A stretch of DNA of 64,000 bases from Porphyromonas pasteri. GTDB lineage: Bacteria; Bacteroidota; Bacteroidia; Bacteroidales; Porphyromonadaceae. Every line of letters starts with the position of its first letter. Positions within the stretch are counted from its first letter, which is position 1. Below, one piece after another: positions 1 to 64,000 of the stretch. The notes beneath the pieces are model-generated. The model searched no databases and was not told the DNA's origin. It was given only the letters and a program-made list of their open reading frames with translations. The position numbers and the translations under genes were made by a program. The stretch covers positions 1 through 64,000 of the forward strand of contig NZ_BMPU01000002.1 in the NCBI RefSeq assembly GCF_014647755.1. Reading direction: 5' to 3'.

Positions 1-188
1 TTGCTCCGAAATGATTCTTGCTTCAGATTTATTAGTGTATCTCTACCTAAGTAAAGGTCGTAATTGACGGCTAGGTCTTCATTTCCCTAAACGTTTGTTA
101 CTACACTTCTGTTTGTCAATATCAATTATCTCAAAGATCTCTTAAAGCCAAACCACCCGCGTCACCGCTAGGCCGTTCGTTTCTTTTG
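1..188 (-). other. Probable rRNA operon leader (transcribed leftward, 16S presumably just outside)
   Basis: No open reading frame of useful length starts here on the minus strand, although a -7 promoter box at 195-202 points leftward. The minus strand carries GATCTTTGAGATAATTGA (139 to 122), which resembles the boxA antitermination element found in leaders of Bacteroidetes rRNA operons. I infer that this is the 5' leader of an rrn operon whose 16S gene begins beyond the left edge. The rRNA itself is not visible, so this is inference only. Confidence 0.5.
122..139 (-). promoter_or_regulatory. boxA-like element in the putative rRNA leader
   Basis: Read on the minus strand this is GATCTTTGAGATAATTGA. 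It resembles E. coli boxA (TGCTCTTTAACA) and the GATCTTTGACATA-like sequences ahead of Bacteroidetes 16S genes. It lies about 55 bases downstream of the -7 box at 195-202. Confidence 0.45.
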
Positions 189-194
189 CGAGTG

Positions 195-202
195 CAAAGG
201 TA
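195..202 (-). promoter_or_regulatory. Promoter -7 box TACCTTTG (leftward)
   Basis: The minus strand reads TACCTTTG, a perfect match to TAnnTTTG. It would start transcription near 188 toward the left edge. No coding gene follows, which fits a stable-RNA operon. Confidence 0.55.
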
Positions 203-461
203 GGGAAAAATCACCCAAACTTCCAAATACACACATAAATTCATACGACGACAAGGCGCTTTCCCCACCATTTCGCGCGCGTACATTATATGTACTCACA
301 CTAAGAAGTAGGTGAGGTATTTCTTCCTCCCAATACACCTCACTCCACACCTAAGCGGAGGACGGAGCATACACTGCGAGGTCTTCATCCGCCGATCTCT
401 ACGGATGAGACTGTTGCCGCGAGCCCTGTACTCTATTTAGAGTGCTAAGGTACCGCGTGCC

Positions 462-890
462 CAGCTCCCCGATATGCCACTCCGAAGAGACACACAAGCC
501 CTTCGCCTTATCGCGCGTATACCTCTTTTATCCAGCGGAGGGAAAAGCATCGTTCGCGTGAAGGGAAAAGCGCCTTTACGTAGTGCTTTTCCTCTGTCTA
601 TGTCCGTAGTCTTAAAGACCAGGCACGTAAATCCAAATATCCACGTACGTAGATATTAGAGCCACGTACGTAATCCAAACTTATTTGCCACTCGTCCGCA
701 ACTTTTATCCCTACGTGGAGCAACAACCTAATAGAGGTCACTTCTCAAAGCTATATAGGAATCCAAGCAAAGCTATATAGCTTTCTTCGCCATCCTATAT
801 AGGTCGTCATCGCGACCTATATAGCTTCGTCGTCGGACCAATATAGGTCAACCCGACGACCTATATAGGTTCACACCGCCCCCTCATAGC
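462..890 (+). repeat. Intergenic repeat element, copy E1 (phased palindromes)
   Basis: First of four full copies (others near 3832, 16583 and 62116). It begins AGCTCCCCGATAT and has a conserved body with CACGTA/TACGTA-core sites centred at about 605, 626, 648 and 669 (spacing 21, 22, 21). After 63 bases follow seven TATATA-type sites centred at about 732, 754, 776, 798, 820, 842 and 864. Sites from 798 onward have GACC or GGTC arms. The copy ends in CCCCCTCATAG. A 61-codon reading frame at 474-659 is broken or shifted in the other copies and is not called. No transposase or clear terminal inverted repeat was seen. Confidence 0.85.
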
Positions 891-1062
891 AGATGCACCC
901 ACCTTTCGGAGGTCTCCGCACACCCTCTTCTCCACGAAAAGTCCCCACAGAGAAGCAAATACCTATCGGTAGGTATTGCACTGTCAGCCAAAAAGTCGTA
1001 ACATTGCAGTACCATTTGACAACGCAAGTTGCCCGCTGTTCCTAACCGAAAAACAAAGAGTC

Positions 1063-2511
1063 ATGAGACAGAAGACCCAACCACAGCAGCTACACACGGA
1101 CTACCCATCCGAATGTACCACCATCATCGTCGGACGCCAGCACACCTCCGACGGCTCTATGATCGTCGCACGTAGCGAGGACTGGAACGCCGTCCTGGCG
1201 AAGAACCTTGAGATCTACGAAGACACCGACCATGGTCCCGAGCGCTTCGTTGCTCTCGACAGCCCCTTCCGCTGCGACCTCCCCAAGCGCGCCCTTGGCT
1301 ACTCCGCCCTTGCCCCCTACCACCTCCACGGTCACTGGGGAAGTGCTGGCTTCAACAGCGTCGGCGTCGGCATGAGTGCTACCGAAAGTATCTTCAGTAG
1401 CGACCGCGCCCTCGAAGCCGACCCCCTCGTACCCGACGGCGTCGCTGAGAACTCCGTCTTCAACATCGTCCTGCCCTACATCCACTCCGCTCGCGAAGGT
1501 GTCGAACGCCTCGGCTCGCTCATCGAGATGCACGGGGTGGCCGAAGGCTTCGGCGTCGGCTTCGTCGACAGCCACGAGATCTGGTACCTTGAGACCGCCT
1601 CGGGACACCGCTGGCTCGCCACCCGCATCCCCGAAGATCAGTACTTCGTCACGGGGAACCAGAGCCGCTTCCGAAAGTACGACCCCAAGGATCACGCGAA
1701 CTATCTGGCTTCGGACGACCTCATTGAGTTCGCCATCCAGCACGGCTTGTACGATCCCACACGTGGCGAATTTGACTTCCACGAGGCTTATATCCGTGAT
1801 GTCAAGCTCGACACGACCTACAACTATCCCCGCGTATGGGGCCTGCAGGCACAGCTGAGCCCATCGATCAAGAACGACGTGACGAAGAACACCTTCCCCG
1901 TCTTCGCCCAAGCTGCCGAGCCCATCTCCATCAGCCGCCTCAGACAGCTCTTCCGCTTCCACTACGACGGTACGGACCACGACCCCTACCTCCATCAGAA
2001 CCCCAAGGAGGTCTACCGCCCCGTCTCCATCTTCCGCACCACACAGACCCACCTCCTACAGGTACGCCCCGAGCTTCCTCAGGCTATCGGCTGCGTCAAC
2101 TATGTGGCGCTTGGGATGGCTGACCTCAGCGTCTTCCTCCCCCTCTACGAAGGCATCCGCTCCTACCCCAAGGCTTACACGAAGGGGACGAACGAGTCTT
2201 CACACGAGTCCGCCTACTGGAAGTTCCGCAAGGTCCAGGCGCTCGGTATGGTCGACTACAACCGCTATGCCCCCATCATCAAGAAGGTCTACGCCGACTT
2301 CGAAGCTGAGACCGACCAGCGTCAGCGCGAGATGGAAGAGCAGTATCTGGCTATCTACCAGACGCAGCCCTTGCACGCACGCGACCTCCTGCAAGCCTTC
2401 TCCGACCACGTCCTTCGCTCAGCCCTCGAGGTCACCGACCAGCTCATCGAGACGCTCTTCACGCACCTGACGATCGACATCCAGGCCGAATACGAGTTCC
2501 ACGGCGCTTAG
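1063..2511 (+). CDS. C69-family dipeptidase (PepD-like Ntn hydrolase)
   Basis: The 482-residue product looks like a peptidase family C69 dipeptidase, an Ntn hydrolase that cuts small peptides. Cys18 in SECTTI would become the N-terminal nucleophile after removal of a 17-residue propeptide, and ARSEDWN follows as in the family. The reading frame opens upstream at a TTG (976), but the ATG at 1063 gives the usual short propeptide and is preferred. No signal peptide is evident from this start, so location is uncertain. The gene stands alone, with repeat E1 upstream and a strong convergent terminator downstream. Substrate specificity cannot be read from sequence. Confidence 0.85.
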   Translation: MRQKTQPQQLHTDYPSECTTIIVGRQHTSDGSMIVARSEDWNAVLAKNLEIYEDTDHGPERFVALDSPFRCDLPKRALGYSALAPYHLHGHWGSAGFNSVGVGMSATESIFSSDRALEADPLVPDGVAENSVFNIVLPYIHSAREGVERLGSLIEMHGVAEGFGVGFVDSHEIWYLETASGHRWLATRIPEDQYFVTGNQSRFRKYDPKDHANYLASDDLIEFAIQHGLYDPTRGEFDFHEAYIRDVKLDTTYNYPRVWGLQAQLSPSIKNDVTKNTFPVFAQAAEPISISRLRQLFRFHYDGTDHDPYLHQNPKEVYRPVSIFRTTQTHLLQVRPELPQAIGCVNYVALGMADLSVFLPLYEGIRSYPKAYTKGTNESSHESAYWKFRKVQALGMVDYNRYAPIIKKVYADFEAETDQRQREMEEQYLAIYQTQPLHARDLLQAFSDHVLRSALEVTDQLIETLFTHLTIDIQAEYEFHGA

Positions 2512-2532
2512 TAGCTGAGGCACGATAAGCAA

Positions 2533-2571
2533 ATGAGCCGCCCTCTGCCAGCAGTGCAGAGGGCGGCTCAT
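2533..2571. terminator. Bidirectional terminator between dipeptidase and bioG-like gene
   Basis: A perfect 16-base stem (2533-2548 with 2556-2571) and 7-base loop lie between two converging genes, so it can serve both strands. Confidence 0.85.
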
Positions 2572-2597
2572 ACCGTTTGTGGGGTAAGGGAATTGGG

Positions 2598-3281
2598 CTA
2601 CCAGAGCTCCTCCCAGCGGCGGAAGTGGCCGAGGAGGTAGTGCGGCGTCTTGGGGAGGTGCGTGAAAGGCACGCCCTGGATGCGCCAGTAGTTCTCTTGG
2701 TTCGTCGGGGGGACGACGCGGTCATCTTCGCCGATGAAGGCTTTGCTCCACAGGCCGAAGGCTGCAGGCTTAGGCAGTGGGCGGGGCTGATCGCGATCGA
2801 CGGTGAAGGGGCGGATGAACTCATCATAGAGCGCCTCCGTAGAGCGCTGGCGCACCTCCTCATAGAGGTGGCGGTAGGTCTTACCACCGAGCATGTGTCG
2901 GTCGAAGCGCTCACGATTCTCCTCCGTCAGCCCCTCAAGGGTCTTGTGGAAGAAAGCTTCGGGGATACCCACGGCATCATCGACTTGGTAGCCCGTACCA
3001 GCAAGCGCCGTACCCGAGACGACACGACTGCGGAGCTCTTCGTGCTTAGCGAAGAAGCGATCGGCTGCCCAGATACCCATCGACCAAGCGACGAGGCGAA
3101 TCTCCCGATAGGGCGAGAAGTCGAAGTCAAGCGCATCGGTGCGGTAGTCCCAGAGAAGCAGGAGATCCTGCCCCTCGGGGAGGCCGAGGTGCTCTACGGC
3201 AATGGGGCTGAGTGCCCAGCCATTGAAGTAGAGGACAAGGCGATCGGTAGGCGCTGAGGCGGGGCGGAAGAGCTGCTCCAT
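2598..3281 (-). CDS. bioG: BioG-like (DUF452) pimeloyl-ACP methyl ester esterase
   Basis: The 227-residue alpha/beta hydrolase matches the DUF452/BioG family, which removes the methyl ester from pimeloyl-ACP to release the biotin precursor. The nucleophile elbow is AWSMGIW with Ser67. A late GEDDRVVPP segment and the C-terminal PHYLLGHF (His214) can supply the acid and base. It is cytoplasmic, with no signal peptide. It lies 3 bases after the stop of the DUF695 gene on the same strand and is probably cotranscribed. No other biotin genes are in the window, so the pathway assignment rests on the family alone. Confidence 0.75.
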   Translation of the reverse strand: MEQLFRPASAPTDRLVLYFNGWALSPIAVEHLGLPEGQDLLLLWDYRTDALDFDFSPYREIRLVAWSMGIWAADRFFAKHEELRSRVVSGTALAGTGYQVDDAVGIPEAFFHKTLEGLTEENRERFDRHMLGGKTYRHLYEEVRQRSTEALYDEFIRPFTVDRDQPRPLPKPAAFGLWSKAFIGEDDRVVPPTNQENYWRIQGVPFTHLPKTPHYLLGHFRRWEELW

Positions 3282-3284
3282 CGC

Positions 3285-3728
3285 TTAGTCTTCGTCTGAG
3301 TCGTCGGTCTCGAGCGCCAGCATCTCGTGGTAGTCGCTCCAGTCGGGGTCCTCTTCGCAGTGGATCTCAAGCGGAAGCGTAGGATAAGGCGCGAGGCATT
3401 CATTCAGACGCTCGCCGAAGGAAGGGAGGTGGCGTGTGTAGAAGGTCCAGTCCTTCTGCCCACCGCCGGTATAGTTCCCCGTAAGGATGGCGAGCTTATC
3501 CTTCTCCATGATGCGGCGGAGCTTGGGCTCGATATCCTCGATGAGGCGTGCGGTCTCTTCGTCGGGCATCCCGTCGGGCTCGGCGGTGTAAGGCCATGCG
3601 ATATCCACACGCACACGGAGCTTGCCGCTCTCGAAGAACTGAGTGAGGCCCTTGCGGACGGTCAGGAGGACTATCGCCCCACCCTCGGTATGGCTCACGC
3701 TGGTGAACCAGTCATCGGTAAGTATCAT
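3285..3728 (-). CDS. DUF695-family protein
   Basis: The 147-residue acidic protein begins MILTDDWFTSV and resembles DUF695, a family of unknown biochemical role. It has no signal peptide and ends in a run of acidic residues (DDSDED). The reading frame continues upstream to 3797, but a -7 box TACCTTTG at 3753-3760 falls inside that extension, so the ATG at 3728 is the likely start. It is the first gene of a two-gene unit with the BioG-like esterase, from which it is separated by 3 bases. Function is not known. Confidence 0.7.
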   Translation of the reverse strand: MILTDDWFTSVSHTEGGAIVLLTVRKGLTQFFESGKLRVRVDIAWPYTAEPDGMPDEETARLIEDIEPKLRRIMEKDKLAILTGNYTGGGQKDWTFYTRHLPSFGERLNECLAPYPTLPLEIHCEEDPDWSDYHEMLALETDDSDED

Positions 3729-3752
3729 ATATATGTAAGTCGTTTCTTCCCC

Positions 3753-3760
3753 CAAAGGTA
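3753..3760 (-). promoter_or_regulatory. Promoter -7 box for DUF695-bioG unit
   Basis: The minus strand reads TACCTTTG. The expected start is about 20 bases ahead of the ATG at 3728 and rules out the longer reading frame. Confidence 0.65.
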
Positions 3761-3831
3761 CGCAATCTCCGTCCCTTAGCCTCCCCAGCACCATCACTCC
3801 ACGACGCCCCCTCTCTTCACCACCTAAGCCC

Positions 3832-4215
3832 CTCCCCGATATGCCTCTCCGAAGTGATACGCAAGCCCTTCACCCTATCGCAAGTATTCCTCTTATCCAG
3901 CGAAGGAAAAAGCATCGTTCTCGTGAAGAAAAAGCACCTTCCCGTAGTGGTTTTCCCTTATCTATGTACGTAGTCTTAAAGACCAGGCACGCAAATCCAA
4001 ATATCCACGTACGGAGATTTATCGTCCACGCACGTAGTCCAAACTTATCTACCACTCGTCCGGAACTTTTATCCCTGCGCGGAGCAACAACCTCATATAG
4101 ATCACTTCACAAAAGCTATATAGGAATCAAGAGAAAGCTATATAGCTTCGCACCGAAAGCTATATAGGAATCAGGCCAAAGATATATAGCTTTCTTCGCC
4201 ATACTATATAGCTCT
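3832..4215 (+). repeat. Intergenic repeat element, copy E2 (phased palindromes)
   Basis: Second full copy, between divergent genes. CACGTA-type sites are centred at about 3969, 3990, 4012 and 4033 (21, 22, 21). A 63-base gap leads to six TATATA-core sites at about 4096, 4119, 4141, 4163, 4185 and 4207. It lacks the GACC/GGTC-armed sites seen at the end of E1. The rest of 3729-4391 holds nothing else I recognise beyond the promoter at 3753. Confidence 0.85.
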
Positions 4216-4391
4216 ACACGACGCAGCTATTCCACGCCCATTATTTTGTACATTCGTAGCGGAATACCACATCGGTATATGCTGCTGGGAGTGGTATAAT
4301 CTTCATCCAACGGGTTTGATACTATGGAGAGCGAGCACGAACTTCATCACCTTCTTAGATAGCCCAACTGACATTAAATTTTCTTCCTCTC

Positions 4392-4991
4392 ATGCATCGA
4401 ACAGTGAAGCGAATACTCTGTGGCATTGGGGTAGCACTTGCCATCCTCGTCATCGCAGCAGGCGGCCTCTATCTCACGGGGTACCTCCAAGTCTACGGGC
4501 TCACATCAGGCTACCAGTACTTAGACCGCGAAGAGCGGGCAAGGATCGTCTTCTCAAGGAATAAGCTTCGTAACCTCGACAGAACCCTCGATAGGGTACA
4601 TCGAGAGGGGAAGATCCTCTGCGTCAATGGCGCCGAACTCCGAGCTGCACTCGCCTCCAAGCCCAAGGCCTTGGTCTACATCTTTACCGACGGCTGCACC
4701 TCAAGCGCGTGTCTTCCCCTGAGTACCATAGGGGCGTATGCGCATAAGATCGGTGCAGAGCCCTACTATGTAGCTATTGACCTCACGCCTGGACTTCTGA
4801 AGCGCACCGAGCCTATCCTAAGTATCGACTACACGCACTACGGGACGAAGTGGCACGACAGCTTCTACGAAGCCTTCGTCAAGGATCTCACGGGGCGCTC
4901 AACCGACGAGGAGCACTTCAACTTAGTTCTCTTCGAGAAGGGGCGCATAGTGAGCATCTTCACTACGGAGAAGCTACTCCAGCAGCCATAG
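4392..4991 (+). CDS. Membrane-anchored protein of unknown function
   Basis: The 199-residue protein has a basic N-terminus and one hydrophobic segment at about residues 8-31, then a soluble part that probably faces the periplasm. The soluble part contains LVYIFTDGCTSSACLPLS, which resembles the beta-strand and active-site loop of a thioredoxin-like fold. The two cysteines are separated by SSA rather than the usual two residues, so redox activity is doubtful. I do not recognise a named family. It is a single gene with repeat E2 upstream and a 12-base-pair terminator stem downstream. Confidence 0.6.
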   Translation: MHRTVKRILCGIGVALAILVIAAGGLYLTGYLQVYGLTSGYQYLDREERARIVFSRNKLRNLDRTLDRVHREGKILCVNGAELRAALASKPKALVYIFTDGCTSSACLPLSTIGAYAHKIGAEPYYVAIDLTPGLLKRTEPILSIDYTHYGTKWHDSFYEAFVKDLTGRSTDEEHFNLVLFEKGRIVSIFTTEKLLQQP

Positions 4992-5039
4992 CTCACTGCC
5001 GCTATAAGGGCAGTAAGAGTAGCTTCAACAAAGGAGCTA

Positions 5040-5071
5040 TCGCGGGGTACCTCAATAGGGGTACCCCGCGA
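5040..5071 (+). terminator. Terminator after the anchored protein
   Basis: A 12-base stem (5040-5051 with 5060-5071) with an 8-base loop lies about 50 bases past the stop codon at 4991. Confidence 0.7.
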
Positions 5072-5217
5072 CGCTTCTATGGGGATGAGGGACGATCCTT
5101 ACCCCACATAGAGCGCCCTAATGGCGCTGGCAGAGGGAAGGCACCGCGAAGGACTTTTAGAAATACGGGGCTTTTTCGGGATAATATTTTAGGATGGGGC
5201 GTAGACTTATTAAGATA

Positions 5218-5240
5218 TTGGGGGAAAAGCTATATATTTG
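5218..5240 (+). promoter_or_regulatory. Promoter of the DEAD-box helicase gene
   Basis: The -7 box is TATATTTG (5233-5240). A TTG trinucleotide sits exactly 12 bases upstream (5218-5220), a spacing that recurs at four other promoters here. Confidence 0.65.
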
Positions 5241-5265
5241 CCTCTAACTCAACATAGCAGCATCA

Positions 5266-6648
5266 ATGTATTTCGACGAACTAGATCTTGAGGACGAAGT
5301 GCTGGATGGGCTCGAAGCGATGAACTTCTTCGAGACCACACCCGTACAAGAGGCCACCATCCCCCTTCTCCTCGAACGCCGCGACATGATCGCTTGTGCC
5401 CAGACAGGCACAGGTAAGACGGCGGCCTATCTCCTACCCATCATCAACCGACTGAGCCGTGGCGAGGGCGACCCTAAGAAGGTCAACGCCGTCATCATGG
5501 CTCCGACCCGTGAGCTCGCCATCCAGATCGAGCAGCAGGTCGAGGGCTTTGCCTACTTCCTCCCCGTCTCCTCAGTAGCTATCTACGGCGGTACGGACGG
5601 GATCGCCTGGGAGCAGCAGCGCCGTGGTATGGCTCTCGGGGCAGAGATCGTCATCGCCACGCCAGGGCGTCTCCTGGCCCTGATGAACCTCCAGCAGGCA
5701 GACCTCTCGGGAGTGACGTACTTCGTGCTCGACGAGGCTGACCGCATGCTCGATATGGGCTTCCAGGAGGACATCATGCAGATCAATAATGCGCTGCCGA
5801 AGGACTGCCAGCGCGTGATGTTCTCGGCGACGATGCCACCGAAGATCAAGAAGTTCGCCCGCACGATCCTGCACAATCCTGCCGAGGTCGAGCTGGCTAT
5901 CTCCCGCCCACCCGAGAGCATCGTGCAGTCCGCCTATGTCTGCTATGAGCGCCAGAAGCTGCCCATCCTGACGCAGCTCTTCCGCGAAACACCCCCTACA
6001 CGCACGATCATCTTCTCCAGCTCCAAGCTCAAGGTCAAGGAGCTCGCAGCCACGCTCTCCCGCCTGGACATCCGCGTCGAGCAGATGCACTCCGACCTGA
6101 CGCAGGAGAAGCGCGAAGAGGTCATGAAGAACTTTAAGTCGGGCAATATCGATCTGCTCGTCGCCACCGACGTCGTGGCGCGCGGTATCGATATCGATAA
6201 CATCCGCATGGTGATCAACTACGACATCCCCCACGACCCCGAGGACTATGTACACCGCATCGGTCGTACTGCCCGTGGTGGCAACGATGAGGGGCTGGCG
6301 ATCACCTTCGTCAGCGAGAAGGAACAGCCTGGCTTCGGACGCATTGAAGAGTTCCTCGAAAAGGAAATCTATAAGATCCCAGTAGATGAGGCCTTCGGCC
6401 CCACACCTGCCTACGACCCCAGCCGTCGCCCCGAGCGCGGTGGCCGCGGTGGCTCTTCTCCCCGTGGGGGGCAAGGCAACAAGGGCGGAGGTCGCGGACG
6501 TGGCCGCAGCTCCCAGCAGGGCCAGCGCCCCGAAGGTAAGACCGACACCCCCAAGGGCGAAGGCGCAGCTCAGGGTGCACACAAGAAGAAGCGCCCCAAC
6601 AACCGCCGCAAGTCTCAGGGATCTACGCCACCTAAAGGCGAAGCCTAA
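5266..6648 (+). CDS. DEAD-box ATP-dependent RNA helicase
   Basis: The 460-residue protein has the full set of DEAD-box motifs: AQTGTGKT (about 45-52), PTRELA, DEAD (about 156), SAT and HRIGRTARG (from about 330). It unwinds RNA duplexes using ATP, probably in ribosome assembly or RNA turnover in the cytoplasm. The last 80 residues are rich in Arg, Gly and Lys (RGG-type), typical of an RNA-binding tail in RhlE-like helicases. The ATG at 5266 lies 25 bases after a -7 box. The ROK regulator gene starts 27 bases after its stop and may be cotranscribed. Confidence 0.93.
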   Translation: MYFDELDLEDEVLDGLEAMNFFETTPVQEATIPLLLERRDMIACAQTGTGKTAAYLLPIINRLSRGEGDPKKVNAVIMAPTRELAIQIEQQVEGFAYFLPVSSVAIYGGTDGIAWEQQRRGMALGAEIVIATPGRLLALMNLQQADLSGVTYFVLDEADRMLDMGFQEDIMQINNALPKDCQRVMFSATMPPKIKKFARTILHNPAEVELAISRPPESIVQSAYVCYERQKLPILTQLFRETPPTRTIIFSSSKLKVKELAATLSRLDIRVEQMHSDLTQEKREEVMKNFKSGNIDLLVATDVVARGIDIDNIRMVINYDIPHDPEDYVHRIGRTARGGNDEGLAITFVSEKEQPGFGRIEEFLEKEIYKIPVDEAFGPTPAYDPSRRPERGGRGGSSPRGGQGNKGGGRGRGRSSQQGQRPEGKTDTPKGEGAAQGAHKKKRPNNRRKSQGSTPPKGEA

Positions 6649-6675
6649 ATAGCTCACCTCAGTACCAGACTCCAC

Positions 6676-7899
6676 ATGACACCCAAACTACTTGACGACC
6701 TCAGCCAGGAGACAAAGAAGGGGCTGCACAAGCTCCGTGTGATCAATTACCTGCTGCGCAACAAGACGGCCACGATGACGGACATAGCCAAGGAGCTATA
6801 CGTCAGCGTCCCCACAGCTTCTAAGATCCTCCAAGACCTCCAAGACGGAGGCTGCATCCAGAGCCAAGGTAAGCTGGAGATCGGCGTCGGGCGCTTCCCC
6901 CTACTCTTCGGGCTCAACCCCGACGGGGGCTACTTCATCGGCGTAGACATCAAGCGCTCAGGTATGCACATCGGCCTGATCAACCTGCAGAGCGAGCTGA
7001 TATGCGCTGACTATGACCTGCCCTACACGCTCGAGAACACCCCCGAGGCCCTCGAGACGATCTGCCGTGAGATCCGTGGCTTCATCACACGCCACGGCAT
7101 CCAGCCCAAGGAGATCCTGAACATCAACGTCAACCTCCCTGGGCGCATCAACCCCGTCACGGGGCACAGCTATAGCCTCTTCAACTTCTTCGGCGACCGT
7201 CCGCTCTCCGAGATCCTCAGTAGCAAGCTCGCCCTGCGCGTCTCGATCGACAACGACACGCGCGGTATGGCCTTCGGGGAATTCACTGCGGGCTGCACCA
7301 AGGATATGGAGGTCAACTCCGTCCTCTACGTGAATATCAGCTGGGGTCTCGGTCTCGGTATCATCCAGGACAAGCAGATCTACTTCGGTAAGTCGGGCTT
7401 CTCTGGAGAATTCGGCCATATCTCCGTCTTCGACAACCAGATCCTCTGCCACTGCGGTAAGAAGGGTTGTCTCGAGACCGAGGTCAGCGGTCAGGCTATG
7501 TGCCGTAAGATCCAGGAGCGCATCCGCGCTGGTGAGAGCTCCGTCCTCTCGTCCATCGTCCACTCGGGCCGTGAGCTTCGCATGTCTGACCTCATCAGCG
7601 CCTGCGCTCAGGAGGATATGCTCTGCCTGCAGGTCCTCAGCGAGCTGGGCCGTGAGCTCGGTAAGCAGGTAGCGAACCTCATCAACGTCTTCAACCCCGA
7701 GCTCGTCATCATCGGAGGTAGCCTTGCTGATGCCTCCGGCTACCTCACCCAGCAGGTCGAGGCCTCGGTACGTATCTATTCGATGAGCGTCGTGACGCGC
7801 GATACGCAGATCCGCACGGCTACGCTCGGCGACCGCGCAGGGCTCATCGGTGCCTGTATGCTCGCTCGCTCACGCCGCTTCGCAGAGCCCTCGAAGTAA
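6676..7899 (+). CDS. ROK-family transcriptional regulator
   Basis: The 407-residue protein combines an N-terminal winged-helix region (about residues 15-75, MTDIAKELYVSVPTASKIL) with a ROK sugar-kinase-like domain. The ROK zinc-binding motif CHCGKKGC is at about residues 258-265. Such proteins (NagC, XylR type) repress sugar genes and respond to a sugar or sugar phosphate. The target is not shown: its neighbour is an RNA helicase, and nagB lies 18 kb away. A 23-base-pair terminator follows. It could also phosphorylate a sugar, but the DNA-binding domain favours a regulator. Confidence 0.88.
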   Translation: MTPKLLDDLSQETKKGLHKLRVINYLLRNKTATMTDIAKELYVSVPTASKILQDLQDGGCIQSQGKLEIGVGRFPLLFGLNPDGGYFIGVDIKRSGMHIGLINLQSELICADYDLPYTLENTPEALETICREIRGFITRHGIQPKEILNINVNLPGRINPVTGHSYSLFNFFGDRPLSEILSSKLALRVSIDNDTRGMAFGEFTAGCTKDMEVNSVLYVNISWGLGLGIIQDKQIYFGKSGFSGEFGHISVFDNQILCHCGKKGCLETEVSGQAMCRKIQERIRAGESSVLSSIVHSGRELRMSDLISACAQEDMLCLQVLSELGRELGKQVANLINVFNPELVIIGGSLADASGYLTQQVEASVRIYSMSVVTRDTQIRTATLGDRAGLIGACMLARSRRFAEPSK

Positions 7900-7926
7900 A
7901 AGCCGCTCGCACACATACACTACTAC

Positions 7927-7977
7927 AAAAGCGCTCGCCCCAGCGATCCATACGGGATCGCTGGGGCGAGCGCTTTT
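7927..7977. terminator. Bidirectional terminator between ROK gene and folE
   Basis: A perfect 23-base stem (7927-7949 with 7955-7977) has a 5-base loop and is flanked by A and T runs that are part of the stem. It separates converging genes. Confidence 0.92.
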
Positions 7978-8020
7978 AGCGTACCTATATTATATAGGAG
8001 ATGCTACAGGGGGCTATACC

Positions 8021-8647
8021 TTAGCGGCGGCTGTGCGTGATGAGCTGCATGAATTCCTCACGCGTCTTAGCTTCGCGGAAGGCACCGGTGAAGTCACTGG
8101 TCGTGGTGAAGGAATTCTGCTTCTCTACGCCACGCATCTGCATGCACATGTGCTGTGCCTCGATGACGACGATGACGCCGAGGGGATTGAGTGCCTCTTG
8201 GATGCAGTCCTTGATCTGCGTCGTCAGACGCTCCTGTACCTGCAGGCGACGAGCGAAGACGTCGACGATGCGGGGGAGCTTTGAGAGGCCCGTGATGTAG
8301 CCGTTGGGGATATACCCGATGTGGACCTTACCGAAGAAGGGCAGCATGTGGTGCTCACAGAGCGAGTAGAAGTCGATATCCTTGACGATGACCATCTGGC
8401 GATACTCCTCACGGAACATCGCCGAGCGGAGGATCTCCTTCGGGTCTTTGTGCGCACCAGAGGTGAGGAAGCGCATAGCCTTAGCGACGCGCTCGGGTGT
8501 CTTCACCAGGCCCTCACGCTCGGGATCTTCGCCCAGCAGGCGGAGGATCTCGTGGTAGTGGTGGCGCAGAGCAGCTTCGGTAGCCTCTTCGCTCTCAGAG
8601 ACGAAGGTGAGTGTCGAGGGATCGGGGAGGCTATTCTTCTGAGGCAT
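8021..8647 (-). CDS. folE: GTP cyclohydrolase I
   Basis: The 208-residue enzyme converts GTP to dihydroneopterin triphosphate, the first step of folate (and possibly preQ0) synthesis. [10 protein letters not shown] and [11 protein letters not shown] carry the zinc-ligand cysteines and histidine, and KTPERVAKA is typical. The frame is open to 8683, but the ATG at 8647 (MPQKNSL) is preferred because it overlaps the end of the SPOR gene by 17 bases, implying translational coupling. A queF gene for queuosine synthesis lies at 32809. A strong terminator follows its stop. Confidence 0.95.
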
Positions 8648-9167
8648 GGGGTTCGGTGTAGTTGAGGATGCGGACCTTCTCACGGACTACATAGGACTCA
8701 CGGCCCCAAGCGGGCAGAGCGACCATAAGGCGAGCGCGAGCCGAGCGAGCCTCTTCCTGCGAGGTGAAGTTACCGACGGTCAGGCGCCAGAAGGGAGCGC
8801 GGAAGGTGATGTAGCTACTGAGCGTGGGGGCGACGCGGCGAATAGCTTCGGCACGAGCATAAGCCTCGCTCTTAGCATTGGGGAGGTTGCTGTTGAAGAC
8901 CTGGACACGGTAGCCGTAGAGGATGGAGTAGTTGCCATCACGAGCCAGCACCGAGGAGCCACGTGGAGCGGGAGCGCTACCGATGACACCACGGAGGTCG
9001 GGGTCTTGGATGATCGTCACGAAGCCCTCACCGGGATTGATCTGCTCGAGGGCTTCGAGGATATTGCGTGGTCTTAGCTTCTCAGGTGCGGTCTGCGCCG
9101 AGAGAGTCGCGGCGAAGGTGAGGCACGTGACGAGGAGCGCAAGCGTGAGCTGAATGCGTCTGAGCAT
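8631..9167 (-). CDS. Secreted SPOR-domain protein
   Basis: The 178-residue protein has a signal peptide ([20 protein letters not shown], cleavage near SAQ-TA). The C-terminal part contains a SPOR-like segment, with YRVQVFNSN, a run of alanines and charged residues, and [16 protein letters not shown] domains bind denuded peptidoglycan glycans, so a periplasmic cell-wall role is likely. The gene overlaps folE by 17 bases and sits downstream of the tpiA terminator, so folE expression probably depends on it. Confidence 0.8.
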
Positions 9168-9209
9168 AGGAGTTTCGCTGAGGGGTTGGGGAGCGTGTGA
9201 GGAAAGGAG

Positions 9210-9242
9210 TTAGCCACCCCCTCGCAGGGAAGGGGTGGCTAA
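9210..9242 (-). terminator. Terminator after tpiA
   Basis: An 11-base stem (9210-9220 with 9232-9242) with an 11-base loop lies 15 bases past the tpiA stop. It lacks a long T run, so read-through into the SPOR-folE pair is possible. Confidence 0.65.
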
Positions 9243-9256
9243 AGAGGGAGGGAGCG

Positions 9257-10015
9257 TTAGTTGAACGCTTCGATGATGGGGAGGAACTTCTCTACGCTGA
9301 GTGAAGCGCCACCGATGAGACCACCGTCGACGTCGGGCTGAGAGAAGAGTTCCTTAGCGTTAGCAGCATTGCAGCTACCACCGTAGAGGATCGTGCAGTC
9401 TTCAGCGACCTGAGCACCGTACTTCTTAGCGATGAGGCTACGGATGTGAGCGTGGATCTCCTGAGCCTGAGCCGAGGAAGCGGTGAGGCCCGTACCGATA
9501 GCCCAGACGGGTTCGTAAGCGAGGACGACCTTACCGAAGTCTTCAGCAGAGAGAGAGAATACGGCTTCTTCGAGCTGCTGCTCTACGACTTCGAAGTGCT
9601 TGCCAGCTTCGCGCTCTTCCTTGACTTCGCCGATGCAGAAGATAGGAGCGAGGCCTTCAGCGAGAGCCAGACGTACCTTATCCGTGAGGATAGCACCATC
9701 TTCGTGGTAGTAAGCACGACGCTCAGAGTGGCCGAGGATGACGTAGCGCGCACCCGTCGAAGCGACCTGTGCAGCAGAGACTTCACCCGTGTAAGCACCT
9801 TCAGCCTTGTCAGCGCAGTTCTCAGCAGCGATAGCTACGGGGCTACCTTCAGCTTCCTTAGCGATAGATGCGAGGTGGATGAAGGGGGCACCGATGATGA
9901 CGTCACAGTGGAGGGACTTGCCAGCGAGGGCAGCCTTGAGTTCGCCGATGAAGGAGATCCCTTCGCTGAGGGTCTTGTTCATCTTCCAGTTACCGGCGAC
10001 GATATTCTTTCTCAT
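9257..10015 (-). CDS. tpiA: Triosephosphate isomerase
   Basis: The 252-residue enzyme interconverts dihydroxyacetone phosphate and glyceraldehyde 3-phosphate in glycolysis. Key pieces are GNWKMN (Lys11), GHSERR (electrophilic His) and [11 protein letters not shown] (catalytic Glu), with GGAS near the C-terminus. The frame extends upstream to 10138, but [11 protein letters not shown] at 10015 is the canonical start. It lies 20 bases after the DoxX-like gene in the same operon. Confidence 0.96.
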
Positions 10016-10035
10016 TGTTACTTTGATAAAGAGGA

Positions 10036-11328
10036 TTATTTGGTTAAATGTAAACGCTTCTTGATGTGCAGATGGACGGTGAGGTGGAGCTTTCTCGCCC
10101 AAAAGCGGAGGAAGGCTAAGAGCTGCAGTGCAGCCCACGCCCAGAGGAGGTAGGTGCGCGTCGCAGAGGGGCCGTGAGGCTGCATCTGGGGCAGACTACG
10201 GAGGTAAGTGCTGACGCCCTCGACGGAGGGGAAGTCAGCGTAGGCGCGCTTATCGATGATCTTACCGTCACGCAGGACGACGAGCCCTGGCTGTGAGCGG
10301 ATGATGGTACGTATCGGAGTGGCATCGAGCTGGAGCATCGGATAGGAGGCTCCTGTAAGATAACGCCACTGAGCTATCTCTTCGCTCGTCGAGGCGGTGA
10401 CGCCATAGAAGGGATAGCCTAAGCGGCTGGCCTCTTCGTGGAGTTCGCTGATCTCATCAAGCACGGCTTGGCTCGCCGTACGCCATGAGGGAGAGAGGAG
10501 AAGGAGCGTGATCCCCTCGGAGTCGAGGAGCGTCGAGACGGCAGGCTCACCCAGACTATCGATGGGATTGAAGTCGTAGCGAGGCTTATAGCTTGCCAGG
10601 TCTGCTGCCTGACGTGCCTCGACAAAGGTCCACGTGCTATCGGGGAGGGCCGAGGCTTCGAAAGCCTTCGTCTTGCCGTCCTTCGAGTAGATGTACTTCG
10701 TAGCGCCGAGGAGTACACGCTGCAGAGAGGCTTCTTCCTTTGCGATGGCCTCACGGAGGTTCGTCCCTACGGCATAGGGACGGAAGTCAATGTAAGGCAG
10801 GTGACGGTAGTTCTCCGCCATGAAGTAGATGATCCCGACGACAGAGAGCACAGCAGGCACCCAGCGCTCACGGCGCGAATAGAGGTGGCGCAGCGCTCGG
10901 GCATCGCGCAGGACGAGGATGGAGAGCGGGAGGAGAACGACGTTCTTGAGGAAGCTCTCCAGGTGGGTCAGCTGGATCGCATCACCGAAGCAACCACAGT
11001 CGGAGATGGGGTTAGCGATGAGCGTGTAGAGCGTCACGGCCGTCATCACCAGCATGAAGAGCACGGAGAGACGAGCGCAGAACTTGCGATACACCCCCAT
11101 AAGCAGGAAAGCCCCGAGCAGGAACTCGGAGCCACACAGCACGAAGGATAGCGCCAGCGTGATGGTCTCGGCGCCCGCTGAAGCAGGGCTGAGAATCGGG
11201 GTGAGATACTGCGAGATCTTCAGCGCGGTACCCACGGGATCGACGGCCTTCAGAAGGCCAGAGCCCACGAAGACGAGCCCCACGATGACGCGGGCTACTT
11301 CGGCGAGGGTATGACGCACATGGATCAC
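10036..11328 (-). CDS. DoxX/MauE-like membrane protein with C-terminal thioredoxin-like domain (BT_3928-type)
   Basis: The 430-residue protein starts with a DoxX/MauE-like four-helix membrane region (about residues 1-150, [14 protein letters not shown] and [15 protein letters not shown]). A periplasmic portion follows, with a thioredoxin-like segment (about 255-370, [13 protein letters not shown] and [13 protein letters not shown]) that lacks a CxxC pair. A further hydrophobic segment lies near the C-terminus ([17 protein letters not shown]). Families with this membrane domain often act in quinone or thiol redox. Its start overlaps the DUF1599 stop by 4 bases, so the two are probably coupled. 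The exact function is unknown. Confidence 0.8.
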
Positions 11329-11882
11329 GCTGCGGGGAGGGTAAGCTTGATGAGGCAGAAGATGGCGTAGTTCACCATATCCATATAGTTAGCTTCGACA
11401 CCCTCCGAGACGAAGGTCTCGCCCTGCAGATCCTCGATCTGCTTGGTGCGATGGATCTTCGAGAGGATGAGGTCGGTCATAGAGGTCACCCGCATATTGC
11501 GCCACACCTCACCGTAATCGTGGTTCTTGGCGAGCATGAGCTGCAGGGTCTTCTCTGCACAGCGATCATAAGCCTCGAGGGCCTCCTCCACGCTCATATC
11601 TGGGCTGGAGACAGCGCCACGCTCGAGCTGGATCATACCGATGAGCCCGTAGTTGACGATGCCGATGAACTCAGGCTCGATGCCCTCGTCGACGGCAGCA
11701 TGCCCGCGCATCTGGATACCACGGATGCGCTCAGCCTTGATATAGATCTGATCTGTGAGGGACTCTGGGCGGAGGATACGCCACGCCGCACCGTAGTCGT
11801 GGAGCTTCTTCGCGAAGAGCTCCCGACAGGTACGGAGGATGGTACGGCACTCCTGCTCGGTGCTATTGATACGGGCTTCCAT
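11325..11882 (-). CDS. DUF1599 protein with internal duplication
   Basis: The 185-residue cytoplasmic protein is made of two similar halves. The first has HDYGAAWRILRPESLTDQI and later VNYGLIGMIQLE; the second has HDYGEVWRNMRVTSMTDLI and VNYAIFCLIKL. This is typical of DUF1599, and the all-helical pattern recalls MazG-like nucleotide pyrophosphatases, though this is inference. It lies 17 bases after lon and overlaps the DoxX-like gene by 4 bases, in one minus-strand operon. No experimental function is known to me. Confidence 0.8.
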   Translation of the reverse strand: MEARINSTEQECRTILRTCRELFAKKLHDYGAAWRILRPESLTDQIYIKAERIRGIQMRGHAAVDEGIEPEFIGIVNYGLIGMIQLERGAVSSPDMSVEEALEAYDRCAEKTLQLMLAKNHDYGEVWRNMRVTSMTDLILSKIHRTKQIEDLQGETFVSEGVEANYMDMVNYAIFCLIKLTLPAA

Positions 11883-11899
11883 AGAGCTACAAAGTTAGT

Positions 11900-14353
11900 C
11901 TACTTTGCCTTATCCACGATTTCGTCGAGCAGAGCGAAGTCAAGGACCTCGGTGATCTCGTCCACATAGTGGAAGTTCAGCCCCTCGAGATAATGCTCGT
12001 TGATCTCAAGGATATCCTTCTCGTTCTCACGGCAGAGGATGATATCCGTGATGCCTGAGCGCTTAGCAGCGAGGATCTTCTCCTTGATACCACCGACGGG
12101 CAGGACCTTACCACGCAGGGTGATCTCCCCGGTCATCGCCAGGTGGGCACGCACACGGCGGCGGGTCATAGCGGAGACAAGCGAGGTGACCATCGTGATA
12201 CCTGCGCTGGGGCCATCCTTGGGAATAGCGCCCTCGGGTACGTGGATGTGGATCTCTTGATCCTTGAGCGCCTCGAGGTCGACGCCGAGCTGGGTAGCGT
12301 GAGCGCGGATATAGCTGAGGGCAATGGTAGCGGACTCCTTCATCACATCACCGAGGCTACCGGTGAGGATGAGCTTACCCGACTGCCCTGGCTGAAGGCT
12401 GCTCTCGACGAAGAGGATCTCCCCACCGACGCTGGTCCAGGCCAGACCGACGACGACACCTGCGTGCTCGTTGCCCTGATACTTGTCGCGCGAATAGACG
12501 GTCTTGCCGAGGTACTCACGTACGAGCTCGGGGGTGATGGACTCGGGGAGCTGCTCCTCGGCTGCGGTAGCCCAAGCGAGCTTACGCATGACAGCAGCGA
12601 TCTGCTTCGTCAGGGAGCGCACGCCGCTCTCACGAGTGTACTCCTCGATGATGAGATCGAGAGCACCGGGGGCGAAGTGGATATCCTCCACCTTGAGCCC
12701 GTGCTCCTTGGCTTCCTTGGGTACGAGGTGCTGCTCGGCGATCTTCAGCTTCTCCTCTGCGATGTAGCCCGTGACTTCGATGAGCTCCATACGGTCACGC
12801 AGGGCGGAGGGGATGGCAGAGATATTATTCGCCGTAGCGATGAAGAGGACCTTCGAGAGGTCGTAGTCGATGTCGAGATAGTTATCGTGGAAGGCGGTAT
12901 TCTGCTCGGGGTCGAGGACTTCCAAGAGAGCCGATGCGGGGTCGCCCTTGTGGTCGTCAGCGAGCTTGTCGATCTCGTCGAGGACGAAGACGGGGTTCGA
13001 CGTGCCAGCCTTCTGCAGGCTCTGTATGATACGCCCGCTCATCGCACCGATGTAGGTACGACGGTGACCGCGGATCTCAGCCTCATCATGCACCCCACCG
13101 AGGGAGATACGCACGTACTTACGTCCGAGGCTCTCTGCGATGCTACGCCCGAGGGAGGTCTTACCTACCCCTGGAGGGCCATAGAGGCAGAGGATGGGGG
13201 ACTTCATATCGCCCTTGAGCTTCAGTACCGCCAGGTGCTCGAGGATACGCTCCTTGACGCGGTCGAGGCCATAGTGCTCGCGGTCAAGGATCTCCTTCGC
13301 GCCCTTGAGGTCGAAGTTATCCTGACTGAAGACACCCCAAGGCAGCTCGAGGATCGTGCGCAGATACTGCATCTGGATCGAGAAGTCGGGGCTCTGCGGA
13401 TTGAGGCGCTCGGCCTTGCGAAGCTCCTTCTCATAGATCTCAGCGACGGCTTCGCTCCAGAGCTTTTCCTTGCCCTTCTTGCGAAGCTCTTCGATCTCGT
13501 CATCGGCGCTGGGGCCAGTGCCGAGCTCCTCCTGGATGGTACGCATCTGCTGCTGGAGGAAGTACTCACGCTGCTGCTGATCCATCTCACGGCGCGTGCG
13601 GTTGAGGATCTCCTCACGCAGCGAGGACTCGGAGATCTGGTCATGCAGACGACCGAGCACATAGACCGCACGGTCGTAGATACTATCCATCTCGAGGAGC
13701 TTCTGACGATCCTCCATGCTGAGCTGGAGGAGTGAGCCTGCCAGATGAACGATATAAGCGCGATTCTTCAGCCCACGGATCGTGTCGCGGAAGCCATTGG
13801 GTGCATTCGGCGCCAGACGATCCAAGAGCCCTAAGAGGCGCTCATGAATGAGCTCCACCGTCACCTTGTACTCCTCTTCCTTATCCGCTGCGGGGAGGCT
13901 ATCCTCGAGCAGGTGGACACGCCCCATGAGATAGGGATCGTCCATGGTCAGGTGCTGGAGACTGAAGCGCTGACGACCACGAAGGATGGCAGAGAGCTCA
14001 CCCGTGGGCAGCTCGACGATCTGGGAGACCTCGACGATAGTACCTACCGTGAAGAGGTCGCTGAGCTGGGGATCCTCGACATTGGCGTCACGCTGGGTGA
14101 CGACACCGAAGCAGCGCTCACGTATCTCTGACTGTCGGATGACCTGCATCGACTTCCTGCGGCCCACGAGGATGGGCACCACCGTACCAGGTAAGATGGA
14201 CATATTGCGCAGGGCAATGAGGGGGAACTCCTTGGCCTGCTCCTCGGGCTTAAGTGCGAAGGTCTCATCCTCCTCGTAGGTACCCAATATGGGCAGGGAC
14301 AGTGCTTGCAGTTCTTCGGGTGACATTTCGTCAGATTTATTTTGTTTGCTCAT
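11900..14353 (-). CDS. lon: ATP-dependent protease Lon
   Basis: The 817-residue protein has the Lon N-terminal substrate domain ([14 protein letters not shown]), a central coiled coil ([13 protein letters not shown]), the AAA ATPase (Walker [10 protein letters not shown], Walker [10 protein letters not shown]) and the C-terminal protease with the Ser-Lys dyad ([10 protein letters not shown] and [12 protein letters not shown]). It degrades misfolded and regulatory proteins in the cytoplasm. The frame is open to 14473, but [11 protein letters not shown] at 14353 is the expected start and leaves 70 bases after gldH. It is followed by the DUF1599 gene after 17 bases. Confidence 0.97.
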
Positions 14354-14423
14354 TCTATGTGTAGAGGTATGGAGGCGGTCGTCGGGGCATATTCCCCTAC
14401 CGCCTATATCTAAATTACAGCTA

Positions 14424-14936
14424 CTACTCGGCCCGTAGCTCTGCGGTGTGTAGCCCGATAGCAGCCACCCCACTGAGGGGGATGGTATCCAGCGGACGCA
14501 CCTCCAGAGAGAAGAGGCCAGTGTAAGGAGCTTGCAAAGGGCGTGCCAAAGGCAGGACGAACTCGTGGTACAGCGCCCCTGGGCGCTTCCAATCTCCAGC
14601 CGTCGCAGCGAAGTCTACCTGCAGTGTGTCGCGTCGCAGGATCGTCTCATCCTGTCGGAGCCTTACCTCCATACGCGCTCGAGGGCGGTCGAGACGGCTA
14701 TCCATACGCAGGACGATCTCACCAGTGAAGGTCGTCGTGCGATCGGGGAAGAGGAGATCAAAGCTATAGGTCGTGCGGGGCTTCCACACGCCACCAGCGG
14801 GCTGCTCGAAGGCATAGTAATCCCTCGCTCCACCCGTCTCCTGCTGACACCCCACGAGGGGGAGTAGGAGGGAGAGGCCGAGGAGTGCACGCCGTAGTGG
14901 ACGCCCTATATAATAATGTAGTGAAGGGGTGCGCAT
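14424..14936 (-). CDS. gldH: GldH-family lipoprotein
   Basis: The 170-residue lipoprotein has a signal peptide ending in LLPLVGCQQ, so Cys30 or so would be lipidated. The mature part (YYAFEQPAGGVWKP near the start, and PLDTIPLSGVAAIGL near the end) matches the GldH family. GldH is needed for gliding in Flavobacterium but is also kept in non-gliding Bacteroidales, where its role is unclear. Its ATG directly follows the ricT stop codon (TAGATG), so translation is probably coupled. Lon follows after 70 bases. Confidence 0.82.
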   Translation of the reverse strand: MRTPSLHYYIGRPLRRALLGLSLLLPLVGCQQETGGARDYYAFEQPAGGVWKPRTTYSFDLLFPDRTTTFTGEIVLRMDSRLDRPRARMEVRLRQDETILRRDTLQVDFAATAGDWKRPGALYHEFVLPLARPLQAPYTGLFSLEVRPLDTIPLSGVAAIGLHTAELRAE

Positions 14937-16250
14937 CTATCCCTTGTCTTCGGCTGAGGTCTCGGGACGTGGACGGCGGATACGTTGCTGCCCACCCTCA
15001 CCTGTGGACTCCGTGCGAGGAGTGCGAGGGCTACGGAACTGCCGTACCTGTGGACGCTCTCCGCTATTACCCCTACCCGCCTCATCACTGGGGCGAGCCG
15101 AGCGCTCACGGCGAGCGCCTTGGTCACCGCTACGACGGCCACCACGAGAGTCGCCACCACGGCGACCACCACGGCGCTCTCTGTCGAAGCGCGTCAGACT
15201 GTTGTCGGCAAGGATATCGCTGGAGCGCGAGGAGCGACGCTCTTCGCCTGCATCGGCCTCGAGGTGCTCGGGGCGCTCGCCACGGCGGTTGAGGCTGATG
15301 ACCTCAAAGGCGCGCTCGGCGGAGATCGTCACCAGACGTACCGGCGCATTGCGCACCGTGCTATAGGTGACCTGACGCTGGAAGTGGTCGGTCTTGAAGT
15401 GATAGTAGCTGTCGGAGCTGGTCTCGAGGACGACCTCACGGTCGGGCAGGCTGCGCTGAGCTTCGGCATAGGCATTGACCTCGAAGTTCATACAGCATTT
15501 GATCTTCCCACACTGCCCCGTGAGCTTCTGCGGATTCATCGTGATATCCTGTACACGGGCAGCCCCCGTACTCACCGAGGAGAAGGTCGTCATCCACGAG
15601 GAGCAGCAGAGCTGACGGCCACAGGGGCCGATACCCCCGATGCGACCAGCCTCTTGGCGAGCGCCGATCTGCTTCATCTCGATGCGTACGTGGAAGGTAT
15701 CTGCGAGCACACGGATGAGCTGGCGGAAGTCCACACGCCCGTCAGCGATGTAGTAGAAGATCGCCTTGTTGCCATCGCCCTGATATTCGACGTCCCCGAT
15801 CTTCATATCGAGGCCCAGCGAAGAGGCGATCTGTCGAGCCTGGATCATCGTCGGCTCTTCACGGCGCTTGGCTTCCTCCCAGCGCTCGAGGTCACCAGGG
15901 CGGGCGACGCGGTAGACGTGGAGGAACTCACCCTTGTCGGGGCGATAGCGATGGTTCTTCATCGCCAGCTCAGCGAGCTTACCAGTGAGGGTCACCTCGC
16001 CGATGTCGTGACCCGTCGTCGATTCGACGGCGACGATATCGCCTTTATAGAGGTCGATTCGCTCAGTATTGAGATAGTAGCCCTTGCGGGTATTCTTGAA
16101 TTGCACTTCGACCAAGTCGGAGCTCTGCAGTGACTCGGGGATATCGTTCAGCCAGTCATAGGAGCTCATCTGGTTCCTGTCACAGCCTTCACAGCCTCCG
16201 GGGGTCATCGCACAGCAGCCGAGATTGGCCGTTGTGGTCTTATAGTCCAT
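14937..16250 (-). CDS. ricT: PSP1/RicT-family protein
   Basis: The 437-residue protein has the PSP1 domain in its middle (GDVEYQGDGNKAIFYY to about IEMKQIGARQEAG), with the family's cysteine motifs GPCGRQLCC and CGKIKCC that can bind Fe-S in RicT of Bacillus. The N-terminus adds CCAMTPGGCEGC, another cysteine cluster. The last 110 residues are Arg/Gly-rich and probably disordered or RNA-binding. It heads the ricT-gldH-lon group on the minus strand. The B. subtilis homologue modulates RNA processing; the role in this organism is unknown. Confidence 0.88.
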   Translation of the reverse strand: MDYKTTTANLGCCAMTPGGCEGCDRNQMSSYDWLNDIPESLQSSDLVEVQFKNTRKGYYLNTERIDLYKGDIVAVESTTGHDIGEVTLTGKLAELAMKNHRYRPDKGEFLHVYRVARPGDLERWEEAKRREEPTMIQARQIASSLGLDMKIGDVEYQGDGNKAIFYYIADGRVDFRQLIRVLADTFHVRIEMKQIGARQEAGRIGGIGPCGRQLCCSSWMTTFSSVSTGAARVQDITMNPQKLTGQCGKIKCCMNFEVNAYAEAQRSLPDREVVLETSSDSYYHFKTDHFQRQVTYSTVRNAPVRLVTISAERAFEVISLNRRGERPEHLEADAGEERRSSRSSDILADNSLTRFDRERRGGRRGGDSRGGRRSGDQGARRERSARPSDEAGRGNSGERPQVRQFRSPRTPRTESTGEGGQQRIRRPRPETSAEDKG

Positions 16251-16582
16251 TGATTATCGTTTCGCTTGCGGGGGAGCAAGGCCACGCTTTGACATCTGCT
16301 CTCCCTATATATATATAATGTATCGGAGACACTCCGAGAGGCGAAGGACTCGCCGGCGGAGGGTTCCTACGGAAAGGTGGTGCTCTATGGGTGGAGGAAG
16401 TCGCTCTGCAGCCCGACAATAGGGCTCACAGAAAGGGGCTTCTCTATCACCGAAGCCCAAGCTAACCACCTCCACGGATGTATAAGCACCCAAACAAAGG
16501 TACTCAAATTCTGCCCTTCGAGCCCTTTCCGGCCCAGCGCACGGCTACCATATCGAGGCATAAGCGACTGATCGTCAATATA

Positions 16583-16945
16583 GCTCCCCTATATACCTCA
16601 CCGAAGAGATACACAAGCCCTTCACCTTATAGCGAGTATTTTTCTTATCCAGCGGAAGGAAAAGTACCATTCTCGTGAAGAAAAAAGCGCCTTCACGTAG
16701 TGCTTTTCCTCTGCCTACGCACGTAGTCTTAAAGACCAGGCACGTCAGTCCAAATATCCACGTACGTAGATATTAGAGCCACGTACGTAGTCCAAAGTTA
16801 TCTACCACTCGTCCATAACTTTTATCCCTACGCGGAGCAACAACCGAATATAGGTCACTGCACAATGCTATATAGCTTCGCACCGAAAGCTATATAGAAA
16901 TTGTTCCAAAGCTATATAGCTTTCTTCACCATCCTATATAACTCT
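16583..16945 (+). repeat. Intergenic repeat element, copy E3 (phased palindromes)
   Basis: Third full copy, between divergent ricT and the barrel gene. CACGTA-type sites are centred at about 16722, 16743, 16765 and 16786 (21, 22, 21). A 63-base gap leads to five TATATA-core sites at about 16849, 16871, 16893, 16915 and 16937. It continues 65 bases later into an AGTACT-core array (16996-17103), making a composite. In 16251-16582 I see only an AT-rich CTATATATATATAATGTA stretch near 16306 and no gene. Confidence 0.85.
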
Positions 16946-16995
16946 ACCCATACGAAGCACACTCTAAAACCAGCAGATAAGGGGAGGCGAAAAGC

Positions 16996-17103
16996 AACCA
17001 GTACTGGTCATTCATCCGACCAGTACTACTACGCATCAGTGACCAGTACTGGTTCGCGCGCTGACCAGTACTACTCCGATCGGCGACCAGTACTGGTCAC
17101 TTT
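16996..17103. repeat. Array 1: five ACCAGTACTGGT-type palindromes at 22-bp pitch
   Basis: Five near-perfect palindromes with core AGTACT are centred at about 17002, 17024, 17047, 17069 and 17091 (spacing 22, 23, 22, 22). Units 1, 3 and 5 are full palindromes; units 2 and 4 have a changed right arm (AGTACTACT). A pyrimidine tract (TTTTCACCCCTCG) follows, as at the other arrays. It lies about 140 bases upstream of the barrel-gene promoter. Confidence 0.88.
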
Positions 17104-17243
17104 TCACCCCTCGCAAAGGTGCATACACACGCACGCTACATAGGGTGCTCTTTTCTCGGCAGAAAAGCTCCTCCAGCGACTTCCCATATATACGATACCA
17201 GCATCAGGATGCGTTTTATCCGAGGCTGAATAATTGAAGAATA

Positions 17244-17274
17244 TTTGCACATTCGTTAAATATCTCTAATTTTG
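17244..17274 (+). promoter_or_regulatory. Promoter of first barrel gene
   Basis: TTTG (17244-17247), 19 bases, then TAATTTTG (17267-17274) form a full Bacteroidetes -33/-7 promoter 51 bases before the ATG. Confidence 0.8.
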
Positions 17275-17325
17275 CAGCTCGACTTCGGCATGTTGCCGTG
17301 GTCTCTAACATAGAAAGAAACGAAT

Positions 17326-17904
17326 ATGAAGAAGCTATTTTTTGCCGCCTTCGCTCTCGTTGCAGGCGTGCTCTCTGCTCAGGCTCAGACGGCCATCAAC
17401 CCTCGTATCGAAGTAGGTGCTAACTTTGCTCGTGGTATCAGCAAGGTAGGTAGCGTCACCGCTGACTCTAAGGTCCGCACCGGCTTCCGCGCCAGCGTTG
17501 CTGCCGAAATCGAACTCGCTTCTGGTGTCTACCTCGCTCCTGGTGTAACGTTCCGTCAGGAAGGCTACAAGTATGACAACGGCAATGGCTACGGCCTCAA
17601 CTACATCAGCGTACCCGTTGACCTCGGTATCCGCGTAGGTCTCGGCGACAACCTCGCTGTATCTGTAGAAGCTGGTCCTTCGTTCGCCTACGGTCTCTCT
17701 ACCACGGGTAAGCTCGATGCCTTCAAGACTGGTGCTTACAAGCGCTTCGACATGGGCCTGAACGCTTCTGCTGCTATCGAATACAGCAAGGTTTACCTCC
17801 GTCTCGGTACCGATATCGGTCTGGTCAACGCTCTCAAGGACCCCATCGCTAACACCAGCTACAAGAACGCTTCGTTCTTCGCTGGCGTAGGTTACCGCTT
17901 CTAA
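17326..17904 (+). CDS. Outer-membrane beta-barrel protein, tandem copy 1
   Basis: The 192-residue protein has a signal peptide (MKKLFFAAFALVAGVLSAQA, cleavage before QT). The rest alternates strands with aromatic girdles (EVGANFA, VYLAPGVTF, YISVPVDLGIRVG) and ends in GVGYRF, as expected for an eight-strand barrel of the PorT or OmpX-like type in the outer membrane. It is about 80 per cent identical by eye to the next gene and is followed by an almost identical terminator, so the unit was duplicated. No ligand or partner can be inferred. Confidence 0.85.
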   Translation: MKKLFFAAFALVAGVLSAQAQTAINPRIEVGANFARGISKVGSVTADSKVRTGFRASVAAEIELASGVYLAPGVTFRQEGYKYDNGNGYGLNYISVPVDLGIRVGLGDNLAVSVEAGPSFAYGLSTTGKLDAFKTGAYKRFDMGLNASAAIEYSKVYLRLGTDIGLVNALKDPIANTSYKNASFFAGVGYRF

Positions 17905-17956
17905 GAGCGAGCCATCCGCTAAGGGCACCGGTCGCAAAAGACCTGGCCTAAATACA

Positions 17957-17998
17957 CCTATCCCCACGTCAGTCCGCTGGCGTGGGGATAGGCTTTTT
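17957..17998 (+). terminator. Terminator of barrel copy 1
   Basis: A 12-base stem (17957-17968 with 17981-17992) is followed by CTTTTTG. The same hairpin is repeated after copy 2. Confidence 0.9.
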
Positions 17999-18026
17999 GA
18001 GGGAATAGGCTTTTTTTGTACCTTTG
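17996..18026 (+). promoter_or_regulatory. Promoter of second barrel gene, overlapping upstream terminator tract
   Basis: TTTG (17996-17999), 19 bases, then TACCTTTG (18019-18026). The -33 box is formed by the T run of the preceding terminator, so stop and start signals share bases. Confidence 0.78.
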
Positions 18027-18122
18027 TATATACGCGATATGAAGCACATTTATCTTTAATCCTACGGCCCACTATACTCTGTCGCTATAGTGCCGTAATT
18101 CACCACACAAATAGACACGAAT

Positions 18123-18701
18123 ATGAAGAAGCTATTTTTCGCCGCCTTCGCTCTCGTTGCAGGCGTCCTCTCCGCTCAAGCTCAGACAGAAGTCCATCCT
18201 CGTATCGAAGTAGGCGCTAACTTCGCAAGTGGCGTCCATAAGGTAGTAGGTGCCACCCCCGAATCTAAAGTCCGCTTGGGCTTCCGCGCCGGCCTTGCTG
18301 CCGAAGTCGGGCTCGCCTCTGGCGTCTACCTCGCTCCTGGGGTGACGTTCCGCCAGGAAGGCTTCAAGTACATCTCTGAAGATGGCTACGGTCTCAACTA
18401 CATCAGCGTACCCGTAGACCTCGGTATCCGCGTACCTTTCAGCGAGAACTTCGCTGTATCTGTCGAAGCTGGCCCCTACTTCGCCTACGGTCTCTCTACC
18501 ACGGGTAAGCTCGATGCCTTCAAGGCCGGCATCTACAAGCGCTTCGATATGGGTCTGAACGCCTCTGCCGCTCTTGAATTCAGCAAGGTCTACCTCCGTG
18601 TCGGTACCGACATCGGTATGGTCAATGCCCTCAAGAACAACATCGCTAACACCAGCTATAAGAACGCTTCGTTCTTCGCCGGCGTAGGCCTCCGCTTCTA
18701 A
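18123..18701 (+). CDS. Outer-membrane beta-barrel protein, tandem copy 2
   Basis: The 192-residue paralogue of the preceding gene has the same signal peptide and the same C-terminal pattern (GVGLRF). Differences cluster in what should be surface loops (for example KYISEDGYG against KYDNGNGYG, and VGATPESKVR against GSVTADSKVR). Its own promoter lies in the terminator region of copy 1, leaving a leader of about 90 bases. Loop divergence with conserved strands suggests selection on exposed parts. Function is unknown. Confidence 0.85.
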   Translation: MKKLFFAAFALVAGVLSAQAQTEVHPRIEVGANFASGVHKVVGATPESKVRLGFRAGLAAEVGLASGVYLAPGVTFRQEGFKYISEDGYGLNYISVPVDLGIRVPFSENFAVSVEAGPYFAYGLSTTGKLDAFKAGIYKRFDMGLNASAALEFSKVYLRVGTDIGMVNALKNNIANTSYKNASFFAGVGLRF

Positions 18702-18753
18702 GAGCGAGCCACCCGCTAAGGGTAGAGGTCGCTGAGACCTCGCCTAAATACAT

Positions 18754-18795
18754 CTATCCCCACGTCAGTCCGCTGGCGTGGGGATAGGCTTTTTG
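18754..18795 (+). terminator. Terminator of barrel copy 2
   Basis: An 11-base stem (18754-18764 with 18777-18787) is followed by GCTTTTTG. It duplicates the hairpin at 17957. Confidence 0.9.
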
Positions 18796-18797
18796 TA

Positions 18798-18805
18798 TAT
18801 CTTTG
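18798..18805 (+). promoter_or_regulatory. Promoter -7 box for the APH-fold kinase
   Basis: TATCTTTG lies directly after the terminator T run and 13 bases before the ATG at 18819. That leaves almost no leader for that ATG and makes the in-frame ATG at 18834 an alternative start. Confidence 0.6.
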
Positions 18806-18818
18806 TCGTTACCTACAA

Positions 18819-19904
18819 ATGAATCATCCTAATATGGAGCATATTATCAGCAAGTTCATCTCCACTGCTGAGATCGGGGAGATGAAGCCTTTTGGCAATG
18901 GCCATATCAACGACACCTACGTAGTCTCTGACCGTGAAGGGACACCACGCTGGATCCTGCAGCGTGTGAACCACCTCGTCTTCCCCCGCATCGAAGTCCT
19001 GCAGCGCAATGTCGCTATCGTATCCGACACGATGCGTGAGCGCCTCGAAGCCGAAGGTGATCCCGAAGCAGAGCGTAAGTACCTCTACTTCTACCCCAAC
19101 CTCGAGGAGCCCGAGAAGAACTACTACCACGACGGGGAGAACTACTGGCGCGTCTGCCGCTTCATCCCCGAGAGCATGAGCATGAGCGAGCTCACCCCCA
19201 AGGCCGCCCGCTATGCTGGTGCCGCCTTCGGTCAGTTCGAAGAAATCCTCTCCGTCATCCCCGAGGGTCGTCTTGGTGAGACCATTGAGAACTTCCACAG
19301 CATGCCCTTCCGCCTGCAGCAGCTCCGCGACGCTATCGCTCAGGATGCCGCTGGCCGCGTCGCCGAAGTGCAGGACATCCTCGCTGAGATCGACCGCCGT
19401 GCTGACTCGATGCTCCTCCAGGAGAAGCTCTACGCTGAGGGCAAGCTCCCCAAGCGCACCATCCACTGCGACACGAAGGTCGACAACGTCCTCTTCGATA
19501 AGTCGGGTGCTGTACTCTGCGTCGTCGACTGGGATACCGTCATGCCAGGCTTCATCCTCAGCGACGTGGGTGACTTCATCCGTACGGGCGTGAACTTCGC
19601 TCCCGAAGATGAAGCAGACCTCTCGAAGATCGGCGTGAACATGGAGATATACAAGGCCTTCGTCGAGGGCTACCTCTCCACAGCGGGTAAGTTCCTCACG
19701 CCCACCGAGCGTAGCCTCATCGCCTACGGTGGTCGCCTGATGACCTATATGCAGACGGTGCGCTTCCTCGTCGACTACCTCAACGGAGACACCTACTTCA
19801 AGATCCACTCTCCCAAGCACAACCTCCAGCGCACACGCGCTCAGCTCCGCTACCTCGAGTGCCTCGAGGAGAAGGCAGCCGAGATGGAGGCCCTGCTGCA
19901 GTAA
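18819..19904 (+). CDS. APH-fold phosphotransferase (NahK-like sugar kinase candidate)
   Basis: The 361-residue protein has the aminoglycoside-phosphotransferase fold. FGNGHINDTYVV (about 25-36) is the nucleotide loop, HCDTKVDN (from about 213) is the catalytic loop and VVDWDTVMPG the metal-binding motif. The sequence style is close to N-acetylhexosamine 1-kinases (NahK), which phosphorylate GlcNAc or GalNAc at C1, but substrate is inferred only. It is cytoplasmic. An in-frame ATG at 18834 (MEHIISKF) may be the true start because the -7 box is very close. It is transcribed alone, with a terminator after it. Confidence 0.8.
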   Translation: MNHPNMEHIISKFISTAEIGEMKPFGNGHINDTYVVSDREGTPRWILQRVNHLVFPRIEVLQRNVAIVSDTMRERLEAEGDPEAERKYLYFYPNLEEPEKNYYHDGENYWRVCRFIPESMSMSELTPKAARYAGAAFGQFEEILSVIPEGRLGETIENFHSMPFRLQQLRDAIAQDAAGRVAEVQDILAEIDRRADSMLLQEKLYAEGKLPKRTIHCDTKVDNVLFDKSGAVLCVVDWDTVMPGFILSDVGDFIRTGVNFAPEDEADLSKIGVNMEIYKAFVEGYLSTAGKFLTPTERSLIAYGGRLMTYMQTVRFLVDYLNGDTYFKIHSPKHNLQRTRAQLRYLECLEEKAAEMEALLQ

Positions 19905-19934
19905 GCCCCCCCCTATATATTATAATGTATAGAG

Positions 19935-19980
19935 CCACCCAGAGCCCCGCACTCCCAGCGAGCTGCAGGGCTCTGGGTGG
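19935..19980 (+). terminator. Terminator of the APH-fold kinase
   Basis: A 13-base stem (19935-19947 with 19968-19980) with a 20-base loop follows an AT-rich stretch. Confidence 0.7.
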
Positions 19981-19991
19981 GGCGTGTCAGG

Positions 19992-20014
19992 TTGCATGAA
20001 AAGTCGTATCTTTG
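19992..20014 (+). promoter_or_regulatory. Promoter of TPR-ribH unit
   Basis: The -7 box is TATCTTTG (20007-20014), with TTG exactly 12 bases upstream (19992-19994). Confidence 0.68.
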
Positions 20015-20061
20015 CCCCACTGATATAGCGGAATAACCAACAACAAATAAGATAAATACGT

Positions 20062-20751
20062 ATGTCACATCACGAGCTCCCAGAGCACGACGCCCTCGAC
20101 ACCATCGATGAGAAGGTACTGAAGGGTGAACTCTTCTTCGAGCGCCACGGCAAGAAGATCATCATCGCAGTAGCGGCTGTCGTCATCGTCGCTCTCGGCA
20201 TCTTCGCTTACCACCGCTTCGTCCAAGTCCCTAAGGCTGAGAAGGCTACCGCACAGATGTTCGTAGCTGAAGACAGCTTCATCGCTGGGCAGGACAGCCT
20301 CGCCCTCAAGGGTCAGGGTGCTGGTGCGCCAGGCTTCGAAGCTATCGCCAAGAACTTCTCCGGTACGGACGCAGCGAACCTCGCTCACGCCTATAGCGGT
20401 ATCTGCCTCTATGACCAGGGTAAGTATCAGGAAGCACTGGCTGAGCTGAAGAAGTTCTCCGCTGATGAGACCGTCGTCGCTCCCTCGGTACAGCGCATGA
20501 TCGGTGACTGCCTCGTACAGCTCGGCAAGCTCGAAGAAGCTGTCAAGAGCTACGAAGCTGCTGCTAAGGCTGCTTCCAGCGATGCGATCTCTCCCAGCTG
20601 CCTCATCAAGGCTGGTCACGTCTACGAGAAGCTCGGCAAGTACGACAAGGCTATCGCCCTCTACAACGAGGTCAAGACGAAGTACTACACCACCCCCGAA
20701 GCAGAAAGCGTAGAGGCTGACCTCCTGCGTGCTCAGGCTCAGGGCAAGTAG
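20062..20751 (+). CDS. Membrane-anchored TPR protein
   Basis: The 229-residue protein has a short cytoplasmic N-terminus, one membrane helix (about residues 33-53, IIIAVAAVVIVALGIFAYH) and tetratricopeptide repeats from about 100 (YSGICLYDQGKYQEAL, CLVQLGKLEEAVKSYEAA, YEKLGKYDKAIALYNE). It resembles YfgM-like periplasmic TPR proteins, which mediate protein contacts. It lies 18 bases ahead of ribH and is probably cotranscribed, an arrangement common in Bacteroidales. No enzymatic role is expected. Confidence 0.8.
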   Translation: MSHHELPEHDALDTIDEKVLKGELFFERHGKKIIIAVAAVVIVALGIFAYHRFVQVPKAEKATAQMFVAEDSFIAGQDSLALKGQGAGAPGFEAIAKNFSGTDAANLAHAYSGICLYDQGKYQEALAELKKFSADETVVAPSVQRMIGDCLVQLGKLEEAVKSYEAAAKAASSDAISPSCLIKAGHVYEKLGKYDKAIALYNEVKTKYYTTPEAESVEADLLRAQAQGK

Positions 20752-20769
20752 TCCGCTCGCACATAGACT

Positions 20770-21270
20770 ATGTCTACGATAGACCATATCCAATCCCTCC
20801 ACTACAGCCCCGTCCCCTCTGGGGAAGGGCTACACATCGGCATCGCTGTAGCGGAGTGGAACAACAACATCACTGAACCCCTGCTCGAGGGCGCTCTCGA
20901 AGTGCTCCGCAAGCAAGAGGTAAAGAAGATCACGGTCTTCCGTGTACCAGGGGCCTTCGAGCTCGTCAACGCTTCGGCTCGCTTGCTGAACGACGGTGTG
21001 GATGCCGTCATCGCTATCGGCTGTGTCGTCCGTGGGGATACCCCTCACTTCGACTACATCTGTCAGGGTGTGACCTTCGGCATATCCCAGCTGAACATGA
21101 CTATCACTGGCTTCCGCACGACTCCTGCACCCGTCATCTTCGGCGTCCTGACGACCGAAACGATGGAGCAGGCTGAGGAGCGAGCAGGCGGTCGCTTGGG
21201 CAACAAGGGAGCCGAAGCAGCGGAGACCGCACTGAAGATGTGCCGTCCCATTTGCACAGTTCAGAAATAG
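20770..21270 (+). CDS. ribH: 6,7-dimethyl-8-ribityllumazine synthase
   Basis: The 166-residue enzyme joins the ribityl pyrimidine and dihydroxybutanone phosphate in riboflavin synthesis. Motifs are [23 protein letters not shown] (catalytic His) and [15 protein letters not shown]. It would form a pentamer or capsid-like shell in the cytoplasm. It follows the TPR gene by 18 bases. The tRNA promoter -33 box lies inside its last codons. Confidence 0.96.
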
Positions 21271-21282
21271 TTTGTACCTTTG
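21251..21282 (+). promoter_or_regulatory. Promoter of tRNA-Tyr/tRNA-Gly
   Basis: TTTG (21251-21254), 20 bases, then TACCTTTG (21275-21282). The upstream box lies within the end of ribH. Confidence 0.8.
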
Positions 21283-21301
21283 CACTGCAAAGAACAGGTA
21301 A

Positions 21302-21384
21302 GGGCAGTTACCAGAGTGGCCAAATGGGGCTGACTGTAACTCAGCTGGCTTACGCCTTCGGTGGTTCGAATCCATCACTGCCCA
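21302..21384 (+). tRNA. tRNA-Tyr (GTA)
   Basis: The acceptor arms GGGCAGT and ACTGCCC pair, with discriminator A at 21384. The anticodon loop CTGTAAC carries GTA. A long variable arm (class II) is expected for bacterial tRNA-Tyr. CCA is not encoded. Confidence 0.95.
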
Positions 21385-21405
21385 CTCCTTTCCGTCATCA
21401 GGAAT

Positions 21406-21478
21406 GCGGAAGTAGCTCAGTTGATAGAGCATTAGCCTTCCAAGCTAAGGGTCGCGGGTTTGAGCCCCGTCTTCCGCT
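21406..21478 (+). tRNA. tRNA-Gly (TCC)
   Basis: The acceptor arms GCGGAAG and CTTCCGC pair, with discriminator T. The anticodon stem TTAGC/GCTAA closes the loop CTTCCAA with anticodon TCC. It lies 21 bases after tRNA-Tyr and shares its promoter. CCA is not encoded. Confidence 0.95.
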
Positions 21479-21490
21479 CTACGCTGACTA

Positions 21491-21537
21491 AGCAAGCTAT
21501 AAGATGCGCGTCTCTCTGAGATGCGCATCTTGCTTTT
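21491..21537 (+). terminator. Terminator of tRNA-Tyr/Gly transcript
   Basis: AAGATGCGC (21501-21509) pairs with GCGCATCTT (21523-21531), extended by AGCAAG and CTTGCT, then TTTTTAT. Confidence 0.88.
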
Positions 21538-21622
21538 TATACCGCCCCGAGCACAGGACTCGGCGCCACAGGCTTGTGTATGTGAGAGGAATTTAGTTAC
21601 TTTGCAAGCGCAAACCACACAG

Positions 21623-21693
21623 GGTTCCTTGGCCGAGTGGTTAGGCACCGGTCTGCAAAACCGTTTACGGCGGTTCGATTCCGCCAGGAACCT
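21623..21693 (+). tRNA. tRNA-Cys (GCA)
   Basis: The acceptor arms GGTTCCT and AGGAACC pair, with discriminator T, as usual for Cys. The anticodon loop CTGCAAA carries GCA. A -7-like TTACTTTG (21597-21604) with TTG 20 bases upstream may give it its own promoter. Confidence 0.95.
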
Positions 21694-21700
21694 CAGAAGT

Positions 21701-21740
21701 AGAGCTCCGCTATCCGACAGGATGGCGGAGCTCTCTGCTT
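21701..21740 (+). terminator. Terminator of tRNA-Cys
   Basis: AGAGCTCCGC (21701-21710) pairs with GCGGAGCTCT (21725-21734), then CTGCTTTTA. Confidence 0.87.
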
Positions 21741-21783
21741 TTAGCCGCAGGGCATACGGGCGGTGGGGTCGGGGCTTTTTGCT

Positions 21784-21791
21784 TATCTTTG
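21784..21791 (+). promoter_or_regulatory. Promoter -7 box of GH2 beta-galactosidase
   Basis: TATCTTTG lies about 80 bases before the ATG at 21871 and follows a CTTTTTGC tract. Confidence 0.6.
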
Positions 21792-21870
21792 ACTTTTGAG
21801 ATCGTGCCCACTCTGGGCGCATCTTCTCTCCATGTACATTATTATATAGAAATACAGATACTCATCTCAC

Positions 21871-24372
21871 ATGAAGCGACTATCCGCATGTACCCTTGCG
21901 CTATGTGCCGCCCTCAGCCACCAGCTACAGGCCCAGCGCTCTGAGCTCCTCCTCGAGAAGGGGTGGCGCTTCACCCGCCAGGACCAGGCTTCCTTCTCCA
22001 CCCCCGACTACAACGACAGCAAGTGGAGCCGTGTCACCGTCCCCCACGACTGGGCGATCTACGGGCCCTTTAGCTTTGAGAACGACAAGCAGCATCTGGC
22101 TATCGCACAGGATGGTCAGAAGGAAGCTATGGAGCATGCTGGTCGTACCGGTGGCCTTCCCTTCGTAGGGGTTGGCTGGTACCGCCGCAGCTTGGACATC
22201 CCTCAAGACCTCGGTGACCGCCGTGTCTTCCTCCGCTTCGATGGCGCGATGAGCCACGCCCGCGTCTACGTCAACGGCAAGGAGGTCGGCTACTGGCCCT
22301 ATGGCTACAACACGTTTGCCTTCGACATCACCCCATACGTTCGTCCCGGCGCAAGCAACACGCTTGCTGTCCGCCTGGAGAACAAGCACGAGAGCAGCCG
22401 CTGGTACCCTGGCGCAGGGCTCTACCGCAACGTGCACCTCACCATCACCTCCCCCGTCTACGTCCCTCTCTGGGGCACACAGATCCAGACCCCCACAGCC
22501 AAGGCAAGCCACGCCTATGTGGATGTCCGTACACGCATCGCAGGGATGAGCTCGCTCGCTGGCCGTCCTCTGCAGGTGACGACCCAGCTCCTCTCCCCTG
22601 CTGGCAAGGTCGTCGCACAGTGCGAAGAGGAGATCCAGAGCTCTAGTGCTGAACACCTCTGCCATACGGGCTTCGAGCTCCAGAGCCCCCAGCTCTGGGA
22701 CATCGACCAGCCTCACCTCTACAAGTATGTCGTCGAGCTAAGCGATGGCGGACGTGTACTCGACCGCGATACCACGACCTTCGGTATCCGCTCCATCGAG
22801 CTGAAGGCGGGCGAAGGCTTCTTCCTCAACGGCCGTAAGCTGAAGTTCCAAGGCGCTTGCCTCCACCACGACCTTGGCCCTCTCGGTGCCGCTGTCAACG
22901 AGGCTGCTATGCGCCGCCAGATCCGCCAGATGCAGGACATGGGCGTCAATGCCATCCGCACCTCACACAACATGCCCGCACCTGAGTTCGTCCGTCTCTG
23001 CGACGAGATGGGTATGCCTCTGATGGCCGAGAGCTTCGACTCATGGGCCCAGCCCAAGGTGCCCAACGGCTACAACCTGGACTTCAACGAGTGGCATGAG
23101 CGTGACCTCACGAACCTCATCCACCAGTTCCGCAACAGCCCCTCGGTCATCATGTGGAGCATCGGGAACGAAGTCCCCGAGCAGCCCAGCCTCGAAGGTG
23201 CTAAGCTCGCCTACCGCCTGCAGGAGATCTGCCACCGCGAAGACCCCACGCGCCCCGTCACCAACGGCATGGACAATCCCCTCGGCGTGCTGAAGAGCGG
23301 TATGGCTGGTACCCTTGATATCCCGGGCTTCAACTACCGTCCCTTCCTCTACGACACCGCACACAAGGTCCTGCCGCAGGGCTTCCTCCTCGGCTCCGAG
23401 ACCTGCTCCACGGTGAGCTCGCGCGGTGTGTATAAGTTCCCCGTCGTACGCAAGAGCATGGCGAAGTACCCCGACCATCAGTCTTCGGGCTACGACGTCG
23501 AGCACTGCGGCTGGAGCAACCTCCCCGAGGATGACTTCATCCGTCAGGATGACCTCAGCTGGAGCATGGGCGAATTCATCTGGACGGGTATCGATTACCT
23601 CGGTGAGCCTACCCCCTACTACAGCGAATGGCCCAGCCACTCCTCGCTCTTCGGTGCTATCGACCTGGCAGGTATCCCCAAGGATCGCTTCTATCTCTAC
23701 CGCAGCCACTGGAACAAGGACGCTGAGACGCTTCACATCCTCCCCCACTGGACGTGGCCTGGGCGCGAAGGCCAGGTAACCCCCATCTTCGTGTACACCA
23801 ACCACCCCGAGGCTGAGCTCTTCATCAACGGCAAGAGCCAGGGTCGCCAGAAGAAGGATACCAGCATCACCATCGACGCTACGGAGAACAAGGAGAGCCA
23901 AGAGGCCTTCACCCGCCAGAAGCGCTACCGCCTGATGTGGATGGACACGAAATACGAGCCAGGTGAAGTCAAGGTCGTTGCCTACGACAAGTCTGGTAAG
24001 GCTGTCGCCGAGCAGGTCGTCCGCACCGCTGGTCGTCCCCATCACCTTGAGCTCATCGCTGACCGCACGAGCATCACTGCCGACGGCAAGGATATCGCCT
24101 TCGTCACGGTACGTGTCGTAGACAAGGACGGCAACCTCATCCCTGATGACGCACGCCTCCTGCAGTTCAAGGTCACGGGCGCAGGCTCCTTCCGCGCTGC
24201 GGCGTCGGGCAATCCCGCCTCACTCGATGCCTTCCACCTGCCCCAGCACCACGCCTTCAGTGGTCAGCTCGTAGCCCTCGTACAGAGCGGTGAGAAGGCT
24301 GGCGAAGCTATCCTCTCCGTCTCAGCGAAGGGTCTGCCCACGGCTAAGATCCGCATCCAAGTCACGAAGTAG
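21871..24372 (+). CDS. Secreted GH2 beta-galactosidase
   Basis: The 833-residue protein has a signal peptide (cleaved near LQAQ) and the GH2 order: sugar-binding domain (about 30-190), Ig-like domain, TIM barrel (about 310-610), a DUF4982-like domain (VYTNHPEAELFINGKSQG) and a C-terminal Ig-like domain (ADRTSITADGKDIAFVTV). The acid/base is Glu434 in SIGNEVPEQ and the nucleophile is Glu510 in GSETCS. It probably removes beta-galactose from host glycans in the periplasm or at the surface. The methyltransferase gene follows after 9 bases, with no obvious functional link. Confidence 0.92.
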   Translation: MKRLSACTLALCAALSHQLQAQRSELLLEKGWRFTRQDQASFSTPDYNDSKWSRVTVPHDWAIYGPFSFENDKQHLAIAQDGQKEAMEHAGRTGGLPFVGVGWYRRSLDIPQDLGDRRVFLRFDGAMSHARVYVNGKEVGYWPYGYNTFAFDITPYVRPGASNTLAVRLENKHESSRWYPGAGLYRNVHLTITSPVYVPLWGTQIQTPTAKASHAYVDVRTRIAGMSSLAGRPLQVTTQLLSPAGKVVAQCEEEIQSSSAEHLCHTGFELQSPQLWDIDQPHLYKYVVELSDGGRVLDRDTTTFGIRSIELKAGEGFFLNGRKLKFQGACLHHDLGPLGAAVNEAAMRRQIRQMQDMGVNAIRTSHNMPAPEFVRLCDEMGMPLMAESFDSWAQPKVPNGYNLDFNEWHERDLTNLIHQFRNSPSVIMWSIGNEVPEQPSLEGAKLAYRLQEICHREDPTRPVTNGMDNPLGVLKSGMAGTLDIPGFNYRPFLYDTAHKVLPQGFLLGSETCSTVSSRGVYKFPVVRKSMAKYPDHQSSGYDVEHCGWSNLPEDDFIRQDDLSWSMGEFIWTGIDYLGEPTPYYSEWPSHSSLFGAIDLAGIPKDRFYLYRSHWNKDAETLHILPHWTWPGREGQVTPIFVYTNHPEAELFINGKSQGRQKKDTSITIDATENKESQEAFTRQKRYRLMWMDTKYEPGEVKVVAYDKSGKAVAEQVVRTAGRPHHLELIADRTSITADGKDIAFVTVRVVDKDGNLIPDDARLLQFKVTGAGSFRAAASGNPASLDAFHLPQHHAFSGQLVALVQSGEKAGEAILSVSAKGLPTAKIRIQVTK

Positions 24373-24381
24373 CCACCCGTC

Positions 24382-25641
24382 GTGTCGCTACAGCTCGACT
24401 TCATACACCATATCCTCTCGCTGCAGGAGACCTATCGGGGCACATCCCCCGATAGGATCCTCCTCGGCAAAGGATCACTCTCTCGCGAGGAGCGCACTGC
24501 GCTTGCCCTGCAGCTGACGGCAGAGTCAGCCCTCCGAAGGAAGCTCCCCAGCTGGCACACGGCTGGGGTTTTCCTTCCCTCATCACTGACGCTGGAGCAG
24601 TGCTCGAGCGAAGAAGCCGCCCGCTATAAGGCACGCTTCGCCACGCCTACCGACCGCCTCATCGATCTTACGGGGGGCTTCGGCGTGGACTTCTGGGCAC
24701 TCACGAGCGTCACGGGGCAAGGGGTCTACGTCGAGCGACAGGCCGATCTCGTCGCAGCAGCACGTGCGAACCTCCCTCGCCTACTCCCCGAGGCAAAGCT
24801 AAGCCTCATCCACGGCGAGTCGATCCCTCAGCTACGGGAGCTCATCACCACGCACCAGCCTACCCTCATCTACCTCGATCCCGCCCGCAGAGAGGGCGAG
24901 GACACGACGCGTAGAGTCTACGCCATCGAGGACTGCGAGCCCAGCCTACACACGCTCCTCCCCGAGCTTCACACCCTTTATCATGAGCTCTCCCTCCCCT
25001 TCCCCCGCCTTCTCGTCAAGCTCTCCCCGATGCTTGATGTGGTGCATACGCTCCGCTCGGTCGCTGGCGTGCGGGAGCTACACGTCGTCTCCGTGCGTGG
25101 CGAAGCCAAGGAGCTTCTCCTCCTCATCGACCTCGCTGAGGCTACGAGCGAAGCGAAGCCCGAGGCGGTGACCTTCGTCGCTCAAGACCTCCATCCCACA
25201 CAGCCTACACCCGCTTTCATCCTCCCCGAAGCCCTACACTACGAGGAGAGCGCCCAGCTACGCTATGCCGTGAGCCCACGCGCCTACCTCTTCGAGCCTC
25301 ACGCGGCCCTGATGAAGACGGGGCTCTACCGCAGTATCGGCGCCGTCTACGGCCTCGAAGCCCTGCACCTCAATAGCCACCTCTACACGGCAGACACGCT
25401 GCCCGAAGTGCCCTTCCCTGGGCGCGTCTTCGCTATCGAGGCGGTCTATCCCTTCGCTTCGTCCCAGCTCAAGGCACTCGGACGAGAGATCGGTGCAGCG
25501 CAGATCACCTGCCGTAACTTCCCCCTGCGCCCCGAAGCCCTGCGCGCTAAGCTCCGCATCAAGGACAGCGCTGAGCAGACCCTCTTCGGCACGACAGCCT
25601 CCGACGGTTCGCACGTACTCATCCGCTGCCGCCGCGTCTAA
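24382..25641 (+). CDS. SAM-dependent methyltransferase with THUMP-like C-terminal domain
   Basis: The 419-residue protein starts at a GTG, the only reasonable in-frame start. It has a class I methyltransferase core (LIDLTGGFGVDFWALT near 91-106, later YLDPARR) and a C-terminal region like the THUMP-like domain of Bacteroidetes proteins (PEALRAKLRIKDSAEQTLFGT). Such proteins are annotated as RNA methyltransferases, but the substrate is not established. It is probably cotranscribed with the beta-galactosidase, 9 bases upstream, and ends at a strong convergent terminator. Confidence 0.78.
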   Translation: MSLQLDFIHHILSLQETYRGTSPDRILLGKGSLSREERTALALQLTAESALRRKLPSWHTAGVFLPSSLTLEQCSSEEAARYKARFATPTDRLIDLTGGFGVDFWALTSVTGQGVYVERQADLVAAARANLPRLLPEAKLSLIHGESIPQLRELITTHQPTLIYLDPARREGEDTTRRVYAIEDCEPSLHTLLPELHTLYHELSLPFPRLLVKLSPMLDVVHTLRSVAGVRELHVVSVRGEAKELLLLIDLAEATSEAKPEAVTFVAQDLHPTQPTPAFILPEALHYEESAQLRYAVSPRAYLFEPHAALMKTGLYRSIGAVYGLEALHLNSHLYTADTLPEVPFPGRVFAIEAVYPFASSQLKALGREIGAAQITCRNFPLRPEALRAKLRIKDSAEQTLFGTTASDGSHVLIRCRRV

Positions 25642-25663
25642 GGCGCCACGACAGCACGCAAAA

Positions 25664-25712
25664 GGCCTCACGCCCCACGACTACTCCGAGGAGAGTCGTG
25701 GGGCGTGAGGCC
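25664..25712. terminator. Bidirectional terminator between methyltransferase and nagB
   Basis: A perfect 19-base stem (25664-25682 with 25694-25712) with an 11-base loop lies between converging genes, with A and T tracts outside. Confidence 0.92.
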
Positions 25713-25736
25713 GTTTGCTTAGGGGGAGCGAGAGCC

Positions 25737-26522
25737 TTAGAGGCGCTCGATATCCTTGAAGTAGTTGTACGTACCGACCTTGAGCTCGATGCAGGCAGCT
25801 TCGTCACAAACGATGATGCCCTTGGGGTGGAGCTGCAGAGCGGTGATCGTCCACATCTGGTTCACACAGCCTTCGACAGCCTGCTGCAGGGCACGAGCCT
25901 TGCCGTGACCGTTAACGAGGATCAGCACCTCACGGGCAGCCATGACGGTACCGACCCCGACGGTGAGGGCCGTCTTAGGCACCTTGTTCACGTCGCCATC
26001 GAAGAAGCGGCTGTTGGCGATGATGGTATCGGTGGTGAGGGTCTTCATACGGGTGCGTGAGGAGAGCGAAGAGCCTGGCTCATTGAAGGCGATGTGCCCG
26101 TCGGGACCAATACCGCCGAGGAAGAGGTCGATACCACCAGCGGCGAGGATCGCTTCCTCGTAGGCTGCGCACTCGGCCTCGAGGTCGGTGGCATTACCAT
26201 TGAGGATGTGTACGTTCTCCTTCTTGATGTCGATGTGGCTGAAGAAGTTCTTCCACATAAAGGTGTGGTAGCTCTCGGGATGATCCTGGGGGATACCTAC
26301 GTACTCATCCATGTTGAAGGTGACGACGTGCTCGAAGGATACACGCCCGGCCTGATGAGCAGCCACCAGGGCACGATACATGCCGAGGGGCGAGGAGCCT
26401 GTGGGCAGACCAAGTACGAAGGGCTTAGCAGCCGTAGGAGCGGCAGCATTGATCTTCTGGACTACATAGTCCGCTGCCCACTGGGAGATGCCCACATAGT
26501 CGGGCTGGATGATTAGACGCAT
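25737..26522 (-). CDS. nagB: Glucosamine-6-phosphate deaminase
   Basis: The 261-residue enzyme converts glucosamine 6-phosphate to fructose 6-phosphate and ammonia, feeding amino sugars into glycolysis. [13 protein letters not shown] is the phosphate loop; FNMDEYVGI carries the proton-acceptor Asp, and [16 protein letters not shown] the active-site loop with the catalytic His. It lies 57 bases after the flavodiiron gene, with no clear -7 box between, so cotranscription is possible. No nagA is nearby. The ROK regulator at 6676 is a speculative controller. Confidence 0.96.
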
Positions 26523-26579
26523 GCGATCTGTGTTTAGAAATTTGATGGATTGATATGCAAATTGGAATTAGGGGGGGGA

Positions 26580-27782
26580 CTAAGCCTTGAGGCGCTCGGC
26601 CATCTGCGTGCCGAGGTCCCAAGCTGCGCCGATGACGGAGGGAAGGTCCGCCATCTTCAGCTCGAAGCCCTCACCGACAGCCTCCCACTTCATCTCTTCG
26701 GCGAAGGGACGGAGGCGCTTGAGGGCTGCGGGAGCCCACGCATAGGAGCCAAAGGCCGCATAGATGCGGTCCTTGACGTCGCGGATGCGGATGAGGTTCA
26801 TGAGGTTCTCTATGGGAGAGAAGAGCTCACCGCAGTAGGTGGGGCTACCGATGATGAGGCCACGGTAGCGGAAGACATCACGCAGGATGACCGAGGGGTC
26901 GCTCTTGGTGACGTTGTGACAGACGATGGACTTCACGCCTGAGGCAGCGAGGCTCTGCGCGAGGATGTCGGCCAGCTGCTCGGTATTGCCGTACATCGAG
27001 CCGTAGAGGATGACGACCCCCTCCTCGGTCTCGTTACTCGAGAGGCGGTCGTAGAGACGGCGTGCATCAGCGAAGCCCTCACGCGTCCAGACGACGCCGT
27101 GCGAGGGGCATACATACTCGATATCGAGGCCCTGCTTGTCGATATTGGCCAGCGCCTTCTTGACGAAGGGGCCGTACTTACCGACGACGCAGGCGTAGTA
27201 GCGCACCATCTCATCGAGGTAGGACTGGCGGTCGGTGAGGTGGCTATCGAAGATATGACCACTCAGCGCACCGAAGGAGCCGAAGGCATCAGCAGAGAAG
27301 AGGAGGCGGTTGGACTGCTCATAGGTGAACATCACCTCAGGCCAGTGTACCATAGGAGCCATCAGGAAGGAGAACTCATGGCTACCGATACGCAGCGCAT
27401 CGCCACTCTTGACCTCGTGGAGGCCTGTCGTGATGCCATGGAAACCACTGAGCATATCGAAGGTCTTCTTGTTCCCCACGATCTGCATATCGGGGTAGCG
27501 CTGACGCAGGAGACCGATCGAGCCACCATGGTCAGGCTCCATGTGGTTGATGATCAGATAATCCACGGGACGGCCCTGCAGGATGAGGTCGAGCTTGTGG
27601 AAGAAGATATCCGAGTAGCAGACGTCGACCGTATCGATGAGGGTCGTCTTCTCGTCTACGATGAGATAGGCGTTGTAAGCCACGCCCGAGGGGATCGACC
27701 AGACGTTCTCAAAGCGCTCTTTCATGCGGTCGTTCACGCCGACGTAGTAGACGGAGTCAGTGATCTGAGGTACTTGGTACAT
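26580..27782 (-). CDS. Flavodiiron protein (FprA-type oxygen/NO reductase)
   Basis: The 400-residue protein joins a metallo-beta-lactamase-like diiron domain (HMEPDHGG at about 80-87, plus later His and Asp ligands) to a flavodoxin domain from about residue 252 (ILYGSMYGNTEQLADIL), which binds FMN. Such cytoplasmic enzymes reduce O2 to water or NO to N2O and protect anaerobes. No rubredoxin domain is fused, so an external donor is needed. It precedes nagB on the minus strand and follows the lgt terminator. Confidence 0.92.
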   Translation of the reverse strand: MYQVPQITDSVYYVGVNDRMKERFENVWSIPSGVAYNAYLIVDEKTTLIDTVDVCYSDIFFHKLDLILQGRPVDYLIINHMEPDHGGSIGLLRQRYPDMQIVGNKKTFDMLSGFHGITTGLHEVKSGDALRIGSHEFSFLMAPMVHWPEVMFTYEQSNRLLFSADAFGSFGALSGHIFDSHLTDRQSYLDEMVRYYACVVGKYGPFVKKALANIDKQGLDIEYVCPSHGVVWTREGFADARRLYDRLSSNETEEGVVILYGSMYGNTEQLADILAQSLAASGVKSIVCHNVTKSDPSVILRDVFRYRGLIIGSPTYCGELFSPIENLMNLIRIRDVKDRIYAAFGSYAWAPAALKRLRPFAEEMKWEAVGEGFELKMADLPSVIGAAWDLGTQMAERLKA

Positions 27783-27832
27783 AGTCCGTAGTGTAGTGAT
27801 AGGGTGTAGTAGTATGGATAAGACAAGGAAGG

Positions 27833-27869
27833 GGCGCTCCCCCGCAGTCGTCAGGACTCGGGGAGCGCC
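27833..27869 (-). terminator. Terminator after lgt
   Basis: GGCGCTCCCC (27833-27842) pairs with GGGGAGCGCC (27860-27869), directly past the lgt stop. Confidence 0.78.
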
Positions 27870-27878
27870 TCTATGTTG

Positions 27879-28745
27879 TTAGCTTTTCTTTTTGTCTAAG
27901 GGCTCAGGGCTGAGCGGATGGCGGTAGGCGTAGACGATGAGTGCGATGCCTGCCACGACGAAGGGGATGCTAAGCAGTTGCCCCATATTGATACCGTAGC
28001 TGGCGACCATATTGACCTCCCAAGCCTCCTGCACGTTCTTGATGCTCTCGACGATGAAGCGGAAGCCGAAGACGCCCGTCAGGAAGTAGCCGAGGATGAG
28101 GCCCGAGTAGCGGCGAGCAGCGTCACGCACCCAGTAGAGGTACATACACAGGGCAAAGACGAGGAGGTAAGCCAGCGCTTCGTAGATCTGTGTCGGGTGG
28201 CAGGCGGGGATCGCCATACCGCGCTCAGCGTAGCCAGCGAACTCCGAGGCGCGAGGGAAAATGAAGCCCCAAGGCGCATCGGTCGGGCGGCCGAAGATCT
28301 CGCTATTCATCAGATTCCCCATACGGATGAGTGCCGCAGCCAGCCCCGTGGGGACAGCCAGACGGTCGAGCGTCCAGAGGATGGACTTCTTCGTCACACG
28401 GCGCGAGTAGATCCATACGGCGAGGATGATCCCGATGGTCCCCCCGTGGCTCGCCAAGCCACCTTCCCATACCTTGAGGATATCCCCAGGGTGGGCGAGG
28501 TAGTAGGAGGGATTGTAGAAGAGGACGTGCCCCAGTCGCGCCCCGATGACGGTGCCGAGGACGACATAGATATAGAGGGAGTTCATCCACGCCTCCGGCA
28601 GGCGCTCACGCTTCCAGATACGCTCCTCGATCATCGGGCCGAGGATGAGGAGCCCGAGGGCGAAGAGGAGGCCGTACCAGCGGATACCGCGGCCGAAGAT
28701 ATCTATGATGACGGGATCGACGTCCCAAGTGATGGCACTAAGCAT
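27879..28745 (-). CDS. lgt: Prolipoprotein diacylglyceryl transferase
   Basis: The 288-residue inner-membrane enzyme adds diacylglycerol to the lipobox cysteine of prolipoproteins. It has about seven hydrophobic segments and the signature [13 protein letters not shown], with [11 protein letters not shown] near the N-terminus and the later R-G-N-L-M-N segment ([13 protein letters not shown]). Several lipoproteins in this window (GldH, SusD, the two after it) are clients. It lies 36 bases after ddh on the same strand and ends at a terminator. Confidence 0.95.
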
Positions 28746-28781
28746 AGGCTAAAGGGCTTGAGAGAGAGGGGAAATGATGGA

Positions 28782-29687
28782 TTAGCAGAGCTTGCCGATC
28801 CAGTGCTCGCGCTCACCAGGGAGCAGGTCGATGACTGGGATCTCCTGCATCGTGTAGCAGCCAGGAGCCAGACGGCGCGTAGCACGTGCTACGGCGACGA
28901 GGATCTGAGCGGTGAGAGCGGGGTTATTGATCTTCATGTTGAACTCGAGGAGCTGATTCTGCGTGGTGCCCGAGACGCCCTTGCGAGTCATGTGTACGCC
29001 GTGGCCCATGTCGATGAGCTGATCGACGTCATCGACGACGGTGACGTGCGTCTCGTCATGGACGAAGTACGCATCCGACTTGATCGCCTGGATGACCTCC
29101 TCGGCCTTGTAGCCAGGCTCCAGCTCGATGTAGACCATACGGCGGTGGATACCCGTGCCCGTGGGGATCGTCATCGAGAGGGCCTTGTGCACCCCTGCGA
29201 CGGCCTTCACGGCGACGGTGTGACCCATGCTCATGCCTGGGCCGAAGTTGGTATAGGTGATCCCCTTGGGGACGATAGCCTCCATCAGCGTGCGGACGAC
29301 CGAGTCACTCCCTGGGTCCCAGCCCGAGGCGATGACGGAGACGGCACCGTGAGCACGAGCGGTCTCGCCGAGGTTCTTACGCAGCTGCAGGATATCGGTG
29401 TGGATATCGAAGCTGTCGACCGTGTGGATGCCCAGTGGGAGGATCTGCTGAGCGGTGGCCTCTACCAGACGCGTAGGGGTACAGAGGATAGCTACATCGA
29501 CGTCCTCCAGCTCCTCGATGCGGCTGACGACGCGGTAGGGACGGAGTTCGTAGGGGACATTCGAGGGGTCACGACGCACGACACCTGCGATCTCAAAGTC
29601 GGGTGCAGCCTCGAGGGCTTCGATGGTATAGCGGCCGATGTTCCCGTAGCCGACGACAGCGGCACGTAGCTTCTTTATCTCTGACAT
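28782..29687 (-). CDS. ddh: meso-Diaminopimelate D-dehydrogenase
   Basis: The 301-residue NADPH enzyme makes meso-diaminopimelate from tetrahydrodipicolinate in one step for cell-wall and lysine synthesis. The Rossmann motif is AAVVGYGNIGRYT (about 9-21). Further typical parts are CTPTRL, DSFDIHTDI, SGWDPGSDS, and the C-terminal FNMKINNPALTAQ. This one-step route is known in Porphyromonas and Bacteroides. A -7 box lies about 53 bases upstream, and lgt follows after 36 bases. Confidence 0.94.
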   Translation of the reverse strand: MSEIKKLRAAVVGYGNIGRYTIEALEAAPDFEIAGVVRRDPSNVPYELRPYRVVSRIEELEDVDVAILCTPTRLVEATAQQILPLGIHTVDSFDIHTDILQLRKNLGETARAHGAVSVIASGWDPGSDSVVRTLMEAIVPKGITYTNFGPGMSMGHTVAVKAVAGVHKALSMTIPTGTGIHRRMVYIELEPGYKAEEVIQAIKSDAYFVHDETHVTVVDDVDQLIDMGHGVHMTRKGVSGTTQNQLLEFNMKINNPALTAQILVAVARATRRLAPGCYTMQEIPVIDLLPGEREHWIGKLC

Positions 29688-29739
29688 ATTTCTTCTGCTT
29701 TTTTAGGTGAGTAAATGATTGGTAGATCTATTATAACTA

Positions 29740-29747
29740 CAAAGATA
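29740..29747 (-). promoter_or_regulatory. Promoter -7 box of ddh-lgt
   Basis: The minus strand reads TATCTTTG. The predicted transcript starts about 45 bases before ddh. Confidence 0.65.
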
Positions 29748-29934
29748 CGAAAACCACCCTATGCCCTGACTCCTCACTCCACGACGACAGACCACCCTCC
29801 CATAGGGGTGCGACGAGGGAGCCATACAGCCCCCTTCCGAGGAGCTATACCAGGTAGTCCTCCAAGGGAGCAGAGGAAAAGGCGCGAAGTAGCACGGCAC
29901 TTCTCTGGAGCGCTGCGAGAACTTCTCCCAAAGC

Positions 29935-30095
29935 ACTACACCTATTCCGCTGTCTACGCACGTGGATTTTAGGGCTAGGCACGTAAATCCTATCATCTCG
30001 GCACGTAGTCTTTAAGTCCTCGCACGTAGACGAAAGAATAGGCGTAGTACTTTGCAACTTTTCCCCTACTCCTCCGCAACTTTTTCTCGCTTGCT
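29935..30095 (+). repeat. Decayed repeat element copy E5 (CACGTA sites only)
   Basis: The sequence resembles the body of E1-E4 only in part (GGCACGTAAATCC, GCACGTAGTCTTTAAG, CCGCAACTTTTT). Four CACGTA-core sites, the first CACGTG, are centred at about 29961, 29982, 30004 and 30025. The spacing is 21, 22 and 21, exactly as in the full copies. The TATATA block is absent. The rest of 29688-30447 holds the ddh promoter and no gene that I can support. Confidence 0.75.
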
Positions 30096-30447
30096 TCAAG
30101 CCAATTACAGCATCACTTCTCCCCTCACAGCCGTATCAAAGGGAGGGCTTTCTCCGCCACACCACAGACCCCGCCGAAAGGCGAGAATCCACACCTCCAC
30201 CCTATCCCCCATCGTTTGCGTGAGAAAAATCTCTACCTTCGCTCTCAGACGATACACTACTTCCCTTTCCTGAAGGCGCTATGAGGTCACCCACCAGAAG
30301 GACCATGAGAAGCAAGCACCGCCTGCCGTTAACAAGTCATACGAACACCCAATCCCTACGGCACACACCGATGGGACTATGCACCCTAAGGCGACCTCAC
30401 CACCAACCCTAATAGTACTCAATCCTATGAGAAAGCTCGTACTCCCT

Positions 30448-31116
30448 ATGACTAACTTCAAGAGATTAGCTGGAGTGCTCCTCGCTACGTCTGTAGTAGC
30501 GACCTCCGCAGCAGCTCAAGAGCCACAGAAGCCTACCCTGACGACCGAGATCGGTCTCTCCACCGTGTGGAACACGGGGATGAATGTCTCTCCCTTCGGC
30601 TTAAAGTATCAGTCCGAATACTTTGGCTTACGTCCCGCCCTACATGCACAAGTCCTCCTACAGTACAAGCCAGGGGAGGCCATCGGCTTAGAAGCACAGG
30701 GCTTGCAGTGGCGCAGGTCACTCGCTGACTTATCCGCAGAGACGCGTATCCAGCAGAGCTATGTGGGGCTGGCTTGGGCGAAGGTAAGCCCACTCAATAG
30801 GCAGAGCTTCCTCCTGCGAAATAGTCTCAGCGTGGGCGTCACCTACACCCACGGATTAGCACAAGCATGGGGGAGCCGCGCTGAGACCAAGGCGAATGCC
30901 TGGGGGATAGGGCTCACCTACCGCCTGACACTGGGCTACCGCCTATCGCAGTATCATGCTATCGGCTTGCAGGTAGGGCTGAGCACCTATAGCACCTTCG
31001 GCTGGCGAGGGACATTTAGCCCCGATGCCTACACAGGGAGCATCCTCGGGAAGAATACGAATGTCGGGGTCTATCCCAGCGTAGGCCTTGTCTTCACCAA
31101 CCCATTAGGGCGATAG
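30448..31116 (+). CDS. Outer-membrane beta-barrel-like protein, unknown
   Basis: The 222-residue protein has a signal peptide (MTNFKRLAGVLLATSVVATS, cleavage after SAAAQ). Alternating strands (IGLSTVWNTGMNVSPFG, SVGVTYTHGLAQAWG, LTLGYRLSQYHAIGL) and the ending LVFTNPLGR suggest a small barrel. The frame is open to 30379 and other ATGs exist at 30427 and 30448; the latter gives the best signal peptide. It is transcribed alone, with a 13-base-pair terminator after it. I do not recognise a named family. Confidence 0.65.
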   Translation: MTNFKRLAGVLLATSVVATSAAAQEPQKPTLTTEIGLSTVWNTGMNVSPFGLKYQSEYFGLRPALHAQVLLQYKPGEAIGLEAQGLQWRRSLADLSAETRIQQSYVGLAWAKVSPLNRQSFLLRNSLSVGVTYTHGLAQAWGSRAETKANAWGIGLTYRLTLGYRLSQYHAIGLQVGLSTYSTFGWRGTFSPDAYTGSILGKNTNVGVYPSVGLVFTNPLGR

Positions 31117-31155
31117 GCGTACACCCACACCGATCCGTCCTCCACTTGATCCCGT

Positions 31156-31196
31156 GAGGGGGTATGCTTGGCTCGTCAGCTATAGCATACCCCCTC
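31156..31196 (+). terminator. Terminator after the barrel-like gene
   Basis: A 13-base stem (31156-31168 with 31184-31196) with a 15-base loop lies 40 bases past the stop. Confidence 0.78.
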
Positions 31197-31258
31197 GCAG
31201 GTGGTTTGACCTCTGGTGAGACACAGAGCGCTACCCGCCGCCACTCCCTTGGTTTTCG

Positions 31259-31266
31259 TATCTTTG
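31259..31266 (+). promoter_or_regulatory. Promoter -7 box of proS
   Basis: TATCTTTG lies 42 bases before the proS ATG. Confidence 0.68.
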
Positions 31267-31308
31267 TGAACTCATAAACATAGAGATAGATAACGACACA
31301 TAATCATA

Positions 31309-32787
31309 ATGGCAAAAGAACTCAAGGAACTGACTCCCCGCCGCGTGGATTACTCCCAGTGGTATCAGGATCTCGTCATCAAGGCAGACTTAGCTGAGAG
31401 CGCCGCCGTGCGCGGCTGTATGGTCATCAAGCCCTACGGCTATGCTATCTGGGAGCGCATGCAGCGCCAGCTCGATGACATGTTTAAGGAAACAGGTCAC
31501 TACAACGCATACTTCCCCCTCTTCATCCCGAAGAGCTTCCTCAGTAAGGAAGCCGACCACGTCGAGGGCTTCGCTAAGGAGTGTGCCGTCGTCACCCACT
31601 ACCGCCTGAAGACCAGCCCCGACGGGGGCGTCGTCGTCGACCCTGAGGCCAAGCTCGAGGAAGAGCTCATCGTGCGCCCTACCTCCGAGACCATTATCTG
31701 GAATACGTACAAGGGCTGGATCCAGTCCTACCGTGACCTGCCCATCCTCTGCAACCAGTGGGCGAACGTCGTACGCTGGGAGATGCGCACACGCCTCTTC
31801 CTGCGCACCGCTGAGTTCCTCTGGCAGGAAGGTCACACCGCCCACGCTACCCGTGAGGAGGCCGAAGAAGAAGCCGTACGCATGGTCAATGTCTATGCCG
31901 ACTTCGCCCGCGACTTCCTCGCTATCCCCGTGCATGTCGGTGTGAAGAGCGCCAACGAGCGCTTCGCCGGTGCCGTAGAGACCTACACCATCGAGGCCCT
32001 GATGCAGGATGGTAAGGCACTGCAGAGCGGTACGTCACACTTCCTTGGGCAGAACTTCGCCAAGGCCTTCGACGTCACCTTCACCAACAAGGAAGGCCAG
32101 CAGGAGCTCGTATGGGCTACCTCATGGGGCGTATCGACCCGTCTGATGGGTGCGCTCATCATGAGCCACTCCGATGACAACGGTCTTGTCCTCCCCCCAA
32201 CGCTCGCCCCTCATCAGGTCGTCATCGTCCCCATCTACAAGACGCTCGAGCAGCGTGACGAGATCGGCCGCCACGTCGAGCCCCTCATCGCCGAGCTGAA
32301 GAAGCGCGGCATCCGTGTGCGCTACGACGACGCAGACAACAAGAAGCCCGGATGGAAGTTCTCCGAATACGAGCTCAAGGGCGTACCCGTACGCCTGGCC
32401 CTCGGTGGCCGTGACCTCGAGAACGGTACCGTAGAAGTCGCTCGCCGTGACACGCTCACCAAGGAGACCTGCGCCTTCGACGGCATCGCCGATCACATCG
32501 CTCAGCTCCTCGACGAGATCCAGCAGAACATCTACCAGAAGGCGCTCGACTACCGCGAGAGCCACACCATCACGGTCGACACCTATGAGGAATTCAAGGA
32601 GAAGATCGAGGAAGGTGGCTTCATCCTCGCCCACTGGGACGGTACCCCCGAGACCGAAGAGAAGATCAAGGCCGAGACGAAGGCTACGATCCGCTGTATC
32701 CCCCTCGAGGGCGACAAGACTCCAGGCAAGTGCATGGTCACCGGCAAGCCTTCGGCTCAGCGTGTCCTCTTCGCCCGCGCCTACTAA
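31309..32787 (+). CDS. proS: Prolyl-tRNA synthetase (archaeal/eukaryote-type)
   Basis: The 492-residue class II synthetase charges tRNA-Pro. It is the short form without the bacterial editing insertion. It has [23 protein letters not shown] (motif 2 region), [46 protein letters not shown] (motif 3), an anticodon-binding domain ([10 protein letters not shown]) and a C-terminal zinc-binding-like tail. This type is normal in Bacteroidetes. The queF gene follows after 21 bases. Confidence 0.96.
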
Positions 32788-32808
32788 CCCATCATCACAG
32801 ACGACCCT

Positions 32809-33282
32809 ATGGCCAGCATACGTGACGGAGAGAACGAACTCTCCCTCCTCGGATCAAAGACCACCCAGTACAGCCAGGACTACGCTCCTGAGGTACTGGA
32901 GGCCTTCACTAACAAGCATCAGGGCAACGACTACTGGGTGCGCTTCCACTGCCCCGAGTTCACCAGCCTCTGTCCCATCACGGCACAGCCCGACTATGCG
33001 ACGATCTACATCAACTACATCCCCGATGTACGCATGGTCGAGAGTAAGAGCCTTAAGCTCTATCTCTTCAGCTTCCGCAACCACGGGGCTTTCCATGAGG
33101 ACTGCGTGAATATCATCATGAAGGACCTCATCGAGCTTATGGATCCACGATACATCGAGGTCGTCGGGGACTTCACCCCACGCGGCGGTATCAGCATCCT
33201 CCCCTTCGCCAACTACGGGCGCCCCGGCACGAAGTACGAGGAGCTCGCCTTCCAGCGCTTAGCTAATCACCCCGTACGATGA
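32809..33282 (+). CDS. queF: NADPH-dependent preQ0 reductase (7-cyano-7-deazaguanine reductase)
   Basis: The 157-residue type I QueF reduces preQ0 to preQ1 in queuosine synthesis. Cys55 in SLCPIT forms the thioimide and Asp62 is the general acid; both positions match the Bacillus enzyme. The motif [17 protein letters not shown] follows. The usual SLCPxTGQPD has Ala for Gly here (ITAQPD). It overlaps the lipid kinase start by 4 bases and follows proS by 21, giving a translation-linked cluster with tadA downstream. folE at 8021 could supply the pathway entry. Confidence 0.95.
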
Positions 33283-34160
33283 AGAAAGTCCTTGCCATCA
33301 TCAACCCCATCTCTGGTACGGGGTCGAAGAAGAATATCCCCGATCTCTTAGGCCAAGCCTACAACGCATCGGAGTACGAGCTCTTCCTCACCTACACCAA
33401 GGCCGCAGGGCACGCCGAAGAGCTTGCCCGACGTGCCGCCAGCGAAGGCTACGACCACGTCATAGCCGTCGGAGGTGATGGCACGGTCAATGAGGTCGCA
33501 CGCGGCCTCGTCGGGAGCCAGACGGCTCTCGGCATCGTACCGAAGGGCTCGGGCAATGGCCTGGCACGCTCGCTCGGCCTCTCGATGAAGAGCGATCAGG
33601 TCATCCAGCAGCTCGTCAGCGGTCGCCGTATCGCCATCGACAGCTGCGAGCTCAACGGACGCCCCTTCTTCTGCACCTGCGGGATGGGCTTCGACGCTGC
33701 CGTCAGTAGGTCCTTCGCCGAGGCCTCCACACGTGGCCCCGTGACCTACCTGCGCACCATGATCGAGGAGTACCGCTCCTTCAAGCCCGAGACCTATCGC
33801 CTCGACATCAACGACGGTGAGCGCACCCTCGAGACGGAGGCCTTCGTCCTCGTCGTGGCGAACGCCACGCAGTACGGGAACAATGCCTACATCGCTCCCG
33901 AGGCAGACCTGTCGGACGGCCTGCTGGATCTGGCGATCATACGCCCCTTCCCCGTCCTCGAGGCAGCTGTGGTCTTAGGTGACCTCATGCTCGGCAAGCT
34001 CGCTGGCAACAAGCACTACGAGACCGAGCGCATCAAGTCGCTCCGTATCGAGCGCCCCACAGCAGGCGCCGTACATATCGACGGTGAGCCCCTCGAGCTG
34101 GGTACCACCATCGACATCAAGCTGTGCCCCCACTCGCTGCACGTCATCATCCCCCAATAG
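33279..34160 (+). CDS. Diacylglycerol kinase-family lipid kinase
   Basis: The 293-residue protein is of the DagK/YegS/BmrU type, which phosphorylates diacylglycerol or a related lipid at the membrane face. [14 protein letters not shown] (about 66-79) binds the nucleotide, and [13 protein letters not shown] follows. HIDGEPLEL near the C-terminus is family-typical. Its ATG overlaps the queF stop (ATGA), so translation is coupled. The small RHH-like gene follows after 21 bases. The lipid substrate cannot be told from sequence. Confidence 0.87.
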
Positions 34161-34181
34161 CACGCCTCCTCTCAGCACGCC

Positions 34182-34403
34182 ATGGCTAAGAAACGGGCCT
34201 TGCCCCCACGCCCACGCCTCCGACGTACGCACCGCCTCACGCTCACCCTCAACGAGCGGGAGTACAAGGCGATCATCGACCACTGTGAGAGCCGACGTAT
34301 CGCGAGCCGCACGGGCTGGATGCGCGAGGTCATCATGGCCGAGGTCATCACGGAGCATGAGCGCAATGCGCCCTTCCTCTTCGACGAAGCTGAGATGCAG
34401 TGA
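34182..34403 (+). CDS. Small ribbon-helix-helix-like protein
   Basis: The 73-residue basic protein has RLTLTLNEREYKAIIDHCE and a helix reaching REVIMAEVI. The strand-helix-helix pattern resembles RHH/CopG- or MobC-like DNA-binding domains. The N-terminus is rich in Lys, Arg and Pro. It starts 21 bases after the lipid kinase and its TGA overlaps the tadA ATG (TGATG), so it is translated in the same operon. It could autoregulate the operon, which is inference. I know no named family. Confidence 0.6.
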   Translation: MAKKRALPPRPRLRRTHRLTLTLNEREYKAIIDHCESRRIASRTGWMREVIMAEVITEHERNAPFLFDEAEMQ

Positions 34404-34852
34404 TGAGTACCATCCTCCCCTACTCTGACGAATACTTCATGCGCCAGGCCCTCGCTGAGGCGGCCTTGGCCTACGAAGCGGGCGAAGTACCCATCGGTGC
34501 TGTCGTCGTCTGCCGCGGGCAGATCATCGCCCGAGCGCACAACGAGGTCGAGCGCCTCAGTGACCCCACAGCCCATGCCGAGGTGCTGGCGGTGACAGCC
34601 GCCACGGAGTATATGGGTAGTAAGTTCCTCCCCGACTGTCAGCTCTATGTGACAGTGGAGCCCTGCGTGATGTGCGCTGGGGCTCTCTTCTGGGCCCGCT
34701 TAGGGGAGATTATTTATGGTGCAGGAGAGGAGAAGTTCGGCTACCGACACTATGCGCCCGACCTCTTCCCCCGTCGTGCCAAGATACGCGGAGGACTGCT
34801 TGCCGACGAGGCGCGCGAGCTGATGCAGCGCTTCTTCGTAGCGCGCCGATAG
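34403..34852 (+). CDS. tadA: tRNA-specific adenosine deaminase
   Basis: The 149-residue zinc enzyme makes inosine at position 34 of tRNA-Arg(ACG). HAE (His58, Glu60) and PCVMCAGA supply zinc ligands and the catalytic Glu. The upstream GTG at 34400 is possible, but ATG at 34403 couples to the preceding stop and is preferred. It closes the proS-queF-lipid kinase-RHH-tadA run, most of which concerns tRNA. Confidence 0.93.
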   Translation: MSTILPYSDEYFMRQALAEAALAYEAGEVPIGAVVVCRGQIIARAHNEVERLSDPTAHAEVLAVTAATEYMGSKFLPDCQLYVTVEPCVMCAGALFWARLGEIIYGAGEEKFGYRHYAPDLFPRRAKIRGGLLADEARELMQRFFVARR

Positions 34853-34901
34853 CCTCTGTTTATCGCATCTCATACCATATTAGTGCGCCTTAGTACGAGT
34901 A

Positions 34902-34924
34902 TTGGGGCACTTTATGTACATTTG
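34902..34924 (+). promoter_or_regulatory. Promoter of M16 peptidase gene
   Basis: The -7 box is TACATTTG (34917-34924), with TTG 12 bases upstream (34902-34904). The leader would be about 100 bases. Confidence 0.65.
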
Positions 34925-35030
34925 GAGCGTTTTATGAGTGGCGGGAAAGCGCCTTACTCTGAACTCGGGGGAGGAGCGTCCTCCCACTATACTATACTAA
35001 CGTAACCTGATCAATAGACCCCAATACGTG

Positions 35031-37901
35031 ATGACGACTAAGACACCACGCGCGACTCGACTCGCGAAAAGCCTCCTGATAGCAGCTGCCTTGGGAGGGC
35101 TTTCTTACACCCAACTATCCGCACAAGTATCTACCCTCCGCACAGGCCGTCTCCCCAACGGGCTGACGTACTACATCAGCCGTGATGCGGGTGCCTCCGA
35201 GGGTACGGCACACTTCTTCCTCCTACAGAATGTCGGGGCGATCCTCGAGGACGACAAGCAGAATGGTCTTGCCCACTACCTCGAGCACATGGCCTTCGAA
35301 GCCACCGAGCACTTCCCTGGTGGCGTGATGAACTACCTGCGCACGCGTGGGCTGTACAGCTTCGACGCACGCACGGGCACGGACGACACGCGCTACAGCA
35401 TCATGGATGTCCCCACGGCTGAGAAGGGCCTCACCGACTCCGTCCTCCTCATCCTCAAGGACTGGTGCAGTGGCATCTCCATCACCGAGAAGGACACGGA
35501 GAAGCAGCGCGGTATCATCATCGAAGAGTGGCGCCAGCGTGGCGGCATTGACAAGCGTCTCAGCGATAGTATCGCCGGCGTCATCTACAATGGCTCGCAG
35601 TACTCCAAGCGCAATGTCATCGGTAGCCTCGACGTCCTGAAGACCTTCAAGTATCCCGATATCCAGGCCTTCTACAAGACGTGGTACCGCCCCGACCTGC
35701 AGTGCGTGATGATCGTCGGGGATATCGACCCCGCCGCCTATGAGCAGAAGGTGCAGAAGCTCTTCGCTTCGCTCCCCGCACCTCGCAATGCTAAGGCACG
35801 CCCTCCCTATGCGATCGACGACAATGAGCAGCCCCTCTACTATCGCTTCACCGATAAGGAGAACCGCTCACACTCCTACGGGCTCTACCAGCGTGTAGCT
35901 ACCCCCACGAACCGCCCCACGACAGAGGCTACGAAGGACTACCTCCTCGGGCAGCTCTTCAACACCCTGGCTCCACAGTACTTCGCTCGCCTGCGCAACC
36001 GTGGTGAGGAAGCCTATGTCGCTGCCTCGGTGAGCTACTCACCACTGGTACGTGGCTATGGGCAGTTCGCATGGGACTTCGTACCCTACTCGGGTCAGGA
36101 CAAGACTGCCCTCCAGCAGATCCTCGCCGCTCGAGCTCAGATGCCCTATGGCTTCTTCAGCGATGATGCCTTCGAGGCCGAGAAGCAGAAGCTCTATGAT
36201 GGCATGAAGGAAGTGCTGAGCGATGACAAGGGCCTCGGTACGCCACAGAACTTCATCGACATCTACCGCAACAACTACCTCTACGGTACGCCGATACGCG
36301 AATTCCGCCAGCAGCTCGAGGACAACCTCGAGGCACTCGTCGAGCTGGAGGCTGACGACCTGCGTGCTTGGCTCAAGCAGCGTGCGATGGGAGACCGCAA
36401 CCTCGCCTTCGTCGCCTATACCAATAGCCCCTCCGTACCAGCTATCGGCGAGCAGGAGTTCCTCAAGGAGCTGGCAGCTCACAATACTCCCGTACAGGCT
36501 GCCGAAAGCAGTGAGCCTGCACCTATCACGAAGCTCATCGACTTCAAGCTCCCCGCAGGGAAGATCACTCGTGAGAAGAAGATCCCTTCACTCGACGCTA
36601 CCGAGTGGACGCTCTCCAATGGCATGAAGGTCATCTATAAGAATCTGGCTAAGGAGCTCAAGGGCGAAGTCCTCTTCCTCGCTTCGGCTAAGGGTGGTCA
36701 GTCCATCGTCAAGCCAGCCGACCTCCCCTCCTTCTCGGCTATGCAGAGCCTCATCATGGCCTCAGGTCTCTATAAGTACGACCGCAACCAGCTCGCCCAG
36801 TGGCTGCGCAACCGCCCCATGGAGGTCAACCTCTCCATCACCGAGTACATCGATGGGATGCAGGCGCGTAGTAAGACGGACGGCGTAGACGACCTCTTCT
36901 CCTACCTCTACCTCGTACTGAATAAGCAGCGCTTCGATCAGCAGATCTTCGACAAGTGGCTCCAGCGTAAGCGCTACATCTACGACTCAAAGCCCCAGCA
37001 GGGTCGCGAAGCCGTTGACCGCGAGATCAGCGAACTGCTGAACCCCATCACCGAGGCCAACCCTCGTGAGGACAACGCCTTCTACGATAAGATGAAGCTG
37101 AGCGACCTGCCCCGCCTCTACGCAGAGCACTTCGGTGACGCTTCACAGCTGACAGGCTGCCTCGTCGGTGACATCAGCGAAGCCGAAGCTAAGCGCATCG
37201 TCACGACCTATCTGGCAGCCCTGCCTGGCAACCCCAAGGCACCACGTCGCACCTACACGATCCGTGACCACAGCTCCCGTGAGCGTGTCATCGAGCGTAC
37301 CTTCGAGGTCGACACTGAGGGGGATCTGGGCGAAGTAGAGCTCTCCTTCCTCGGAGATAAGAAGCTCACCGACCGCGAGCGCATCGCCCTCGGCCTGCTG
37401 GAGCCCCTCCTGCAGAACCGCCTCTTCGATGAGCTTCGTGAGAAGGAGCAGGGTACCTACAGCATCGCCGTCAAGACGAACTACACCGACGACCCTGTAG
37501 CCAGCACGAGTCTCTCGATCCACTTCATCACCTCACGTGCTAAGGCCGACCACCTCAAGGCCCGCACCTATGAGATCCTCCGCTCCATCGCAGCAGGTCA
37601 GATCGACCGCGACGAGTATAAGAAGGTCCACATCCCTCAGGTCCTCGACGAAGAGGCTGAGGCGAAGGAAGCCGGTGACGGCATGGGCCTCGGCGTATGG
37701 ATCGCCCTCCTGAATGCCTACGCTGAGACAGGCAAGACCCCCGACCTCTCCAAGAAGACCGCTACTGGTCAGGAGGTCAAGGTTTCCGAAGTCACAGCTC
37801 AGGACGTCTCCTCCCTGCTGAAGAAGCTCCTCGACGAAGGCAAGCGCCGTGACATCGTCGTCAAGAGCCTCGCCCCCGAAGCAAAGACCTGGGAGCACTA
37901 A
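35031..37901 (+). CDS. Secreted M16-family zinc metallopeptidase (two-repeat)
   Basis: The 956-residue protein has a signal peptide (cleavage near LSAQ) and two M16 halves. The first carries the inverted zinc motif HYLEH (His82, Glu85, His86) and a downstream Glu region (IIEEWRQRG). The second half (from about 520) lacks HxxEH and is the inactive partner, as usual for insulysin-type proteins. The product probably degrades peptides in the periplasm or outside. A GTG at 35028 precedes the ATG and is not preferred. It is monocistronic, with a terminator at 37954. Confidence 0.92.
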   Translation: MTTKTPRATRLAKSLLIAAALGGLSYTQLSAQVSTLRTGRLPNGLTYYISRDAGASEGTAHFFLLQNVGAILEDDKQNGLAHYLEHMAFEATEHFPGGVMNYLRTRGLYSFDARTGTDDTRYSIMDVPTAEKGLTDSVLLILKDWCSGISITEKDTEKQRGIIIEEWRQRGGIDKRLSDSIAGVIYNGSQYSKRNVIGSLDVLKTFKYPDIQAFYKTWYRPDLQCVMIVGDIDPAAYEQKVQKLFASLPAPRNAKARPPYAIDDNEQPLYYRFTDKENRSHSYGLYQRVATPTNRPTTEATKDYLLGQLFNTLAPQYFARLRNRGEEAYVAASVSYSPLVRGYGQFAWDFVPYSGQDKTALQQILAARAQMPYGFFSDDAFEAEKQKLYDGMKEVLSDDKGLGTPQNFIDIYRNNYLYGTPIREFRQQLEDNLEALVELEADDLRAWLKQRAMGDRNLAFVAYTNSPSVPAIGEQEFLKELAAHNTPVQAAESSEPAPITKLIDFKLPAGKITREKKIPSLDATEWTLSNGMKVIYKNLAKELKGEVLFLASAKGGQSIVKPADLPSFSAMQSLIMASGLYKYDRNQLAQWLRNRPMEVNLSITEYIDGMQARSKTDGVDDLFSYLYLVLNKQRFDQQIFDKWLQRKRYIYDSKPQQGREAVDREISELLNPITEANPREDNAFYDKMKLSDLPRLYAEHFGDASQLTGCLVGDISEAEAKRIVTTYLAALPGNPKAPRRTYTIRDHSSRERVIERTFEVDTEGDLGEVELSFLGDKKLTDRERIALGLLEPLLQNRLFDELREKEQGTYSIAVKTNYTDDPVASTSLSIHFITSRAKADHLKARTYEILRSIAAGQIDRDEYKKVHIPQVLDEEAEAKEAGDGMGLGVWIALLNAYAETGKTPDLSKKTATGQEVKVSEVTAQDVSSLLKKLLDEGKRRDIVVKSLAPEAKTWEH

Positions 37902-37953
37902 GCCCCCTCGCTATACATATCAATATGCGCAAGCACAGCTGACTCCGACAGTA

Positions 37954-37989
37954 GACTCTCAGGGCCCTCTCTCACGGGCTCTGAGAGTC
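37954..37989 (+). terminator. Terminator after M16 peptidase
   Basis: GACTCTCAG (37954-37962) pairs with CTGAGAGTC (37981-37989). The inner GGGCCC and GGGCT may extend the stem. Confidence 0.75.
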
Positions 37990-38072
37990 GCTGCGTCAGC
38001 ACCACATACACCGCAGCGCCTCTGATATATCCCTACACCTCGATAGATAAGTCATACCTATACCTATCCTCC

Positions 38073-41000
38073 ATGCGACAACCATTAAGAATACGCCGGC
38101 GTCTGGCCCTCGGGCTTTGCCTGTGTGCGCTGGGACTCTCCACCCCCACTGAGGGCTGGAGCCAGACCCCTGCGACGCCGACCGTCTCGGTCTCCTTCAA
38201 AGACAAGGACATCGCCTCTATCCTCGACTTCATCGCCCAGAACTCAGGCTACAAGATTGAGTACGAGCCTGAGCTTCGTACCGCAGGCTACAAAGCCACC
38301 GTCTCCTTCGACGAGGTAACTCCCGAGAAGGCGGTCGAAGGCCTGCTCAAGGGCACTCCATTCATCTATGCCGTCGACGGCAAGACCATCCGTATCTTCC
38401 GCCCCCAGCAGCAGGCTACCGCTAAGGGCCAAGTCACAGGGGTCGTCAAGGACTCTCGTGGCGAAGGCATCATAGGCGCAAGCGTCCGCATCAAGGGCAC
38501 GAAGCTCGGCGCCCAGACGGGCATCGATGGCGCCTTCACCATCAATACCGACAAGGCCTCTGGCGAGCTCCAGATAAGCTACGTCGGCTACTACGACAAT
38601 AGTGCCACCTTCACCGCAGGACAGCCCGTGACGGTCGTCCTGAAGGAGAACGTCAAGTCCCTCGACGGTGTCACCGTCATCGCCTACGGCCGACGCAATA
38701 CGCAGGAGCTCGTCGGGGCCGTCAGCTCGATCAAGGCTGACCAGCTCAAGGACGCTCCCGCACCCAGCCTCCAGTCCCTCCTGCAGGGGCAGATGTCGGG
38801 GCTGTCGGTGACGAACCAGTCGGGCTCACCTGGTGGTGGCGGTACGCGTATCAATATCCGCGGTATCAGCTCGCTCAACGACCAGGGTATCAACGACGGC
38901 TCACCTCTCTTCGTCGTCGACGGGGTACCCCTCTCGAAGGTCTCTGCTGAGTCTACCGGTGGTATCAATGCCCTGGCAGGTCTTGACCCCTCGACCATCG
39001 AGTCGGTCGAAGTACTGAAGGACGCTGCCTCCGCTTCGCTCTACGGCTCCCGCTCGGGTAACGGGGTCGTGCTCATCACGACGAAGAAGGGTAAGTCAGG
39101 CAAGGCAGAGTTCGGTCTGAACTTCTCGCAGTCCGTCTCCTTCCTCCCCTCCACGCCTCTGCAGATGCGTGGCCATGGTGAGCGCCGTGTGCACAACATC
39201 CTCGCACAGCACCAGCGTATCGGCCACAACGACTATACGACCAACCGCTACATCCTCCCCCGCCGCTACGGAGAATCCTACGGCTGGGAACCTACCCTCG
39301 ACGGGGCTTACGACTACTTCTGGGGTAACGGGAATGTACTGACAAAGGACAACCAGCCCCCTGCCTCCGCACAGGACTCGCTGAATGCCTTCTATAACAA
39401 TGACACGAACTGGTGGAAGTACATCTTCCAGGTAGGTCGCGTGACCTCGGGTGACTTCTATGCCTCTGGGGGGAACGACAACGTGCGCTACCTCGTCAGC
39501 ACGGGTCTCTATGACGAGCGCGGTATCCAGATCAACTCGGGCTTCAAGCGCCTCAGCTTCCTCTCGAACCTTGACCTGCGCCTCACGCCTAAGGTCAACG
39601 CCTTCACGCGCCTCAACCTCGCTTACAACAAGCAGCAAGCTATCAGCGGCTCCAACATCCAGGGGCTCGACGTCGACCCGAAGGAAACGCCTACGGTCTA
39701 CCCAGGTCGTGGCTCTATCGCTGAGCAGCTCACCCTGCAGAAGATCCGTGATGTACGTGCCCGCAATGGGATGTTCAATGCCCGTCTCTCCGTCGGTATC
39801 GACTACACCCCCATCGCAGGGCTGAAGTTCGCCACTTCCGCTTCGGGTGACGCGTACTTCTCTAACAACCACGTCTTCCGCCCCTCCTACCTCAACAGTA
39901 ACAACCTCTCTTCCGTCGAAGCCTCTCGCTCGATGGTCGCCATGATCCAGTGGGAGAACATCCTCTCCTACCGCTTCAACCTGCGTGACCGTCACAACTT
40001 CGACCTCATGGCAGGGATGACCACGACCTACGACCTGATGGAGAACATCAAGGGTAAGGCTGCTGGTGGTCCTACCAACAAGATCTATGAGATCGGTGAT
40101 GGCTGGCCACAGGCTCGCAACGTAGAGGGCCGTGACGAATACCTCCAGCGCGTGACGACCGACCGTCAGGAGCAGATCATGCTCAGCTATCTCGGCCGTG
40201 TCGCCTACAACTTCGACAAGCGCTACATGCTCGAGGCTTCACTCCGCTACGACGGCTCGTCGGTCTTCGGCCGTGATGTCCGCTGGGCAGCCTTCCCCTC
40301 TCTCGGTGCTGCATGGGCCTTCTCCAAGGAGCAGTTCATGAAGGACTTCTGGTTCCTCAGCTTCGGTAAGATCCGTGCCTCATGGGGTAAGAGCGGTCAG
40401 AAGTTCCAGGAAGCCTACCTCGCCCACGGTCTGATGGAAGAGTCGAACTCCTTCCTCGGTCAGCCCGGTCTCCAGCCCAGCGCTATGGCCAATAGCCACC
40501 TGACGTGGGAGAAGAGCGACCAGTATGACCTCGGTCTTGACCTCGACCTCTTCAACTACCGCTTCAAGGTCAAGGTAGACTACTACTACAAGCACTCCTA
40601 TGACCTGCTGATGCAGGTGCCCACCCCAGGTAACTTCTTCATCTCGAAGACGACCTGGACGAACGCTTCGGCTATCTCCAACGAAGGTCTTGAGCTGGAC
40701 CTCTCGGCTGACCTCGTGCGCCGCAAGGACTTCTCTTGGAACCTCCGCTTCAATATCGCTCGCAACTGGAACCGCTTCCTCGCCTCTTACGACGGCAAGG
40801 ACCTCGGCGACAAGGTACTCGGCCGCCCCATCTATGGTATCTATACCTACAAGGATGAAGGCCTCGTACAGGACGAGTCTGCTATCCCCTACTACTACGA
40901 CCAGACGGGTCTGCGTGTACCCCTCTCCTTCGGTTCGCTCGCTTACCCACTGCGTGTCGGTGGTCGTAAGATCAAGGACCAGAACGGCGACGGCTACATC

Positions 41001-41543
41001 AACAGCGAAGACATCTACTACGCTGGTAGCGCACTGCCCAAGGCCTACGGGGGTATCACGAATACCTTCACCTACAAGCGTCTCGCTCTGAATGTGCTGC
41101 TGACCTATACGATCGACCAGCGCATGATGAATATGGTGAAGAACGGTGCCTTCCTCTTCAATAAGAAGTTCGGCGTCGTGATGAACGACTTCTCCCGCGC
41201 TACCTTCTGGCAGAACCCTGGCGACAAGACCGAGTATCCCTCACTCGAGTTCGCTGATGACGGCTACACGGGTCAGTTCGATGGCGACATCGATACCAAC
41301 ATCGAGCGTGTGAGCTACCTCCGCCTCAAGCAGCTGAGCCTCTCCTACTCTCTCCCCGAAACGTGGACGAAGCGCCTCCGCATGAAGGATGTGCGTATCT
41401 ACTTCGCTGGTGAGAACCTCCTCCTCTTGACGAACTACTCTGGGCTTGACCCCGAGATCGTCGACCCTGCTACGGGTAAGGACACGGGCCGTATGTACCC
41501 CCTCAACCGCAAGCTTACACTTGGTCTCAATCTGAAGTTCTAA
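38073..41543 (+). CDS. SusC-family TonB-dependent receptor with STN domain
   Basis: The 1156-residue outer-membrane transporter has a signal peptide, an STN (secretin/TonB N-terminal) domain (about 33-110, VSFKDKDIASILDFIAQ), a carboxypeptidase-regulatory-like domain (about 122-205, VTGVVKDSRGEGIIGASVRI), a plug (from about 210) and a 22-strand barrel ending in LGLNLKF. The signature SusC segment near the plug start reads RRNTQELVGAVSSI. The STN domain suggests contact with an anti-sigma factor, but no sigma or anti-sigma gene is in the window. It overlaps SusD by one base (TAATG). Confidence 0.95.
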   Translation: MRQPLRIRRRLALGLCLCALGLSTPTEGWSQTPATPTVSVSFKDKDIASILDFIAQNSGYKIEYEPELRTAGYKATVSFDEVTPEKAVEGLLKGTPFIYAVDGKTIRIFRPQQQATAKGQVTGVVKDSRGEGIIGASVRIKGTKLGAQTGIDGAFTINTDKASGELQISYVGYYDNSATFTAGQPVTVVLKENVKSLDGVTVIAYGRRNTQELVGAVSSIKADQLKDAPAPSLQSLLQGQMSGLSVTNQSGSPGGGGTRINIRGISSLNDQGINDGSPLFVVDGVPLSKVSAESTGGINALAGLDPSTIESVEVLKDAASASLYGSRSGNGVVLITTKKGKSGKAEFGLNFSQSVSFLPSTPLQMRGHGERRVHNILAQHQRIGHNDYTTNRYILPRRYGESYGWEPTLDGAYDYFWGNGNVLTKDNQPPASAQDSLNAFYNNDTNWWKYIFQVGRVTSGDFYASGGNDNVRYLVSTGLYDERGIQINSGFKRLSFLSNLDLRLTPKVNAFTRLNLAYNKQQAISGSNIQGLDVDPKETPTVYPGRGSIAEQLTLQKIRDVRARNGMFNARLSVGIDYTPIAGLKFATSASGDAYFSNNHVFRPSYLNSNNLSSVEASRSMVAMIQWENILSYRFNLRDRHNFDLMAGMTTTYDLMENIKGKAAGGPTNKIYEIGDGWPQARNVEGRDEYLQRVTTDRQEQIMLSYLGRVAYNFDKRYMLEASLRYDGSSVFGRDVRWAAFPSLGAAWAFSKEQFMKDFWFLSFGKIRASWGKSGQKFQEAYLAHGLMEESNSFLGQPGLQPSAMANSHLTWEKSDQYDLGLDLDLFNYRFKVKVDYYYKHSYDLLMQVPTPGNFFISKTTWTNASAISNEGLELDLSADLVRRKDFSWNLRFNIARNWNRFLASYDGKDLGDKVLGRPIYGIYTYKDEGLVQDESAIPYYYDQTGLRVPLSFGSLAYPLRVGGRKIKDQNGDGYINSEDIYYAGSALPKAYGGITNTFTYKRLALNVLLTYTIDQRMMNMVKNGAFLFNKKFGVVMNDFSRATFWQNPGDKTEYPSLEFADDGYTGQFDGDIDTNIERVSYLRLKQLSLSYSLPETWTKRLRMKDVRIYFAGENLLLLTNYSGLDPEIVDPATGKDTGRMYPLNRKLTLGLNLKF

Positions 41544-43090
41544 TGAAACGCTATATCCTTCCCGCCCTGGCGCTCACGCTCCTGGCTTCCTCCTGTAAGC
41601 TGGACCTGACGCCCGAGAATGCCATCACTTATAGCAATGCATTCTCCACAGAGGCTGAGCTCAATACGACGACGACCACCATCCACTTCTACCTCGACAA
41701 CTGCATGGACGCCTTCACGCCTCTGACGAAGGTCGGCCTCCTTGCAGACGAGACGCAGGATGATGGGCAGCTCCGCGAGGGTAATCCTCGTAGTATCATC
41801 CAGGCTTCCGCCGACTGGGAATACGTCTATCGTATGATCTTCGAGGCGAACCTCCTGCTGGATAACATCGACAAGACCGAAGGCCTCTCCGAAGAGCGCT
41901 ACGCCTACCACGCTGGTCAGGCACACTTCGCTCTCGGCTTCGGCTACTTCATGCTCTCCCGCGCCTATGGTCAGGCGGTCATCACGGAGAACGCTAAGGA
42001 CCTGAAGACCTACGGCCTCTCTACGCAGCAGCAGGTCATCGACGCAGGTATCGAGCATGCCCTCAAGGCCTTCGAGCTCCTGCCTACCTACGACAAGCTC
42101 CGCACGACTTCCGGTAGCGTACCCGCCTCCAAGCAGTACGGCAGCAAGGGCAATAGCGCCACGCTTCTGGCACACCTCTATGCCTGGAAGGGCAGCATGG
42201 CCGAGCTCTACGGCGAGTCTTCGGTAGACGCTACTGAGGCCTACCGCAAGAGCGTCGAGTATGCCTCTAAGGTCATCAACGGCGAAGTCGGTACCTACAG
42301 CCTTGTCTCGACTCCCGAGGAACTCTGTCAGCTCCTCTCTGACCCCAGTGCTACGAACCCCGAGGAGATCTTCACCCTCGTCTACGATAAGAGCCGTGGC
42401 AATGAGTCGACCTCTAAGAACGAAGTCGCCAACCTCTTCGCTACGTGGCCCGTCAACAGCACGCTCACCGAAGGGGATCTGGCACAGGCTTCCTTCCGCC
42501 TGAAGAAGTCCACCATCCAGAAGCTCTATCCCGATGCGAATGACGCGCGCCGTACGGCCTTCTTCTATGAGTTCAATACCGACCACACGGTATCGGGCGT
42601 GAACTACGCTGTGCCCTACAAGTTCCGCAACGCAGTCTTCGCTATCGACCAGAGCGCTGAGTCTGGCAAGAGCTTCCTCAGCATCAATGCCAACTACGTC
42701 TACTGGCGTCTGGCAGATGTCTACCTGCTTCGCGCCGAGTGTGCGAATAAGCTGGGCGACACCTCCATGGCGATCTCGGACCTCAATAAGATCCGCTCAC
42801 GTGCCGGTGCGAAGACCTATCCCGCCTCGGGTGAGAGCGACCTGAAGAAGGCCATCTTCCGTGAGCGCGAGCGTGAGTTCATCCTTGAGAACGATACCCG
42901 CTACTACGATATCCTGCGCAACGGCTACGTCAAGACCGAGCTCACGGGTAAGTTCCCCACGCTCTCCACGGCGGATATCGCTGGTGGTGCCCTCTGCCTG
43001 CCTATCCCATCGAGCGCCCAGCGCGACAAGGATGGTAAGGTCATCAACGGCCTCATCCTGCAGCGTCCCTACTGGTTCCGCTACATGTAG
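41543..43090 (+). CDS. SusD/RagB-family nutrient-binding lipoprotein
   Basis: The 515-residue lipoprotein has a lipobox ending LLASSCKLD (Cys18) and the SusD helical TPR fold (LLLDNIDKTEGLSEERYAYH and GFGYFMLSRAYGQAVI). The C-terminal part includes YVYWRLADVYLLRAEC, as in the family. It caps the SusC barrel on the cell surface and captures the substrate, a glycan or peptide that cannot be read from sequence. It is translationally coupled to SusC and leads the lipoprotein genes by 22 bases. Confidence 0.93.
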   Translation: MKRYILPALALTLLASSCKLDLTPENAITYSNAFSTEAELNTTTTTIHFYLDNCMDAFTPLTKVGLLADETQDDGQLREGNPRSIIQASADWEYVYRMIFEANLLLDNIDKTEGLSEERYAYHAGQAHFALGFGYFMLSRAYGQAVITENAKDLKTYGLSTQQQVIDAGIEHALKAFELLPTYDKLRTTSGSVPASKQYGSKGNSATLLAHLYAWKGSMAELYGESSVDATEAYRKSVEYASKVINGEVGTYSLVSTPEELCQLLSDPSATNPEEIFTLVYDKSRGNESTSKNEVANLFATWPVNSTLTEGDLAQASFRLKKSTIQKLYPDANDARRTAFFYEFNTDHTVSGVNYAVPYKFRNAVFAIDQSAESGKSFLSINANYVYWRLADVYLLRAECANKLGDTSMAISDLNKIRSRAGAKTYPASGESDLKKAIFREREREFILENDTRYYDILRNGYVKTELTGKFPTLSTADIAGGALCLPIPSSAQRDKDGKVINGLILQRPYWFRYM

Positions 43091-43112
43091 TACCCTCTAA
43101 GATCTATCCGTT

Positions 43113-43820
43113 ATGCGTACGATCAAGCATCCAATATATCTGCTCGCACTACTCGTCCTCAGTCTCTTCTCCTCGTGTACGAAGTATGACTTCATCGAGA
43201 CGGGCAAGGCTACGTCCTACCACGACACGACGATGTGGGAGTACTTCCAGACTGATAGCTACAACTGGAGCTACCTCGTCTATATGACCAAGCGTGCCGG
43301 CCTCGAAGATCTCTTCCAGGGGACGAACACGCAGTATGGCCCGAACATCACCTTCCTCGGGATCACGAACCACAGCATCCGCCGCTACCTCTACCGCACC
43401 TATGGTATCAATGCGGACGGCACCTCTCCCGCTGATGCCGTCGACCCCAGCACGCTCACCGACGAGGAGACGATGAAGCTCATCGACCGTATGAGCGTGG
43501 CTACGTGCCGCAGCATCATCCTCGACTGCGTCATCCCACAGGAGAAGCTCCTCCTCGAGGACTTCCCCGCTGGGCGTAAGGCCGCCGACGGGAGCACCAT
43601 CGGTACGGGTGGTAAGACCTACACGATGGCCTCGGGCAAGCAGCTCTGGCTCTACACCTTCCGCGACACCTATGCAGGGGTAGCGGGCTCAGGGGCGAAC
43701 CGCCTGCACATCGTCTCCCCCACGACCAGCATCTCGCGTGATATCGCTTCGCACGATATCCAGACACGTACGGGCGTCGTCCACTCGCTCCAGTACGACT
43801 TCACGCCTACGGACTTCTAA
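43113..43820 (+). CDS. Fasciclin-like lipoprotein in the SusCD operon
   Basis: The 235-residue lipoprotein has a lipobox (LFSSCTKYD, Cys22). The mature part resembles a fasciclin-like domain (MWEYFQTDSYNWSYLVYMTKRAGLEDLFQG, where the FAS1 helix comes first, then ITFLGITNHSIRRYL). FAS1-like lipoproteins occur in Bacteroidetes polysaccharide or adhesion loci. It is 22 bases after SusD and 14 before the next gene, all in one operon, so it probably is an accessory surface binding subunit. The domain call is by pattern only. Confidence 0.65.
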   Translation: MRTIKHPIYLLALLVLSLFSSCTKYDFIETGKATSYHDTTMWEYFQTDSYNWSYLVYMTKRAGLEDLFQGTNTQYGPNITFLGITNHSIRRYLYRTYGINADGTSPADAVDPSTLTDEETMKLIDRMSVATCRSIILDCVIPQEKLLLEDFPAGRKAADGSTIGTGGKTYTMASGKQLWLYTFRDTYAGVAGSGANRLHIVSPTTSISRDIASHDIQTRTGVVHSLQYDFTPTDF

Positions 43821-43834
43821 ACCCTTTTCATCCG

Positions 43835-44296
43835 ATGACTGCAAGATCTATATATGGCCTGCTCCTCGTGATCCTCGCCCTTGCGCTGCCCTCTTGCCGC
43901 AAGATGGCCGTGGGCTACCTCGATGCGACGCACGCCACATTCTCCGCTAAGGAACTCAACGTCTACCGCACGGTCGACGATGACGATCCCCACAGCTTGA
44001 CCCAGACCTATCCCGCCCCCTGGACCTCCCAGCGTATCCAGGGGGTCTCGGGCACGAACCCCGTGAACTATGAGTTCCTCAGCGTCGATGTCGCTGATGG
44101 GGGCGATGCCGAGAAGTTCGCTGCCGCCGTCAAGAAAGGTACGATCACCGTCAATGGCGGTACCATCAACCTCTTCCCCACCGCGGTGCAGAACCTCCCC
44201 AATGGGCGCTATACCGTCAATCTACGGGTCTACAACGAAGGCTACAGCCGTGAGCTCCGTGGCCTCTTCACCTTCATTATCCAAGACGCTGCCTAA
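43835..44296 (+). CDS. Small lipoprotein of unknown family in the SusCD operon
   Basis: The 153-residue lipoprotein has a lipobox (LALPSCRKM, Cys21). The mature part is mostly beta (ATFSAKELNVYRTVD, VTVNGG-like turns, LPNGRYTVNLRVYNE), suggesting an immunoglobulin-like fold. It is in the SusCD operon, 14 bases after the FAS1-like gene and 12 before the thioredoxin gene. I do not recognise the family. An outer-surface accessory role is inferred. Confidence 0.6.
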   Translation: MTARSIYGLLLVILALALPSCRKMAVGYLDATHATFSAKELNVYRTVDDDDPHSLTQTYPAPWTSQRIQGVSGTNPVNYEFLSVDVADGGDAEKFAAAVKKGTITVNGGTINLFPTAVQNLPNGRYTVNLRVYNEGYSRELRGLFTFIIQDAA

Positions 44297-44308
44297 TACA
44301 CGCTCCCT

Positions 44309-45622
44309 ATGAGATACCTCAAGTATGTGACCTCTCTGGTCGTAGCTCTCCTCGCTTTCTCCTTCGTCTCCGCTCAGGAGGCTGGCATACGCTTCTTCAA
44401 GGGGACTTTCGCCGAAGCCCTCGCTGAAGCTCAGCGCCAGAATAAGCCCCTCTTCGTAGACTTCTACGCTACCTGGTGTGTGCCCTGTAAGAAGATGGAG
44501 AAGACCATCTTCACCCAGCCCGAGGTCGGGAAGTTCTTCAACGAGAAGTTCGTCAACCTCCAGATGGATGCCGAGGCTCCCGAGAACGTCGAGATCGCTA
44601 AGAAGTACAAGGTCGAGGCCTTCCCTACCCTCGGGATCATCGCTCCCGACGGCAAGGCTATCCAGATCAACGTCGGCTTTATGAAGGCCGAAGAGCTGCT
44701 CGAGATGGGTAAGACCGCTATCGGTGAGGTCAAGGGCTTCGAAGAGCTCTACAAGGAGCACCGCGCACAGCCCAACGATCTAAAGATCCAGCAGGAGCTG
44801 CTGACCATCGCCCCACGCTTCCTCACCACGCAGGACGGCATGGACGCTGAGAAGTGGGTCGTACGTGTCCGTAAGCTCTACAAGGACTACCTCGCGAAGA
44901 AGATGGCTGACAACAGCCTCATCAACAAGAAGGATTACCTGATCATCAGCAACCTCGGTGGTGATGACGCTGACGAAGTAGCACGTGTCGTCGAGTACAT
45001 CAACTCCAACCTCGACGCATGGATCGCTGCTGTCGGTGAGCCCGCTGCCTACTACGTCATCGAGAAGAACGATGAGCGCATGCTCGACCTCGTCAAGAAG
45101 GGCGACGAGTCCTACAAGACGTACCTCGAGAAGATCCGCACAGACTACAAGAAGGCCTACGACGTGATCAAGTTCAAGACCGTCACGCCCTACCAGAAGT
45201 CCGTCGACTACTACGGTGCACTCTTCGCTATCTACAAGAATAAGGACGTGCCCCAGTACATCAAGCTCATGTCCAGCTACCTCAATGGCCTCGGCGAAGA
45301 CGCTAACGCTGCTGACTACGGTATCGCTGCTCAGTCCCTCTACAACGCTGCAGGCAAGAAGCTCACGGCCGCTGACCACAAGCAGGCTATCGCTTGGCTC
45401 CAGAAGGCTATCCCCAACGAAACGACCCTGATGAATAAGATCAACTTCCTCGTCATGGTCGGGGACTCCTACCGCGAGCTGAAGGACTACAAGCAGGCAC
45501 GCGAATACTACAACCAGGCTTATGGCGAATCACTTCAGATGGGTGCTGCTGAGCAGGCCCAGCAGATGATCCAGGCCTCCGTCGTCTACAAGCTCTCTAC
45601 CCTCGAGCTCCTCGAGAAGTAA
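44309..45622 (+). CDS. Secreted thioredoxin-domain protein with helical repeat tail
   Basis: The 437-residue protein has a signal peptide (cleavage after SFVSAQ) and an N-terminal thioredoxin fold with CVPC in YATWCVPCKKMEKT (about 50-63) and the cis-Pro VEAFPTLG. The following 280 residues are helical, TPR-like near the end (FLVMVGDSYRELKDYKQAREYY). It may reduce disulfides or act as a chaperone in the periplasm for the operon's receptor or cargo. It is last in the SusCD operon, followed by a 16-base-pair terminator. Confidence 0.82.
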   Translation: MRYLKYVTSLVVALLAFSFVSAQEAGIRFFKGTFAEALAEAQRQNKPLFVDFYATWCVPCKKMEKTIFTQPEVGKFFNEKFVNLQMDAEAPENVEIAKKYKVEAFPTLGIIAPDGKAIQINVGFMKAEELLEMGKTAIGEVKGFEELYKEHRAQPNDLKIQQELLTIAPRFLTTQDGMDAEKWVVRVRKLYKDYLAKKMADNSLINKKDYLIISNLGGDDADEVARVVEYINSNLDAWIAAVGEPAAYYVIEKNDERMLDLVKKGDESYKTYLEKIRTDYKKAYDVIKFKTVTPYQKSVDYYGALFAIYKNKDVPQYIKLMSSYLNGLGEDANAADYGIAAQSLYNAAGKKLTAADHKQAIAWLQKAIPNETTLMNKINFLVMVGDSYRELKDYKQAREYYNQAYGESLQMGAAEQAQQMIQASVVYKLSTLELLEK

Positions 45623-45648
45623 GCCGCACCTGACGACTACATCATAGG

Positions 45649-45687
45649 GGAAGCCCCGAGAGTCCGCTCGTGACTCTCGGGGCTTCC
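45649..45687 (+). terminator. Terminator of the SusCD operon
   Basis: A perfect 16-base stem (45649-45664 with 45672-45687) has a 7-base loop and then TCTTATCTTTG. Confidence 0.9.
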
Positions 45688-45690
45688 TCT

Positions 45691-45698
45691 TATCTTTG
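45691..45698 (+). promoter_or_regulatory. Promoter -7 box upstream of array 2 and VanX-like gene
   Basis: TATCTTTG directly follows the SusCD operon terminator. The transcript would start near 45705 and carry array 2 in a leader of about 180 bases before the ATG at 45886. Confidence 0.65.
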
Positions 45699-45756
45699 CA
45701 CCCGACATCCCCACATAGAGTGCTGCTAATCAGCGTCTCATAGAGGGGACAATTTC

Positions 45757-45862
45757 GACCACTACTGGTCACTGCTTCGACCAGTACTGATCACTATTAG
45801 TTACCAGTACTGGTCCGATCGCTGACCTATACTGGTTACTTCACCGACCAGTACTGGTCGCA
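45757..45862. repeat. Array 2: five ACCAGTACTGGT-type palindromes at 22-bp pitch
   Basis: Units are centred at about 45763, 45785, 45808, 45830 and 45852 (22, 23, 22, 22), identical spacing to array 1. Units 1 to 4 have one or more changes (ACCACTACTGGT, ACCAGTACTGAT, one perfect core, ACCTATACTGGT), and unit 5 is perfect. A tail TTTCCCCCCTCATAG follows. It lies in the leader of the VanX-like gene. Confidence 0.88.
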
Positions 45863-45885
45863 TTTCCCCCCTCATAGACTTAGCA

Positions 45886-46548
45886 ATGTATCGCCTCCTA
45901 CTCACCCTCTTCCTCCTCACTACGACGAGCCTCTCGGCTCGCAACCTCGACTCCCTTATGCAGGCCTATGGCCTCGTCGAGGTCACCAGCCTCGCCCCCC
46001 GCATCCGTGTCGAGCTGAAGTACGCTACGCGCGACAACTTCATCGGGGCGAATATGTACGGCTCGCTACGCAAGGCTTACCTCCACCCCAATCTGGCACG
46101 CGCACTTGCCCGTGCCCAGCAGGCTCTCGAGCGTGAGAAGCCCGGCTATGCCTTCCTCATCTATGATGCCGCACGCCCACAGAGCGTACAGCGCCGTATG
46201 TATCAGGCCGTAGCTGGCACGCCGAAGAAGATCTACGTCGCCGCCCCCGAGCGTGGTGGACGCCACAACTACGGCGTAGCGGTGGACCTCACCATCGTGG
46301 ATGCCGCTGGCAAACCGCTGGATATGGGAAGCCCCTTCGATCACTTCGGTGAGGAGGCTCACCTCGGAGATGAAGGGGCTTTAGTGAAGAAGGGCGTCTT
46401 TGCCCCAGAGGTCCCTACGAATAGGGCGCTGATGAAGCGACTCTTAGGAGCCGAGGGCCTGCGCCCTTATGACAAAGAGTGGTGGCACTATCAGGAGCGT
46501 ATGTCGATGCCGGAGGTGCGCAAGCGCTACCGCCTCTTAGACTTCTAA
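45886..46548 (+). CDS. D-Ala-D-Ala dipeptidase (VanX-like, M15D)
   Basis: The 220-residue protein has a signal peptide (MYRLLLTLFLLTTTSLSA) and the zinc site of VanX: His127 and Asp134 in RHNYGVAVD, catalytic Glu198 and His201 in EWWHY. The family cuts D-Ala-D-Ala or other peptides in the periplasm, for cell-wall turnover. Outside van clusters it seldom means vancomycin resistance. Its leader carries palindrome array 2. The gene is followed within 24 bases by the convergent phosphoethanolamine transferase. Confidence 0.9.
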   Translation: MYRLLLTLFLLTTTSLSARNLDSLMQAYGLVEVTSLAPRIRVELKYATRDNFIGANMYGSLRKAYLHPNLARALARAQQALEREKPGYAFLIYDAARPQSVQRRMYQAVAGTPKKIYVAAPERGGRHNYGVAVDLTIVDAAGKPLDMGSPFDHFGEEAHLGDEGALVKKGVFAPEVPTNRALMKRLLGAEGLRPYDKEWWHYQERMSMPEVRKRYRLLDF

Positions 46549-46571
46549 GGGCACACCCACTCGCACCAGAC

Positions 46572-48308
46572 TTAGAACTCACGCATCTGCCCGTCGTATG
46601 CCTGCACCAGGCGTCGGCGGGCATTGTCGTACTCACTGGAGAAGAAGTCCTGACGTGCGTTGTAGTACTTCGTCTTGACGCCCAGGAGACCACAGATGGA
46701 GTTCGCCAAGAGGTCGGTCATAATCTTACGATCCTTCGCCGCTACGATCTGCTCGTAGACCTCGGGGTGCTCCTTGCGCAGCGCAGGCGAAGCGTACACC
46801 ATAAGGGGGATCATCAGCCCAGCCTGTGACACCTCATGCTCGTAGTAGTCGGGGCGCTCGGGATTCTCGAAGACGGCCTGCCCGTGGTCGGAGAGGTAGA
46901 TGACGATGGCGGGCGTCTGGCTGTAGCGCTGGAAGATCTGTGCGACGATCTGGTCGTTGTAGTGGATCGAGTTCACATAGTCGCAGATGATGCCACGGCG
47001 CTTGGCATCGGTAGGAGTTGGCTTCCCGTTGGGGAGCGTCTTCGGCAGGTTGTCTACGGTGAAGGGCGCCTTCTCGTGGATGTAGCGATCGGAATAGGGG
47101 GTATGCGAGCCCATCAGGTGCACGACCTCAAAGAGATCCTTCCCTGCGGGAGTCTTCGTGCGGTCAAAGAGCAGCGGGAGGATATCGCTATCAGGAGAGG
47201 CATTCCAGTCGCCAGCCGTGCGGATGCGCACGAAGCGTGTGCTGTCGGACGTAGAGGCGAGCGTGGGGATAGGCTGGATACCCGTACCCTGCTTCTCCTG
47301 ATTGCTGACCCAGTAGGTATAGTAGCCTGCCTTCGAGAGTACGAGGGGCAGTGCGGGGTATTTGTACCACTCCTTCTCAGGGCCCTCGAGGGTGTAGAAG
47401 CTCATGCTCTGTGAGATCGAGCCCGTCGTCCAGGCTGCCGAAGAGATAGCGTCAGAGAAGAGGACGAGGTCGCCCGTCTTGACAAGTGAGTCCTGCTTAG
47501 GGGTATTCTCCAGTGGATAGCCGTAGCAGTGCATATAGTTGCGTCGCATAGATTCGCCGAGGACGACCACGACGGTGACGCCCTTCATATCACGTGTATG
47601 CTCGATAGCACCCACATCGAAGTTGCGTGCATTCGCGCTGTACTTAGCCAGTAGCTCCGCATCGGCGATACAGCTCGTCGTACCGATATAGATACGCTCG
47701 ACGGGCGCCATATAGAGGTAGCTCATCGTGGAGAGCTGCGCAGGACGCACGACAAAGCACGAGATGGGCAGTGTCACGAGCATCCCACAGAAGAGGAGGC
47801 CACGGCGTAGCGACGTACCCACTTCCTTCCCCCAGCGGCGTGTGAGCGCATAGGTGAGGGCAAAGAGTACGAGAAGCACCAGGAGCGGGAGGAGGAAGAC
47901 CTTATAGTTGAGGTTCTCCAAGAAGGCAGAGGCTTCCCCTGGGTTGGTCGCCAGGATATTCAGCGCGATGCTGTCGGTATAGAGCGAACTATAGGAGAAG
48001 ACGAGGAAGGACTCAAAGAGGAGCAGGTAGCTATAGGCAAAGATCGTGAGGCCCTGCAGCACCCTTCTCAGCCAGCGATAGGGGAAGAGCGCGATGATGA
48101 GCGTAGGGATAGAGCTCCAAGTCAGGAGGCTCAGCGTCTGGTAAATGGCTTCGCCCGAATAAGGCAAGCGCCCTTGCCCTACGTAGTAATCTCCCGCAGC
48201 CCACGTCTGGAGCAGGAAGAGTAGGAGCGCAAAGAAGCGCAGACTATAGAGGCGCTGCAGGTAGCGCCCAAGGAATGAGCCCTCGGAGGAGGAGGTATTG
48301 AATGCCAT
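46572..48308 (-). CDS. Membrane sulfatase-fold phosphoethanolamine transferase (EptA-like)
   Basis: The 578-residue inner-membrane protein has about five transmembrane segments in residues 1-200 and a periplasmic sulfatase-fold domain (VVVVLGESMRRNYMH, SAAWTTGSISQ with the likely nucleophile Thr, VHLMGSHTPY, YLSDHGQAVFE). It probably transfers phosphoethanolamine to lipid A or another glycan, which can lower cationic-peptide binding. The frame extends to 48344 but the -7 box at 48342-48349 rules that out. It is transcribed alone, against the VanX-like gene. Confidence 0.87.
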   Translation of the reverse strand: MAFNTSSSEGSFLGRYLQRLYSLRFFALLLFLLQTWAAGDYYVGQGRLPYSGEAIYQTLSLLTWSSIPTLIIALFPYRWLRRVLQGLTIFAYSYLLLFESFLVFSYSSLYTDSIALNILATNPGEASAFLENLNYKVFLLPLLVLLVLFALTYALTRRWGKEVGTSLRRGLLFCGMLVTLPISCFVVRPAQLSTMSYLYMAPVERIYIGTTSCIADAELLAKYSANARNFDVGAIEHTRDMKGVTVVVVLGESMRRNYMHCYGYPLENTPKQDSLVKTGDLVLFSDAISSAAWTTGSISQSMSFYTLEGPEKEWYKYPALPLVLSKAGYYTYWVSNQEKQGTGIQPIPTLASTSDSTRFVRIRTAGDWNASPDSDILPLLFDRTKTPAGKDLFEVVHLMGSHTPYSDRYIHEKAPFTVDNLPKTLPNGKPTPTDAKRRGIICDYVNSIHYNDQIVAQIFQRYSQTPAIVIYLSDHGQAVFENPERPDYYEHEVSQAGLMIPLMVYASPALRKEHPEVYEQIVAAKDRKIMTDLLANSICGLLGVKTKYYNARQDFFSSEYDNARRRLVQAYDGQMREF

Positions 48309-48341
48309 AAGTGGTGGGATTGTCAAATGCTTATCGGTAGG

Positions 48342-48349
48342 CAAACGTA
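48342..48349 (-). promoter_or_regulatory. Promoter -7 box of the EptA-like gene
   Basis: The minus strand reads TACGTTTG, about 33 bases before the ATG at 48308. Confidence 0.62.
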
Positions 48350-48372
48350 CAAAAAATGCCCTACATACCGCG

Positions 48373-48414
48373 ACAGGCTACCCCCTCCGCTCGTGCGGAG
48401 TCGGGGTAGCCTGT
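48373..48414 (-). terminator. Terminator after deoC
   Basis: A 12-base stem (48373-48384 with 48403-48414) with a hairpin loop lies 30 bases past the deoC stop. Confidence 0.82.
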
Positions 48415-48444
48415 GTGCGATATTAGAGGTAATGATAGGGCTGC

Positions 48445-49320
48445 TTAGCCGAGGATCTCCTGCTGGAGGTTCCCCACGAGGCTACTTGCCCCGATGCGGA
48501 AGAGACGGTTGTCCAGCCATTCCTCCCCGAGGAGAGCCTCGACGAGGCAGTAGTACTTCACAGCTTCTTCGGCTGAGCGAATACCGCCGCTGAACTTCAC
48601 GCCACGCACTTCGCCGTACTTCTCGCGGTACTCACGCAGCACCGAGCAGAGGATGTAGGCAGCACGCAGGTCGGCACCAGGGAACTCCTTCCCCGTCGAT
48701 GTCTTGAGGAAGTCAGCTCCCGAGAAGAGTGCGAGGATGCTGGCACGACGGATCAGCTCGGGATCACGCAGGGCGCCCGTCTCGAGGATAACCTTGAGGT
48801 GTGCGCCACGAGCCGTAGCCTTCTGCTCCTCGATCTCCGTCGAAGCCTCGAGGTAGTCACCAGCGAGGAAGGCGCCGAGGTTGAGGACGATGTCGATCTC
48901 GTCAGCACCAGCAGCGATAGCCAGTGCCGTCTCAGCAATCTTCACCTCAGGGAAGCTCTGCGAAGCAGGAAAGCAGCCGCTGACGCAGGCTACTTGCACG
49001 CCTTCGGCAGTGAGGACCTCACGGACGGTCTTGACGAAGTTCGGATAGACGCAGATAGCTGCGACGGAGGGGACGTCTTCCGTACCCTCGAAGTCATTGA
49101 CAGAGGCGACGAGCTGAGCGACCTTCTCCTCGGTATCGGTACCGGAGAGCGTCGTCAGGTCGATCGTCGAGTGGAGGAACTTCTTGACCTCACGGGTATT
49201 GTTCTTCTCGAAGCGCTCCTTGAGGATCTTGGCGATACGGCTGTCGAGCTCCTCGACAGTGAGAGCAGGGGCGAAGGCACCGAATGCCTCGGTGTACTTA
49301 GTTTGATTTGTTTCTGCCAT
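48445..49320 (-). CDS. deoC: Deoxyribose-phosphate aldolase
   Basis: The 291-residue enzyme splits 2-deoxyribose 5-phosphate into glyceraldehyde 3-phosphate and acetaldehyde. The Schiff-base Lys is in DFLKTSTGKE; EIDIVLNLGAFLAGD and LKVILETGAL are typical. The N-terminus is about 60 residues longer than the short bacterial form, as in many Bacteroidetes. It follows the MazG-like gene by 13 bases on the minus strand, so nucleotide salvage may be shared. Confidence 0.94.
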   Translation of the reverse strand: MAETNQTKYTEAFGAFAPALTVEELDSRIAKILKERFEKNNTREVKKFLHSTIDLTTLSGTDTEEKVAQLVASVNDFEGTEDVPSVAAICVYPNFVKTVREVLTAEGVQVACVSGCFPASQSFPEVKIAETALAIAAGADEIDIVLNLGAFLAGDYLEASTEIEEQKATARGAHLKVILETGALRDPELIRRASILALFSGADFLKTSTGKEFPGADLRAAYILCSVLREYREKYGEVRGVKFSGGIRSAEEAVKYYCLVEALLGEEWLDNRLFRIGASSLVGNLQQEILG

Positions 49321-49333
49321 CAGTATGTGGGTA

Positions 49334-49699
49334 TTATGGTTGAGTCTCGGGGTGGGTGTCGGGGACGAGCTTGGGATTGGTGCGGTGGCGCTCGCTGTCC
49401 CGTTGGGTCTTCTTCTCGATATTCGCCTTGAGAGCTGCCTCGAGGTCGACGCCCGTCTGGTTGGCTATGCAGAGGACGACCCACAGCACGTCAGCAAGTT
49501 CGTCGCCGAGGTTATGGTCTTCGTCGCTCTTCTTGAAGCTCTGCTCGCCGTAGAGACGAGACATCAGGCGAGCCACTTCGCCGACCTCCTCGGTGAGGAT
49601 AGCCATATTCGTCAGGGGTGCGAAGTAGCGCACACCATAGTTCTGTATCCATTCGTCGACGAGGCGCTGCGCCTCCCCGAGGGTAAGTTTGTTGTCCAT
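49334..49699 (-). CDS. MazG-like nucleotide pyrophosphohydrolase
   Basis: The 121-residue all-helical protein has the MazG/dUTPase-like metal motif EEVGEVARLM, plus LGDELADVLWVVLCIAN. It probably hydrolyses nucleoside triphosphates to monophosphates as a house-cleaning enzyme. The frame extends to 49753, but MDNKLTLGEAQ matches the usual start. It lies 13 bases before deoC in an operon promoted at 49765-49772. Confidence 0.85.
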   Translation of the reverse strand: MDNKLTLGEAQRLVDEWIQNYGVRYFAPLTNMAILTEEVGEVARLMSRLYGEQSFKKSDEDHNLGDELADVLWVVLCIANQTGVDLEAALKANIEKKTQRDSERHRTNPKLVPDTHPETQP

Positions 49700-49764
49700 T
49701 GGCTGGGAGAGAAGAGGGGTAAATTCGGCTGGGGCTAAGGTCTCTTGGCCCACTCCAGCCTATA

Positions 49765-49772
49765 CAAAGATA
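49765..49772 (-). promoter_or_regulatory. Promoter -7 box of mazG-like-deoC unit
   Basis: The minus strand reads TATCTTTG, leading to a leader of about 60 bases before the ATG at 49699. Confidence 0.62.
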
Positions 49773-49884
49773 CGCCAATACCAGTAGTCATCATAGCCTC
49801 AGCACGCCTCAGCTCTGGGGGAGCGAGCTCTACCTTCGGGGACTTAGCTCCGCACGTGTGGGGGCTTGTCGAGAAAAATACTTG

Positions 49885-49892
49885 TACATTTG
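49885..49892 (+). promoter_or_regulatory. Promoter -7 box before the small membrane protein
   Basis: TACATTTG ends only 8 bases before the ATG at 49901, so the transcript would be nearly leaderless there. Confidence 0.6.
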
Positions 49893-49900
49893 CTTAGCCA

Positions 49901-50293
49901 ATGGGTAGAGACCCTGGCATCGAACTGAATCCGGGAGCCACACACACTCCCTACACCCGACAGACGCACGCTGCTGTAAGCACCAACGCCCGCCGCAATA
50001 CCTCAGCTATCGTGTACCCCAAACCAACCCTCCTCACGCTGATGGTGATCTTCACCCTCACGCTGCTGGCATTCTTCATCTCGCTCTCGATGCAGATGAT
50101 GAATCAGCTCTTCTTGGGCCAGAGTATGGGTGTCGCCATCGCCGCAGTGATCCTGCCACTCGTCCTCTCCCTCATCCTCTCTCTCATCGCCTGCCAGCAG
50201 TATGGTCAGAGTCGCTGGATCGTCGTCCCGACGACACTCCTGCTGACGCTCGCCCTGACACTCTTCTTAGCGGCCAGCCTCTACTGCTGCTAA
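49901..50293 (+). CDS. Small inner-membrane protein of unknown function
   Basis: The 130-residue protein has about 40 polar residues and then three hydrophobic segments (about 45-62, 72-98 and 107-128). It ends in SLYCC. I do not recognise a family. The -7 box is so close that the mRNA would start at about the first ATG, so an in-frame ATG at 50042 or a GTG before it may be the real start. It is transcribed alone, toward the terminator at 50321. Confidence 0.5.
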   Translation: MGRDPGIELNPGATHTPYTRQTHAAVSTNARRNTSAIVYPKPTLLTLMVIFTLTLLAFFISLSMQMMNQLFLGQSMGVAIAAVILPLVLSLILSLIACQQYGQSRWIVVPTTLLLTLALTLFLAASLYCC

Positions 50294-50320
50294 GGCGCAC
50301 CTCCTACCCATCTGATACCA

Positions 50321-50358
50321 CATCGGCCCCGCAAGACGCTCGTCTTGCGGGGCCGATG
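50321..50358. terminator. Bidirectional terminator between small membrane protein and Ttd14-like gene
   Basis: A stem of about 16-18 bases (50321-50338 with 50341-50358) lies between converging genes. Confidence 0.88.
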
Positions 50359-50381
50359 GCCTATGGGGAAGTGGCGAAGGA

Positions 50382-51455
50382 CTATAAGCGTCCGTAGACG
50401 GGATCGCCTGTGACCTCCTTGATGACCTCGATGAAGGGAGGGAACTTCACCTCCTGATCTGGTGCGCACGAGATCTCGAGGACCTGGTAGTCGCGCTTGG
50501 GCTCGATGAAGTCATCCACCTCGAAGTACTGCTTTGCCCAGACGAAGTTGCGACGGAGCTTGTGCACGAGTACGTCGTCAGGCGAGGGGATGGAGTTGAG
50601 GTAAGAGATATATTCGTCGGGGCCGATCTGGCGCTCGGTGATGATGGACTGCGATTCGATGGGGCTCTTGCGCGTCATGAAGTACACGTAGTTGCCACGC
50701 AGACCGCGCTTACGGATGCGGACACTCGAGCCGTCTTCCATATCAATATATGCTTGATAAAGGTCGGTCTCTACGCCGAAGGGGATCTCACCGCGCACCT
50801 GCACGAGGAAGCGACGGCGGATATCGGTGAAGGTAGCGGGATCGTCGCCCAGCGTCTCATGGATGGCTTGCAGGACGTGGCGGATCTTCTCCTGAAAGTC
50901 CACATTGTTCTCCACGATATGCAGATGGGGGTGTCCCGTCCAAGCCTTGAGGATGCGAGCATCGAGGTCACGAGCCTCCTCTACGGTCTCGTGGCGCGAA
51001 GCGTTGTTCTCCAGCGTGTAGAATTCCTCCGCGCCTTGTGCTGCGGTGACCATATGGATGACGGCGTCGTAGCGCGCGTCACGGAGCTTGATCTCCGAGA
51101 GTCCCAGCTCGTCGAGAAGGGCCTGCCACATTGTGCGCTCGATATAGTTCGAGATGTCCATCGTCCCTCTATCGGAGATAATCAGCACAGGATGCGGAGC
51201 AGTATGTGCGAGCTCGAGGAAGGTATCCTCCATCTGCAGCTGGTACTTCATCACGGCCTTCTCGATGTTGTAGAAGTACTGGCGGTCGGGCGTGCCAAAG
51301 TTGATCGACGCATTGCTAAAGAGCGTAGGCGTCTCGGGGAGTGCGTAGACGAGGTAACCGAGGTCACTGAAGTGCTCGATGATCTGCGCCAGGGCGGTGG
51401 TCTTACCTGCGCAAGGGCCGCCGGTGAGGGCGATGCGAGTGATATTCTTGTTCAT
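50382..51455 (-). CDS. AAA/kinase-like ATPase fused to a CYTH-type domain (Ttd14-like)
   Basis: The 357-residue protein has an N-terminal P-loop (LTGGPCAGKTTAL, about 7-19) and a NadR/AAA_28-type NTPase to about 185, then a CYTH/triphosphate-tunnel-like domain (RRRFLVQVRGEIPFG to the C-terminus, VRIRKRGLRGN). The layout resembles Ttd14, a Drosophila GTP- and phosphoinositide-binding protein, and its bacterial homologues, whose role is unknown. The frame reaches 51485 but overlaps the -7 box, so ATG 51455 is used. It is transcribed alone. Confidence 0.75.
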   Translation of the reverse strand: MNKNITRIALTGGPCAGKTTALAQIIEHFSDLGYLVYALPETPTLFSNASINFGTPDRQYFYNIEKAVMKYQLQMEDTFLELAHTAPHPVLIISDRGTMDISNYIERTMWQALLDELGLSEIKLRDARYDAVIHMVTAAQGAEEFYTLENNASRHETVEEARDLDARILKAWTGHPHLHIVENNVDFQEKIRHVLQAIHETLGDDPATFTDIRRRFLVQVRGEIPFGVETDLYQAYIDMEDGSSVRIRKRGLRGNYVYFMTRKSPIESQSIITERQIGPDEYISYLNSIPSPDDVLVHKLRRNFVWAKQYFEVDDFIEPKRDYQVLEISCAPDQEVKFPPFIEVIKEVTGDPVYGRL

Positions 51456-51484
51456 CTGTAATCTTTTAGGGGGACAAAGCCGCA

Positions 51485-51492
51485 CAAAGATA
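51485..51492 (-). promoter_or_regulatory. Promoter -7 box of the Ttd14-like gene
   Basis: The minus strand reads TATCTTTG. A start near 51478 leaves a leader of about 23 bases. Confidence 0.66.
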
Positions 51493-51862
51493 CGCCTCTT
51501 CGGTGTAATCGTAAGGATAGCAGGCGGGCCAAGTGGATCGCTTCGCCGAGCCTAAGACGGGACTTCCCCTGACGAAGGAGACAGAGAAGGCGCGGGCAAT
51601 GCCTTCTCCGAGGGGGAGGTAGTGGGTAGAATGAGGGGGAAACAACCTCAAAAAGAGCAAGAAAAGAGCTGAAGAAAAGAGCTCAAACAGCTTAGAAAAA
51701 GTCCGAAGGTCTCTGGCGAAAAGTTGGAAGAGTGCTGAGAAATAGCTTAGCCCTCGCCCGTCGGCTTATGCGCCTTCGGTCGTCGGCGTGCACGGTATCG
51801 GCCGTCGGCGTATGGGACGACGAGCGACGGCGCGATTTTTCTTCGGAGGGATCATAGTTTTC
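51493..51862. other. Intergenic stretch without a supported gene
   Basis: Between the divergent Ttd14-like promoter and the HU-related promoter I see no coding potential. A short imperfect repetition of CGTCGGCGT occurs near 51780-51810. Nothing else stands out. Confidence 0.5.
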
Positions 51863-51885
51863 TTGCGAAGAGTTATGTACTTTTG
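51863..51885 (+). promoter_or_regulatory. Promoter of the HU-related gene
   Basis: The -7 box is TACTTTTG (51878-51885), with TTG exactly 12 bases upstream (51863-51865). The leader would be about 155 bases. Confidence 0.62.
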
Positions 51886-51941
51886 ATACGGAAGAACGGG
51901 AGTTATTTCGCCGACAAACGCCTTACACCATAAAGCATTAA

Positions 51942-51970
51942 GCCCCACCTCCTCAGCTGGGAAGTGGGGC
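51942..51970 (+). other. Hairpin in the leader of the HU-related gene
   Basis: GCCCCAC (51942-51948) pairs with GTGGGGC (51964-51970). No T run follows, so it may be a leader structure rather than a terminator. Confidence 0.5.
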
Positions 51971-52047
51971 ATCCGACAGGCAAAGCACCTCGGCGCAGAG
52001 CATTTCGCCCCGCCTTCATCAGGACATTACCTTCTAAAACACAGCGT

Positions 52048-52668
52048 ATGGCAAAGTACATCATGAGAGAGCTGCCGAAGGCCTTCGGGCGTGGGAAGCG
52101 GCTTCATTCCCCTCGCATCCTCATTGAGGGCACGACAAACCTTCGGGATCTGGCAGAGCAAATCGCGCGTGGCACGACCTTCGCCGCCGCCGAAGTCGAA
52201 GGAATGGTCGGCCTGCTCATCGACGCCATGAGCGACAGTATCGCCGCTGGCTACGCAGTCCGCATCGAAGGGCTCGGCTCCTTCCGTGCCAAGCTCGGCT
52301 ATCGCAAGGACGTCACGCCCGAGATAGAAGCCGAAGGGCACCGCAACGCCGTGAGCCTTCGCGTCGCTGGGATAGCCTTCCGCCCCGACAAATCCTTCCT
52401 TCATGCCACGGGAGAAGCCTGCCGCCTGAGCCGACAGAAGCGCCAAGTCTACGCAAGCCCCCACACAGGGCAGAGCGAACGACTTACCGTGGCGCAAGCC
52501 TTCCTGCGCGAGCACGGCGTCCTCCGCGTCAAGGAATACAAGCAACTCGTCTCGCTCTCCCACACAGCAGCCTCTGCCGAGCTGCGCTCCTTCGCCGAAG
52601 AAGGCCTGCTTATGCGTCATGGCACGCGGGCCCAACTCGTCTACACGCTTCCTCCCAGCAAGGATTGA
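52048..52668 (+). CDS. HU-related DNA-binding protein (Bacteroidetes type)
   Basis: The 206-residue protein matches the HU-related family of Bacteroidetes. The HU/IHF-like core runs from about residue 1 to 125 (LAEQIARGTTFAAAEVEGMV, IEGLGSFRAKLGY). A C-terminal helical part (RLTVAQAFLREHGVLRVKEYKQL) looks like a winged helix. It would bend or organise DNA. An upstream ATG at 51964 is open but MAKYIMRELPK at 52048 is the usual start. A hairpin and a leader of about 155 bases suggest post-transcriptional control. A protein of this kind is one candidate binder of the palindrome arrays, which is speculation. Confidence 0.82.
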   Translation: MAKYIMRELPKAFGRGKRLHSPRILIEGTTNLRDLAEQIARGTTFAAAEVEGMVGLLIDAMSDSIAAGYAVRIEGLGSFRAKLGYRKDVTPEIEAEGHRNAVSLRVAGIAFRPDKSFLHATGEACRLSRQKRQVYASPHTGQSERLTVAQAFLREHGVLRVKEYKQLVSLSHTAASAELRSFAEEGLLMRHGTRAQLVYTLPPSKD

Positions 52669-52683
52669 GCGGGGAAGTCCTCC

Positions 52684-55299
52684 CTACTCTACCGTCGTGA
52701 TGGAGCGGAGGGTGACGGTGGGAAGGGCTGTCGTCGTGCGAGCAGGGGCGTTCTGACGGCGCGTAGCACGCAGGCGGTAGCGACGACCTGGGAGGATGTC
52801 GAGAAAGTTATCCGAGAGCTGCCAGCCCGTCTCCCCAAGGTCGATGTAAGCGTCCTTCAGGAGCGTCTTGCTCTGGATCTCGATGAAGAGCGTACCAGCA
52901 CGTCGGGTCGTCTTGAGCGTGAAGTCCCCTGCCTTCGTGCGAGGTAGGCGCAGCTCCTTGGTGCGGGCAGCGTAGTCGGTGAGCTCGGTGATGAGCGCCT
53001 TCGTCCGTGCATCACGCAGCTCGTAGTGTACGAAGGCTCCCTTGCGCTCGGCATCACTCGTGAAGAGCTTCTCCATCGGAAGTGCGACCTCAAGGCGACC
53101 GACTTGGCGCGCTGGGAGCGTCTCGGGGGCGAAGGTATGCCGTCTTACGAGGCGACCCGAGAAGTCACGCACCTCAGCGGTGAGACTTACCTGACGCTGG
53201 CGAGGTAGTGGGTCGTAGGTGAGTAGCATCTTGCCCTGTGCTGTGTCGGGGACGAGGATGATGGGTGCAAAGGCACGCTTAGCCTCGTACTGCAAGCCCT
53301 TCCACTCGCCATAGTAGTCGATGCTCGACCAAGAGACAGCAGGCCAAGCGTCATTGAGCTGCCAGTAAAGGCTGCCCATACAGAAGGGCGCTGCGGCACG
53401 CTGAGCACGGATGCCGAGGGCGATACCACGCCCCTGCATCACCTGCGAGAGGTAGACGAAGTCCGCGAAGTCACGGGGCTCGGGATAGTTCTGACGGATG
53501 TAGTGGAGGATGACATCATTGCCGATGCTGCTCTTCTGATGCGCCTTCATCACGTCGCTCTCGAGATCGTAGTCCGTCTCAGGGCGGGCAAAGCGGCTGA
53601 TGCTCGGGAGCATGGGGAAGGACTGCACACCAAATTCGCTCATGAAGCGGGGCATGCGCTCACGCAGGATCTCAAAGGGCTGACGGCCGTACCATACGCC
53701 CCAGTAGTGGCTTTCACCGAGTCCCATCTCCTGTGGGCGACCCCAGTTCACCGTGTCGGGACTGCTCTCGATATAGGGACGCAGGGGGTCTTCCTCACGC
53801 AGCGTCTCGGGGATGAGCTTGCAGAAGAGGGCTTCGTAGTCGCGCCAGAACTTCTCATACACCTCCTTCGGATAGCGCTTTGCCCAGCCCCAGTACTTCA
53901 GCGCCTCGCGGATCTCATTATTGCCACACCACGTCGCCACCGAGGGGTGCTGACGCAGACGGCGGATGTTGTACACCAGCTCACTGTGGACATTCTTCAG
54001 GAAGGCGCTATCTCCAGGATAGGCGGTGCAGGCGAACATGAAGTCCTGCCAGATGAGGATACCACGTGCATCTGCTTCGTCGTAGAAGGCATCTTCCTCG
54101 TACGTCCCCCCACCCCACACGCGGAGCATGTTGAAGTGCGAGCCAGCGACGTCGTCGAAGAGCTGCTTGCGATCGGCCTCCGTGCGGGTCGGGAGAAGCA
54201 AGGTGCCGGGGATATAGTTCGCGCCCTTAGCGAAGAGCGGCTGACCATTGACACGGAAGAAGAAGCTCTGCCCGTCCTTATCCTTCTCACGCACCAGCTC
54301 AATCGTTCGTAGCCCGACAGCGCACTGCGCCACGTCAAGCACACGGCCACGCTCGCCTTCGAGGAGCTCAAAGCGTGCCTTATAGCGGTAGGGCTTCCCT
54401 AAGCCATTGGGCCACCACAGCTGGGGATTAGCCAGAGCGTGCAAGCCCCCACGCTCAGTCGGGGTGATGAAGTCGGCAAGAGGTGCCGTACGCTCGAAGA
54501 CCAGTCGCCCCGTAGCGTCATAGAGGCGGTAGCTGAGGTGCGTCGCTTCGCTCCCTCGGACAGCACCCTCGGGGAGGCGCACCTCGATGGGCAGGCTTCG
54601 CTCGGGGTGATAGGTCACGACGGGGCGCTCAGCGAAGAAGGTCGCCCCACGCAGGAGCACTCGTACAGGGCGCCAGATGCCGATGGTGATCATGCGCTCG
54701 CCCCAGTCCCAGCCGTAGTGATAGGGTGCCTTGCGGGTGAAGACCGAGAGATGCTTCTCCGCATGGTCGTTGTCCGCGGGGTAGTTGATGCCCGCAGCTT
54801 CGTAGAGCGGGAGGGCAGCGGTGAGAGGCGAACGGAAGCGCACCTCCAGGCGATTCGAGGCCTTCACATACGGGCGGATATCGACTTCGTGCGCTACGAA
54901 CATATTCCCCGCCTCGAGGATCTTCTGCCCATTGAGATAGACCGAAGCGTAGGTATCCAGCCCCTCGAAGAGGAGGTGAATCGACGGACGCTGGAGCTGC
55001 TCGGGGCTGAGGGCGAAGGTGCAAGCATAGTCCCAGTCACGCTCACCGACCCACTGGATAGAGTCCTCAGCGAGGCGGTAATAGGGATCGGGGAGCTTGC
55101 CCAGGCGGATGAGATCCTGCTGCACGACACCAGGCACCGTCGCAGGATGCACCTCGGAGCTGCCGTGCTCGCTGAAGGTCCAGCCACGGCTAAGGGTCAG
55201 CGTATCGGAGGGGAGGGCAAGGGCAGCAGTCTGAGTCATCATCAGGGTAAGGAGGAGAAGGGCGCAGCTATAGAGCGCACGGTGTAGCGATCGGTTCAT
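52684..55299 (-). CDS. Secreted GH2 beta-mannosidase
   Basis: The 871-residue protein has a signal peptide (cleaved near ALALP) and the GH2 beta-mannosidase layout: galactose-binding-like domain (LSRGWTFSEHG), Ig-like domain, TIM barrel and C-terminal beta domains. The acid/base is Glu462 in WCGNNEI and the nucleophile is Glu555 in FMSEFGV. It releases mannose from the non-reducing end of beta-mannosides, such as N-glycan cores. It converges with the HU-related gene 15 bases away. Its promoter box is at 55355-55362. Confidence 0.92.
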   Translation of the reverse strand: MNRSLHRALYSCALLLLTLMMTQTAALALPSDTLTLSRGWTFSEHGSSEVHPATVPGVVQQDLIRLGKLPDPYYRLAEDSIQWVGERDWDYACTFALSPEQLQRPSIHLLFEGLDTYASVYLNGQKILEAGNMFVAHEVDIRPYVKASNRLEVRFRSPLTAALPLYEAAGINYPADNDHAEKHLSVFTRKAPYHYGWDWGERMITIGIWRPVRVLLRGATFFAERPVVTYHPERSLPIEVRLPEGAVRGSEATHLSYRLYDATGRLVFERTAPLADFITPTERGGLHALANPQLWWPNGLGKPYRYKARFELLEGERGRVLDVAQCAVGLRTIELVREKDKDGQSFFFRVNGQPLFAKGANYIPGTLLLPTRTEADRKQLFDDVAGSHFNMLRVWGGGTYEEDAFYDEADARGILIWQDFMFACTAYPGDSAFLKNVHSELVYNIRRLRQHPSVATWCGNNEIREALKYWGWAKRYPKEVYEKFWRDYEALFCKLIPETLREEDPLRPYIESSPDTVNWGRPQEMGLGESHYWGVWYGRQPFEILRERMPRFMSEFGVQSFPMLPSISRFARPETDYDLESDVMKAHQKSSIGNDVILHYIRQNYPEPRDFADFVYLSQVMQGRGIALGIRAQRAAAPFCMGSLYWQLNDAWPAVSWSSIDYYGEWKGLQYEAKRAFAPIILVPDTAQGKMLLTYDPLPRQRQVSLTAEVRDFSGRLVRRHTFAPETLPARQVGRLEVALPMEKLFTSDAERKGAFVHYELRDARTKALITELTDYAARTKELRLPRTKAGDFTLKTTRRAGTLFIEIQSKTLLKDAYIDLGETGWQLSDNFLDILPGRRYRLRATRRQNAPARTTTALPTVTLRSITTVE

Positions 55300-55354
55300 A
55301 TATGTGGGGCACTTTGTGGGGCAACGGATTAGTAAGAAGTGAGTGTACCTCTGA

Positions 55355-55362
55355 CAAAGGTA
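55355..55362 (-). promoter_or_regulatory. Promoter -7 box of beta-mannosidase
   Basis: The minus strand reads TACCTTTG, about 55 bases before the ATG at 55299. Confidence 0.65.
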
Positions 55363-55376
55363 GTCTATACAAAGAA

Positions 55377-55417
55377 ATCAGGCGACAACGGGGCGGTTGC
55401 CACCATTGTCGCCTGAT
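55377..55417 (-). terminator. Terminator of ssrA
   Basis: A 12-base stem (55377-55388 with 55406-55417) lies 16 bases past the tmRNA 3' end. Confidence 0.8.
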
Positions 55418-55432
55418 CGGATCCTTAATGAG

Positions 55433-55839
55433 TGGAGATGCGGGGGTTCGAACCCCGGTCCAAACATGGAACTAATCTGCTTTCTACATGTTTATCCTCA
55501 CTTTAGGTTTTCGTGCACCGCCCGCGACTGAGGCTACCATAGGCAGTGCCTTATCCCTCTAAATACACTCCCAAGCCAAGGGCAAGCATTGGGCCAGTCT
55601 CCGATTTTCCGGCACCACTATGATCAAGTCGCCTCGGTGAGAACGGCTACCTGAGTGATGTCTCGTCACAACAGTCTGTCGTCGTGATGAAGCGTCGAAC
55701 CTACTCTATTCGGTTACGCAGCGAGAGCGTAGTTATTTTCGCCAGTTGAATTTTTGCTCTGTGAGATTAGAGTGCTCACAAGCCTTGCACTACATGCTTA
55801 CAAACCACTTCTTCATGCTGTCAAAGCCAGGTCATCCCC
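55433..55839 (-). ncRNA. ssrA: tmRNA, tag peptide (A)GENNYALAA
   Basis: On the minus strand the RNA begins GGGGATGACCTGGCTTTGAC and ends GTTCGAACCCCCGCATCTCCA, so GGGGATG pairs with CATCTCC and forms a tRNA-like acceptor and T arm. The tag reading frame (55714-55743) encodes GENNYALAA and a stop, after the alanine carried by tmRNA itself. This matches the tag known in Porphyromonas. The RNA rescues stalled ribosomes and marks products for proteolysis, with Lon a possible protease. CCA is not encoded. A -7 box lies at 55855-55862. Confidence 0.96.
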
Positions 55840-55854
55840 GTAAGGTCTGTACTG

Positions 55855-55862
55855 CAAAGATA
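55855..55862 (-). promoter_or_regulatory. Promoter -7 box of ssrA
   Basis: The minus strand reads TATCTTTG, 16 bases from the tmRNA 5' end. Confidence 0.72.
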
Positions 55863-55920
55863 GTGAAAAGGTACTGCATCACGATATCGGGGGTGCGCAC
55901 CCGTAGTGGAGGGTGGTAGA

Positions 55921-56023
55921 AACCAGTAGTGGTCCGCAAGCAAACCAGTACTGGTCACGAAGCGAAGCAGTACTGGTCACTATATGCAACCACTACTGGT
56001 CGGAGCACGAACCACTACTGGTC
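55921..56023. repeat. Array 3: five ACCAGTACTGGT-type palindromes at 22-bp pitch
   Basis: Units are centred at about 55927, 55949, 55971, 55994 and 56016 (22, 22, 23, 22). The core varies (AGTAGT, AGTACT, AGTACT, ACTACT, ACTACT) while ACC and GGT arms are kept, except for one changed base in unit 3. The tail CTCCCCCCTTCGTAG resembles the tails of array 2 and E1. It lies between the ssrA promoter and the terminator of the large macroglobulin gene. Confidence 0.88.
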
Positions 56024-56052
56024 GCTCTCCCCCCTTCGTAGAGCATAAAGAA

Positions 56053-56092
56053 AGCCCCCCACAAGCTCGCATAAGTGAGCTTGTGGGGGGCT
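56053..56092 (-). terminator. Terminator of alpha-2-macroglobulin gene
   Basis: A perfect 16-base stem (56053-56068 with 56077-56092) with an 8-base loop is followed on the minus strand by TTTCTTTATG. Confidence 0.9.
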
Positions 56093-56112
56093 TAGCGATT
56101 CGGCGGGGGAAA

Positions 56113-59100
56113 TTACTTCTTGAGAGGTAGGACGCTCGTCACGATACCGGCTGCCGTGTGCGCACTGTAGTCTGGTGCATAGCACGAGACGATGCGGGCG
56201 ACGGTGCCAGCGAAGCGGCCAGCACGTGCCACATACTGGTCGTAGCTGAGGAGGTACGTACCGCGGTTGAGGTGGTCGATGTAGAAGTTCGTCTCCGTGT
56301 CCTTCGGCTCGACGTAGTAGCCCGTGCCTTCGCCCCACTCATAGCCGGGCTTCTGGATGATGGGCTCCGTGAAGCCAGGGCGGGGGTCGATGACTTGGAC
56401 GAAGTCGAGGGACTGCTCGAGGCGGATCGTGAGACGCGTACGGAGGCGGTCACCGACACGCAGCTCCTGCCCTTCGGCGAGCGGTAGGAGTTCGTCGCCC
56501 TTGCTCCCTCGACGCAGGAGGAAGGTCTCACGCGTGATCTGGATTTGCTTGCCACGTGCCTCTACCTCTGCCGTGGGCAGGGTGTAGGTCGCCGTAGCAC
56601 TCCCCCAGAGGACGGCAGGCTGCGACTGCGAGAGCGTCAGGACGGTGTCGGGGTGGACGGTACTCGTGAAGGGCATCTTCACCTGCAGGCGGTCACCCTC
56701 GAGGCGGATGGCTTCACCCCCTACGACGGGCAGATCGATGCGTGCCTGTGCGTCCTTATCCAGCTCATGAGCGATAGGATCGCCGAGCGTGAGGCCGTAG
56801 ACGGCTTCGGCCGTCGGGAGGTCACGCCCCCATGAGTTGGTGCGCTTCTGAGCGACGATCCAGCGCTTGATACCGCTGATACGCTCGATATCCATGATGG
56901 AGGGGTCGGAGAAGAGCTCCAGCGTCTCGACGGCAGCGGGCAGTGCACGGCTGATCCACGAATAGCTCCCTGACTGCAGGCGGGCGAAGAAGAGGCCCGT
57001 CTCATCCTCGACGAGGTAGTCACGGATGCTCTCGACGAGCTCCATGGCGAGCTTCTTCTCCCCTGCACGGAGGAAGATAAGCGCTGCACGAGGCTTGTCG
57101 TCCAGCGGCATATCACGGAGATTGGTGCGTAGCTCGCGGAGGAAGTAGCTCTCTGCCTTCTTGGCTTCTTCGGAGGCATCACGCAGGCCGCGCGTCTTCG
57201 CCAGCGCCGCGAGGTAGAGGTAGTCGACGTCGGTGTAGACGTAGGCGCTCTTCCCCGCACGCTTAGCCTTGACGAGCTCAGCGTGATCGCGTACGGCCTG
57301 CTTGTCCAGTGCCTTCATCCCTCGGCGGATCATCTCCTCGAGGCGCAGACGCAGGGCGGACTCCAGATCGGAGTAGGCGGCCATGCGCAGCAGCGTACGC
57401 AGGACGTACTCGGTGGTATAGAGGCTACCCTCCATACCTGGGTACCACGCCCACAGGCCGTCGGAGGTCTGTAGGTCGCCGAGACGCTTGAGGAGCTGAT
57501 CGCTCGTGGTCGTATGATCAGGGCTGAGGAGGAAGCGAGCCAGCTCACGCTCTTGCTCAGCTTCCTGCTTCAGGCGACGCGCCCAAGGGCTCTTTGAGAG
57601 CAGGCTGTCACGCCCGACGAGAGCGCCATAGCTGGTACCCTTCTGCGTGGACTCGGGAGCATTCAGCACGCCCTCTGCCCACTTATGCAGGGGCTCATAG
57701 CCGACGAGGAGGCGGGCTACCGACTGCCCGAAGAGGGCCGTAGCAGCAGCGAAGGCGGAGACCTCCTTGTTGTAGGTCATCACGGGGAGTGCCGTGAGTG
57801 CCAGACGCGAAGCGTTGGGCTGCAGGGTGACGGTGAAGAGACCCGACTCAGGCATCTTCCCTGTCGAGGGGAAGAGCGGAGCGAGCGAGATGCGCTGCGT
57901 CCCCTCGGAGTGGGAGGAGAAGGCGATCGTCTCGGTGATGGTCTCACGGTCGGAGAGGACAGGCAGGATGTGCTGCTCGCCGTCGGAGGAATGGCTACCA
58001 CGAGCGATGACACGCACGCCGACGGAGTCCAGACCACGATAGCCCTCCAGCGGGAGGCTGAGGGTCGTAGCTGACGAAGCGGCGATGTCGAAGGTCTGTT
58101 GCTGGGTCGAGCGTACTACACCACTTGCGGGATCGAAAAGCTCGAGGGTCAGCGTACCATACTGTGCCTCGGGGCTCTCATTGCGCACCTCGGTGACGAG
58201 GGTCGCGGCATCGCCCTCACGGACGAAGCGAGGGAGTGTGGGGCGGATACTGAATTCGCGAGATGTCTCTACCGTGCGGCGCTCGATATGATGATCCAGC
58301 GTACGGCTGTGGGCGTTGAGGACGAGGCGCCAGCGAGAGAGTTGCTCGGGAGCGTTGAAGCTCCAGCTAACCTGCCCCTTGCTATCGGTCTTTAGCTCGG
58401 GGAGGAAGAACGTCGTCTCGGAGAAGTCCTTGCGAAGCTTCACGGCGGGGGCGCTCTCCTCTGCCTTTTTTGCACGAGTACGAGAAGAACCCATATCGGA
58501 GGGAGCAGAGACGATCTTATATTCTGCAGAGAGCTGCATCGTGGATCTTGCACCATATAGCATAGGGCTTCCGATCTCGAGCATCGGCTCTACAGTGTCC
58601 TCTTCCTCATCATCATCTTCTTCGGTAGTAGCCGACTTCTTGATGAAGGGTGAGCGGAATGCTCCACGAGGCTTATCACCCAGCCAAGCAGTCCACCACG
58701 CTCCATCAGGATAGCGCCCTCCACTCTGCTTATCGACAGAGATGAAGTAGCTACCGAGGAGGTGCGAAAGTGCAGTCTCCTTCAGGCGCAGCGTAGGGCT
58801 CCAGGGCTCCAGTGTCCCGAAGGCTTCGAGGGCGGCATCGTACATCCAGACGGCCACCGCCACACCTTCAGCAGGGCGCCCCTTATCGTCACGGAGCGTG
58901 AAGCTCCACGTCTCCTTATCGCCCGCCTTCAGTCGGTCACGGAAGCTATCCCACGTGATCTGAAGCTCCTTCTCGGGTTGTGTGCGCTGAAGCTTCACCT
59001 CTTCGCGGAGGAAGCGGCCGTCACGCACGGTGTAGAGCTTTACATCGATCTCTTCAGGCTCGGTGGGCTCCTTGGAGATATCTATCGGGAGCGTACACAG

Positions 59101-61914
59101 CGCACCAGCCTTCGGACGAAGGACGCCCGAGGCAATAGGGCCACGCTGACTATATACACTATAGTAGATATAGGCATCGGGGAGGCTCGTCGCATAGTAG
59201 ACGACGGGCTTCTTCCCTGCGCCATACTTCCCGTCGCCTGCGGAGAGGAGCAGGGGCGCACGCAGGTCGCTGACCTTGCTGTCACGCGTATCGAAGAGGT
59301 AAAGAGCCATCTGCCCAACATAGGAGAGCGAGTCGCGGTACTTAACGCTATAATCCAACTCATAGCGTCCCGAGGGAAGGGAAGCTAAGCGAGGAGCCAG
59401 CTCGATGATGCTATCAGTAGGCGTCGTCCCCTCCAGATGTACCTTCCCACCACTCGTGAAGCGGTAATGAACGGTCGGAAGCTCGGAGCGAAGCGTATGG
59501 AGCTCGTTCGTGAAGCGAAGCGTCGTGCTCGCACTCTTACGGTCAATAAGCTGGGGCAGATCCACACTCACCGCACCCACAGGCTGACCGATGGGTATAT
59601 TCAGGATCTCCTGATGGCTCTCACCAGCGCCGTCCGTCGAGGTGACAATCAGCGTATAGCTATACCACGGAGCGAAGTAATCCCCCTTACGCTGCGTGAG
59701 CTTCTGGGGATCCTCGGGAAGAGGCACCGTGAAGGAATAGCGCCCCGAGGCATCTGTGACGACCTCCGACGTGATATCCTCGATCTCGCTGCGGTCGCTA
59801 TAGTCGACACTCAGCTCTCTGAAGCTCCAGAGAGAGACGGAGCGGCGGAGCGTATAGCTCACACGGGCATCCGCTACGGGGCTACCACTGAGCGTACGCA
59901 CCGAGCCCGTGATGGGGAGCGTGCCACCATACTGATAGGGAGGCTGGGGCATATCGACGGTGAGCTCTGTACCCTCGCGCTTATACTCGAAGACAGCGAA
60001 CTCACAGCTGAACTCAGGCGAGAGCTCTTGATCGCGCTCCGATGCCGTACGAGCGCGGATACGATAGTCACCCGTGAGACCATCCTTCGGCAGAGTGATG
60101 CTGGTCGAGAAGCGCCCGAAGGCATCCGTCTGGACCTTGAGCTCCTGCACCTTCTCATACGACGCATTGATGACCTCGAGCGTGAGGGCCTTCGACGCTG
60201 CTACACGAGCATCCTCGGCGTGCATACGCACCTCGGAGTACACCCCATAGATATGAGCCGTCTGCCCAGGGCGGTAGGCGGGACGGTCGGTGGTCACATA
60301 GCCTTGGTAGGCATAGAGACGTAAGGGGTCAGCAGGGCCATCAGACCTACTACGATTTCGAGAGTGGTAGGAGTAAGCGATGAGCGGATCCTTCCCCGAC
60401 GCCATGAAGTAGCGCCACTCCCCATCCTTGAGACGGTAGTAGCCGAGGGCATCAGTCTTCACATCCCCCTTATGCTCGAAGTCTCCCCTGAAAGAGATCT
60501 GGTGATAGGTGTGGAAGGACTGATCCGCTACGGGCGCACCGGTGCGAGCATTCACCCACTGATGAGATCCGACATCCCCCGCTTCATGAGCGAGATAGAC
60601 GTACTCCGTACGCATCAGACTATTCTCTGCATCCAAGTCCTTGGATGAAGCCTCCGGAGAGTAGCCGAACTTGGTCAAGAGGATATAGTTCCCAGCCGTA
60701 GGGAGATCCAGGCTAAAGGGCTTAGCTCCCTTGCCTTCGCCCAAGTCATCGAGCTGGAAGGTCACCTCCTTCGTCGCTATGGGCTTGTCTTGGCTACCAG
60801 GCTTCCAGTCCTCACGCGTATCGGGGCGGATAATCGTAGGGACCTTATAGAGCTGCACCGTGGCCTTCGTCACGAGATAGGGTGCCTCCAGATGGACGCC
60901 TACTCTATCGAGGTAGCTATGGTCAGCCCTCTGTAGGAGCTCAGGGCGACGGCATCGCTTAGCCTCTTCCCCAAGCTGCTTGCGCATCTCTGGAGTAAGC
61001 CCCGTCACACGCTGGATGACCGACTCAAGGAAGCGAGCACGTCGCAGACGCTGGTAGGGATAGATCCCGAGGAGCGAGCTGAGCCCCGTACTGACCTCCT
61101 GATGGGTCGCATACTTCTTGAGATAATCCTCAAGTGCCTCGATGCGCTGGGTCTCTGTCATCTTATCCTTGTCGAGGTGGATCTGATGTCTGTCAATGAG
61201 TGCACGATAGTAGACGCTCTTGCTCGCCTCGGCGGCAGGGCGGAGCGTCTTCAGCACCTCACGATGCAGGGCTTCAAGGGCACCATCTCCGGGGAAGTTG
61301 TTGAGTAGCTCCGTGCCGAACGTAGGCTCTCCGATCGTCCCTTCATCAATAGAGAAGGCGGCGGAGTAAGGCTTCAGCGAAGCCGACAGCGCTGCGGGAT
61401 CGCTGATGAGTTCACGGATACGAGTCGTGTAAAAGGTATTGTAGTCCTGCTGGCTCCAGCTCTCGGGATTCACAGGATCGACATGCTTCGCCACGATCTC
61501 CTCGGAGCGGTAGCGGTATCGATCTTGGCGCTTGAAGTAATAGCGCAGGGTGAAGAGCTTGAGGGCCAGGCGGTCCGTCGCCGTCAGCCAAGGCAGGCTC
61601 TTCAGCTCATGAAGGGTCTGGTAAGCATTGATCTGCGCCTCGGGATCTCGATCTACCGTGCGTAGCCAGAGCTCCGAGTAGCCCTGGAGGAGGATATTGA
61701 GGTCGTGCTTCTTCATGCCGTAGTCGATGAGTTCGCGGGTGAGCGGGACATTAATACGATTACGATCACTCTGCCGGCTCGTATTGGGCTTGAGGATGCG
61801 CTGAATCTGCTGCACCCGTTGGATCTGGGGGGTAGCCTTAGTGCTCTGCTTCTTCTGCCCATAGCTGGGTAACGAGAGCGAGAGAGCCACAAGGAGGGCG
61901 TATCTGATCTTCAT
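56113..61914 (-). CDS. Giant alpha-2-macroglobulin-family protein, thioester motif not found
   Basis: The 1933-residue exported protein has a signal peptide (MKIRYALLVALSLSLPSYGQ). It contains macroglobulin beta domains, an MG2-like region (YQGYVTTDRPAYRPGQTAHIYG, about 535-555), a bait-like variable stretch (near 1120-1190) and the A2M region (FFLPELKTDSKGQVSWSF), then a helical toroid domain. At the position of the thioester CxEQ (about residues 1378-1398) I read YNKEVSAFAAAT, with no Cys-Glu-Gln. It should therefore trap proteases without covalent attachment. It is monocistronic, with a -7 box at 61961. Confidence 0.85.
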   Translation of the reverse strand: MKIRYALLVALSLSLPSYGQKKQSTKATPQIQRVQQIQRILKPNTSRQSDRNRINVPLTRELIDYGMKKHDLNILLQGYSELWLRTVDRDPEAQINAYQTLHELKSLPWLTATDRLALKLFTLRYYFKRQDRYRYRSEEIVAKHVDPVNPESWSQQDYNTFYTTRIRELISDPAALSASLKPYSAAFSIDEGTIGEPTFGTELLNNFPGDGALEALHREVLKTLRPAAEASKSVYYRALIDRHQIHLDKDKMTETQRIEALEDYLKKYATHQEVSTGLSSLLGIYPYQRLRRARFLESVIQRVTGLTPEMRKQLGEEAKRCRRPELLQRADHSYLDRVGVHLEAPYLVTKATVQLYKVPTIIRPDTREDWKPGSQDKPIATKEVTFQLDDLGEGKGAKPFSLDLPTAGNYILLTKFGYSPEASSKDLDAENSLMRTEYVYLAHEAGDVGSHQWVNARTGAPVADQSFHTYHQISFRGDFEHKGDVKTDALGYYRLKDGEWRYFMASGKDPLIAYSYHSRNRSRSDGPADPLRLYAYQGYVTTDRPAYRPGQTAHIYGVYSEVRMHAEDARVAASKALTLEVINASYEKVQELKVQTDAFGRFSTSITLPKDGLTGDYRIRARTASERDQELSPEFSCEFAVFEYKREGTELTVDMPQPPYQYGGTLPITGSVRTLSGSPVADARVSYTLRRSVSLWSFRELSVDYSDRSEIEDITSEVVTDASGRYSFTVPLPEDPQKLTQRKGDYFAPWYSYTLIVTSTDGAGESHQEILNIPIGQPVGAVSVDLPQLIDRKSASTTLRFTNELHTLRSELPTVHYRFTSGGKVHLEGTTPTDSIIELAPRLASLPSGRYELDYSVKYRDSLSYVGQMALYLFDTRDSKVSDLRAPLLLSAGDGKYGAGKKPVVYYATSLPDAYIYYSVYSQRGPIASGVLRPKAGALCTLPIDISKEPTEPEEIDVKLYTVRDGRFLREEVKLQRTQPEKELQITWDSFRDRLKAGDKETWSFTLRDDKGRPAEGVAVAVWMYDAALEAFGTLEPWSPTLRLKETALSHLLGSYFISVDKQSGGRYPDGAWWTAWLGDKPRGAFRSPFIKKSATTEEDDDEEEDTVEPMLEIGSPMLYGARSTMQLSAEYKIVSAPSDMGSSRTRAKKAEESAPAVKLRKDFSETTFFLPELKTDSKGQVSWSFNAPEQLSRWRLVLNAHSRTLDHHIERRTVETSREFSIRPTLPRFVREGDAATLVTEVRNESPEAQYGTLTLELFDPASGVVRSTQQQTFDIAASSATTLSLPLEGYRGLDSVGVRVIARGSHSSDGEQHILPVLSDRETITETIAFSSHSEGTQRISLAPLFPSTGKMPESGLFTVTLQPNASRLALTALPVMTYNKEVSAFAAATALFGQSVARLLVGYEPLHKWAEGVLNAPESTQKGTSYGALVGRDSLLSKSPWARRLKQEAEQERELARFLLSPDHTTTSDQLLKRLGDLQTSDGLWAWYPGMEGSLYTTEYVLRTLLRMAAYSDLESALRLRLEEMIRRGMKALDKQAVRDHAELVKAKRAGKSAYVYTDVDYLYLAALAKTRGLRDASEEAKKAESYFLRELRTNLRDMPLDDKPRAALIFLRAGEKKLAMELVESIRDYLVEDETGLFFARLQSGSYSWISRALPAAVETLELFSDPSIMDIERISGIKRWIVAQKRTNSWGRDLPTAEAVYGLTLGDPIAHELDKDAQARIDLPVVGGEAIRLEGDRLQVKMPFTSTVHPDTVLTLSQSQPAVLWGSATATYTLPTAEVEARGKQIQITRETFLLRRGSKGDELLPLAEGQELRVGDRLRTRLTIRLEQSLDFVQVIDPRPGFTEPIIQKPGYEWGEGTGYYVEPKDTETNFYIDHLNRGTYLLSYDQYVARAGRFAGTVARIVSCYAPDYSAHTAAGIVTSVLPLKK

Positions 61915-61960
61915 AAGATGGAGGTGTATGTGGTAGGGATCAGGTGATTGAGTTATATAG

Positions 61961-61983
61961 CAAAGATAGTAAGCTCTTCACAA
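61961..61983 (-). promoter_or_regulatory. Promoter of the alpha-2-macroglobulin gene
   Basis: The minus strand reads TTG, 12 bases, then TATCTTTG (-7 box at 61961-61968), about 47 bases before the ATG. Confidence 0.65.
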
Positions 61984-62115
61984 TACTGTATCTCTCGGGA
62001 GAAAGCTTATTGATTTCCCCATGCGAAGCCGTGCTTTTCTGGTGACCGTGCGGGTGAAGAAGGTGCGCTCCCGCAGGCCGTAGCGAGCGCCTCTCGGGGA
62101 GGGGCGAGTGACGCC

Positions 62116-62480
62116 CAGCTCCCCGATATACCTCTCCGAAGTGATACGCAAGCCCTTCGCCTTATTGCGAGTATTCTTCTTATTCAGCGGAAGGAAAAGT
62201 GTCCTTCTCGTGAAGAAAAAAGCGCCTTCCCATAGTGGTTTCCCCTATCTATGTACGTAGTCTTAAAGACCAGGCACGTAAATCCAAATATCCACGTACG
62301 TAGATTTATCGTCCACGCACGTAGCCCAAACTTATCTGCCACTCGTCCACAACTTTTATCCCTACGCGGAGCAACAACCTAATATAGGTCCCCACACAAA
62401 GCTATATAGGAATCAGTCCAAAGCTATATAGCTTTCTTCGCCATCCTATATAGGTCAGCCCAGCGACCAATATAGGTCCG
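62116..62480 (+). repeat. Intergenic repeat element, copy E4 (phased palindromes)
   Basis: Fourth full copy, between clpB and the macroglobulin gene. CACGTA-type sites are centred at about 62256, 62277, 62299 and 62320 (21, 22, 21). A 63-base gap leads to TATATA-type sites at about 62383, 62405, 62427, 62449 and 62471; the last has GACC and GGTC arms. A further GCTATATAA near 62499 lies 28 bases away. The rest of 61915-62600 holds only the macroglobulin promoter and the clpB terminator. Confidence 0.85.
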
Positions 62481-62501
62481 CCTCCCTACCCTACGCTATA
62501 T

Positions 62502-62556
62502 AAAAAGGGAACTCCTCTGCAGGCAGGATGCAAGCATCCAGACCTACAGAGGAGCA
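62502..62556 (-). terminator. Intrinsic terminator of clpB
   Basis: CTCCTCTG (62512-62519) pairs with CAGAGGAG (62547-62554), with an inner GGATG/CATCC stem. On the minus strand the hairpin is followed by TTCCCTTTTTATA, a classic T run. Confidence 0.88.
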
Positions 62557-62600
62557 ACCCCTAACAACTAAACTAACAATATCACGTGGGACGTGCGCCC

Positions 62601-64000
62601 TTAGCGGAAGCGCAGCTGTCCATCTTCGACGTCAAGCGTGATGACGCTGGAGCGGTCGACAGCACCTGAGAGGATGCTCTTTGAGAGCTCATTGAGCACC
62701 ACATGCTGGATGACACGGCGTACAGGACGTGCCCCAAACTCAGGGTCGTAACCTTCCTTGCCGATCCATTCAACTGCAGCGGGCGTATAGTGAAGCTCGA
62801 TGCCATTGACCTGCAGGAGGCGGGCCGTGCTGTCGAGCTGGATGCGGACGATCTCGTCGATCTCGCTGCGACCCAGCGGGGTGAAGACGATGGTCTCATC
62901 GATACGGTTGAGGAACTCTGGACGGATCGTCTTCTTCAGAAGGCCGAGTACCAGCTCACGCGTCTCATCGATAGCAGCCTGCTCACCGCCCGCAGGGACG
63001 TCGGAGAGACGCTCACGGATGAGGTCGGAGCCGAGGTTACTCGTCATGATGATGATCGTATTCTTGAAGTTCACCAGACGGCCCTTATTATCCGTCAGAC
63101 GACCGTCATCGAGGACCTGCAGGAGGACGTTGAAGACGTCGGGGTGAGCCTTCTCGATCTCGTCAAAGAGGACGACGGAGTAGGGCTTGCGGCGGATCGC
63201 TTCGGTGAGCTGACCACCTTCGTCATAGCCTACATATCCTGGAGGTGCACCGATGAGGCGGGTGGCGGAGAACTTCTCCTGATACTCGCTCATATCGATA
63301 CGGGTGAGCATCGTCTCGTCATCGAAGAGGATTTCAGCCAGCGCCTTCGCCAGCTCGGTCTTCCCGACACCAGTGGTACCGAGGAAGATGAATGAGCCGA
63401 TAGGACGCTTGGGGTCCTGAAGACCGGCACGGCTACGGCGTACGGCATCAGCGACGGCACGGATAGCCTGCTCCTGACCGACGACACGCTTGTGCAACTC
63501 TTCCTCGAGGTGCAGGAGCTTCTCACGCTCACTCTGGAGCATCTTCCCGACGGGGATCCCCGTCCAGCGAGAGACGATGTCGGCGATATCCTCGGCAGTG
63601 ACCTCCTCACGGATCAGAGCGCTATCGCCCTGAGCCTCGGTGAGCTCCTGCTGGATAGAGGCGATCTCGGCTTCCTTCTCCTTGAGTCGGCCGTAGCGGA
63701 TCTCAGCGACGCGACCGTAGTCACCGCTGCGCTCAGCGCTGTCAGCCTCGATCTTCAGCTGCTCGACCTCGATCTTGCACTGCTGTATGCGGTTGATGAG
63801 CTCCTGCTCACGCATCCACTTAGCCTTGTCGCCAGCTTCTTCTTCGCGCAGCGTGGCGATCTCCTTGTTCAGCTCTTCGAGCTTCTCCTCATCGTCTTCA
63901 CGGCGGATAGCCTCACGCTCGATTTCGAGCTGGGTGATACGACGTGCGATCTCGTCAAGCCCCTCGGGGAGGGAGTCAATCTGCATCCTGAGACGTGCGG
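62601..64000 (-). CDS. clpB: ClpB disaggregase, C-terminal part (truncated by window edge)
   Basis: Only the last 466 codons are in the window; the frame runs off the right edge (upstream residues ...ARLRM continue into it). Visible are the tail of the middle coiled coil (LNKEIATLREEEAGDKAK), then AAA2 with Walker A GTTGVGKTELAKAL, Walker B VVLFDEIEKAHPDV and sensor regions (LTDNKGRLVNFKN, PEFLNRIDETIVF). ClpB resolubilises aggregated proteins with DnaK. The N-terminal AAA1 lies outside. A terminator with a T run follows. Confidence 0.95.
   Translation of the reverse strand, partial: ARLRMQIDSLPEGLDEIARRITQLEIEREAIRREDDEEKLEELNKEIATLREEEAGDKAKWMREQELINRIQQCKIEVEQLKIEADSAERSGDYGRVAEIRYGRLKEKEAEIASIQQELTEAQGDSALIREEVTAEDIADIVSRWTGIPVGKMLQSEREKLLHLEEELHKRVVGQEQAIRAVADAVRRSRAGLQDPKRPIGSFIFLGTTGVGKTELAKALAEILFDDETMLTRIDMSEYQEKFSATRLIGAPPGYVGYDEGGQLTEAIRRKPYSVVLFDEIEKAHPDVFNVLLQVLDDGRLTDNKGRLVNFKNTIIIMTSNLGSDLIRERLSDVPAGGEQAAIDETRELVLGLLKKTIRPEFLNRIDETIVFTPLGRSEIDEIVRIQLDSTARLLQVNGIELHYTPAAVEWIGKEGYDPEFGARPVRRVIQHVVLNELSKSILSGAVDRSSVITLDVEDGQLRFR

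Follow-up and report, generated by a model that had tools for sequence, protein, structure and literature searches.

Phased Rows of Short Palindromes Adjoin an IS5-Type MITE in Porphyromonas pasteri

Introduction

BrickBuilt, a MITE reported in Porphyromonas gingivalis with homologues in Porphyromonas gulae, is composed of a leader, a series of 23-nt tandem repeats and a tail (PMC4596501). A second P. gingivalis element, MITE464/PgRS, has internal repeats of 41 nt, and its left TIR, GAGACTGTTGCA, is also that of ISPg4 (PMC4596501, Table 2). Repeats of 22 and 23 nt have been noted in P. gingivalis W83, although the passage citing them gives no locations (as cited in PMC4596501). In the example genome of a 2025 survey, REP sequences are reported, in the part drawn on here, to be neither clearly clustered nor periodic (PMC12306157).

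Herein we analyze a 64,000-nucleotide stretch of the P. pasteri genome, called the window. An initial annotation described in it a single four-copy intergenic element (E1–E4) whose conserved phase was taken to suggest a DNA-binding protein reading one face of the helix. The element is real and its non-coding character is supported, but the description merges two things: an IS5-type MITE, which we call MITE A, and rows of short palindromes.

Results

E1–E4 Are MITE Copies Joined to Palindrome Rows

E1–E4 represent four of about 100 genome copies of MITE A, rather than the four originally counted. The element is about 322 bp long and has the ends GAGACTGTTGC...GCAACAGTCTC, which match TIRs of a known IS family (Table 2 of PMC4596501) and are located at −200 and +122 relative to its core. 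Because it is so short, MITE A carries no transposase gene. The core pattern yields 63 + 39 matches in the genome at ≤3 mismatches and none with a reversed control. The copy alignment started from 109 core matches at ≤4 mismatches; dropping nine that were on the opposite strand or were not MITEs left 100 rows.

All four MITE A copies in the window are on the + strand, and each is followed by an unstranded palindrome row. The E1 copy (407–730) begins with left TIR GAGACTGTTGC at 407–417, upstream of the start at 462 that had been assigned to it, and finishes with the degenerate right end GCAACAACCTA at 720–730. Its TATATA array (728–870; seven cores, all six steps 22) sits to the right of this GCAACA... 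end, whereas the annotation had included it in the element. E2 (3832–4094; right end GCAACAACCTC at 4084–4094) adjoins a row of six cores at 4090–4212 with steps of 23, 22, 22, 22 and 22. E3 (16583–16847; right end GCAACAACCGA at 16837–16847) and E4 (62116–62381; right end GCAACAACCTA at 62371–62381) adjoin rows of five cores with four steps of 22, at 16845–16942 and 62378–62476, respectively. An extra core-like match 28 bases beyond the E4 row was left out of this count. In E2, E3 and E4, the position where a left TIR would be expected showed none. These measurements agree with the annotated TATATA steps, including the single 23 in E2. The four ACGTA-type sites spaced at 21, 22 and 21 bases were likewise measured in all of E1–E4, with a mismatch in 4 of the 16 (TCCGTA in E1, CACGCA and TACGGA in E2, and CACGTC in E3). 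The gap that follows is constant in all four elements as claimed, but it is 62 rather than 63 bases from the fourth site to the first array core.

Palindrome rows also occur in the window free of any MITE. Five CCAGTACTGG-type units, which define what we call class 1 rows, are present at 16998–17096 (+; steps 22, 23, 22, 22) and again at 45759–45857 (+; same steps), the latter 3′ of a terminator-like hairpin at 45646–45690. A third class 1 row of five units (55923–56021, −) occupies the gap that separates the tmRNA from the gene at 56113–61914, where there is a terminator-like hairpin at 56052–56093. At 30008–30026 (+), the MITE A core is matched in degenerate form, either as an old relict or by chance. 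An Rfam search at gathering cut-offs returned the tmRNA and tRNAs and nothing else.

Descent Mostly Accounts for the Phase Within MITE A

The other 39 long MITE A matches that were scored are 81–91% identical to E1, and thus conserved phase among E1–E4 is what descent would produce. We conclude that the fixed phase inside the elements is owed mostly to recent descent, which suffices without protein binding. In seven old MITE A copies, identity to the consensus is 0.895 for the ACGTA sites and 0.799 for the spacers, and in 91 young copies (two of the 100 were dropped) the values are 0.955 and 0.951. This contrast is too weak to claim selection on these sites.

MITE A has often inserted inside pre-existing palindromic units. 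Its left flanks end in such a unit in 26 of 59 cases, compared with 5,485 of 122,838 background intergenic positions (4.5%). Exact 5-bp duplications, candidates for target site duplications (ATATT at L091, CAGTA at L056 and CTACG at L075) are present in 3 of the 11 copies having both TIRs at ≤2 mismatches. The genome has three PF01609 loci. Two of these are bounded on either side by GAGACCATTGC, the type of MITE B, and at none of the three were the GAGACTGTTGC ends expected of an autonomous parent found.

Palindromic Units Recur at 22 or 23 bp Beyond E1–E4

Intergenic rows, of which the TATATA sites form one kind, consist of at least three, and often five, short palindromes that follow each other at 22 or 23 bp. 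Over 441 kb of sequence, 145 of the 146 unit-to-unit distances of ≤120 can be composed from steps of 22 and 23. On contig C1, every one of the 51 intervals of ≤120 between the CCASTASTGG units among the matches listed equals 22, 23, 44, 45, 67 or 89. A free-period scan from 14 to 45 bp placed 41 of 42 rows of this genome at gap 0 and period 22, while shuffles gave 0–1 per set. In class 3 rows, TA-centred cores often step by 23. The random spacing that would speak against the initial annotation was sought in the rows examined and not found. Loci L009–L103 and L196–L235 of this genome were picked because they hold MITE or row units, whereas the window was not. The class 1 set comprises 29 rows at ≤5 mismatches, obtained by merging 82 raw matches that overlapped. 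Its alignment uses fixed offsets, and our claims on spacing rest instead on the distance counts and the free-period scan. The rows do not qualify as CRISPR arrays, whose repeats are near-identical and whose spacers are 20 nt or longer, given that the units vary and the linkers are about 8–13 nt.

The motif CCAGTACTGG has 188 matches in this genome against one for its control, and 0–6 in 37 other genomes of the family. Similarly, CCWATATWGG has 249 matches against five for its control, compared with 3–21 in 25 genomes of the genus, whose controls give 1–26.

Related Genomes Carry Rows of Other Palindromes

Rows of the same spacing are present in six related Porphyromonas genomes (G002, G006, G008, G009, G012 and G016), whose palindromes mostly differ from those of P. 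pasteri (for example ACCTACNGTAGGT, GAGTTACCATAACTC and GAGGGATATCCCTC). Most unit motifs are confined to one genome each. However, units are not strictly private, since ACGTATACGT is common to G012 and G016, and GATTTATATATAAATC to G006 and G008. In addition, ACCTATATAGGT has two matches each in G012 and G002, and the units of P. pasteri and G012 are alike in starting with ACC and ending with GGT.

In the free-period scan, relatives' rows of even-centred palindromes have period 22 in 11 of 12 cases and rows of odd-centred palindromes have period 23 in 15 of 16, 11 of those 15 being one G002 family. This parity rule does not hold for rows outside the genus. An earlier row scan, whose shuffles gave 0–4 raw matches per set, had missed the G002 rows, which have an odd, non-palindromic centre. 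The relatives' stretches were picked partly around a PSP1-type gene where rows had already been noticed; no rows were found in 40–64 kb of G013, G011 and G025, nor in a pool of 25 short loci.

A hand count in one collinear block with six long gaps gave rows in five gaps for G012 and in three for P. pasteri, so this agreement in position is not significant and conservation of row positions between species was set aside. Two G012 rows have flanks that are alike by eye and resemble copies of a larger repeat.

Units Are Conserved and Linkers Diverge

Across the compared families, units are 0.87–0.89 identical and linkers 0.39–0.48. Within class 1, pairwise identity is 0.889 for units and 0.393 for linkers, against a composition expectation of 0.251, and G002 linkers are 0.483 identical (10 of 11 rows used). 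This residual likeness of the linkers indicates that copying belongs to the history of the rows. Better evidence for binding than the phase of E1–E4 comes from linkers that have diverged while unit spacing was kept, and from relatives in which different palindromes are spaced alike.

Compensation within units is absent at variable positions of several families. Pairs observed versus expected number 24 versus 30.7 at G002 position 3, 7 versus 14.2 at G016 position 3, and 105 versus 110.6 at class 1 position 2. Positive pairing was found at class 1 position 5 (z 2.3), G009 position 4 (z 2.5, in 13 units) and the central pair of G016 (z 5.6); sets as small as this G009 one, or the 15 units of G006/G008, show little. 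The TATATA-motif set of P. pasteri (402 units, mixed families) also shows positive pairing at three positions (z 6.3, 6.2 and 12.5), which we ascribe, as a conjecture, to the mixing of families. Class 1 linkers show no row-by-row covariation, although the consensus sequences of linkers 1 and 4 have a complementarity of 0.55. By eye, some TATATA rows resemble whole-row inverted repeats, with flanks AGGGTGGTGTGAA/TTCACACCACCCT and with first and last linkers that are reverse complements.

Terminator-Like Hairpins Neighbor Some Rows

Segments between a stop codon and a row include an intrinsic-terminator-like hairpin in 10 of 28 cases, compared with 0.35 in shuffles, and show no terminator in the other 18. 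Between 44000 and 57000 of the window, a terminator scan gave eight matches against 6.4 in shuffles, and flagged hairpins beside two rows rather than the rows themselves. T-runs flank many rows, and a common arrangement is an A-run at the left outer flank with a T-run at the right one. The context of class 1 rows does not differ clearly from that of background gaps, which, together with the hairpins adjoining rather than forming the rows in the scanned stretch, weakens a reading of the rows as terminators.

Discussion

We favor protein-binding sites in duplex DNA over hairpins or REP elements as an explanation for the rows. Each row would be a set, often of five, of operator-like sites, wherein a unit consists of two inverted half-sites. 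Neighboring units would lie 22 bp apart if the half-sites abut and 23 bp apart if there is an odd centre, such that the distance across the linker is held constant. A putative dimeric, sequence-specific protein might occupy each unit and contact its neighbors, perhaps building up a small, regular nucleoprotein assembly that separates transcription units and has a boundary or nucleoid-anchoring role. The terminator-like hairpins in 10 of 28 stop-to-row segments speak for a boundary role, and the 18 segments without one, like the unremarkable context of class 1 rows, speak against it. MITE A would insert preferentially at the centre of existing units, and in many copies a TATATA row adjoining the decayed right end seems to have spread with the MITE. 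We give this two-layer explanation, taken as a whole, about an even chance of being correct. No protein binding the rows was identified. The DNA-binding protein proposed initially gains from several tests in which the units act like protein sites and loses the argument from phase. We doubt that it reads a single helical face. DNA turns once every 10.5 bp, and both 22 and 23 differ from 21, so that four 22-bp steps drift by about 0.4 turn.

The rows might instead be a selfish minisatellite without host function, spread and homogenized by transposition, slippage and gene conversion, whose palindromes persist as target or end-recognition sites of an IS5-type transposase. The 23-nt minisatellite of BrickBuilt expands and contracts between strains (PMC4596501), MITE A does insert into units, class 1 linkers are alike beyond composition, and the two G012 rows with common flanks look like copies of a larger repeat. 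However, neutral decay predicts equal loss in units and linkers, contrary to the identities observed, and slippage does not predict one spacing rule over differing unit sequences. Even if the rows are selfish, which we regard as rather unlikely, something must still hold the spacing at 22 or 23 bp over different sequences. We consider it improbable that the palindrome or the whole row folds, either in transcripts as a terminator or stabilizer or in supercoiled DNA as a cruciform. The A-run and T-run flanks resemble those of bidirectional terminators, certain TATATA rows look like inverted repeats, the mixed TATATA set pairs positively, and long stem loops are among the predictions made for BrickBuilt (PMC4596501). 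Hairpins within units are weakened by the uncompensated half-site variation, the mixed set pointing the other way, and one long hairpin per class 1 row is weakened by the lack of row-wise covariation, leaving the consensus complementarity of linkers 1 and 4. Moreover, the terminator scan of 44000–57000 flags hairpins beside two rows and not the rows, and folding would leave linker length free.

In favor of an origin as REP/BIME elements mobilized by a RAYT tyrosine transposase, the units are short intergenic palindromes that number hundreds per genome, are lineage-specific and serve as mobile-element targets, for which there is a precedent (PMC1525189). The row-bearing G016 has one PF01797 (Y1_Tnp) gene. 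However, PF01797 matches occur in only 3 of 26 genomes (G001, G016 and G023) and are lacking in six of the seven with rows (P. pasteri, G012, G002, G006, G008 and G009), which makes such an origin very improbable.

If the rows are indeed protein sites, then each species would carry many operator-like patches unlike in sequence to those of its neighbors. The protein must then have changed its specificity with the sites following, and since the majority of units occur in a single genome each, this switch would have involved a large number of sites in step with the protein. A simple pull-down, run in several species in parallel, should be able to reveal such a protein, and its sites could explain the 22- and 23-nt repeats of P. 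gingivalis W83. We tentatively extend this reading to phased rows widespread in Porphyromonas and bound by a rapidly re-specifying protein, which is possible but falls short of probable. What would be held is the layout (commonly four or five units, spaced at 22 bp with 1 bp added for an odd centre, between A-run and T-run flanks), while most unit sequences are replaced between species at many loci. This would constitute concerted co-evolution of a bacterial chromosomal protein and its sites, with BrickBuilt-like minisatellites as visible fragments.

Comparison with Known Systems

Among the matches listed in a search of the open-access literature, no paper describes phased 22/23-bp palindrome rows in Porphyromonas. 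Like REP/BIME elements as presented in the parts of PMC3733652 and PMC1525189 drawn on here, the rows are intergenic palindromes, often grouped, present in high copy and used as insertion targets. They differ in their strict 22/23 spacing and in the PF01797 match missing from six of the seven genomes that carry them. The insertion sequences that target REPs (PMC1525189, in the same part) likewise place a transposon into repeated palindromes, whereas here the palindromes are others and the insert, with its IS5-type ends, is a MITE and not a complete insertion sequence.

Compared at its TIRs with described MITEs, MITE A shares GAGACTGTTGC with the left TIR of MITE464/PgRS over 11 bases, an identity that concerns the ends. 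Among described elements, the closest relative is BrickBuilt of P. gingivalis. As the initial annotation suggested, the elements are BrickBuilt-like in having IS5-type ends and an internal array, a likeness judged by layout and TIR type. Both are intergenic and non-coding, and the tandem array of about 23 nt in BrickBuilt (PMC4596501) corresponds to a period here that is mostly 22. A 23-bp row of odd palindromes in G006 (L274, near 7644) may be BrickBuilt. The main text on BrickBuilt has no match to "palindrom", although it mentions dyad symmetry (PMC4596501). By description, what sets the present rows apart from BrickBuilt is that they consist of separate palindromes with diverged linkers, occur also free of any MITE, and use other palindromes in other genomes.

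A Repeated MITE Inserts into Palindromic Units

The phasing reported by the initial annotation for E1 to E4, the four window elements that each join a copy of the ~322-bp MITE A to a row of short palindromic units, was measured in all four and agrees with that description, given some corrections. The proposal that the element has four copies must be abandoned, because a search of the genome (2.17 Mb, nine contigs; the window is C2:1-64000) instead gave 102 matches to the MITE A core pattern at three or fewer mismatches, versus 0 in the control. Alignment of 100 copies, including 95 stretches outside the window and taken around the matches listed, reveals a conserved span bounded by GAGACTGTTGC, 200 bases to the left of the core, and by a GCAACA-type sequence 122 bases to its right. 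The left terminal inverted repeat (TIR) is retained at two or fewer mismatches in 59 of these 100 copies, and 11 of the 59 retain the right TIR as well.

MITE A inserts into palindromic units. The left flank ends within a unit in 26 of 59 copies, compared with 4.5% of background intergenic positions (5485/122838). Exact 5-bp duplications are present at copies L091, L056, and L075, the first two within units, and are absent from the other 8 of the 11 copies with both TIRs. Among 26 genomes of the genus searched, MITE A is present in one, that of P. pasteri, where no transposase parent with GAGACTGTTGC ends was found.

In some MITE A copies the array is followed by another small element, MITE B (GAGACCATTGC...GCAATGGTCTC). 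Two PF01609 transposase loci of the same genome (L240, about 827-2149; L241, about 1314-2638) carry GAGACCATTGC at both ends and could plausibly have given rise to MITE B; a third transposase frame, in L242, contains two stops. MITE A copies also lie on either side of the L241 locus (L037 and L038; G000:C3:246438 and 248853), and the L037 copy breaks off in AT-rich DNA beyond its fourth site.

Units Recur at 22 or 23 bp

A CC-W-N-TA-N-W-GG search of 441 kb recovered 168 units, and 145 of 146 distances of at most 120 between them can be composed of 22s and 23s. Across the genome, CCWATATWGG occurs 249 times, versus 5 in the control, and CCASTASTGG 253 times, versus 23. For the latter motif, the 51 intervals of at most 120 on contig C1, among the matches listed, are 22 (19), 44 (10), 45 (8), 67 (7), 23 (6), and 89 (1). 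Rows of such units (class 1) usually hold five, with steps of 22,23,22,22 or the mirror image, and often have A-runs on their left and T-runs on their right. Several rows with TATATA-core units have outward-facing end units and resemble an inverted repeat as a whole. Further classes comprise GCTATATAGC rows adjoining MITE A and rows of CGAATAGTCG-like units spaced 22-23. Among the units from the 441 kb, the core AATATT is nearly missing (1) compared with AATATA (30) and TATATT (25), so the halves are not freely combined. By eye, the linkers of a 12-unit row at 22 bp (L226, about 1925) alternate with a 44-bp period.

Rows in Relatives and Possibly Beyond the Genus

An ab initio scan that left the period of equally spaced palindromes free recovered rows at 22 or 23 from P. 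pasteri and from the relatives G012, G016, G006, G008, and G009. With a stricter scan, P. pasteri gave 42 rows (41 at gap 0/period 22, one at 44) and its relatives 28: gap 3/period 23 in 11 (all G002), 0/22 in 9, 1/23 in 4, and 1/42, 2/33, 2/22, and 4/22 once each. Shuffled sequence gave 0 or 1 row per set. One row came from G001, and none from the scanned stretches of G013, G011, and G025 or from 25 pooled short loci. Period 22 occurs in 11 of 12 even-centred rows of relatives and 23 in 15 of 16 odd-centred ones, rows within one genome being related. This parity rule is not obeyed by the 8 rows found in 799 kb from other Bacteroidales genera (periods 20-23 in 7, 37 in 1). Rows at 22 or 23 bp in Prevotella-type and Paraprevotella loci (L128 8698, L143 8981, L178 2420, L142 9389) suggest that the rows extend past the genus.

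Unit motifs are mostly confined to one genome. There are 18 GAGTTACCATAACTC in G002 and 0 across six other sets, and 36 ACCTACNGTAGGT in G012 with 1 in G002. Shared motifs are ACGTATACGT (G012, 3; G016, 4), GATTTATATATAAATC (G006, 7; G008, 3), and ACCTATATAGGT (P. pasteri, 6; G012, 2; G002, 2). At two or fewer mismatches, 460 kb of G012 contig C36 contains 23 ACCTACNGTAGGT rows of at least three units (three units in 10, four in 12, five in 1), with steps of 23 (53), 22 (5), 24 (1), and 45 (1). Some rows in stretches of this contig (L243-L249, L320-L335) contain 100-base N gaps, which are probably assembly breaks due to repeats. Of 10 G002 rows, 7 have an end unit whose centre faces the opposite way from those of the remaining four units.

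Genomic Setting

No called gene falls within any of the 29 class 1 rows. Their settings (tandem 15, divergent 10, convergent 2, at edge 2) exhibit no clear orientation bias relative to background gaps of at least 130 bp, the rows' own gaps included (113, 55, and 9). All nine TATATA rows scored away from an edge, a small sample, lie between tandem genes. A terminator-like hairpin occurs in 10 of 28 stop-to-row segments, versus 0.35 in shuffles. Rfam places three tRNAs at 21302-21693 (+) and a tmRNA at 55430-55839 (-) in the window.

The PSP1-domain gene (14937-16169) encodes a protein closest to those of G012 (85%) and G002 (81%), and rows of other palindromes lie beside the orthologue in both. 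In the block collinear between window 1063-16250 and G012 C36 70.4-86.3 kb, three gaps of P. pasteri hold rows (E1, E2, and E3 with its class 1 row). In G012 five gaps do, these three among them; two of the G012 rows contain 100-base N gaps and escaped the caller, being recognised by eye. On a hand count of six long gaps, the block does not support positional selection.

Duplex Sites, Minisatellites, or REP Elements

Between class 1 rows, unit identity is 0.889 and linker identity 0.393, against a composition expectation of 0.251; for G002 the values are 0.866 and 0.483. Variable unit positions lack compensation at G002 position 3, G012 position 4, G016 position 3, and class 1 position 2, and class 1 linkers reveal no row-by-row covariation. 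Units in the non-compensating families look like half-site pairs read in duplex DNA. Positive within-unit pairing was observed for a mixed P. pasteri TATATA set (three positions), class 1 position 5, G009 position 4, and the G016 centre pair, and TATATA rows may fold back. The class 1 motif set used for positions 2 and 5 also takes in variants of other classes from this genome.

We favour the reading, to which we give about an even chance, that the rows are duplex sites for a putative binding protein at transcription-unit boundaries. The main rival, that they are a purely selfish minisatellite, seems to us rather unlikely. Descent from REP elements, whose transposase type is RAYT (PF01797), is disfavoured because PF01797 has no match in P. 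pasteri, G012, G002, G006, G008, or G009.

Relation to Known Elements

PMC4596501 lists GAGACTGTTGCA as the TIR of ISPg4 and MITE464/PgRS and GAGACCATTGCA as that of ISPg1 and ISPg9, and assigns these insertion sequences to the IS5 family. MITE A adds a new member to a known type of element. BrickBuilt is the P. gingivalis MITE with an internal tandem array of about 23 nt. The rows take this picture beyond a single minisatellite of P. gingivalis, to an architecture found in seven genomes of the genus (P. pasteri, G012, G002, G016, G006, G008, and G009), with unit sequences that are mostly private to each.
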